The position numbers and the translations under genes were made by a program. From positions 65,078-97,234 of the forward strand of contig WFMZ01000071.1 of the NCBI GenBank assembly GCA_015484555.1: a stretch of DNA of 32,157 bases, read 5' to 3'. Source of the DNA: Hydrogenovibrio sp. (GTDB lineage Bacteria > Pseudomonadota > Gammaproteobacteria > Thiomicrospirales > Thiomicrospiraceae). The number at the start of each line of letters is the position of its first letter. Position 1 is the stretch's first letter. Positions 1 to 32,157 of this stretch are shown here, piece by piece. The notes under the pieces were generated by a model. That model made no database searches and was not told where the DNA came from. It saw only the letters and a program-made list of their open reading frames with translations.

Positions 1-1088
1 TCAAATAATGAAATAGAGGAAATTTCACGGTAAGCCTGTTGACCTGGTAACCAAACTTCTAGGTCATTGGTTTTAGACGCTGAAAAACCAATGTCGCCGG
101 TACATAAAGCCATTACTCGGTAAGGCAAGCCTAACTTTTGTAAAATAGATTCTGCTTGAAGCGTTAGATCTTCTAATGCCTGCGCTGAATCTTCTGGCTT
201 AGACAGTTGCACCATTTCTACTTTTTCAAATTGGTGCTGGCGAATCAACCCTTTTGTATCTCTGCCATAAGAACCCGCTTCAGATCTAAAACAAGGCGTA
301 TGCGAAGTCATTTTAATAGGCAGGTCATTGACATCAATAATGTCATCTCTGTAAATGTTTGTTACCGGCACTTCACCGGTAGGAATTAAATAAAGATCAC
401 GATCATTAGTATCATGTTCATCATTTTTTGAAATTTTGTATAGGTCTGCTTCAAACTTAGGCAGTTGACCAGTACCACGCAAGCTTTCTTGGTTGACGAT
501 AAATGGCACGTAAACCTCTTCAAAGCCTGCATCTGAATGCATGTCTAGCATAAACTGGGTTAAGGCACGTTGTAGCTTGGCCATAGGCCCTTTTAAGACT
601 GAAAAACGAGCTGATGCTATTTTGACAGCAGCTTCATTATCAAACCAACCTTTTGCTTCTGCTAGCTCAACATGGTCTTTTGGTTCAAAGTCAAAATCGC
701 CAGGGGTACCCCACTTTCTCACTTCCACGTTATCTTCTTCTCCGCCCCCAATAGGGGTTGAAGCGTGTGGTAAGTTTGGAATACCTGCGTAGATATTTTC
801 TATTTTAGCTTGAACGTCTTGGCTAGCTTCTTCGGCCTCTTTCAGCTTATCACCCAGACTGGCTACTTCGGCTAATAAAGGCGCAATGTCTTCACCAGAA
901 GCTTTGGCCTTACCAATGCCTTTCGACTTAGCATTGCGTTCGGCTTGTAGTGTTTGTGCGGCTACTTGAAAGTCTTTGCGCTGTGCTTCTAAGCTTTGAA
1001 TCGCTTGCGTGTCCAGCATAAAACCACGGGTTTTTAGTTTAGCGGCAACGGTATCTAAATTGGATCTTAATAATTTGGCATCTAACAT
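1..1088 (-). CDS. serS: Seryl-tRNA synthetase, partial (C-terminus off the left edge)
   Basis: Class II aminoacyl-tRNA synthetase that charges tRNA-Ser (and tRNA-Sec) with serine in the cytoplasm. The reading frame is open from the ATG at 1086-1088 to the window edge and gives about 362 residues. The usual length is about 430, so roughly 65-70 C-terminal residues, including motif 3, are missing. Visible family marks are the N-terminal start [10 protein letters not shown], a long charged coiled-coil arm (about residues 30-105), WGTPGDFDF, the motif 2 segment [28 protein letters not shown], written here in two parts as [12 protein letters not shown] and [16 protein letters not shown], and [15 protein letters not shown] near the edge. 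The gene follows gcvH after a 222-base gap that holds a probable terminator and one copy of the 18-bp repeat, so it may have its own promoter. Identity is near certain. Confidence 0.96.
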
Positions 1089-1234
1089 GGGAATAGTTCT
1101 TTTGAATTAATTAATTAGGGGTATTTTAGCAGTCTTTTGCCTGAATATAAGCGAAAGCCAACATTGGCTTATTTTAAACCTTAAAAATCTATCCTAAAGG
1201 GCATAAAGCCAAGGTCGGTTTAGTGTAAAGTAGA

Positions 1235-1252
1235 CCACCCCTGGCGATTTTT
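1235..1252 (+). repeat. Copy 1 of an exact 18-bp dispersed intergenic repeat
   Basis: The sequence CCACCCCTGGCGATTTTT lies between the gcvH terminator and the serS start. Identical 18-mers occur at 9234-9251 (same strand) and 29337-29354 (opposite strand). The flanks differ, apart from a nearby TA dinucleotide upstream. The function is unknown. Confidence 0.75.
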
Positions 1253-1282
1253 GCCTTTGATAAAGTGATTAATGTGTTTATT

Positions 1283-1306
1283 AAAAGCCTAGCGTACCTA
1301 AGGCTA
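1283..1306 (-). terminator. Probable intrinsic terminator after gcvH
   Basis: Read on the minus strand, arms AGCC/TAG and CTA/GGCT pair around a five-base loop with one bulged T, followed by TTTTAAT. The hairpin begins about 5 bases after the gcvH stop. The U-tract is short, so strength is uncertain. Confidence 0.4.
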
Positions 1307-1310
1307 AAGT

Positions 1311-1676
1311 TTAAGTAATGTTTTCGTAGCTGTCTTCGTCCATCAGTTCATCTAGCTGAGATTCATCGGACATCTCAACCTTGATAATCCACCCATCACC
1401 CATCGGGTCATCGTTGATATTTTCTGGTTCATCCTCTAAGGCATTATTCACTTCAACCACTTCACCAGAAATAGGCGCAATCAGTTCTGAAGCCGTTTTA
1501 ACCGACTCAATGGTACAAACCATTTCACCACGGGTAATTTGGCAACCAACTTCTGGGATATCAATAGACATTAAATCGCCCAACTGTTCTTGTGCAAAGT
1601 CGGTAATACCGATGGTAACGGTACCATCATCGTTTACTTTAGCCCAGCTGTGTTCATCACTATATTTAATCGTCAT
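1311..1676 (-). CDS. gcvH: Glycine cleavage system H protein (lipoyl carrier)
   Basis: Small lipoylated carrier that shuttles the aminomethyl group between the P, T and L proteins of the glycine cleavage system. In some bacteria it also serves as a lipoate or octanoate relay. The protein is 121 aa, slightly shorter than the usual 125-130. The lipoyl-lysine site is clear in ESVKTASELIAP, with K60 as the expected lipoylated residue. Upstream lie LGDLMSIDIPEVG and downstream GEVVEVN and GDGWIIKV, all typical of GcvH. The start has an AGGAAAT ribosome site. No gcvP or gcvT is in the window. The gene sits 27 bases behind crcB and is probably the last gene of the ftsK-lolA-rarA-crcB-gcvH unit. A lipoate-binding protein of the sulfur-oxidising sHdr type is an alternative, but no hdr genes are nearby. 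Confidence 0.93.
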   Translation of the reverse strand: MTIKYSDEHSWAKVNDDGTVTIGITDFAQEQLGDLMSIDIPEVGCQITRGEMVCTIESVKTASELIAPISGEVVEVNNALEDEPENINDDPMGDGWIIKVEMSDESQLDELMDEDSYENIT

Positions 1677-1703
1677 GGTTATTTCCTGAAGTTATTTTAA
1701 TTT

Positions 1704-2114
1704 TTATAAAGTTGAGGCATTTAAAAAGAAGTACTTGCCTACCGTTAAGCCAACCCACACCAATAAAATGGTGAGCATGACGTTGGCTGCAATATTTAAC
1801 ATCGCTTTTTCAATCGCGCCTTCTTGTAAATACAAAACGGTTTCAAAGGCGAAGGTTGAAAAGGTGGTAAATGCCCCTAAAAAACCGACTATTAAAAAGG
1901 CACGCCATTCTAAAGGAAGTTGGAATTTGTCTATCATTAGAATGGTTAGCAAACCAATTAAGAATGAACCCATTGCATTCACGGTTAAGGTGCCGTAGAC
2001 AAAATCTCGACCTAACCAGGCATACATTTGATTAGATACAATAAAACGAGATATGGCACCTAAAAAGCCCCCTGCACCCACTGCTAATACTTGAATAAGG
2101 TGAAAATGTTGCAT
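1704..2114 (-). CDS. crcB: Fluoride ion exporter CrcB/Fluc
   Basis: Dual-topology fluoride channel of the inner membrane that lowers cytoplasmic fluoride. The protein is 136 aa with four hydrophobic segments (about residues 5-25, 38-60, 70-92 and 103-128). Signature motifs are GGFLGAISRF near the N-terminus, GTLTVNAMGSFLIG, and the pore motif GFLGAFTTFSTFAFE, which carries the Phe and Thr/Ser track of Fluc channels. There is a single copy, consistent with a homodimer. The start codon lies one base beyond the rarA stop, so translation is probably coupled to rarA. No fluoride riboswitch is visible upstream, and none is expected within an operon. Confidence 0.95.
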   Translation of the reverse strand: MQHFHLIQVLAVGAGGFLGAISRFIVSNQMYAWLGRDFVYGTLTVNAMGSFLIGLLTILMIDKFQLPLEWRAFLIVGFLGAFTTFSTFAFETVLYLQEGAIEKAMLNIAANVMLTILLVWVGLTVGKYFFLNASTL

Positions 2115-2115
2115 C

Positions 2116-3438
2116 CTACTTCCTTCTTTTGTTAATGGCTATTTTATCAAGTTGGTTTAACCTAGCCAACTTCTCTGTAATTTTAATTTCTAAGCCGCGC
2201 TGAACTGGCTCATAGTAAGTTCTTTCTGGCATCTCTTCAGGGAAATACACTTCGCCCGCAGCATAGGCTTCTGGTTCATCATGTGCGTAGCGATAACCTT
2301 CGCCATAGTTTAAGTTTTTCATTAGCTTAGTGGAGGCATTTCGTAAATATAATGGCACTTCATCTGAACCCGCAATGGCGACATCTTTTAAAGCGGACTT
2401 ATAAGCCATGTAAACCGCATTAGATTTAGGAGCCACGGCTAAATAAATAGCGGCTTGTGCTAAGGCTAAATCACCTTCTGGAGACCCCAGTCGCTCATAG
2501 GCATCCGCAGCATTACAACAAACTTGTAATGCTTTTAGGTCTGCATTGCCAATTTCTTCACTGGCCATTCTAATTAAACGGCGAGATAAATAACGGGCAT
2601 CGACACCGCCATCTAACATTCTGGTTAACCAATAGAGTGCGGCATCTGGATCTGACCCTCGAACAGATTTATGCAGGGCGGAGACTTGATCATAAAAAGC
2701 TTCGCCCTTTTTATCAAAACGGCGAATACCACCCTGCAACACTTCTTTGCAATGCGCCATGGTTAACAGCATAGTAGGGACTTCTGCGCCTTCAATGTAG
2801 TCAGCAAAATCGATTGCTTGTTCTAATACATTGAGTAGTTTACGGGCATCGCCATCGGCATATTGAATAAGCGCTGTTTGTGCTTCTTCATCTACTGTTA
2901 CTTGTGCCGAAAGATCTTCAGACAAACAGGTTAAGCCTCTGACAAGCACCTTTGCTAAATCGCCTTCATCGAGTGTGCGCAACACATAGACTCGGGCACG
3001 AGACAACAAGGCATTGTTAAGTTCAAAAGAAGGGTTTTCGGTGGTAGCGCCTATAAAAATAAAGGTACCATCTTCAACGTAGGGTAAAAAAGCATCTTGC
3101 TGGGCTTTGTTAAAGCGGTGAACTTCGTCAACAAATAACAAAGTGCCTTGATCAAATTGCTCTCGCTGTTTTTGAGCTTGTTCTACAGCTTGACGAACCT
3201 CTTTAACCCCGTCCAAAACTGCGGACAAGTTAATAAATTGTAAATCGGTTTGTTTGGCAATTAACCTGGCTAAAGTAGTTTTACCCGTACCGGGAGGCCC
3301 CCAAAAAATCATGGAATGTAGAGACCCATTTTCTAGCATTTTAAACAAGGTTCGCCCTGGTGCAACTAGGTGAGGTTGCCCTACATAGTCAGCTAGTTGG
3401 GCTGGACGCAATCTGTCAGAAAGAGGAGAGTAAGACAT
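2116..3438 (-). CDS. rarA: Replication-associated recombination protein A (MgsA-type AAA+ ATPase)
   Basis: Clamp-loader-like AAA+ ATPase that acts at stalled replication forks. At 440 aa it has the normal family length. Walker A is GPPGTGKT (residues 47-54), followed by Walker B LLFVDEVHRFN (about 100-110), sensor 1 IGATTENPS (about 129-137) and an arginine-finger stretch LLSRARV (about 144-150). The C-terminal MgsA-type helical domain is recognisable from KSVRGSDPDAALYWL and RMASEEIGNADL. It lies 13 bases downstream of lolA, and the following crcB begins immediately. The order ftsK-lolA-rarA-serS is the same as in Escherichia coli. Confidence 0.97.
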   Translation of the reverse strand: MSYSPLSDRLRPAQLADYVGQPHLVAPGRTLFKMLENGSLHSMIFWGPPGTGKTTLARLIAKQTDLQFINLSAVLDGVKEVRQAVEQAQKQREQFDQGTLLFVDEVHRFNKAQQDAFLPYVEDGTFIFIGATTENPSFELNNALLSRARVYVLRTLDEGDLAKVLVRGLTCLSEDLSAQVTVDEEAQTALIQYADGDARKLLNVLEQAIDFADYIEGAEVPTMLLTMAHCKEVLQGGIRRFDKKGEAFYDQVSALHKSVRGSDPDAALYWLTRMLDGGVDARYLSRRLIRMASEEIGNADLKALQVCCNAADAYERLGSPEGDLALAQAAIYLAVAPKSNAVYMAYKSALKDVAIAGSDEVPLYLRNASTKLMKNLNYGEGYRYAHDEPEAYAAGEVYFPEEMPERTYYEPVQRGLEIKITEKLARLNQLDKIAINKRRK

Positions 3439-3451
3439 TTATATAAACAGT

Positions 3452-4093
3452 TTAATGACTAGGTAGGCCAATGACATCGACCCCTTTTGGTGGTATAAAC
3501 AAGAATTGAGATTCTGGGATTTTAGTATTCATTTCTATGTCTTCAAAAACAACCTTAGTTACGTTGCTAGACCCTTGATACATCCAAACTTGTGCCAGCT
3601 TGCCACCTTTAATAGCCACCTCTAAACTTTGAAAAAAAGTAGCTGTCTTAGGCACTAGATTATACCAACTTACACCCTTTTCTTTTTTACCCACAATCAC
3701 TTCAAAATTATTGGTTACAGATTCTTTATACAGCAACCACCTCAGAGGGAAGTCCGTTTGAATACTGTCTAAGGTTCTAACAGTAGCTTGATCAATATCG
3801 GAATCAAAAACCCATAGATCAACACCATCAGAAACAATTTCTTGATGTTCTGGTTGTTGGTAAACCCAAAATAATTTTCCGGGGCGCTCAATGACCACAT
3901 AGCCTTCTGAACGATTCATGTCAAACACTGATTCATCTGGTACCGTCTGTTTAAAATTAGCTTTAAAGGTGGAGAAGTGATTAACAAAATTATTTAAAGT
4001 GCTTAGTTTAGCTTTTTCTACTTGTTCTGCATGCGCCGAAAAAACCTGTAAAAACAAAATAATTGCAAAGCTTAGGGTGTGCATTTTTTTCAT
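3452..4093 (-). CDS. lolA: Outer-membrane lipoprotein carrier protein LolA
   Basis: Periplasmic chaperone that takes lipoproteins from the LolCDE complex to the outer membrane. The protein is 213 aa and starts with a Sec signal peptide (MKK, a hydrophobic core, and SAHA before E23). Family marks are FKANFKQ, ERPGKLFWVYQQPEHQEIVSDG with its conserved RPG and SDG, given here as ERPGKLFWVY and QQPEHQEIVSDG, then LWVFDSDIDQATV, DFPLRWLL and a C-terminal FIPPKGVDVIG. The length and the order of conserved blocks match LolA. It lies 12 bases after ftsK and 13 before rarA. Confidence 0.95.
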   Translation of the reverse strand: MKKMHTLSFAIILFLQVFSAHAEQVEKAKLSTLNNFVNHFSTFKANFKQTVPDESVFDMNRSEGYVVIERPGKLFWVYQQPEHQEIVSDGVDLWVFDSDIDQATVRTLDSIQTDFPLRWLLYKESVTNNFEVIVGKKEKGVSWYNLVPKTATFFQSLEVAIKGGKLAQVWMYQGSSNVTKVVFEDIEMNTKIPESQFLFIPPKGVDVIGLPSH

Positions 4094-4105
4094 GTATTTA
4101 AAACC

Positions 4106-6604
4106 TTATATTTCTGATTTTGGAACCAAGACATCTCTATTACCACTGCCTTTCATTGCTGAAACAATACCCGCGGCTTCCATAGCCTCGACAATTCTGG
4201 CGGATCTATTGTAGCCAATTTTAAACTGTCTTTGAACCAGTGAAACGGATACGCGATTATTATCTACCACAAAAGACACGACTTGATCGTAGAGTAAATC
4301 TTGTTCGGCATCTTCTGCAATAGAATCATTGTCACTGCCACCCGTTGCTTGCGTCACACTTTCTAAATACTGTGGTTCTCCCTGAGATTTTACAAATTCT
4401 GCGACTCTGTGAACTTCTTCATCTGTCATATAGGCACCATGTACACGCTTAGGAGAGCCACTTCCTGGTGGCATAAAGAGCATGTCACCCATGCCGAGTA
4501 ACTGTTCGCCGCCACCTTGGTCTAAAATAGTACGGGAATCTATTTTTGTATTCACCATAAAAGAAATTCTAGTGGGAATATTGGCTTTAATTAAACCGGT
4601 AATGACATTAACCGAAGGTCTTTGGGTGGCTAGAATAAGGTGAATCCCCGCGGCACGTGCTTTTTGAGCAATACGAGCAATAAGCTGTTCAACTTCTTTA
4701 CCCACGACCATAATCATGTCGGCAAATTCATCAACCACTACCACAATATAAGGCAGTGACTCTAAGGTAGGTGGTTGTTCACCCAGTTCATTACCAAAAT
4801 TTGCAGCTTGAGCATAAAGTGGATCGACGATTGGTTTGCCATCATCAATGGCACCCTGTACCTTGGCATTAAAGCCTGCAATATTTCGAACCCCTAATTT
4901 GGCCATTAGCTGATAACGTCTATCCATTTCAAACACACACCAACGCAAGGCATTAGCGGCTTCTGACATATCGGTTACCACAGGGGTTAGTAAGTGAGGA
5001 ATGTCTTCGTAAACGGAGAGCTCAAGCATTTTAGGGTCGATCATAATCATGCGAACTTCTTCAGGCGTACTTTTATACAGCATGCTTAAAATCATGCTGT
5101 TTACACCCACCGACTTACCTGAACCAGTGGTTCCTGCTACCAGTAAATGAGGCATTTTGCCGATATCTGCAACCACGGTTTTACCCGCAATGTCTTTACC
5201 CAATGCAATAGTTAAAGGGGAGGTTGAATTCTGAAATTCAGCAGATGAAATAACATCGCGTAGCGTGACCATGTCTCTAATATCATTTGGAATTTCAATG
5301 CCAATAACCGCCTTACCTGGAATAATATCAACAACTCGAACAGATTTAACCGATAGAACGCGCGCTAAATCTTTAGCCAAACCACTGATACGGCTGACTT
5401 TGATGCCTGCCGCGGGCAAAACTTCAAAACGAGTGACTACTGGACCAGGCTGGACTGCTTCAACCTTGGCTGATACGCCAAAATCTTGAAGACGCTGTTC
5501 TAATAATAAGGATAAATCCGTCAATTCATCTTCTGAAAACCCTTCAGTGCCTTCTGGAACAGGATCAAGTAACTCTACGCTAGGCAACTCGCCAGATTCT
5601 TGTAAAGGAACAGTGGCATTAGAAGACTCTTTCTTGCCCACTTTAACACTAGAACCTTGACTGGAATTGATATCACTTTTATCTAACGTTGAGCCTGAAA
5701 TACTAGGCTCAAAATCCTCTTTCTTAACGCTGGCAGGTGACTTGTCATTGTTTTTTGTAATATTTGTTGCAGTTTTCTTTGTTTTTTCGGCCACCTGCTT
5801 CGCACGCTCTTTGACCTTACCCGCCACATTTAAAATCCCTTTTGAATAGGCTTTTTTGTCCACAGTATCTTTAGGCTTTGAAATGGTTTTTGCTTTTGAT
5901 TTAGTATTATCGGCCAGAGCTTGAACGTGAGGTTCAAGAAAGTGGATAAGCTTCCAAGTTAACATACCGGTATAGTCTACGATCGTTAGCCAAGAAAAGC
6001 TGCTGAACAGGCTAAAAGCGATGATACTTAAAATTAATAAAATAAGAGTAGTCGCCAATAAATCTACTGAACCGACTAACTGGGTACTTATTTCATAACC
6101 TACCACGCCGCCGGCTGAATAAGGCAATTGGATAAAAGACTGAACCGGATCCATATACAAACTCGCCAGACCTGCCCCAGCAACAATTAAGATTAACAAA
6201 CCTGACATGCTCAATACAAAACGGACATAGTCCATGCCAGAGCCTTCTCTAATTCTTAAGGTCACCATACCTGCCATTAGCACACCAAAAGGCACTAAGA
6301 ACGCAAATACACCAAATATATACAACAAGAAAGAGGCAAACCAGGCACCCGTTCGGCCACCATAGTTTAAGACGGTCTTAGTATCTGAGACCGTCTCAAA
6401 ACCTGGGTCAGCGGGGTGATAGCTAAACAGAACTAAAAAAAGAAAGAAGGCTAAGCCAATACAAACCAAAACCAAAGTGTCTTTTAAGACCCAGTTAAAC
6501 TGACCCGAACGACGTTTTTTTTCAACACCTTCATTTTTAGGAGCACCTTCAACTAAAGTTTTGCCAGTTTTTTTAATTAAATTTTTGGCTAGAGCCTTTT
6601 TCAT
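4106..6604 (-). CDS. ftsK: DNA translocase FtsK
   Basis: Septum-anchored DNA pump that segregates chromosome termini and activates XerCD at dif. The protein is 832 aa. The N-terminus (about residues 40-205) has four to five membrane helices. A basic, Ser/Lys-rich linker follows (about 230-340), shorter than in E. coli. The alpha domain precedes the motor domain, which has Walker A GTTGSGKS (491-498), Walker B IVVVVDEFADM (620-630), and LATQRPSVNVITGLIKANIP (659-678). The winged-helix gamma domain (about 770-828), which reads KOPS sequences, is intact, ending NRDVLVPKSEI. It is the first gene of a tight unit with lolA and rarA and is divergent from trxB across 200 bases. The lrp gene found at this position in E. 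coli is absent. Confidence 0.97.
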   Translation of the reverse strand: MKKALAKNLIKKTGKTLVEGAPKNEGVEKKRRSGQFNWVLKDTLVLVCIGLAFFLFLVLFSYHPADPGFETVSDTKTVLNYGGRTGAWFASFLLYIFGVFAFLVPFGVLMAGMVTLRIREGSGMDYVRFVLSMSGLLILIVAGAGLASLYMDPVQSFIQLPYSAGGVVGYEISTQLVGSVDLLATTLILLILSIIAFSLFSSFSWLTIVDYTGMLTWKLIHFLEPHVQALADNTKSKAKTISKPKDTVDKKAYSKGILNVAGKVKERAKQVAEKTKKTATNITKNNDKSPASVKKEDFEPSISGSTLDKSDINSSQGSSVKVGKKESSNATVPLQESGELPSVELLDPVPEGTEGFSEDELTDLSLLLEQRLQDFGVSAKVEAVQPGPVVTRFEVLPAAGIKVSRISGLAKDLARVLSVKSVRVVDIIPGKAVIGIEIPNDIRDMVTLRDVISSAEFQNSTSPLTIALGKDIAGKTVVADIGKMPHLLVAGTTGSGKSVGVNSMILSMLYKSTPEEVRMIMIDPKMLELSVYEDIPHLLTPVVTDMSEAANALRWCVFEMDRRYQLMAKLGVRNIAGFNAKVQGAIDDGKPIVDPLYAQAANFGNELGEQPPTLESLPYIVVVVDEFADMIMVVGKEVEQLIARIAQKARAAGIHLILATQRPSVNVITGLIKANIPTRISFMVNTKIDSRTILDQGGGEQLLGMGDMLFMPPGSGSPKRVHGAYMTDEEVHRVAEFVKSQGEPQYLESVTQATGGSDNDSIAEDAEQDLLYDQVVSFVVDNNRVSVSLVQRQFKIGYNRSARIVEAMEAAGIVSAMKGSGNRDVLVPKSEI

Positions 6605-6762
6605 TTTTTAACTACTTGTCGGTTTGAATTAAGTCATAATAACTAGAAATAATGAATTCAGTTAATTGATAGCGAAGCACCATTGAATTATTTAAATGAA
6701 CCCATATATAATAATTTAAAGGGGAAAGCTACTCAGTACCGAAAAAACTGCTAGAATTTTAG

Positions 6763-7764
<1,002 letters not shown>

Positions 7765-7833
7765 GACTTTCTTTTAGTAAAAAAGATACAAATTTCAATG
7801 ACTAAAACTTATTTCAATAATAAAGGAAAGAAA

Positions 7834-8538
7834 ATGAAAATTATTACCACCACTTTAATGGCAACAACACTGGCTTTCAGTCAAGTTGCTTTCGCAAATG
7901 CTAGCCTAACCACTCCGGCTCAAAAAGCCAGTTATACCTTAGGTGTAGACTTGGCAAAAAACTTTAACAAGCAAGGAATCAAAGTCGATACTGACGCTTT
8001 AGTTGCTGGCATGAATGATGTGTTAAAAAAACAAAAACTTCAACTAACTGACGCTGAAATGCATAAGGCTATTGAAGATGTTAAGAAAATAGTGATTCAA
8101 AAGCAAATGGCTGCACAGAAAGTTATTGCTGAAAGTAATGCCGCTAAGGGTGCTAAATTTTTAAGTGAAAATAAAAAGAAAAAAGGTGTTAAAGTCCTGC
8201 CTAATGGATTGCAATATATTGTACTAACAAAGGGTAAAGGAAAGTTTGCAACAGCTGATGACTTTATTACCGTACATTATCGAGGTACTTTAATTAATGG
8301 TACTGAGTTCGATAGTTCTTATAAAAGAGGGGCTCCTATTGAATTTAAAATGTCGAACGTTATTAAAGGCTGGAGAGAAGCTTTAAAGAAAATGAAGCCA
8401 GGTTCTAAATGGAAGATTTTTGTACCCCCTGCTTTAGCTTATGGTGAACGTGGCGCAGGCGGAACTATTGGTCCAAATGAAACACTAATATTTGACATTG
8501 ATTTAATTTCTACCAGTAAAACTAAGCCTTTACACTAG
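7834..8538 (+). CDS. Periplasmic FKBP-type peptidyl-prolyl isomerase (Mip/FkpA-like)
   Basis: Predicted prolyl cis-trans isomerase and chaperone exported to the periplasm. The start at 7834 is preferred over an in-frame ATG at 7798. It has AAAGGA at the right distance and gives a canonical signal peptide (MKIITTTLMATTLAFSQVAFA, cleavage near residue 22). The mature protein has an N-terminal helical dimerisation domain (about 23-115, starting with LTTPAQKASYTLGVDLAKNF) and a lysine-rich connector. The FKBP fold follows (about 120-228): VLPNGLQYIVL, ITVHYRGTLINGTEFDSSY, VIKGWREALKKMKPG, FVPPALAYGERGAGG and IGPNETLIFDIDLI. The FKBP active-site residues Tyr, Asp, Trp and Tyr are visible. It could be called fkpA, fklB or mip; the sequence alone does not decide. 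Confidence 0.92.
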   Translation: MKIITTTLMATTLAFSQVAFANASLTTPAQKASYTLGVDLAKNFNKQGIKVDTDALVAGMNDVLKKQKLQLTDAEMHKAIEDVKKIVIQKQMAAQKVIAESNAAKGAKFLSENKKKKGVKVLPNGLQYIVLTKGKGKFATADDFITVHYRGTLINGTEFDSSYKRGAPIEFKMSNVIKGWREALKKMKPGSKWKIFVPPALAYGERGAGGTIGPNETLIFDIDLISTSKTKPLH

Positions 8539-8542
8539 GCAT

Positions 8543-8572
8543 AAAAAAACCCTAGACAACATGTCTAGGGTT
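8543..8572 (-). terminator. Strong intrinsic terminator read on the minus strand
   Basis: An 11-bp perfect stem, AACCCTAGACA (8548-8558) with TGTCTAGGGTT (8562-8572), has a three-base loop. A run of seven A on the plus strand (8543-8549) makes a U-tract only for minus-strand RNA. On the plus strand the stem is followed by GGTATC, so it should be a poor terminator for the isomerase gene next to it. This points to a minus-strand transcript from the right. Confidence 0.7.
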
Positions 8573-8653
8573 GGTATCAAATAGATACTTAAATGGAGGA
8601 GTAGTCGAAATCTAATTCAACAATGTGTGCTATTCTACTCGACGATATAATTT
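8543..8653 (-). ncRNA. Candidate small RNA of about 110 nt, antisense side of the isomerase 3' gap
   Basis: A sigma-70-like promoter and a strong terminator bracket this stretch on the minus strand, and no reading frame is visible in it. Near the 5' end GTCGAGTAG can pair with a later CGAC or CTACTC. It can thus form two alternative stems around an A/T-rich loop. Immediately after comes CTCCTCC, which is complementary to strong Shine-Dalgarno sequences. No known family was recognised: there is no 6S-like bubble and no run of GGA motifs as in CsrB. The start at about 8653 is inferred from the -10 box. Both the existence of the RNA and its role are inference. Confidence 0.4.
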
Positions 8654-8659
8654 TATACT

Positions 8660-8689
8660 AATATAAGTTTCTTCTAATTCTATTAACAA
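8660..8689 (-). promoter_or_regulatory. Candidate sigma-70 promoter for the small RNA
   Basis: On the minus strand, TTGTTA (8684-8689) is followed after 18 bases by TATATT (8660-8665). This gives 4/6 and 5/6 matches to consensus. It points toward the terminator at 8543-8572. The region is A/T-rich, so chance matches are easy. Confidence 0.4.
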
Positions 8690-8835
8690 AACTAATAAAC
8701 AAGCACTTATCTTTAGAATCACTACTCTTACCCCTCTATATAAGCTCCCTAAACATTATTTTCATTATTCTTTTTCTTTGTACACGCAATTGCTTACAAT
8801 AACCCCCTCATAATACTCACTTAAGGATTCTTACC

Positions 8836-9117
8836 ATGTATTCAATGAAACCCATTTTAGTCGTTTATGCCCTTATTTTAAGCCTAGGAATTTTAACGCT
8901 GGCGACACAGCTCTATTATTTCGCAAATATTGCCGGATTTATTTCTGCTATTGGGTTTATGCTTATCTTTTTCAAGGACCCTAAAAAGGACCTTAATTCA
9001 GAAGAATTAGCACACATCAATAAAATGAAAAAATACTGGTATATTGTATTTGGAACAGGCTTCTTTTTTAGCTTAATATTAGGTAGCTTATGGAATAACC
9101 ATTTAGGTGGTATGTAA
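8836..9117 (+). CDS. Small three-helix membrane protein of unknown function
   Basis: I do not recognise this 93-aa protein. It has three hydrophobic segments: about residues 6-25 (ILVVYALILSLGILTLATQL), 29-47 (FANIAGFISAIGFMLIFF) and 68-86 (YWYIVFGTGFFFSLILGSL). A charged loop (KDPKKDLNSEELAHINKMKK) lies between the second and third. The start has AAGGA eight to nine bases upstream, which supports real translation; a second ATG three codons in is an alternative start. It stands alone on the plus strand between the isomerase and the convergent flagellar operon. It is probably an inner-membrane protein. No motif ties it to the flagellum. Confidence 0.65.
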   Translation: MYSMKPILVVYALILSLGILTLATQLYYFANIAGFISAIGFMLIFFKDPKKDLNSEELAHINKMKKYWYIVFGTGFFFSLILGSLWNNHLGGM

Positions 9118-9233
9118 ACTCTAGACATAAAAAAACAAGTGTACTCAGCATGATTATTCTCTTGTCTTTAAACTATCTGTAGTAGATTGTAATCCCCTCG
9201 AAAAATAGCATTTCTATTACACTGACAGCTAGG

Positions 9234-9251
9234 CCACCCCTGGCGATTTTT
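9234..9251 (+). repeat. Copy 2 of the 18-bp dispersed intergenic repeat
   Basis: An exact CCACCCCTGGCGATTTTT lies in the convergent gap between the small membrane protein gene and the fliN terminator, 15 bases beyond that terminator's U-tract. It has the same orientation as copy 1 and the opposite one to copy 3. Confidence 0.75.
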
Positions 9252-9265
9252 AGGGTTGGCAGACA

Positions 9266-9298
9266 TAAAAAAAGCAGTTCTCTTTCAAGAACTGCTTT
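9266..9298 (-). terminator. Intrinsic terminator closing the fliK-fliN operon
   Basis: On the minus strand an 11-bp perfect stem, AAAGCAGTTCT with AGAACTGCTTT and a six-base loop, is followed by seven T. It lies 45 bases after the fliN stop codon. This indicates that the operon ends at fliN rather than continuing into fliOPQR. Confidence 0.85.
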
Positions 9299-9342
9299 CT
9301 GATATTAACATAATCACTTAGTGAATGACTGAGCTAAATATT

Positions 9343-9810
9343 TTACTTTAACTTCTTAATGCGTTCTTGTGGGCTGATAACATCGGTTAAACGTACACCA
9401 AACTTATCGTTGATAACTACTACTTCCCCATGTGCAATCAAAGTGCCATTTACCAATAAATCTAAAGGCTCTCCCGCTAAACGATCCATTTCAACCACAG
9501 AACCCTGAGTATAAGACAATAGGTTACGAATAGACACTTTAGCTCTACCTATTTCTAACTGTAAAGTAACCGGAATGTCTAGTAGGACATCTAAGTCTAC
9601 TTTTTCAGAGCTATCGCCTCGACCTGCTTGTAGTTCTGAGAATGAGGCTGCATCAATATCACCGCCTACGTCAGCAACAGCTGCTTCAGCTTGTTGTGAT
9701 AAGGCATCACCCCAAGGATCTTCCGCCTCACTCGCACCATCTTCTACGGGAGAATCTGCTTGATCTTGTAGGGCATCGTCCCATGCGCTCATGTCATCTT
9801 CTTCACTCAT
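9343..9810 (-). CDS. fliN: Flagellar motor switch protein FliN
   Basis: Component of the cytoplasmic C-ring that, with FliM and FliG, sets rotation direction and takes part in export. The protein is 155 aa. The C-terminal SpoA/surface-presentation domain (about 70-150) reads LLDIPVTLQLEIGRAKV, LLSYTQGSVVEMDRLAGEPLDL split here as LLSYTQGSVVEMDRL and AGEPLDL, VNGTLIAHGEVVVINDKFGV and RLTDV, all typical FliN. The acidic N-terminal extension (about 1-65) contains two similar units, SAWDDALQDQ and DPWGDALSQQ. The start overlaps the end of fliM by eight bases. The next in-frame ATG, six codons in, is a possible alternative. It is the last gene of its operon. Confidence 0.95.
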   Translation of the reverse strand: MSEEDDMSAWDDALQDQADSPVEDGASEAEDPWGDALSQQAEAAVADVGGDIDAASFSELQAGRGDSSEKVDLDVLLDIPVTLQLEIGRAKVSIRNLLSYTQGSVVEMDRLAGEPLDLLVNGTLIAHGEVVVINDKFGVRLTDVISPQERIKKLK

Positions 9811-10819
9811 CGTACCATTCCTTTACATTTTCAATCATTCGCTCACTATAAGCTGGATGATGGAGGATTTTTTCAATTTTAACCGCTTTTTTATCGTTAC
9901 TTTCGCCCAGTTTTCCTTTTACGAAAGCAATACCTTCCGCTTTAATAGCAACTCGGTCAGGCATTTCTATGGGGATAATATCGCCTTTTTCCATCTTCAT
10001 CAGGTCGTCCATACTTAACTGAAGCTCTACTAAGTCTACTGAAACATTCACTTCAATATTCTTACACTCTTCTTTAAGCGTTCTAGACCATCTGTTGTCA
10101 GACTCACCTTGTAAGTTAGACATTCCTTCTTCAAGCTTGTCTCTTACTGGCTCTAACATGGCGTAAGGCATGACAATATCGACACGCCCTTCTACCCCTT
10201 CAAAACGAACATTGATAGGGCTGACAACAATCATATCAGTGGCATCTACAATATTGGCAAACTTAGGGTTCATTTCTGAATGCATATATTCAATTTCTAT
10301 ATCCATTACAGGTGCCCAGGCTTTTTTCAGGTTTTCTGATGAAATATCTAGGACACTTCTAACCATGCTCATTTCAACCGGTGTATATTCTCGCCCTTCA
10401 ATTTTGAATGGCAATAAACCGGTTCCACCAAAGTACATATCGACAGCGGTAAAAATAAGCTTAGAGTCTAGGGTAAAAAGTGATACCCCGTTTAACGGGT
10501 TAATACGGTAAATATTTAAACTAGTCGGTACAAATAAATTACGTAGGTAATCTACCATTTTAATAATTTTCACTTCGCCCGCGGTGACTTCTACACTGGC
10601 CATGATCATTTCATTAAAATGACGTTGAAAGCCCCTTGCGAAGCGTTCATTGATAATATCTAAAGCAGGTAGACGCCCTCTTACAATCCTTTCTTGGTTT
10701 GTAAAATCATAGACTTTAGCAGCTTGTCCATCCGCAAGATCATCGTCTTCGGTTTGGACTTCGCCGCCGATTCCTTGCATTAAGGCATCGACTTCATCTT
10801 GACTGAGCATGTCTTCCAT
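9803..10819 (-). CDS. fliM: Flagellar motor switch protein FliM
   Basis: C-ring protein that binds phosphorylated CheY through its N-terminus and connects FliG to FliN. The protein is 338 aa. The CheY-binding peptide LSQDEVDALM lies at residues 5-14. The middle domain is recognisable from LPALDIINERFARGFQ, the GGTG of YFGGTGLLPFKIEGREYTP (residues split: YFGGTGLLPF and KIEGREYTP), and MSMVRSVLD. The C-terminal SpoA-like domain (about 250-330) includes DLVELQLSMDDLMKMEKGD, IPIEMPD and FVKGKLG. The start may be M1 or M4; both have a plausible ribosome site (AAGGAT or GGAAG). fliN follows with an eight-base overlap. Confidence 0.97.
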   Translation of the reverse strand: MEDMLSQDEVDALMQGIGGEVQTEDDDLADGQAAKVYDFTNQERIVRGRLPALDIINERFARGFQRHFNEMIMASVEVTAGEVKIIKMVDYLRNLFVPTSLNIYRINPLNGVSLFTLDSKLIFTAVDMYFGGTGLLPFKIEGREYTPVEMSMVRSVLDISSENLKKAWAPVMDIEIEYMHSEMNPKFANIVDATDMIVVSPINVRFEGVEGRVDIVMPYAMLEPVRDKLEEGMSNLQGESDNRWSRTLKEECKNIEVNVSVDLVELQLSMDDLMKMEKGDIIPIEMPDRVAIKAEGIAFVKGKLGESNDKKAVKIEKILHHPAYSERMIENVKEWYDE

Positions 10820-10851
10820 TGCTGAAAACTATCCTTTTTTAGATTACAATT

Positions 10852-11439
10852 TTATTGCATTACAAAACGTTCAAAATAAACGTTTTCTAAAATATCTGGG
10901 TAAATACCACGTTTTTCTAGTACAGCACGAGCTTTAGCTAAAATTTTCTTACGTAAAATATCCGGCCCATCATCTAGCGACATTTCACTATACTTTTGGA
11001 CTCTTAGCAGACTTGTAATATCATTACGTAAAATTGGACGATAATTCTCCATATCAGTTACAAGCTGTGGGTAGTGGGTCATAAACTTTAAGGTTACCGC
11101 TAAGAAACGCGCTTGGCCTTCGCCTTTAAAGTTAACAACAAAAGGTTCCATTGAGAAGTATTCTGGTGCGGCACCTGGCTCTGGTGGCTCATACTGCTTA
11201 TATTGTGGCGAAAACTCTCTAATAATTCCGTCATCGTGAGCAGCTGCTTCGCCATGCTCTGCAGCAGCGTGTTGTTCTTCTACGGCACCGTCTTTTTTAT
11301 GCTCAGATTTATCTGAGAAAAGCAGTACGTAAGTACCAATACCAACGGCAACAAGCAATAATAGTATTAATATACTGAGTAAAGCAATAACTAAACCATT
11401 GCCACTTTTTTTGGGAGCTTCTGTTTCTTCTTCTGACAT
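10852..11439 (-). CDS. fliL: Flagellar basal-body-associated protein FliL
   Basis: Single-pass inner-membrane protein that surrounds and supports the stator units. The protein is 195 aa. A short cytoplasmic tail is followed by one membrane helix (about 14-37, LVIALLSILILLLLVAVGIG) and a His/Glu/Ala-rich linker (about 45-75). The periplasmic FliL domain comes next (YFSMEPFVVNFKGEGQARFLAVTLKF, given here as YFSMEPFVVNFKG and EGQARFLAVTLKF) and ends in ILENVYFERFVMQ, a typical FliL C-terminus. It lies directly downstream of motB, which fits a stator-related job. Confidence 0.93.
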   Translation of the reverse strand: MSEEETEAPKKSGNGLVIALLSILILLLLVAVGIGTYVLLFSDKSEHKKDGAVEEQHAAAEHGEAAAHDDGIIREFSPQYKQYEPPEPGAAPEYFSMEPFVVNFKGEGQARFLAVTLKFMTHYPQLVTDMENYRPILRNDITSLLRVQKYSEMSLDDGPDILRKKILAKARAVLEKRGIYPDILENVYFERFVMQ

Positions 11440-11462
11440 GTCCTATCCTTTTTGTATGATGT

Positions 11463-12353
11463 TTAATGCTTTATCGGTTTGGTGAGTTTCTTGGATAAAT
11501 CTTCTACCCCTGGCGCTTCACTTAAGCTACGAAGACGTTCATCGGCCTCTTTATTTAACACAATAATACTGATTCTTCTATTACGTGGATTATACGGATT
11601 TTCCTTATCAAATGGTACCGTATCTGCTAAACCGACGGCTTGAGCAATTTTTCGTTCATTAACCCCTCCTTTTATCAACAGTCTTCTGGCAGCATTGGCT
11701 CTATCAGCTGAAAGCTCCCAGTTTGTATAGTCTCCATTCGCACTATAACCAGAGGAATCTGTATGTCCTGCAATACTAATTCTATTCTTAGAATGAGATA
11801 ATACTTTACCCACTTCTTCTAGTAACTTACTAGCATAATCTTTTGGTAAATCCACTCCCGCACCAAACATAGGTCGCTTACGATCGTCTAATACTTGTAT
11901 TTGTAGCCCATTCGGAGTGATTTCAATTTTTAATTGATTTTTTAATTCTTTCAGGGTTTTATTCTCGGATATTTTTTGCTCGATTTGATTTTTTAGCTGA
12001 ATCATATCCTGTGTTTCTTTTTTCTTTTGACTTTCACCATCTGTATCATCATCTTGTGAGGATTTTGGTGTGTCTTTAAACCCCCCCATATCAATCATAG
12101 AATCTGAACTTTGCCCGGCTTCTTCAGATTTCACTAATACTGCTGGAGAAGCCTCAATAACACTAGGGTCTCTAAAGTACTCTGCCATTGCCTTCATTTC
12201 TTCATCATTAACACCACCCAAAACCCAAAGCATTAAGAAGAAGGCCATGGCTGCGGTCATAAAATCGGCAAAGGCTATTTTCCAAGCACCACCATGCGCA
12301 CAGTGTCCTGCTTTTTTAACGCGTTTTATGATTATGGATTGTTCATCACTCAT
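11463..12353 (-). CDS. motB: Flagellar motor stator protein MotB
   Basis: Peptidoglycan-anchored half of the proton-driven stator. The protein is 296 aa. The single membrane helix carries the proton-binding aspartate: KIAFADFMTAAMAFFLMLWV with D30. A plug-like segment follows (EEMKAMAEYFRDP). A charged linker (about 85-125) leads to the OmpA-like peptidoglycan-binding domain (about 145-275) with ISIAGHTDSSGY, NWELSADRANAARRLL and NPRNRRISIIVL. It starts 16 bases after motA. The channel helix and the MotA partner suggest an H+ rather than an Na+ motor, but this is inference. Confidence 0.95.
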   Translation of the reverse strand: MSDEQSIIIKRVKKAGHCAHGGAWKIAFADFMTAAMAFFLMLWVLGGVNDEEMKAMAEYFRDPSVIEASPAVLVKSEEAGQSSDSMIDMGGFKDTPKSSQDDDTDGESQKKKETQDMIQLKNQIEQKISENKTLKELKNQLKIEITPNGLQIQVLDDRKRPMFGAGVDLPKDYASKLLEEVGKVLSHSKNRISIAGHTDSSGYSANGDYTNWELSADRANAARRLLIKGGVNERKIAQAVGLADTVPFDKENPYNPRNRRISIIVLNKEADERLRSLSEAPGVEDLSKKLTKPIKH

Positions 12354-12369
12354 ATCAACAACCTAGTAA

Positions 12370-13221
12370 TTACTTCAAACTCTGAATATGTTCATCTACT
12401 TCTGCAAATGTCGGGCGCTCTTGGCTGGGAATACTTTTGCGACCAAATTCGACTGCAATAGGAGGCGCATAACCATTTAAATTCGCCATTAAACAAGTTT
12501 TAATACAGTTAAAAAACTCACCCTCTGCATGGGCTCTATTGGCCAATTCATTTGATAAAGGCGCAACAATTGCATAAGCAACAAGAATACCTAAGAATGT
12601 TCCCACTAAAGCAACAGACATATGATGTGCAATTTCTAGTGGCCCTGCATCTAAATAACTCATGGTAACGATAATACCCAATACCGCAGCAACAATACCA
12701 AAGGCAGGTAGGGCCTGTGAAACCTCTCCCACCGCACCAGCTGGCATCATTGCTTCATGATGGTGAGATTCTAATTCGGCAATCATTAAGTCTTCTAATT
12801 GGTAAGGATTTGATGCGCCTGAAATCATTAAACGCAAGTAGTCGGCAATAAAGTCCATCGCATGATGATCTGCGGCTATTTTTGGCGCACTGTTAAACAA
12901 CTCACTGTTATGCGGATCTTCTACATCAGATTCAATAGACATTAAACCTTCTCGTCGAGCTTTGTTAAAAATAACAAACATTAAACCGAGTAATTCCATG
13001 TATAGCTCTTTATTATGTGGAACAGGCTTCATCGTCCCAATGGCACCTGAAAAACCTGCTTTTACAACCCAACCAGGGTTGGCTATAACATAGGCACCGA
13101 ACGCGCCACCACAAATAATAACTACCTCTAATGGCTGAATAAGAATGCCAAAGCTACCGTGAGGTAAATAACCCCCTAATAAGGTACCAAATACAATGAG
13201 TGTTCCAACAATTGGTTTCAT
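12370..13221 (-). CDS. motA: Flagellar motor stator protein MotA
   Basis: Inner-membrane ion-channel subunit that pushes FliG. The protein is 283 aa with four membrane helices (about 5-22, 30-50, 172-190 and 202-222). The cytoplasmic loop has the conserved charges in NKARREGLMSIESDVEDP (R89, R90, E91, E97), which interact with FliG in the E. coli protein. The channel prolines are in LPAFGIVAAVLG (P172) and AIVAPLSN (P221). Its length is close to that of E. coli MotA. It is placed between an MCP-like gene and motB inside the fliK-fliN operon. In Pseudomonas and Vibrio the stator genes lie elsewhere. Confidence 0.95.
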   Translation of the reverse strand: MKPIVGTLIVFGTLLGGYLPHGSFGILIQPLEVVIICGGAFGAYVIANPGWVVKAGFSGAIGTMKPVPHNKELYMELLGLMFVIFNKARREGLMSIESDVEDPHNSELFNSAPKIAADHHAMDFIADYLRLMISGASNPYQLEDLMIAELESHHHEAMMPAGAVGEVSQALPAFGIVAAVLGIIVTMSYLDAGPLEIAHHMSVALVGTFLGILVAYAIVAPLSNELANRAHAEGEFFNCIKTCLMANLNGYAPPIAVEFGRKSIPSQERPTFAEVDEHIQSLK

Positions 13222-13233
13222 AATAATCTACTC

Positions 13234-14226
13234 TTAATTAACGTCAGCTATCGCTGTATTTAAGTTTTTTTGAATGTATTCTAGTTTTTCTAAACCCTTA
13301 TCCATTTCAGCTAGGTTTTCGGCAACACCAAGGGTATTTTTTTGGGTAATATTCACTCTACCCTGGCTCTTTTCTATTTGTGATACGGCTTGTTTAGCTC
13401 TTCCCTGTAAGGTTTCAATAATGATAGAGATTTCATCGGTTGCCTGATGCGTTTTGCCCGCTAAAGATCTAACTTCATCTGCTACCACAGCAAAACCTCT
13501 GCCATGCTCCCCTGCTCTTGCCGCTTCTATTGCCGCATTGAGTGCAATTAGATTGGTCTGATCTGCAACCCCTTTTATCAACGTTAAAACCGAACCTACA
13601 TTTTTACTTTCATTTTCTAGTTTGATCACTAAGCTGGCAACATCATCCACTTCACTTGCCAAAAGCGCAACATCTTGTGTTGCCAGTTGAATATTAGATA
13701 GACTCTGCTTACGACTATTTCCTAGCTCTGATACGGCGTCAAGCAAGCTACTTGCTTCTAAGTTTAACGACGTCAAGTCAATTTTACTGGCCTCTAAAGG
13801 CAATGTGGAAGATACTTCATTAACCACTTTAGTTAACCTTTCTATTTCTGAATCGAGCTGCGCTATTTTAAGCTTTGACTGTAACAATTCTTCATTTTTT
13901 TCAACTATTTTTGATTGTTCATTGCTAAGTAGCTGATTTATCAAAAATACTGCTTTTGAATCTGTCGTAGATTTTAACAGTCTCTCTTCCGAATGCTCTT
14001 TAGTAAGCAAGCTAGTTAACTCTGTTACCAAAGAATCCTCTAAAGCCTTTACATCATTTTTACACCAAAATAAATAAACAAATGAGCCAGATATAATTGA
14101 GGTCACCCCTAAAGCTACCATAACCATTGACCAAACAGGCAATACAAAATCACCCTGTAGCGCAAAGACTAAAGGCGATAAACTAATTAACCCAACACCA
14201 ATTAATACTTGAATTAAAGTTTTCAT
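13234..14226 (-). CDS. Short methyl-accepting chemotaxis-like transmembrane signalling protein
   Basis: Protein of 330 aa with two membrane helices close together (about 4-22 and 31-54) and almost no periplasmic part, so a periplasmic ligand domain is absent. A long cytoplasmic coiled coil follows (about 60-200). It leads to the highly conserved receptor hairpin tip, about residues 217-258: [19 protein letters not shown], then [20 protein letters not shown]. This is the site that binds CheA and CheW in known receptors. The returning helix stops about 70 residues after the tip. No HAMP domain and no CheR/CheB-binding C-terminal pentapeptide are evident. It lies 12 bases upstream of motA within a flagellar assembly operon. 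It may be an atypical receptor or a structural coiled-coil protein that kept the MCP fold; its role is not determined. Confidence 0.85.
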
Positions 14227-14247
14227 AAACTATTAGCCCGTTGTTCT

Positions 14248-15480
14248 TTATGCATAAAAATCCACCATATTATCTGAACTATGAATAACTTTAGTTTCTA
14301 GAATTTTTTTCTCTTCATGCTTATCAACTAAATGGCTATTATTTTTAGAATGAGATTCTTGCTCATTTTTAGCTTGTTGTTCAAAATCTTTATCTCGGTT
14401 AATATCAACATTAACTAAGTCTGCACTAGCACTCTCTAAAATCTCTTTTAACTTAGGTACAGAAGCTTCCAGTGCTTCACGGGTAGAGACATGTTGTGCA
14501 GTCATAGAAACATGCATATTTTGATCCTTATCTACCGTAATTTTAATTTGTATTGGCCCTAACTTTTCTGGGTTTAAGGTTATTTTGGCTTCTTGTATCT
14601 TTTGGTTAGCCATATAAAGGACTCGCTGCCCTAATGCCTTACCCCATTGTGGAGAACGTAAGTGGTGGTTAATCGATTGCATCCCTAGTGGTAACTTAGT
14701 TTTACCATCAACACCCAAATTTAAACTACTTGCTTCTCGCTCTACTTTTTCACTTTCTGCTAATACTGACTTAAATTGAGCCGCAATACTTTGCTCTTGG
14801 GAAGCCTGAATCCTAGTTGTAGACTGACTTATAATAGGTGCATCAGCTTGTCCTTGCTGACCAGGTTGTTGCCCAGACTGCTGAGATGAAGCTTGCTGAC
14901 CACCTGCCTGACCGCCTTGTTGGTTGCCTACAAAGGATTGACCATTTTGGTTGTTCTGGTTGCTTTGGCTACTGGTCGTACTTGATGGTTGCGTCGCATG
15001 ATTCACCACAGTACCTGGAGCTATAGCCTGACTAGCATCTAGATGCTTATTGCTTATATCTACAATATCTAGCTGAATGACATTTGACTCTTCTGCAGGT
15101 GCAACCATACTCTCATCAGTATTTTCAACTTTTAGATTCAAACTTAAATCTGACGGTGTAGATGGCTTGACAATTAAATCCTTACCCTTAAGTGATAATT
15201 GCGGCAAGATATCTTTCAATGTTTGTGCCGAAATATCAGATATTTCTGTATCTGCTGACAAAGTTGAAGCATGAGAAGAAGGCAATGGAATACCAGAGCC
15301 TACCTGATCAAAAGAAAGTGTTTTGGCAGGTAAAGCATCTTCAGATTGAAATGCATTCAGCAATAATGGAAAAGAATTTTCTACACCCTCTGAATCATCA
15401 GGCAAACCTTGCCTCTCTTCAGAAATGGAGCTTGCCTCTAACTTTGATTTGGGTTCTAGTGCATTTAATTGACCAATCAT
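14248..15480 (-). CDS. fliK: Flagellar hook-length control protein FliK
   Basis: Exported ruler protein that stops hook growth and switches export specificity. The protein is 410 aa. The N-terminal two thirds are low-complexity, including a Gln/Gly/Ser-rich stretch (about 165-215). The conserved C-terminal domain (about 275-360) contains WGKALGQRVLYMANQKIQEA, ITLNPEKLGPIQIKI, MTAQHVSTREALEASVPKL and LKEIL. The LNPxxLGxIxIxI core is diagnostic. A sigma-54 promoter precedes it, so it begins a new operon separate from fliE-J. The rest of the operon is the MCP-like gene, motA, motB, fliL, fliM and fliN. Confidence 0.92.
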   Translation of the reverse strand: MIGQLNALEPKSKLEASSISEERQGLPDDSEGVENSFPLLLNAFQSEDALPAKTLSFDQVGSGIPLPSSHASTLSADTEISDISAQTLKDILPQLSLKGKDLIVKPSTPSDLSLNLKVENTDESMVAPAEESNVIQLDIVDISNKHLDASQAIAPGTVVNHATQPSSTTSSQSNQNNQNGQSFVGNQQGGQAGGQQASSQQSGQQPGQQGQADAPIISQSTTRIQASQEQSIAAQFKSVLAESEKVEREASSLNLGVDGKTKLPLGMQSINHHLRSPQWGKALGQRVLYMANQKIQEAKITLNPEKLGPIQIKITVDKDQNMHVSMTAQHVSTREALEASVPKLKEILESASADLVNVDINRDKDFEQQAKNEQESHSKNNSHLVDKHEEKKILETKVIHSSDNMVDFYA

Positions 15481-15521
15481 AAAGTGCTCTCGTGGTTACA
15501 GGTTCTATTTAAGCTTAAGTT

Positions 15522-15539
15522 AAGCAACTACTGAGCCAA
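15522..15539 (-). promoter_or_regulatory. Sigma-54 promoter upstream of fliK
   Basis: On the minus strand, TTGGCTCAGTAGTTGCTT has the required GG-N10-GC spacing (GG at 15536-15537, GC at 15524-15525). It is close to the consensus TGGCACG-N4-TTGCW and lies 44 bases before the fliK start, in the gap after fliJ. It presumably depends on FleQ or FleR; this is inference. Confidence 0.65.
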
Positions 15540-15577
15540 TTTTTTAAATTGCATCGAGTTTTTAAAAGGCCAAAAAT

Positions 15578-16021
15578 TTAACTGTTAGATTGGCGTAGAA
15601 AAGATTGAGAGGCTAAATCATCCAACATTTTTTGTTCTTGCTTTTCTAAAGTTGCTAAGTGATTTTTTGCTAACTTAGCATGTACTTTTTCCAATGCTTG
15701 AACCCTTACCCGCTTTTCAGTCCAAGTTAACTTAGCATGATCCAAAGAAGCTTCTAGCTGCTGGATCTGTCCCTCCTGATGACCCACAGCTTGATTAAGC
15801 TTTTCTAAAAAGGCCTGTACTCGGTTTAAGTGCTGAAGTGTCGTTGTTTCATTGCTTCTAAGTTTCGTAAGGTATTCTGACTGGTAACCTTTTAGGGAAT
15901 CTAACTGATTTTCTTCAGCTTGCAGTTGGCTTTGAACAGCTTGTAAAATTTTTGCAGTCTCATCTAACTCTATCTTAGCAAGCCCAACAATTTTAGCCAT
16001 CCTGTTAACTCTTTTATTCAC
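15578..16021 (-). CDS. fliJ: Flagellar export chaperone FliJ
   Basis: Coiled-coil stalk of the export ATPase that also escorts substrates. The protein is 147 aa and almost entirely predicted helical coiled coil, with many Gln, Glu and Leu (for example LQAEENQLDSLKGYQSEYL). The family is weakly conserved, so the call rests on size, coiled coil and position directly after fliI. The start used here has AAGGTGA upstream; a second ATG seven codons in (MAKIVGL) is possible. It ends the fliE-J operon. Confidence 0.85.
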   Translation of the reverse strand: MNKRVNRMAKIVGLAKIELDETAKILQAVQSQLQAEENQLDSLKGYQSEYLTKLRSNETTTLQHLNRVQAFLEKLNQAVGHQEGQIQQLEASLDHAKLTWTEKRVRVQALEKVHAKLAKNHLATLEKQEQKMLDDLASQSFLRQSNS

Positions 16022-16065
16022 CTTAAATAAGCCTATTTAACATGTAGAATTTCATTTTAATTCCT

Positions 16066-17406
16066 TTAACTAACCGCAAACTTTAAAGATTTTAAGCTTT
16101 CTTCCAACCCAAAATTTTCTTCAATACCTTGCGCAAGGAAGTTATTTAGATTGGGTTGCTTTTCAATAGCATAATCAATATTTTGATCCGTTCCTGTACG
16201 GTAAGCACCTACATTGATTAGGTCTATATTTTTTTGATACGTCGAATAAATTTGTTTAAAGCGTCTCGCTAATCTAATTTGATTTTTATCAACCACATCA
16301 ATCATCACACGACTAATTGAAGCTTCAACATCAATTGCAGGGTAGCGCCCTGACTCGGCTATTTCCCTTGAAAGAACAATATGCCCATCTAAAACCCCTC
16401 GTGCGGAATCAACAACTGGATCTGCTTGATCATCGCCTTCTGCTAAAACCGTATAAATAGCCGTAATAGAGCCACCGCCTTCTACACCATTTCCAGCACG
16501 CTCCACTAACTGAGGTAATTTAGCAAATACTGAAGGTGGATACCCTTTACTAGCGGGGGGCTCCCCTACCGCTAGCGCAATTTCACGCTGTGCTTGTGCA
16601 AAACGGGTTAAAGAATCCATGAGTAACAATACCTTTTTACCACGGTTTCTAAAAAACTCTGCTATGGAAGTGGCTAATAAAGCACCGTGCAATCTCATTA
16701 AAGGAGGATCATCTGCTGGCGTGGCAATAACCACTGCTCTACGCATACCTTCTTCTCCTAGGTTATTACGAACGAAATCATTAACCTCTCGACCACGTTC
16801 ACCCACTAAGCCCACGACGACAATTTCAGCATCGGTATAACGAGTAATCATGCCTAGCAAGACACTTTTTCCAACTCCTGTTCCAGCCATTAAGCCGACA
16901 CGCTGACCTTCACCAATAGTTAATAGTCCATTAATAGCTTTAATACCTACATTTAAAGGCTGAGTAATTGCCGCACGACTCAAAGGATTGATTTTTTTAC
17001 CCTGTAAAGGAACCTCGCCATCATATTTTGGCATAGGTCGTCCATCTAATGGCTGGCCTGAGCCATCCAAAACACGTCCTAACATAGAGAAGCCAACCCC
17101 AACCTTAACACCACCTGATACAGGTTCAACACGCGCATTGGCTTCTAAGCCATTGATATGACCTATCGGCATTAAGAATAATTTATCGCCATGAAAGCCA
17201 ACTACTTCAGCCTCAACAATATCTTGGTTTACAGAGTATATTCGGCATTTTGAACCAATAGGGGCATAAGTTCCTTCTACTTCAAGCGCCATACCAACCA
17301 TACGAGTTAGTCGTCCTGAAATAGGCGTAGCAGCAACCTGTGGGATAGAGTTGGAAAGCATTTTAAACTTATCTGAAAGATATTGATTGAATAATTGTTT
17401 TAACAC
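16066..17406 (-). CDS. fliI: Flagellum-specific ATP synthase FliI
   Basis: Hexameric ATPase of the flagellar type III export apparatus. The protein is 446 aa. The N-terminal beta-barrel (about 25-100) is followed by the F1-beta-like ATPase domain with Walker A AGTGVGKS (174-181), VVGLVGERGREVNDF and Walker B KKVLLLMDSLTRFAQAQREI. LAVGEPPASKGYPPSVF and LVERAGNGVEGGGSITAIYT are FliI hallmarks. It lies between fliH and fliJ in canonical order. An internal ATG 15 codons in is a possible later start. Confidence 0.97.
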   Translation of the reverse strand: MLKQLFNQYLSDKFKMLSNSIPQVAATPISGRLTRMVGMALEVEGTYAPIGSKCRIYSVNQDIVEAEVVGFHGDKLFLMPIGHINGLEANARVEPVSGGVKVGVGFSMLGRVLDGSGQPLDGRPMPKYDGEVPLQGKKINPLSRAAITQPLNVGIKAINGLLTIGEGQRVGLMAGTGVGKSVLLGMITRYTDAEIVVVGLVGERGREVNDFVRNNLGEEGMRRAVVIATPADDPPLMRLHGALLATSIAEFFRNRGKKVLLLMDSLTRFAQAQREIALAVGEPPASKGYPPSVFAKLPQLVERAGNGVEGGGSITAIYTVLAEGDDQADPVVDSARGVLDGHIVLSREIAESGRYPAIDVEASISRVMIDVVDKNQIRLARRFKQIYSTYQKNIDLINVGAYRTGTDQNIDYAIEKQPNLNNFLAQGIEENFGLEESLKSLKFAVS

Positions 17407-17425
17407 GATGAACTCCCTATCGTGC

Positions 17426-18265
17426 TCAAGTCGTTATATCAGAGGATTCTGATTCAGTATTATTTTGTGTAGCCGAGGGATTATCAACTAAAGCAACCTT
17501 CTCTTTGTCTTCAGCTAAAATATTTTGAGAAGCGCTTAAAGCACCTTCTAATAAATCTTTTAACTTAGCTTGCCAATTATCAATTAACAGGGAAGAATTT
17601 TGTTTAACACAACAACAGCCAATTGATAAAGACTCATCAACCACTAAGTTCCAACTATTTTTGTGTTTTTCCGCAAAACGCTCTATTAAAGCTAAATCCA
17701 TTGGATTTAAATAAATTTCTATTGGGTCGGAATCATTAGGTAACTTGGCAACAGCATCTTTAATCACTGAAATAACCCATTCATCATCCTGCTCAATATT
17801 ATGACGGACTAGGCGCCCTGCAATTTCAATTACAATATTAGATAGGTTTTGAAAGACATCTTCTGATATTTCTTCGTAAGGAATGCACATAAATTCAGAT
17901 AAATCTTGTAAGGACTTAACCTGTGGTGCAAGCGCTTCTTCTGCTTCTTTAGCAGATTGACTTTTCCCTTCTAACCTGCCTGCTTTAACCCCTTGCTTAA
18001 AGCCATCTTCATACCCTTTAGTACGTGCTTCTTCAAAGGCATTTTTTTTAATTAAACTCGTCTGTTCAATTAAACGAGGGGCAACTTCTTTTCGTATCTG
18101 GTCAATAACATCAGACCTTACTTTTTCTTCTTTCTTCAGTTCAACTTGAGCCAGATTACCTAAATGCCATTTTTGAATATTAGGTTCAGGAATATCTTCT
18201 GCCGATACAACAATAGATTGTTGGATCTCGCTATCTTCTTTAATGAGGGGAGTTTCATCAGGCAT
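17426..18265 (-). CDS. fliH: Flagellar assembly protein FliH
   Basis: Regulator and stator-like partner of the FliI ATPase. The protein is 279 aa. The central coiled coil has the Gly-x-x-x-Gly type pattern in FEEARTKGYEDGFKQGVKAG and RLEGK (about 82-106). The C-terminal domain (about 135-245) resembles the V-ATPase E-subunit-like part of FliH, for example IVIEIAGRLVRHNIEQDDEW and IYLNPMDLALIERF. The Ser/Glu/Asp-rich tails at both ends are not conserved. It starts three bases after the fliG stop. Confidence 0.93.
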   Translation of the reverse strand: MPDETPLIKEDSEIQQSIVVSAEDIPEPNIQKWHLGNLAQVELKKEEKVRSDVIDQIRKEVAPRLIEQTSLIKKNAFEEARTKGYEDGFKQGVKAGRLEGKSQSAKEAEEALAPQVKSLQDLSEFMCIPYEEISEDVFQNLSNIVIEIAGRLVRHNIEQDDEWVISVIKDAVAKLPNDSDPIEIYLNPMDLALIERFAEKHKNSWNLVVDESLSIGCCCVKQNSSLLIDNWQAKLKDLLEGALSASQNILAEDKEKVALVDNPSATQNNTESESSDITT

Positions 18266-18268
18266 ACG

Positions 18269-19294
18269 CTACACGAACTCCTCACCACCGCCAGGCATCA
18301 TTAGCTTTTCTTCATCTGCTAAGCGGCGAACAATTTGAATAATAGTACGTTGTGCATCTTCTACATCGCTTAACTTCACAGGACCACTTAAGTCCAACTC
18401 CTCTCTTAAGGCCTCGCCTTGACGTTTACCCATATTGTTTAAGAAGGTATCTTCCATCTCTTTATCAGCACCTTTTAGTGCTACTTTTAATACTTCAGCA
18501 GGCACTTCACCTACGAGCGCTTGTAAACCACGTGGTTCAATACCAGAGATATCTTCAAAGACAAACATTTTATCTTGAATCCCTTTACTGATTTCTTCAT
18601 GCTCAATAGCAATATCATCTAGCACTTTAGAATCTACACCACCACCGACTAAGTTAAGAATTTCTGCCGCTTTCTTTTCGCCACCAATAGTTGCTAGCTT
18701 ACCACCTTCTCCATCACTAGAAGCATTTTGAATAACATCATTCAAGTCAAATAATGCTCTGGGCTGAATTGTGGTCAGCGTTGCAATACGAAAAACGACT
18801 TCTGCTTGGAAGCGTTCTGGTAACCCCGCTAAAATTTCAGCTGATAAATCTGGTTCAAAATAAGATAAAACAATAGCTGTTACCTGTGGGTGTTCATTAC
18901 GAAGCATATTAGAAATGGTTGACGGGTGCATCCATTTCAGAGCCTCTAAGCCCTTCACCTGATCACCGAGCATAGCCGCATCCATCAAGCCACCACCACC
19001 CTCACCCAATGCATCTAACATTAATGACTGAGCATATTCCGTTGGGTTAATACCTAGAGCATCTTCGCCTAGTTCCTCCAAGAAAGCACTCATGACGGCC
19101 TTAACATTATCACGAGAAACATCTGAAATTTCGGTCATCGCCGTACCAATTTGCTGAACTTCTCTTGGGTTCAAGTGCGCGAGCACTTTAGAAGCCGTTT
19201 CTTTCCCAAGCGCTAATAATAGAATAGAAGTTTTCTGTAAACCTGTTAGGCCACCTTCATCATCACTAATTTCTTCAATTACAGAATTTGGCAT
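18269..19294 (-). CDS. fliG: Flagellar motor switch protein FliG
   Basis: Rotor protein that receives torque from MotA. The protein is 341 aa. The N-terminal domain (about 15-110, TGLQKTSILLLALGKETASK) binds FliF. The middle domain has the EHPQ motif (residues 134-137, in MLRNEHPQVTAIVLSYF). The C-terminal torque domain (about 240-335) carries the charged helix KGADKEMEDTFLNNMGKRQG and GEALREELD. Length and order are normal. It starts ten bases after the fliF stop. Confidence 0.97.
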   Translation of the reverse strand: MPNSVIEEISDDEGGLTGLQKTSILLLALGKETASKVLAHLNPREVQQIGTAMTEISDVSRDNVKAVMSAFLEELGEDALGINPTEYAQSLMLDALGEGGGGLMDAAMLGDQVKGLEALKWMHPSTISNMLRNEHPQVTAIVLSYFEPDLSAEILAGLPERFQAEVVFRIATLTTIQPRALFDLNDVIQNASSDGEGGKLATIGGEKKAAEILNLVGGGVDSKVLDDIAIEHEEISKGIQDKMFVFEDISGIEPRGLQALVGEVPAEVLKVALKGADKEMEDTFLNNMGKRQGEALREELDLSGPVKLSDVEDAQRTIIQIVRRLADEEKLMMPGGGEEFV

Positions 19295-19303
19295 AAGAAT
19301 CCT

Positions 19304-20986
19304 TTAACGACCATCTATCCATTGCTTAATAATATGCGAGGCTAATTTAGGCTCTGCGGTAACAATAGCCTTCACCTTATCAATGAGTATCTTATCTTCT
19401 TCAGCATCTTCTTCAGATTGAGTTTCTATTTCTGACACTTCAGCATTCATTTGTTCTAGTGCTTTCGCAATTTCATCTGCGTTCTCAACTTCTTCTTCTT
19501 CCTCTAGCACATCTTCTGGGTACTCAGGAGCAAAGTCATCTTTCTTAACTAGGTCGCGCAGTAAGGGTCTTATGACACCAAATATAATAATTAAGACGGC
19601 AATACCAGCTAGTAATTGTTTAACAAGAACCCAGAACCAAGGCTCTTCCCAGATTTCAGACTTCGCAAATACTTCTTTTTCTTCAGTAAACGAAGCATTC
19701 ACGATACTTAACGTATCACCACGACTAGGATCTAATCCAACTGCATCACTAATTAATTTTTTATAGCTTTCTAACTCTTTTTCAGAAATGGGCTCTGCAA
19801 CCAAAACGCCTTTATCATTCAGCCTTGTCTTGTCATCAATCACGACAGCAACTGATAGCTTTTTAATACCCCCAATAGACTTTGTGATATGAGAAATCGT
19901 TCTATCTATTTCATAGTTTTTAGTACTTTTATTTTTGAAACTTTTTAAATTGGGATCATTTTCAGCCTTATAGCCCTCTTCTGGTGCCAAGCCAGCCCTA
20001 GGAGGCTGATTAGTTAAAGCACCTGGGATCCCCATAGGGCCTTCATTTCGATTAACCTCTTTAATCTCTTGCTCTGAACGAATTGTTTCTGGATTAGGCT
20101 CGTAGTTTTCACGAGTTTGCTCTTGCTGAGTAAAGTCTAGTTCAGCAGTCACTTGTGCCCTGACTTTATGACGACCCCCTGCAATAGGAGATAAAAGCTT
20201 AATAATTCGCCTAGATAAAGTCGCCTCAACCTGACGAACATAATCTAATTGCTTTAAGCTAACAGACAAGCCACCCACTTGTTGGTCGGACGTTAATAGA
20301 TTACCGCGCTGATCAACAACCGTAACATTTTTAGGTTTCATGTTAGGCACACTAGATGAGACCAAATAAACAATAGCATTAACCTGCCCTTCATTTAAAC
20401 TTCGGCCGCCATAAAGCTGAACAACAACAGAGGCAGTAGGTTCTTGCTGTTTCCTCACAAATACCGATCTTTTAGGAAGCCCCAGCATGACTCTAGCTGA
20501 TTTAATAGCATTAATACTGCTAACTGATTTAGCTAATTCACCTTCTAAAGCACGGTGATAACGAGTCGTTTCTTTAAACTGAGAAATGCCAAATCCTTGA
20601 TCAACATCTAATATCTGATAACCAGTAGGAGATTGCTTCGGATAGCCTAATGCTGCCAGCTTTATTCTTAATAAATGAACCTTATCATCAGGCACCAACA
20701 ATGCTCCCGAACCTTCTTCTATTTGGTAGGGAATCTTTTCTTGGTCTAGTGTTTGAATAACTTCGGTTAAGTCTTTGGCATCCATACTACCAAATAATAA
20801 CGCATAATTTGAGCTTTGAGACCACATAACAATACCAATCCCTAAGGAGAGCGTGGCTGCTAATGCGATAACAAGACTAACTTGCTTTGCAACAGAAAGG
20901 GTTGTGATATTTTTCAGGAAAGAAGAGCCAGAAGATGCTTGTAGAGCATCAAGATTTTGGTCTACAGATGATGGCTGTTCGGGCAT
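19304..20986 (-). CDS. fliF: Flagellar MS-ring protein FliF
   Basis: Inner-membrane ring on which the basal body is built. The protein is 560 aa. Two membrane helices, about residues 37-55 and 452-473, flank a large periplasmic part with YscJ-like ring-building motifs (ALLFGSMDAKDLTEVIQTL, KVHLLRIKLAALGYPK and LEGELAKSVSSINAIKSARV). The acidic cytoplasmic tail ends in EPKLASHIIKQWIDGR, the FliG-binding segment. It follows fliE by 20 bases. Confidence 0.97.
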   Translation of the reverse strand: MPEQPSSVDQNLDALQASSGSSFLKNITTLSVAKQVSLVIALAATLSLGIGIVMWSQSSNYALLFGSMDAKDLTEVIQTLDQEKIPYQIEEGSGALLVPDDKVHLLRIKLAALGYPKQSPTGYQILDVDQGFGISQFKETTRYHRALEGELAKSVSSINAIKSARVMLGLPKRSVFVRKQQEPTASVVVQLYGGRSLNEGQVNAIVYLVSSSVPNMKPKNVTVVDQRGNLLTSDQQVGGLSVSLKQLDYVRQVEATLSRRIIKLLSPIAGGRHKVRAQVTAELDFTQQEQTRENYEPNPETIRSEQEIKEVNRNEGPMGIPGALTNQPPRAGLAPEEGYKAENDPNLKSFKNKSTKNYEIDRTISHITKSIGGIKKLSVAVVIDDKTRLNDKGVLVAEPISEKELESYKKLISDAVGLDPSRGDTLSIVNASFTEEKEVFAKSEIWEEPWFWVLVKQLLAGIAVLIIIFGVIRPLLRDLVKKDDFAPEYPEDVLEEEEEVENADEIAKALEQMNAEVSEIETQSEEDAEEDKILIDKVKAIVTAEPKLASHIIKQWIDGR

Positions 20987-21006
20987 CTTGTTAATAGCTC
21001 TCTAAA

Positions 21007-21339
21007 TTAAATAGGCATGTTTTTAATGTCTCTATAAGCTTCTACAAGTTTATTTCTTACTTGTGTCATGGCTTGAAAAGACAAACTGGCTTTTTGGGCT
21101 TGGATCATTACATCAGTCAAATCGACATTTTCCCCTCTTTCAAAGGCATTCTTCATATCCCCTGACTTATGCTGTTGTGCAGAAACTGCATCGATAGATT
21201 TAGAAAGTAAATCGGCAAAATTTTCCGCAGAGGCGGCACCCGTCTCTACCTTCTGAACCGCGCCAGCCTGTGAACTTGCTTCAGCTGCAAGTGAACGCAT
21301 TTGTAACATTAAGCTCTGAGTATCAACAGGTGAGGTCAT
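21007..21339 (-). CDS. fliE: Flagellar hook-basal body complex protein FliE
   Basis: Small exported adaptor between the MS ring and the rod, and an early substrate of the export gate. The protein is 110 aa. The diagnostic C-terminus is [20 protein letters not shown] followed by [13 protein letters not shown]. It is the first gene of the fliEFGHIJ operon, with a sigma-54 promoter about 94 bases upstream. Confidence 0.95.
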
Positions 21340-21430
21340 TTGAGCAAGTCTCCAATTTCTATGGCTATATTTTAATAAGTAAAAACGATATAGTTTTCAC
21401 CCTAAAATATAAGTTTAATTATGACACACC

Positions 21431-21448
21431 CAGCAATTGATATGCCAA
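21431..21448 (-). promoter_or_regulatory. Sigma-54 promoter upstream of fliE
   Basis: On the minus strand, TTGGCATATCAATTGCTG has GG at 21445-21446 and GC at 21433-21434, exactly GG-N10-GC, and matches TGGCA and TTGCT. It sits in the 159-base gap between fleR and fliE. The RNA would start close to 21421 and have a leader of about 80 bases. Confidence 0.75.
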
Positions 21449-21498
21449 TTAATATGTCAAAATTCCGCAACCTTCAATAAATAAAAGGGTTCTTTCGT

Positions 21499-22884
21499 TT
21501 AAACAACATCTAAACCCTGTTCTTTAAACTTTGCTAGCTTATAACGCAGTGTTCTAGGACTAATATTTAAAGCTTCTGCCGTTTTTTGACGGTGCCCTGC
21601 ATTAGCTTTTAATGTGTCTAAAATAATTTGTACTTCACGCTCTTTTAAATCCAAAGGCAATTCTGCTTCGCTTAAAGAGGATACAGGCTCTTTTACAGCA
21701 GAAATTTTAAGCTCCGTAACCAAAGAGTCTGGCGAACTCATAGTTTCATCCTGGCTAGAAAAGCCATCATCCAACAAAATATCTGTCAACTGAATGGTGT
21801 CACCAGACATCATCACTAACGCTCGCTGAATAACATTGTCTAACTCTCGAATATTACCTGGCCAAGTATAGTCCAACAGGGCTTTCATTGCTGGTGCTGA
21901 CAACATTGGCTCTACCCTTTGTGTTCCGCAATGACGTTGCAATAACTTTTCTGCAATCGCAGCAATATCTTTTTTACGATCTCTTAAAGGTGGTAGCTTT
22001 AAAGGGAATACATTCAATCGGTAAAATAAATCTTCTCTAAACTCTCCTTTTGAAATAGCATTTTTCATATCAATATTAGAAGCACTTAACACCCGAACAT
22101 TTAATGCAATTGTTTTTGTACTACCAATACGTTCAACTTCCATCTCTTGGATTACTCGCAGTAGCTTAGCCTGTAAATCAACTTTCATTTCCCCTATTTC
22201 ATCCAAGAAAATGGTTCCACCTTGTGCCTGCTCAAACTTACCTGGCATAGCTTTTAAAGCCCCCGTAAAGGAACCTTTTTCATAGCCAAACAATACTGCT
22301 TCTAGCATATTTTCAGGGATAGCAGCACAGTTAATCGCAATAAATGGCTCTTTCTTACGCTCTGATTGGTTGTGTAAATAACGCGCTAAAACTTCTTTAC
22401 CCGTACCACTTTCACCAGACAACATAACAGAGGCATTGCTTCCCGCTACTTTTTTAGCCATGGCTTTTAGTTGAATCATAACTGGTTCAGCTACCACAAA
22501 ATCTTCTTCATCTGAAGCATCTCGATAAAAATAAGCCTTTGCTTTTTCAACCAATACATCCGCTTCAAAAGGCTTTAAAATGTAATCTACCGCACCTGAT
22601 TTAATGGCTTCAACGGCCTGCTCAACTGTACCGTAAGCAGTCATCAAAACAATGGGTAAATAAGGCTTAATAGCCCGAATACGTTTCATTAAGTCATAAC
22701 CATCCATACTGCCATCCATTCGGATGTCAGTAAACACCATAGCAATTTCATCATCAAGCGCAACCAAGGCATCTTCTGCACAGCTAACCGCAACGACCTT
22801 AAATTGATTCAACTCTAGCGTATCGACCAGCGCTTCTTGCAGTTTACTATCATCTTCAACAATGAGTATTTTAGCCACGCTCAT
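21499..22884 (-). CDS. fleR: Sigma-54-dependent flagellar response regulator FleR/FlrC
   Basis: Two-component activator that turns on middle flagellar genes together with the kinase FleS. An open frame extends to 22959. The ATG at 22882-22884 is preferred because it has AAAGGA upstream and overlaps the fleS stop as ATGA, giving 461 aa. The receiver domain (1-120) has the acidic pair DD11-12, the phospho-acceptor D53 (FTDIRMDG) and K104. The AAA+ domain has Walker A GESGTGKE (157-164), the sigma-54 contact loop as GSFTGA rather than GAFTGA (204-209), and Walker B TIFLDEIGEM. A Fis-type helix-turn-helix closes the protein (HRQKTAEALNISPRTLRYKL). fliE follows downstream behind its own promoter. 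Confidence 0.95.
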   Translation of the reverse strand: MSVAKILIVEDDSKLQEALVDTLELNQFKVVAVSCAEDALVALDDEIAMVFTDIRMDGSMDGYDLMKRIRAIKPYLPIVLMTAYGTVEQAVEAIKSGAVDYILKPFEADVLVEKAKAYFYRDASDEEDFVVAEPVMIQLKAMAKKVAGSNASVMLSGESGTGKEVLARYLHNQSERKKEPFIAINCAAIPENMLEAVLFGYEKGSFTGALKAMPGKFEQAQGGTIFLDEIGEMKVDLQAKLLRVIQEMEVERIGSTKTIALNVRVLSASNIDMKNAISKGEFREDLFYRLNVFPLKLPPLRDRKKDIAAIAEKLLQRHCGTQRVEPMLSAPAMKALLDYTWPGNIRELDNVIQRALVMMSGDTIQLTDILLDDGFSSQDETMSSPDSLVTELKISAVKEPVSSLSEAELPLDLKEREVQIILDTLKANAGHRQKTAEALNISPRTLRYKLAKFKEQGLDVV

Positions 22885-24077
22885 AAGCTTTCCTTTACTT
22901 GATATAAAGGAAGCGTTAATACGAATGTTGCCCCTTCCCCTTGTATAGATTTTACCCACGCTTCACCATCATGCGCGTCTGCGACGGCTCTAACAACAGC
23001 CAAACCTAAGCCTGTTCCCTGAGCTCGACGGGTATAAAATGGTTCAAAAATTTTAGTCATAACCTCTTCATTTAAGCCTGGACCATTATCAGATACCTTA
23101 ATATTAATGCAAGGAATATGCCGACTGCTTTTATGAAATTTTTCTTCTATTGCAATATGGATTTCCGCTTGTTCTGGAATAACATCCATCGCATTAATAA
23201 TTAAATTCTGCAAGGCTGTTTGTAAAGCATCAATGTCTCCTAGCACCTGAAAACTTTCATCAAAATTTGCTACCGTAAGAATGCTATGTGATTGTGCTAC
23301 TCGGTCTTCTACTGACTGAGTTAAACGCTGAATCAACTCTACTATCATCACAGGCTTATCAAGAGCCTTTCCGCCTTTAGCGTATTGCAACATGTCTTTA
23401 ACCAGGCTTTCTAGATGATGCAAACTGTTAACAGATTTATCAACAAACTTCATGCGCTTATCATCATCTAGATGATCTGAATTTAGCTGAGAAACATACA
23501 ATAAAGCAGAGGCTAAAGGGGTTCTAATTTGGTGAGCTAACGAAGCCGTCATTTCACCCATAGAACTTAAACGTTGGTGACGGTCAATATGTTGCTGTAA
23601 ATTTCTGGCATCCGTCACATCCTGAACCAATAGTATTCGACCAATTAAAGGAGAGTTTTGATCTTCATTAGACAACGTTAGCGGCGTTTCTGAAAGTTGG
23701 AAAACCTGCTCATTATGCGTCATAAAAGTCCCTGCATTATTACTCGTCAGAAACACATTTCGTGTGACCTCAACCCAAGGTCTATGACGAGCATCTGCAC
23801 CTAACATAGCAACTGCGGCTGGATTCATATCTATCACAACATCATCTAAATCCAAGACAATCACCGCGGCAGGTAATAAATTCAATAACTGCTCCAAGCG
23901 CTCACCTACTCGGTGCTTTTCGATATTACTTTCCACTAACTGGCGCTGCAAATCTTCTACTTGGTTTTGTAAAGATTCATAAGCAAAGGTTAGCTGCGTA
24001 GACGTTTGGTTAAAAAGCTCAAATGCATCTTCTAGTTCTGCCAACCTTTTTTGCTCTAGTTCAGTCGAGTCAGTCAT
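22881..24077 (-). CDS. fleS: Flagellar sensor histidine kinase FleS/FlrB
   Basis: Cytoplasmic sensor kinase that phosphorylates FleR. The protein is 398 aa with no membrane helix. An N-terminal coiled coil (about 5-60) is followed by a PAS-like domain (about 63-158, AAVIVLDLDDVVIDMNPAAV). The HisKA helix has the phospho-acceptor H182 in GEMTASLAHQIRTPLASALL. The ATPase domain has the N box NLIINAMDVIPE, G1 VSDNGPGLNEEV and G2 GTGLGLAVV. It starts inside the fleQ stop codon (one-base overlap TGATG) and overlaps fleR by four bases, so the three genes should be co-translated. Confidence 0.95.
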   Translation of the reverse strand: MTDSTELEQKRLAELEDAFELFNQTSTQLTFAYESLQNQVEDLQRQLVESNIEKHRVGERLEQLLNLLPAAVIVLDLDDVVIDMNPAAVAMLGADARHRPWVEVTRNVFLTSNNAGTFMTHNEQVFQLSETPLTLSNEDQNSPLIGRILLVQDVTDARNLQQHIDRHQRLSSMGEMTASLAHQIRTPLASALLYVSQLNSDHLDDDKRMKFVDKSVNSLHHLESLVKDMLQYAKGGKALDKPVMIVELIQRLTQSVEDRVAQSHSILTVANFDESFQVLGDIDALQTALQNLIINAMDVIPEQAEIHIAIEEKFHKSSRHIPCINIKVSDNGPGLNEEVMTKIFEPFYTRRAQGTGLGLAVVRAVADAHDGEAWVKSIQGEGATFVLTLPLYQVKESL

Positions 24078-25156
24078 CAGTTTAAATTAAACTTTCTAAT
24101 CTTTTCAACTAAAGTCGTTCTATTGGTTTGCAATAGCTTAGCCGCCTTAGAAACATTGCCTTCCGTTTGTACCAATGCTTTTTGAATTAACTGCACTTCC
24201 ATTTCAACTAGGTAAGACTTCAAATCAAGACCATCTTCTAAGCTAGGGTAGCGAGGCTTTGGCTCTTCCGGTAAGCCTTCCACCGAAGATTTCTCTTGAG
24301 GAATTGACTGTTTAGGTTCGTCACTATCGTTAAGTTCCTCTTCTGGCGAAGAATGCTCGGCTACTTTCAAAATGATATCAGAGGTTAGTTCAACCTGATA
24401 ACGTTCCGGTAGGTCATCATAATCAACCCTTAGCCCCGGAAATAAAATAGATAATCTTTCAGCAACATTTCCTAATTCACGAACGTTACCAGGCCAAGGA
24501 TATTGCTGAAGGGCAATCATTGCCTTTTCAGTAATATTGGGTATTTCTCGATTCATGCCTTTAATTTTATTAAACATGAAGTTAAGTAAATCGGGAATGT
24601 CTTCGGGGCGCTCTTTTAAAGAAGGGATTTCAATAGGGAATACATTTAAACGATAGAATAAATCTTCACGGAATTTACCTTCTGCAATATTGTCTTCTAA
24701 GTTTCGATGTGTGGCGGCAATCACTCTTACATCACACTCAAAACTCTTATTACCACCTACTCGTTCGTAAATACGCTCTTGCAACACGCGCAATAACTTA
24801 ACTTGCATAGGTAAGGGCATATCACCAATTTCATCTAGAAAAATAGAACCTTGTTCAGCCATTTCAAAACGGCCTTTTCTGGCTGTGATGGCACCTGTAA
24901 AAGCCCCTCGCTCATGACCAAATAATTCGGATTCTAATAATTCACCCGGAATAGCACCACAGTTAATAGGAACAAAGGTTTTAGTGGCACGATTAGAAAC
25001 TGCGTGAAGACATTGCGCAACCACTTCTTTACCCGTTCCAGACTCGCCTAAAATAAGGACAGAGGCATCTGTTTTTGCGACTTGTAAAATAAGTTTTTTG
25101 ACTTGTTGCATAGCTTTACTATTACCAACAAGGGAGGATAATGCATCTTGAGCCAT
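24077..25156 (-). CDS. fleQ: FleQ/FlrA-like flagellar master regulator lacking the N-terminal domain
   Basis: Sigma-54 activator expected to sit at the top of the flagellar hierarchy. The protein is only 359 aa, against about 490 for Pseudomonas FleQ or Vibrio FlrA. It begins at the AAA+ domain (SSLVGNSKAMQQVKKLI), and a TAG stop is directly before the ATG, so no N-terminal receiver-like domain is encoded. Walker A is GESGTGKE (37-44), the sigma-54 loop is an intact GAFTGA (84-89) and Walker B is IFLDEIGD (105-112). The C-terminal Fis-type helix-turn-helix, GNVSKAAKLLQTNRTTLVEK, is very FleQ-like. The positions of FleQ R185 and N186, which bind c-di-GMP, are Q48 and C49 here, and the LFRS motif reads ALSS. 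A strong sigma-70 promoter precedes it. The ribosome site is weak. Confidence 0.9.
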   Translation of the reverse strand: MAQDALSSLVGNSKAMQQVKKLILQVAKTDASVLILGESGTGKEVVAQCLHAVSNRATKTFVPINCGAIPGELLESELFGHERGAFTGAITARKGRFEMAEQGSIFLDEIGDMPLPMQVKLLRVLQERIYERVGGNKSFECDVRVIAATHRNLEDNIAEGKFREDLFYRLNVFPIEIPSLKERPEDIPDLLNFMFNKIKGMNREIPNITEKAMIALQQYPWPGNVRELGNVAERLSILFPGLRVDYDDLPERYQVELTSDIILKVAEHSSPEEELNDSDEPKQSIPQEKSSVEGLPEEPKPRYPSLEDGLDLKSYLVEMEVQLIQKALVQTEGNVSKAAKLLQTNRTTLVEKIRKFNLN

Positions 25157-25190
25157 CTATTTACCGTCTTTATTGAAAGATTTAAGCTCC

Positions 25191-25219
25191 TTTATAAAGG
25201 GTTTTTCTACTGATGTCAA
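25191..25219 (-). promoter_or_regulatory. Sigma-70 promoter for fleQ-fleS-fleR
   Basis: On the minus strand, a perfect TTGACA (25214-25219) is followed after 17 bases by TATAAA (25191-25196), 35 bases before the fleQ start. This is the best housekeeping promoter seen in the window. It lies in the 112-base gap after fliT, so the master regulator is transcribed independently of the fliD operon. Confidence 0.75.
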
Positions 25220-25268
25220 AATTTTGGCTTTTTTTTAGTGGAAAGAGCGCTTATTAGGGGATAAAAGA

Positions 25269-25568
25269 CTATTTTAGGTAGGATTGAACGGCTTTGCTTA
25301 AGCGACGATTGGCATTGAAATCTTCTTCAACTTTTTGCATTTGTTTTTTAATTAGGCGTTGAATTGTGTCAACGTCATCAATTAAAGATTGAATAGATAT
25401 CTCTAGCTCAGGAGATTTATTTTCTGCTAAAAAATGGTCAGCTACACATTTATCTACTTCTTGTGTCCAAATGGGGTGTAACTCTTCAAATGTCTCCCAG
25501 CGTCCTTGCTCCGCATGCAACAATAAAATTTTAGATTGATTTAAACATTGTAATATTTGGTTATTCAT
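25269..25568 (-). CDS. fliT: Probable FliT-like flagellar export chaperone
   Basis: Small 99-aa, all-helical acidic protein (start MNNQILQCLNQSKILLLHAE) in the place where fliT, fleP or flaI-type chaperones are found, directly after fliS and before fleQ. By analogy it would bind FliD and escort it to the export gate. Sequence conservation in this family is low, so the name rests mainly on size, helix content and position. A conserved DVDTIQRLIKKQ segment near the middle fits FliT-type proteins. Confidence 0.6.
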   Translation of the reverse strand: MNNQILQCLNQSKILLLHAEQGRWETFEELHPIWTQEVDKCVADHFLAENKSPELEISIQSLIDDVDTIQRLIKKQMQKVEEDFNANRRLSKAVQSYLK

Positions 25569-25623
25569 CTAACACCTTAGCCGCTTATAAAAAACTTTAT
25601 CTTACATCACTTTATCTCAGAAA

Positions 25624-26070
25624 TTAGTTTTTGATCTTTTTAATCGTCTCAATCTGAGCTCGAGAGGCATGTTTAAAATTGTCCGGCATTAACTCCCAAG
25701 CTTCACGTAATTCTCTAACAAGACCACTAACTTCTTCTAAGATAATTTCATCATTTTTGGTACTCGCTTCTAACAGTTTTCGGTTGATATAATTATAGAG
25801 GGCTTCATAATTTTCTGAAGCTTCTCCGCCATTTTTCATATCTAAACCAGAACGCAAAGAACCCACAATTAAAACCACTTTATTTAGCTTCTCCGCTTTT
25901 AATTGATAATCTTTACGCTGCATCGCACCCTTTCCTAAGGCAAGATTATCCATAATACCATCATAAAGCATGCTAACCAGTTTATAAGGCGTTGCATTTT
26001 CCATACCCGTTTCAACAGAGGTTTGCTGATACTGGTTTAGAAATTTTTGTTTCATCATCTGGTTCATCAT
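25624..26070 (-). CDS. fliS: Flagellin export chaperone FliS
   Basis: Cytoplasmic chaperone that binds the C-terminus of flagellin and prevents early polymerisation. The protein is 148 aa. Diagnostic parts are YQQTSVETGMENATPYKLVS, then MLYDGIMDNLALGKGAMQ, and EALYNYINRKLLEAS. The start has AGGAGA four bases upstream. Three further in-frame ATGs follow closely. It lies between fliD and the fliT-like gene. Confidence 0.95.
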   Translation of the reverse strand: MMNQMMKQKFLNQYQQTSVETGMENATPYKLVSMLYDGIMDNLALGKGAMQRKDYQLKAEKLNKVVLIVGSLRSGLDMKNGGEASENYEALYNYINRKLLEASTKNDEIILEEVSGLVRELREAWELMPDNFKHASRAQIETIKKIKN

Positions 26071-26104
26071 ATTTCTCCTGAAATCCTATTTTTAGTTAAG
26101 GTTG

Positions 26105-28108
26105 CTACTTACCACTAGTGTTGTTACCCAATGAAGCTGCTAATGATCGACCAGTACTATCCATTTGGGCTAGTAGTGTCTGCAAAGAACCAAACTCAAG
26201 TCGATACTTTAACTCAAGTCGGTTATAACGCGCATCCACTTTTATTGTTTCTGCTGAAATTTCCTTTAAACGAGTATTAATATTAGTCAGTCTATTACCG
26301 ATAAGACCTGTTTTTTTATCTAAGAATCCATCAAATAAATTACTTAAACGATCCGCATAACCTCGGTTAAAGTCTATCGTCCCTCTTGCACCAGTGGTAT
26401 TACCTTCTATTTTAAACTCTAGCCCTTTAGGAGAGCCAGCAAGAACTGAATTGATTTTAACATTCTGACCTGTTCCAATAAAAGTATAAAAAGCACCATT
26501 TTTTTCCAATGAACCTTGTACATCTGCACCAGAAGTTTCTGCTGTTACACTGAAGCCAGATACTCCAGAGGTTAAGAAATTACCCGACGACAATGCTATC
26601 TTAGAAGCAGAGCCATATTTTTCAGAGTTCATCGCAAACGTTTTGGTTACCGCATCATATCCCACGGCTACTCTGCCACCAACTGTTGCAACATTACTGT
26701 CGTTATTAATCACCCTAGCTATTTCTTTGGCTAAATTGTCTTCCGTATAAGAACCCGAAGACAGCACTAAATCTAAAGTGCTATTACCATCGATACTCAC
26801 TTTGAACGTATTATTGGTACCATCAATAGTAATCCCTGTTCCTGCAACCGCTGCTCCAGCAACAGAAGCTTGTGCCGCTGCCGCATTAATTTCAACGTTA
26901 AAAATTCCTTCTACAGTATCTTTAGTAGAACCTGTATAAGAGATTAAATTATCGGAAGCAGAAGCATTTGCCGCAAATAGCTTTCCCACTGCTTTTGGGT
27001 TATTCGTTAAGGCCGTCGTTAACATACTTTGGTCTAACTTCAAAGTACCATCTAAGGCTGAAGTAATCCCAATATCAGCTAAAGACTGTACTGAACCAGA
27101 TAAACCTGGAATGGAGTCAATCATAGCCGATCTAATATCCGACTTCACCGTTCTTAAAGCCGAATCACCTTGTAATTTACCCGTAACAGATTGTTTATCT
27201 TTAGGGGAATCATAAGAGCCTAAATCTTTAATAATAGAGTCCAAAGCATTAAACAACTGAACAAAATCACCCACACCTTTAGAAAGCCCTTTCGTGTCCT
27301 CTGTAATTTCGATGGTTTTAGGCTTACCAATATCTGCTGATTTCAGGTTAAGCGTAACGCCTTGAATAACACCGGCAATATTGTTACCTGAATTATGAAT
27401 AGTCAGTCCATTCACCACAATCGTTGAGTCTTGAGCAGCAACCGTTTCATTCATATTAGCTGTAATTAACCTAGATAACCCTAGTGCATCAGTATTATTT
27501 CCATCCGTATCACCAGTAGTAGACACATCAATCGAATTACCCGCACCAGAGTTAGTGGCCGAAAACATCAACTTATAACCCGTTCCTACATTCACAACAG
27601 TGGCATTCACACCTATATTTGCATTATTCACGGCATCTTGAATACCCCTTAAGGAGTGATTAGTTGCATCAATCGTAATAGAAGAGGTCGCGCCACCTAC
27701 ATTAAAATTCAGTGTACCTTCACCAACCACACTGTTGGTGGAGGTAAATGCTGTTTGGGTTGCTAAAGTATGCGCTGTCGCCAGCGCTTGCACCTCGATT
27801 TGATACAATCCATTGCTTGGCTTACCTGTTACCGTTGTGCCAATAACCGTTCCATCAGATGAGCTAGAAGATTTCTTTTGAAAATTAGAAATATCCGTTA
27901 AGGTGGCTACTTGTGTTTTAAAGGAATTAAAGGCGAACTTAAGTGTATCAAACCCGGTTAACTCACTGTTAAACTTGGTTTCGGATCGAGCAATGTTAGC
28001 TCGTTTAGAGGAAACATCTGCCTCTGCAAGTGTTTTTGACATACTTGCAACATCAAACCGACTCGCACCTAATGAATTTAGAATAGTATTACCAATATCA
28101 TTTGCCAT
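26105..28108 (-). CDS. fliD: Flagellar filament cap protein FliD
   Basis: Cap at the filament tip that folds incoming flagellin. The ATG at 28106-28108 is preferred over an in-frame one at 28144: it has GGAGA six bases upstream and gives the normal start MANDIGNTILNSLGASRFDV. The protein is 667 aa, clearly longer than the usual 450-500. Terminal coiled coils are present (about 20-80 and 605-665, ending in LEFGSLQTLLAQMDSTGRSL). The middle contains two flagellin-IN-like units, about residues 98-195 (NGLYQIEVQALATAHTL) and 398-510 (VEGIFNVEINAAAAQASV), which suggests an internal duplication in the exposed domain. A sigma-28 promoter lies 75 bases upstream. Confidence 0.94.
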   Translation of the reverse strand: MANDIGNTILNSLGASRFDVASMSKTLAEADVSSKRANIARSETKFNSELTGFDTLKFAFNSFKTQVATLTDISNFQKKSSSSSDGTVIGTTVTGKPSNGLYQIEVQALATAHTLATQTAFTSTNSVVGEGTLNFNVGGATSSITIDATNHSLRGIQDAVNNANIGVNATVVNVGTGYKLMFSATNSGAGNSIDVSTTGDTDGNNTDALGLSRLITANMNETVAAQDSTIVVNGLTIHNSGNNIAGVIQGVTLNLKSADIGKPKTIEITEDTKGLSKGVGDFVQLFNALDSIIKDLGSYDSPKDKQSVTGKLQGDSALRTVKSDIRSAMIDSIPGLSGSVQSLADIGITSALDGTLKLDQSMLTTALTNNPKAVGKLFAANASASDNLISYTGSTKDTVEGIFNVEINAAAAQASVAGAAVAGTGITIDGTNNTFKVSIDGNSTLDLVLSSGSYTEDNLAKEIARVINNDSNVATVGGRVAVGYDAVTKTFAMNSEKYGSASKIALSSGNFLTSGVSGFSVTAETSGADVQGSLEKNGAFYTFIGTGQNVKINSVLAGSPKGLEFKIEGNTTGARGTIDFNRGYADRLSNLFDGFLDKKTGLIGNRLTNINTRLKEISAETIKVDARYNRLELKYRLEFGSLQTLLAQMDSTGRSLAASLGNNTSGK

Positions 28109-28182
28109 AATCGTTCTCCAGTCTGAGTATTTAGGCCGCAGCATTTATTATATTTTTTATGGAAGCACTCTGCTACTTAAAT

Positions 28183-28209
28183 ATATCGACTGCTATCATT
28201 AAAACTTAA
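28183..28209 (-). promoter_or_regulatory. Sigma-28 (FliA) promoter for fliD-fliS-fliT
   Basis: On the minus strand, TTAAGTTT (28202-28209), 11 bases and GTCGATAT (28183-28190) match the consensus TAAAGTTT-N11-GCCGATAA at 7/8 and 6/8, with exact spacing. The start codon lies 75 bases downstream. Confidence 0.7.
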
Positions 28210-28299
28210 CTCAAAAATTAAAGTTAAAGAACTTTTTGTTCTATTTACCCACTAATCTTAGCATTTTTAAAATTAAGCTAATTTCACACCAAGTCCTCA

Positions 28300-28332
28300 A
28301 AAAAAACAAAAACCCCGAAAAAACGAGGTTTT
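28300..28332 (-). terminator. Intrinsic terminator of flagellin gene 1
   Basis: On the minus strand, AAAACCTCG and CGGGGTTTT form a nine-pair stem with one mismatch and a six-base loop. It is followed by T-rich sequence with a run of eight T. It lies 20 bases after the flagellin stop and just upstream of the fliD promoter, separating the two units. Confidence 0.8.
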
Positions 28333-28351
28333 AAATAAAGTGGACGGATAA

Positions 28352-29179
28352 TTACTTAAGCAAACCTAATACAGTTTGAACCTGTTGGTTCGCTTGTGAC
28401 AGCATACTCATACCAGCTTGTTGTAGAACTTTAGTTCTTGCCAAGGTTGCACTTTCTTTAGCAAAGTTAGTATCTTGAATCTGACTTCTTGCAGACTTAA
28501 TATTTTCATTCACATTCTGTAAGTTAGAAATGGTGTATTCCATACGGTTTTGTATCGCACCATACCCTGCTCGGGCTGTTGTGACTGCACTTAACGCAGC
28601 GTCAATCTGTGTCATCACAGTCAGAGCACTCGCAGCATTACTAATCGTTCCTGACACGCCCAATGTTGATGCATCCATCGCAACCAATGAAATCTTGATC
28701 GTATTTCCTGCGCCCGTTTCCCAACCAGCATGGATAGAGACAGGACTAGAGCCAACAGACAAGCTCATTAAGTCTACGCCATTAAATTTCGTAGTTGATG
28801 CAATACGGTTGATTTCTATTTTAAGCTGTGTAACTTCTACATCCATTTGCTTACGCTGTGCTGGACTGTAGGTTTCGTTAGTTGCCTGCACCGCTAGCTC
28901 ACGAACACGCTGAAGCATATTCACCGTTTCTTGAGCAGCACCATCGACAGTTTGTACTAGTGAAATACCGTCGTTGGTATTACGAATCGCCATATCTGTA
29001 CCATCAATCTGTGTTGTCATTCCTGTTACAACCGCTTTACCAGCGGCATCATCTGCTGTTTTGTTAATACGTAAACCAGAAGTTAAACGCTCCATCGCTG
29101 TCGACATTTCACGAGCTGAACGATCTAATAAACGAACTGCAGTATCTGCAGGTATATTTGTGTTGATTACCATTGACAT
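28352..29179 (-). CDS. Flagellin (copy 1)
   Basis: Filament subunit secreted by the flagellar export system. At 275 aa it is a short flagellin with the conserved D0/D1 helices and only a small variable middle. The N-terminus is MSMVINTNIPADTAVRLLDR and the C-terminal region contains SATLARTKVLQQAGMSMLSQ, ending in QTVLGLLK. It is about 93% identical to copy 2 (18 differences in 275 by eye). The start has GGAG with seven bases to the ATG and a sigma-28 promoter upstream. Which copy should be called fliC or flaA cannot be decided here. Confidence 0.97.
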   Translation of the reverse strand: MSMVINTNIPADTAVRLLDRSAREMSTAMERLTSGLRINKTADDAAGKAVVTGMTTQIDGTDMAIRNTNDGISLVQTVDGAAQETVNMLQRVRELAVQATNETYSPAQRKQMDVEVTQLKIEINRIASTTKFNGVDLMSLSVGSSPVSIHAGWETGAGNTIKISLVAMDASTLGVSGTISNAASALTVMTQIDAALSAVTTARAGYGAIQNRMEYTISNLQNVNENIKSARSQIQDTNFAKESATLARTKVLQQAGMSMLSQANQQVQTVLGLLK

Positions 29180-29247
29180 GATAAATCTCCTTTGTGTGTG
29201 TATGTATCTTTATAATTACGAGGCACTCTTTGCTGCCTTCAATCTAT

Positions 29248-29273
29248 ATATCGGCAATAACCAGAACTCTTTA
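29248..29273 (-). promoter_or_regulatory. Sigma-28 promoter of flagellin gene 1
   Basis: On the minus strand, TAAAGAGT (29266-29273), 10 bases and GCCGATAT (29248-29255) match the FliA consensus with a spacer one base shorter. The start codon lies 69 bases downstream, giving a leader of roughly 60 bases with a short CA-repeat just before the ribosome site. Confidence 0.7.
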
Positions 29274-29336
29274 GTTTTTATTGCCATTTTTTTGACATAA
29301 TCAAAAAATAAACGTTTTTAAAGGGTTTTGAAGGGT

Positions 29337-29354
29337 AAAAATCGCCAGGGGTGG
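29337..29354 (-). repeat. Copy 3 of the 18-bp dispersed intergenic repeat
   Basis: An exact CCACCCCTGGCGATTTTT on the minus strand lies between the flagellin 1 promoter and the terminator of the flagellin pseudogene. Its orientation is opposite to copies 1 and 2. It is about 20 kb from copy 2 and 28 kb from copy 1. Confidence 0.75.
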
Positions 29355-29410
29355 GTAGCCTAAAACCATCGTCTTAAGGTTATTACCTCTGTACTTTATT
29401 AAATTTTAGC

Positions 29411-29448
29411 CAAAAAAAAACGGCAGCTACTTAAAAAGCAACTACCGT
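29411..29448 (-). terminator. Intrinsic terminator behind the flagellin pseudogene
   Basis: On the minus strand, ACGGTAGTTGCT and AGTAGCTGCCGT pair over 12 positions, including G-U pairs. Nine T follow (plus-strand A run 29412-29420). It lies about 65-100 bases beyond the end of the decayed reading frame and appears to be the retained terminator of that gene. Confidence 0.7.
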
Positions 29449-29514
29449 CAACACACAAGGGAAACCCCTAATTTTTTATTTTACAATAGCTCTTATGGCT
29501 ATTAAAACTTTATT

Positions 29515-30061
29515 TATCTAATCAATCCCTATACCTGCTTGCTACAGCATTTAAGTTTGTGCCAAATTTACACTTTATTTAGCAAAATAGACATCTGTAA
29601 TACAACTACGAGCAGCCATGATATTTTCATTGATCTTTTATACTGCATTCTAACTTGCCCTAGCTTTCGAGACAGCCGATAACGCTTTATCACAAAAAAC
29701 TCTAAAGTACCTTTTCTTAAGCATATAAGTTATCACCAAGCAACCCAAACTGCAAAGCAATGGCACGTACATCAGTTAAAGAAACTTTGAGGGTGTTTTT
29801 AACCCCCATTTCCCACTACAAATAAATATCGATTATCCAAGAAGAGTGAAGAAGATTAGCTACCTCGTCTGTTGCACCACCTAACTTCATACCAAAGAAA
29901 TACCTTCATTCACATTACGGATAGCCATATCGGTACCATGAATTTGCGGAGTCATCATCGCAACAACGACTTTCCATAGACAACGTTATTTTTCTCTATT
30001 TTCTGCCTAATAATAGAACCGTATTAGTGGCAGGAATATTAGTATTAATGACCGCCTCCAT
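29515..30061 (-). pseudogene. Decayed third flagellin gene
   Basis: About 550 bases of flagellin remnant between the two intact copies, in the same orientation. The start at 30059-30061 gives MEAVINTNIPATNTVLLLGR and then a stop. After a deletion, VVVAMMTPQIHGTDMAIRNV and NEGISLV are followed by a stop in place of Gln. WEMGVKNTLKVSLTDVRA matches the WETGAGNTIKISLVAMD block. INENIMAARSCITDVYFAK then runs into three in-frame stops (at the positions of Glu, Lys and Gln) before QAGIG. Parts of the N-terminal and central domains are missing. Its sequence differs much more from copies 1 and 2 than they do from each other, so it was a separate older paralog. No sigma-28 promoter is visible upstream. 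The limits are approximate. Confidence 0.9.
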
Positions 30062-30133
30062 ATTTATACGCTAAAATATCCTAATGAATTATTTCAAAAA
30101 ACGACTGCAAAATAAATCGTCTTTTGGAAAAAT

Positions 30134-30160
30134 AAAACCTACTTAGAATAAGTAGGTTTT
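30134..30160 (-). terminator. Intrinsic terminator of flagellin gene 2
   Basis: A 12-bp perfect stem, AAAACCTACTTA with TAAGTAGGTTTT and a three-base loop, lies 18 bases after the flagellin 2 stop. On the minus strand it is followed by ATTTTTCC. It is T-rich on both sides and could act in both directions. Confidence 0.8.
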
Positions 30161-30177
30161 TATTAAAGCGTTTAAGT

Positions 30178-31005
30178 TTATCGCAATAACCCGAGTACAG
30201 TTTGAGTCTGTTGGTTCGCTTGTGACAGCATACTCATACCAGCTTGTTGTAGAACTTTAGTTCTTGCCAAGGTTGCACTTTCTTTAGCAAAGTTAGTATC
30301 TTGAATCTGGCTTCTTGCTGCCAAGATGTTTTCATTCACGTTCTGTAAGTTAGAGATGGTATATTCCATTCGGTTTTGGACCGCACCATACCCTGCTCGA
30401 GCTGTTGTAATTACACTTAACGCTGCGTCTACCTGTGTCATCACAGTCAGAGCACTAGCAGCATTACTAATCGTTCCTGACACGCCCAATGTTGATGAAT
30501 CCATCGCAACCAATGAAATCTTGATCGTATTTCCTGCACCCGTTTCCCAGCCAGCATGGATAGAAATAGGACTAGAGCCAACAGACAAGCTCATTAAGTC
30601 TACGCCATTAAATTTCGTAGTTGATGCAATACGGTTGATTTCTGTTTTAAGCTGTGTAACTTCTACATCCATTTGCTTCCGCTGTGCTGGACTGTAGGTT
30701 TCGTTGGCTGCCTGAATCGCTAGCTCACGAACACGCTGAAGCATATTCACCGTTTCTTGAGCAGCACCATCAACTGTCTGTACTAATGAAATACCATCAT
30801 GAGCGTTACGGATAGCCATATCTGTACCACCAATCTGTGTTGTCATTCCTGTTACAACCGCTTTACCAGCGGCATCATCTGCTGTTTTGTTAATACGTAA
30901 ACCAGAAGTTAAACGCTCCATCGCTGTCGACATTTCACGAGCTGAACGATCTAATAAACGAACTGCATTATCTGCAGGTATATTTGTGTTGATTACCATT
31001 GCCAT
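30178..31005 (-). CDS. Flagellin (copy 2)
   Basis: Filament subunit of 275 aa. The N-terminus is MAMVINTNIPADNAVRLLDR and the end is QQTQTVLGLLR. It differs from copy 1 at about 18 residues, several of them conservative (V/I, A/S), concentrated in residues 35-130 and 190-245. The nucleotide sequences of the two genes are nearly identical at both ends, which suggests recent duplication or gene conversion. Its leader is longer than that of copy 1 (about 97 bases from the -10 box to the start) and its -10 box is a perfect match to FliA consensus. Both copies are intact and probably expressed late. Confidence 0.97.
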   Translation of the reverse strand: MAMVINTNIPADNAVRLLDRSAREMSTAMERLTSGLRINKTADDAAGKAVVTGMTTQIGGTDMAIRNAHDGISLVQTVDGAAQETVNMLQRVRELAIQAANETYSPAQRKQMDVEVTQLKTEINRIASTTKFNGVDLMSLSVGSSPISIHAGWETGAGNTIKISLVAMDSSTLGVSGTISNAASALTVMTQVDAALSVITTARAGYGAVQNRMEYTISNLQNVNENILAARSQIQDTNFAKESATLARTKVLQQAGMSMLSQANQQTQTVLGLLR

Positions 31006-31101
31006 GATACTTCTCCCAAGTGATTTAGATTAATGAAACTATTTTACAAACTTAGATATCAATCTTAACTAAGTGTTTAAAACAATTTCCTTTCAACTTA
31101 G

Positions 31102-31127
31102 TTATCGGCGCTACGGAGAATTCTTAA
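31102..31127 (-). promoter_or_regulatory. Sigma-28 promoter of flagellin gene 2
   Basis: On the minus strand the -10 box GCCGATAA (31102-31109) is a perfect match. With a 10-base spacer, as in flagellin gene 1, the -35 box is TTAAGAAT (5/8). The start codon is 97 bases downstream. Confidence 0.65.
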
Positions 31128-31216
31128 GTTTTATTTTTAAAATGATATACAGGATTGATTAATAATACTTTAAAAACAATAATTTACTATACTTTTTTAT
31201 TTAAAATTCTTTCTAA

Positions 31217-31258
31217 AACCTTCCTTAAAGCTAAGGTAGGAAGGTTAATTAACCTTCC
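31217..31258. repeat. Triple-arm inverted repeat with a perfect 20-bp palindrome
   Basis: GGAAGGTTAATTAACCTTCC (31239-31258) is a perfect palindrome. Its left half extended, AGGAAGGTT (31238-31246), also pairs with AACCTTCCT at 31217-31225. The middle arm can thus pair with either side but not both. The element lies between the flaG terminator and the flagellin 2 promoter, in a 324-base gap without genes. Neither hairpin is followed by a clear U-tract on the minus strand, so it does not look like a simple terminator. Confidence 0.6.
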
Positions 31259-31273
31259 ATAAAAATTAAAGCC

Positions 31274-31298
31274 AAAAAAAGCAGGCCAGAGCCTGCTT
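31274..31298 (-). terminator. Intrinsic terminator of flaG
   Basis: On the minus strand, AAGCAGGC and GCCTGCTT form an eight-bp perfect GC-rich stem with a four-base loop, followed by five more T and GGC. It lies 31 bases after the flaG stop. Confidence 0.8.
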
Positions 31299-31329
31299 AA
31301 TTTAGAGTGAAACGAAGTAATGATCATTG

Positions 31330-31776
31330 CTATGCCGTGATGCTAAGTAATCTTCCTACTTGTTCGCCAGCCGAAGCTCTCTGGTTTGAATGTTCTTCTA
31401 AATACTTGGTTAACCTAGCTGATACTTGTAAAAATTCCTCTGAAGGATATTGCTTAATCACTTTTTGGGAATTAGCGTCAATTAAGATAAAAACACTTCT
31501 CCCAGAAGCCTTATCCTGCTTAAAAGACATATAGTCACCTAATGAAGAAAGTTTTTTATTAACTTCATTCATCAACTTTTCCAAGTCTTTATTAGAAGAC
31601 TGCTCTACAACTGTTTTTACGATGACAGGTTTAACCAAATCAACCGATTCTTGCAACCTAGCTGAAGATTTGACAACCACTTGGCTAGATTGCCCCTCCT
31701 GAGCCTTAACTCCAGGTAAAGAGGACATTGTAGAGGCATAAGTACCTAATGTTAATTTAGAATTTAATGTATTCAT
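31330..31776 (-). CDS. flaG: FlaG family protein
   Basis: Small protein linked to filament length and flagellin handling in Pseudomonas, Vibrio and Campylobacter; its mechanism is not well defined. The protein is 148 aa. The N-terminal half is low-complexity. The C-terminal FlaG domain (about 60-135) reads LEKLMNEVNKKLSSLGDYMS, FKQDKASGRSVFILIDA and KVIKQYPSEEFLQVSARLTK. The domain core is typical (a helix, F-x-x-D, then an I-R/K-Q-x-P-x-E motif). The ribosome site is AAAGGGG. In relatives flaG lies downstream of flagellin and upstream of fliD; here it is upstream of both intact flagellins and downstream of a flagellin relic. Confidence 0.9.
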   Translation of the reverse strand: MNTLNSKLTLGTYASTMSSLPGVKAQEGQSSQVVVKSSARLQESVDLVKPVIVKTVVEQSSNKDLEKLMNEVNKKLSSLGDYMSFKQDKASGRSVFILIDANSQKVIKQYPSEEFLQVSARLTKYLEEHSNQRASAGEQVGRLLSITA

Positions 31777-31854
31777 GTTCGCCCCTTTTATAAGTTAAAG
31801 CAAAATATTAGGTGTTTTGTGCATAAAGGTTAATTTAAACAACATAACACTCAA

Positions 31855-31880
31855 CTATCAGGTGATTTCAATAAAGTTAA
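31855..31880 (-). promoter_or_regulatory. Weak candidate sigma-28 promoter for flaG
   Basis: On the minus strand, TTAACTTT (31873-31880, 6/8), 10 bases and CCTGATAG (31855-31862, 5/8) resemble the flagellin promoters in spacing. They lie 79 bases before flaG. The match is poor in the -10 box and overlaps the end of the flagellin relic, so this is tentative. Confidence 0.25.
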
Positions 31881-31950
31881 TACAGTCTAGGTCTGTTGGT
31901 TCGCTTGTTATAGAACTTTAGTTCTTACCAAGGCTGCACTTGCAGCTGAT
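31866..31950 (-). pseudogene. C-terminal relic of a fourth flagellin gene
   Basis: Read on the minus strand, ASAALVRTKVL, a stop, then QANQQT, a stop, then TVLTLL. It aligns with the flagellin C-terminus (SATLARTKVL ... QANQQTQTVLGLL), with the nine residues between these blocks deleted. The DNA stretches TCTGTTGGTTCGCTTGT and TAGAACTTTAGTTCTT are identical to parts of the intact genes. Upstream of it to the window end (about 31951-32157) I see no recognisable coding sequence, only A/T-rich DNA. The relic occupies the place where fliC is found in relatives, upstream of flaG. Confidence 0.8.
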
Positions 31951-32157
31951 TTTTTTAAAAAAAACTTACCCAATCTTTTATTTTTCATACCCTTTCAACA
32001 GCTAGTTAGTACAAGTATTATTTCCCTTCTTAGTAGGTAACGGCCAAATTTTATAAACCTTTAGCTAAAATTTTATTTTTTTTAAAATTAATTTTGGCAT
32101 ACTAACTGTTAATAGCCATATAACAACTTACTACAGGCGCCTTTTACAGGATTTAGT

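Follow-up and report, generated by a model that had tools for sequence, protein, structure and literature searches.

A repeated intergenic word of Hydrogenovibrio with dialects in related genomes as a candidate DNA uptake sequence

The window, i.e. the whole stretch of 32,157 nucleotides from contig WFMZ01000071.1 of Hydrogenovibrio sp. that was analysed, includes the gcvH gene (Pfam PF01597), a fliN gene identified by its match to FliMN_C, a flagellin gene assigned by Pfam and a small ORF without Pfam match. The gaps next to these genes harbor three copies of the 18-bp word CCACCCCTGGCGATTTTT that had been reported by the first-pass annotation, and all three proved to be free of mismatches and located between genes (Table 1). 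A chance recurrence of the word, which had been considered unlikely, was not seen in 100 dinucleotide-preserving shuffles, as 0 matches were obtained even with three mismatches allowed. The flanks had been described as unrelated, and the 60-bp flanks are indeed only 27-42% identical, but the motif deduced from the whole genome continues weakly for about 10 bases past the T run. Similarly, a terminator had been claimed near each copy, and a simple scan revealed terminator-like sites near two of the three, with none listed beside the copy at 1235. Neither the E. coli Chi word nor the USS word of the Pasteurellaceae occurs in the window, in line with the earlier statement, and the DUS word of Neisseria is likewise absent; the USS and DUS words are those that appear in the passages cited below. 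No Rfam family reached its gathering score in the window and no tRNA was detected there.

Table 1. Copies of the motif and neighbouring terminator-like sites in the window (positions refer to the whole window).
Feature	Positions	Strand	Context
Degenerate CCACCCCTGGCGATTTTT copy, 3 mismatches	692-709	-	within ORF, sense orientation
Full consensus of about 30 bp, RM-CCACCCCTGGCGATTTTT-RVSTTTSAAA, at the first copy	1233-1262	+	column frequencies, 68 sites
Exact CCACCCCTGGCGATTTTT copy	1235-1252	+	3' of gcvH, 5' of ORF 2-1088 (-)
Exact CCACCCCTGGCGATTTTT copy	9234-9251	+	convergent gap between small ORF 8836-9117 (+) and fliN (-)
Terminator-like site	9269-9300		simple scan
Exact CCACCCCTGGCGATTTTT copy	29337-29354	-	5' of flagellin gene (-)
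Terminator-like site	29419-29449		simple scan

The draft assembly comprises 1,919,990 bases on 73 contigs, with a completeness of 94%. A search of the whole assembly with CCACCCCTGGCGATTTTT at up to two mismatches returned 274 places (139 forward, 135 reverse), whereas the reversed pattern gave 0 places at the same threshold; hundreds of mainly intergenic copies had been named beforehand as the outcome favoring a genome-wide signal. In a sample of 432 kb, composed of 20 stretches of 20 kb and the window, with most stretches taken from contigs known to carry copies, 38, 14, 11, 6 and 1 places showed 0, 1, 2, 3 and 4 mismatches, the respective means of shuffled words being 0, 0, 0, 0.35 and 2.2. 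This sharply bimodal spectrum indicates a defined motif and not the tail of a chance distribution. The sample enlarged to 530 kb contained 79 sites at up to two mismatches, and the resulting density of 15 per 100 kb agrees with that of the whole genome (14 per 100 kb). The same motif provided the top k-mers of the genome sample. According to the column frequencies, CCACCCCTGGCGATTTTT represents the core of a longer motif (Table 1), in which a G+C core is followed by a T run and, a few bases further, by a second T-rich block. Searching the 18-mer in a wider set of genome contigs yielded at least five single matches in unrelated organisms, which have no bearing on its distribution, and the 0 exact matches in IMG/VR speak solely for the viral contigs held there and for the dialect of this genome.

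The positions of the sites relative to genes were deduced with a simple gene caller from the 87 sites that are present in the 530-kb sample at up to three mismatches. Of these, 24 fall within ORFs and 62 between them, with 1 at an edge. ORFs make up 86% of the sample and 62 of the 86 classifiable sites are located in the intergenic 13.6%, so that the motif is neither confined to three copies nor mostly coding, the two outcomes that had been named against a genome-wide signal. Convergent gaps contained 18 sites in 11.6 kb, tandem gaps 39 sites in 41.0 kb and divergent gaps 5 sites in 13.9 kb, and convergent and divergent gaps differed with p 0.0025, or p 0.019 with close pairs counted once. The sites within ORFs are antisense in 20 of 24 cases (p 0.0015), with all three frames represented; a preference for one orientation in genes is described as a trait of uptake sequences in the cited passage of PMC2346458. 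Coding sites were also frequent in relatives, where ORFs contained 23 of 36 motif sites in genome G048, 16 of 29 in G002 and 17 of 37 in G009 (gene-call counts leaving out G013, which has stretches of N).

Moreover, 11 close inverted pairs were detected in the 530-kb sample, and 8 of them, with gaps of 11-15 bases, are oriented such that a T-tailed stem would result. For four T-tailed pairs, folding energies of -35 to -51 kcal/mol were predicted with each of the two strands. By their orientation and predicted folding, the inverted pairs sometimes represent terminator-like hairpins. A use of uptake sequences in terminators is described in the cited passages of PMC1852404 and PMC13020248, and those passages of the two terminator surveys name solely the two known families. 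The eight T-tailed pairs and the enrichment of sites after genes would suit a motif that is simply a recurrent stem of intrinsic terminators, but 65 of the 87 sites are located outside close pairs, 24 are found within ORFs, and termination requires neither a fixed 18-mer nor genome-wide dialects, so that this explanation is hardly credible. Adjacent sites separated by more than 100 bases share the same orientation in 22 cases and have opposite orientations in 28, indicating no replication polarity. An abundant short word might also act in recombination or segregation, as Chi and KOPS do, or be related to restriction and modification. The CCTGG of every dialect (see below) is also a Dcm-type site CCWGG, which was counted in favor of a role in restriction and modification, whereas the strand balance of 139:135 and the random orientation of neighbours speak against a Chi- or KOPS-type signal, as does the two-fold symmetric dialect described below, which cannot carry direction. 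Explanations of this kind are regarded as very improbable.

Five of the six genomes that were examined first had under-dispersed site counts in stretches of 20 kb (variance/mean 0.31-0.43; Fisher p 1e-4), the exception being G048 with a ratio of 1.07. With G001, G004, G005 and G013 added, the test on all ten sampled genomes gave p 0.004, and p 0.13 was obtained for the six genomes with stretches picked mostly regardless of the motif; the test was based on 20-kb samples, and G009 and G002 have sites in common through shared ancestry. As the evenness is not robust, even spacing carries little weight. In the cited passages of a Haemophilus paper, the distribution of USS is called uneven once and relatively even elsewhere (PMC7811141).

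Within two mismatches, the 18-mer was found in 8 of 37 searched genomes including its own, with 1-6 places in each of the other seven. K-mer counts of sampled relatives revealed sister words, all of them containing CCTGG. The word CCAGGCCTGG is present in G002, G003, G005, G008, G009 and G013 and, when its flanks were included in five of these six genomes (not G003), extended to the imperfectly palindromic sequence AAAAcgaCCAGGCCTGGtcgTTTT, referred to as the GGCC dialect. The respective words are TTACCAGGCCTGGTAA in G048, CCCCAACCTGGYAGATTTT in G001 and G010, and CCCCAGCCTGGCAGATTTT in G004, the latter deduced from a k-mer list that leaves out one 20-kb stretch with a repeat array. There are accordingly at least five dialects in one family, some of them one or two bases apart; CCTGG and the T run are shared across dialects, and the commonest dialect has dyad symmetry.

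The distribution of the dialects was assessed by pattern searches. Among 11 genomes of the genus, the pattern CCASSCCTGGNNNTTTT had 121-482 matches each in eight, in counts to which palindromic places may contribute on both strands, and none in G001, G004 and G010, whereas the pattern CCCARCCTGGYAGATTT had 331, 278 and 274 matches in the latter three genomes, respectively, and 0-1 in the other eight. As judged from CCASSCCTGGNNNTTTT, the motif is restricted to the family: this pattern was matched in 36 of 58 family genomes, many of them with few copies, and of 274 searched genomes from across the class, the 271 that lie outside the family had at most two matches each. In the sampled genomes, the own dialect reached 10-30 copies per 100 kb and foreign dialects 0-0.8 per 100 kb. 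Each sampled dialect-bearing genome uses its own word almost exclusively. No recognised dialect was detected in the samples of G012 (40 kb) and G018 (120 kb), although both genomes contain comEC.

A comparison of close relatives revealed how individual sites differ. The genomes G009 and G002, which are 90% identical where aligned, had the same sequence at 20 sites and differed at 7 (counts being halved for palindromic sites, which score twice). Six of the seven differences consist of one to four substitutions in gapless alignments and one is located beside an ambiguous one-base gap, with no clean insertion at the 27 compared sites. Likewise, G001 and G010 had 8 sites in common and differed at 1, at a C/T position. 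These data show that copies of the motif arise by point mutation in place and not by insertion. In alignments across dialects, the dialect of the partner was found within five columns at 7 of 25 sites, with 0.12 expected by density; Blast may align two CCTGG words in poorly conserved gaps, and the value is therefore an upper view that is possibly inflated. Two of the seven represent one gene, ybeY, in two close relatives, and five are located within ORFs of the own genome. Among 19 readable ybeY sequences including the own one (3 of 22 were left out as the anchor peptide was absent), 8 carry CCAGGCCTGG over the codons for PPGL, and the own gene has CCAGGGGTGG at the same codons, reading PPGV. 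The variable residue is Leu in 16 of the 18 other sequences, Val in G016 and Ile in G020.

These comparisons bear on the view that the motif is an element of the REP/REPIN or MITE-like kind, multiplied by a RAYT-type transposase. Hundreds of short, mostly intergenic copies with some inverted pairs are typical of such elements, and the own genome contains two Y1_Tnp genes, one of which matches the model of REP-associated transposases below its cut-off (67 vs 80 bits) and adjoins a degenerate copy of the motif. This gene, however, has inverted ends of its own that are different from the motif, Y1_Tnp genes were found in only 7 of 18 genomes and are absent from G004 to G010, including the motif-rich G005 to G009, the sites of relatives differ by substitution in gapless flanks, and many sites lie within intact ORFs. 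The idea of a RAYT/REP system was dropped, as the transposase was not found where the repeat is abundant and no presence or absence by insertion was observed; a spread of this type has a very low probability.

The genomes were also searched for components of a competence machinery. ComEC was detected in 32 of 32 genomes of relatives, scoring over the cut-off in 30, and the ComEC of the own genome exceeds the cut-off and is encoded by an open frame. Since ComEC was also found in most controls (12 of 14 genomes including E. coli, 5 over the cut-off), its presence does not prove competence. ComEA was found in 15 of 16 genomes, over the cut-off in 13, with the own genome remaining below the curated cut-off (47.9 vs 53.1 bits). 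PilQ scored over the cut-off in 0 of 19 genomes. The sole secretin match of the own genome is MshL (251 vs a cut-off of 250.2 bits), whose gene adjoins genes encoding MshE/GspE-like and GspF-like proteins, and three proteins with a prepilin motif are encoded in one cluster on another contig. As judged from these matches, the own genome is predicted to encode an MSHA-type type IV filament and a DNA channel. A comparison of pilins for a possible receptor singled out none, their soluble parts being mostly acidic. GspH/FimT-type pilins were considered as well, but they occurred in 2 of 32 genomes, both dialect-free, and beside other pseudopilin genes, and were assigned to type II secretion.

The hundreds of copies, the dialects sharing one core, the origin of copies by mutation in place, the intergenic location including terminator pairs and the orientation bias together resemble USS and DUS and point to CCACCCCTGGCGATTTTT as the central part of a DNA uptake sequence, i.e. 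a predicted self-recognition word of which each genome keeps a few hundred copies. We assign to this reading a probability of about three in four. We infer that the cells probably take up DNA and that the word would promote this uptake. Among the explanations offered by the first-pass annotation, an uptake signal is the best supported, the proposal of a protein-binding site holds in a broad sense, and a mobile element is contradicted by the substitutions and by seven genomes of the genus without REP-type transposase.

The main rival is that the word is bound by a cytoplasmic protein, either architectural or a global regulator, which coats the chromosome or organises it; in that case the dialects would reflect co-evolution of protein and site. 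Hundreds of sharply conserved sites with a G+C core and A/T flanks, mostly located between genes in the own genome, are compatible with such a protein, and the strongest point in favor of a dimeric one is that the GGCC dialect has dyad symmetry. On the other hand, many sites of G048, G002 and G009 are located within ORFs, the own-genome sites avoid the divergent, promoter-bearing gaps, replication polarity is lacking, and a switch of several hundred sites within a genus would need a drive beyond ordinary binding. We regard this alternative as unlikely.

If the motif is an uptake sequence, the DNA-uptake machine would bind double-stranded DNA at the word through a surface receptor, which is most likely a minor pilin, the T runs past the core, being stiff, might help the DNA to bend into the secretin, and ComEC would pass one strand inside, where it could recombine. 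Copies of the word arisen by mutation would spread through transformation owing to the preferential uptake of tagged DNA, and would accumulate where they are least harmful, i.e. between genes, after stop codons and in tolerant codons. A shift in the taste of the receptor would then be followed by the words of the whole genome, giving rise to dialects. More tentatively, and less likely than not, the system may represent a third independently evolved self-DNA code, found in free-living chemolithoautotrophic gammaproteobacteria, with palindromic and asymmetric dialects built on one half consisting of CCTGG and a T run, and read by an MSHA-type instead of a PilQ-type pilus that feeds ComEC.

The cited passages of PMC7811141 and PMC1626085 attribute uptake sequences to two families, the Pasteurellaceae and the Neisseriaceae. 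The best-ranked part of the open-licence full-text literature, outside of which lie preprints and most subscription papers, contained no paper joining an uptake sequence with Hydrogenovibrio, Thiomicrospira, Thiomicrorhabdus or Piscirickettsiaceae. If the proposed reading is true, a third family, consisting of non-pathogenic environmental bacteria and with a word of unrelated letters, would be added, and sequence-policed bacterial sex would have evolved again. The family would open another way to study why this happens, including the shifting of dialects, the joint change of a receptor with hundreds of sites and a possible isolation of species by such words, and its five or more dialects would be well suited as a series in which co-variation could point to the receptor. 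Once confirmed, the word could moreover be of practical use as a tag in genetic studies of Hydrogenovibrio.

With respect to known systems, the motif shares with REP/REPIN elements and their RAYT the hundreds of short intergenic repeats and some inverted pairs, and differs from them in that the transposase is missing from 11 of 18 genomes, some of them rich in the motif, that sites differ by substitution and that they are frequent in ORFs of relatives. Several observations count against a DNA uptake sequence. The copy density of about 1 per 7 kb is low, USS and DUS usually having thousands of copies. The palindromic dialect, and with it the dyad symmetry of the most frequent word, has no counterpart in USS or DUS and would be in keeping with a dimeric protein. 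The ComEA score of the own genome, the lack of PilQ scores over the cut-off, the pilins of which none stood out, and the comEC-bearing genomes G012 and G018 with no recognised dialect in their samples likewise count against it. The DUS of the Neisseriaceae (core GCCGTCTGAA), with ComP as the receptor, is denser and otherwise unrelated in its letters, and it is described without flanking A/T motifs in the cited passage of PMC1626085, unlike the motif of Hydrogenovibrio. According to the cited passages of PMC3630211, its dialects follow species around a fixed central core CTG, comparable to CCTGG in the present case, and some members of the family are without a dialect, as observed here. The USS of the Pasteurellaceae (core AAGTGCGGT) has unrelated letters, a higher density and a shorter strict core and belongs to another bacterial family. 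Like the motif described here, it is a short genome-wide word with dialects. As stated in the cited passages, it also combines a G+C core with 3' A/T tracts (PMC1626085), has an orientation preference inside genes (PMC2346458) and forms inverted pairs in terminators (PMC1852404).

The YbeY protein encoded by the genome of the window (G000) contains a valine at a position that is occupied by leucine in 16 of 18 relatives (sequence stretches L202-L220), and this difference in ybeY falls within the codons that carry the 18-bp motif. It is possible that the word has shaped a protein in this case.

The pilus genes of the same genome and the flagellin genes of the window are listed in the table. Genes for a histidine kinase and a response regulator lie inside the pilin cluster; the helix-turn-helix of the regulator is of Fis type. 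The Y1 transposase gene possesses inverted ends of its own, GGGTAGCGTCCCCATTT, and is immediately adjoined by a degenerate copy of the motif. The two flagellin genes are arranged in tandem and have the same length; judged by their sequence, the two accompanying segments appear to be decayed flagellin-like remnants.

Coordinates of pilus, transposase and flagellin features
Feature	Location	Position	Remark
MSHA-type pilus genes	G000 contig 34	L224:3716-11050	
Pilin cluster	G000 contig 27	L160:8978-14213	
Y1 (RAYT-like) transposase gene	G000 contig 27	L160:14337-15047	
Flagellin gene 1	window	28352-29179	
Flagellin-like degraded remnant	window	about 29520-30060	between the flagellin genes; read from sequence
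Flagellin gene 2	window	30178-31005	
Flagellin-like degraded remnant	window	about 31880-31950	after the flagellin genes; read from sequence

In the genus relative G004, positions 1-20000 of contig 1 (L069) contain a repeat array, perhaps CRISPR-like, with about 27-28 copies in 20 kb, which dominates the k-mer counts for this stretch.

The pentamer CCTGG, a Dcm-type CCWGG site, is common to all dialects of the motif, that of the window included, and occurs twice in the palindromic GGCC dialect. A link between the dialect words and methylation is possible.
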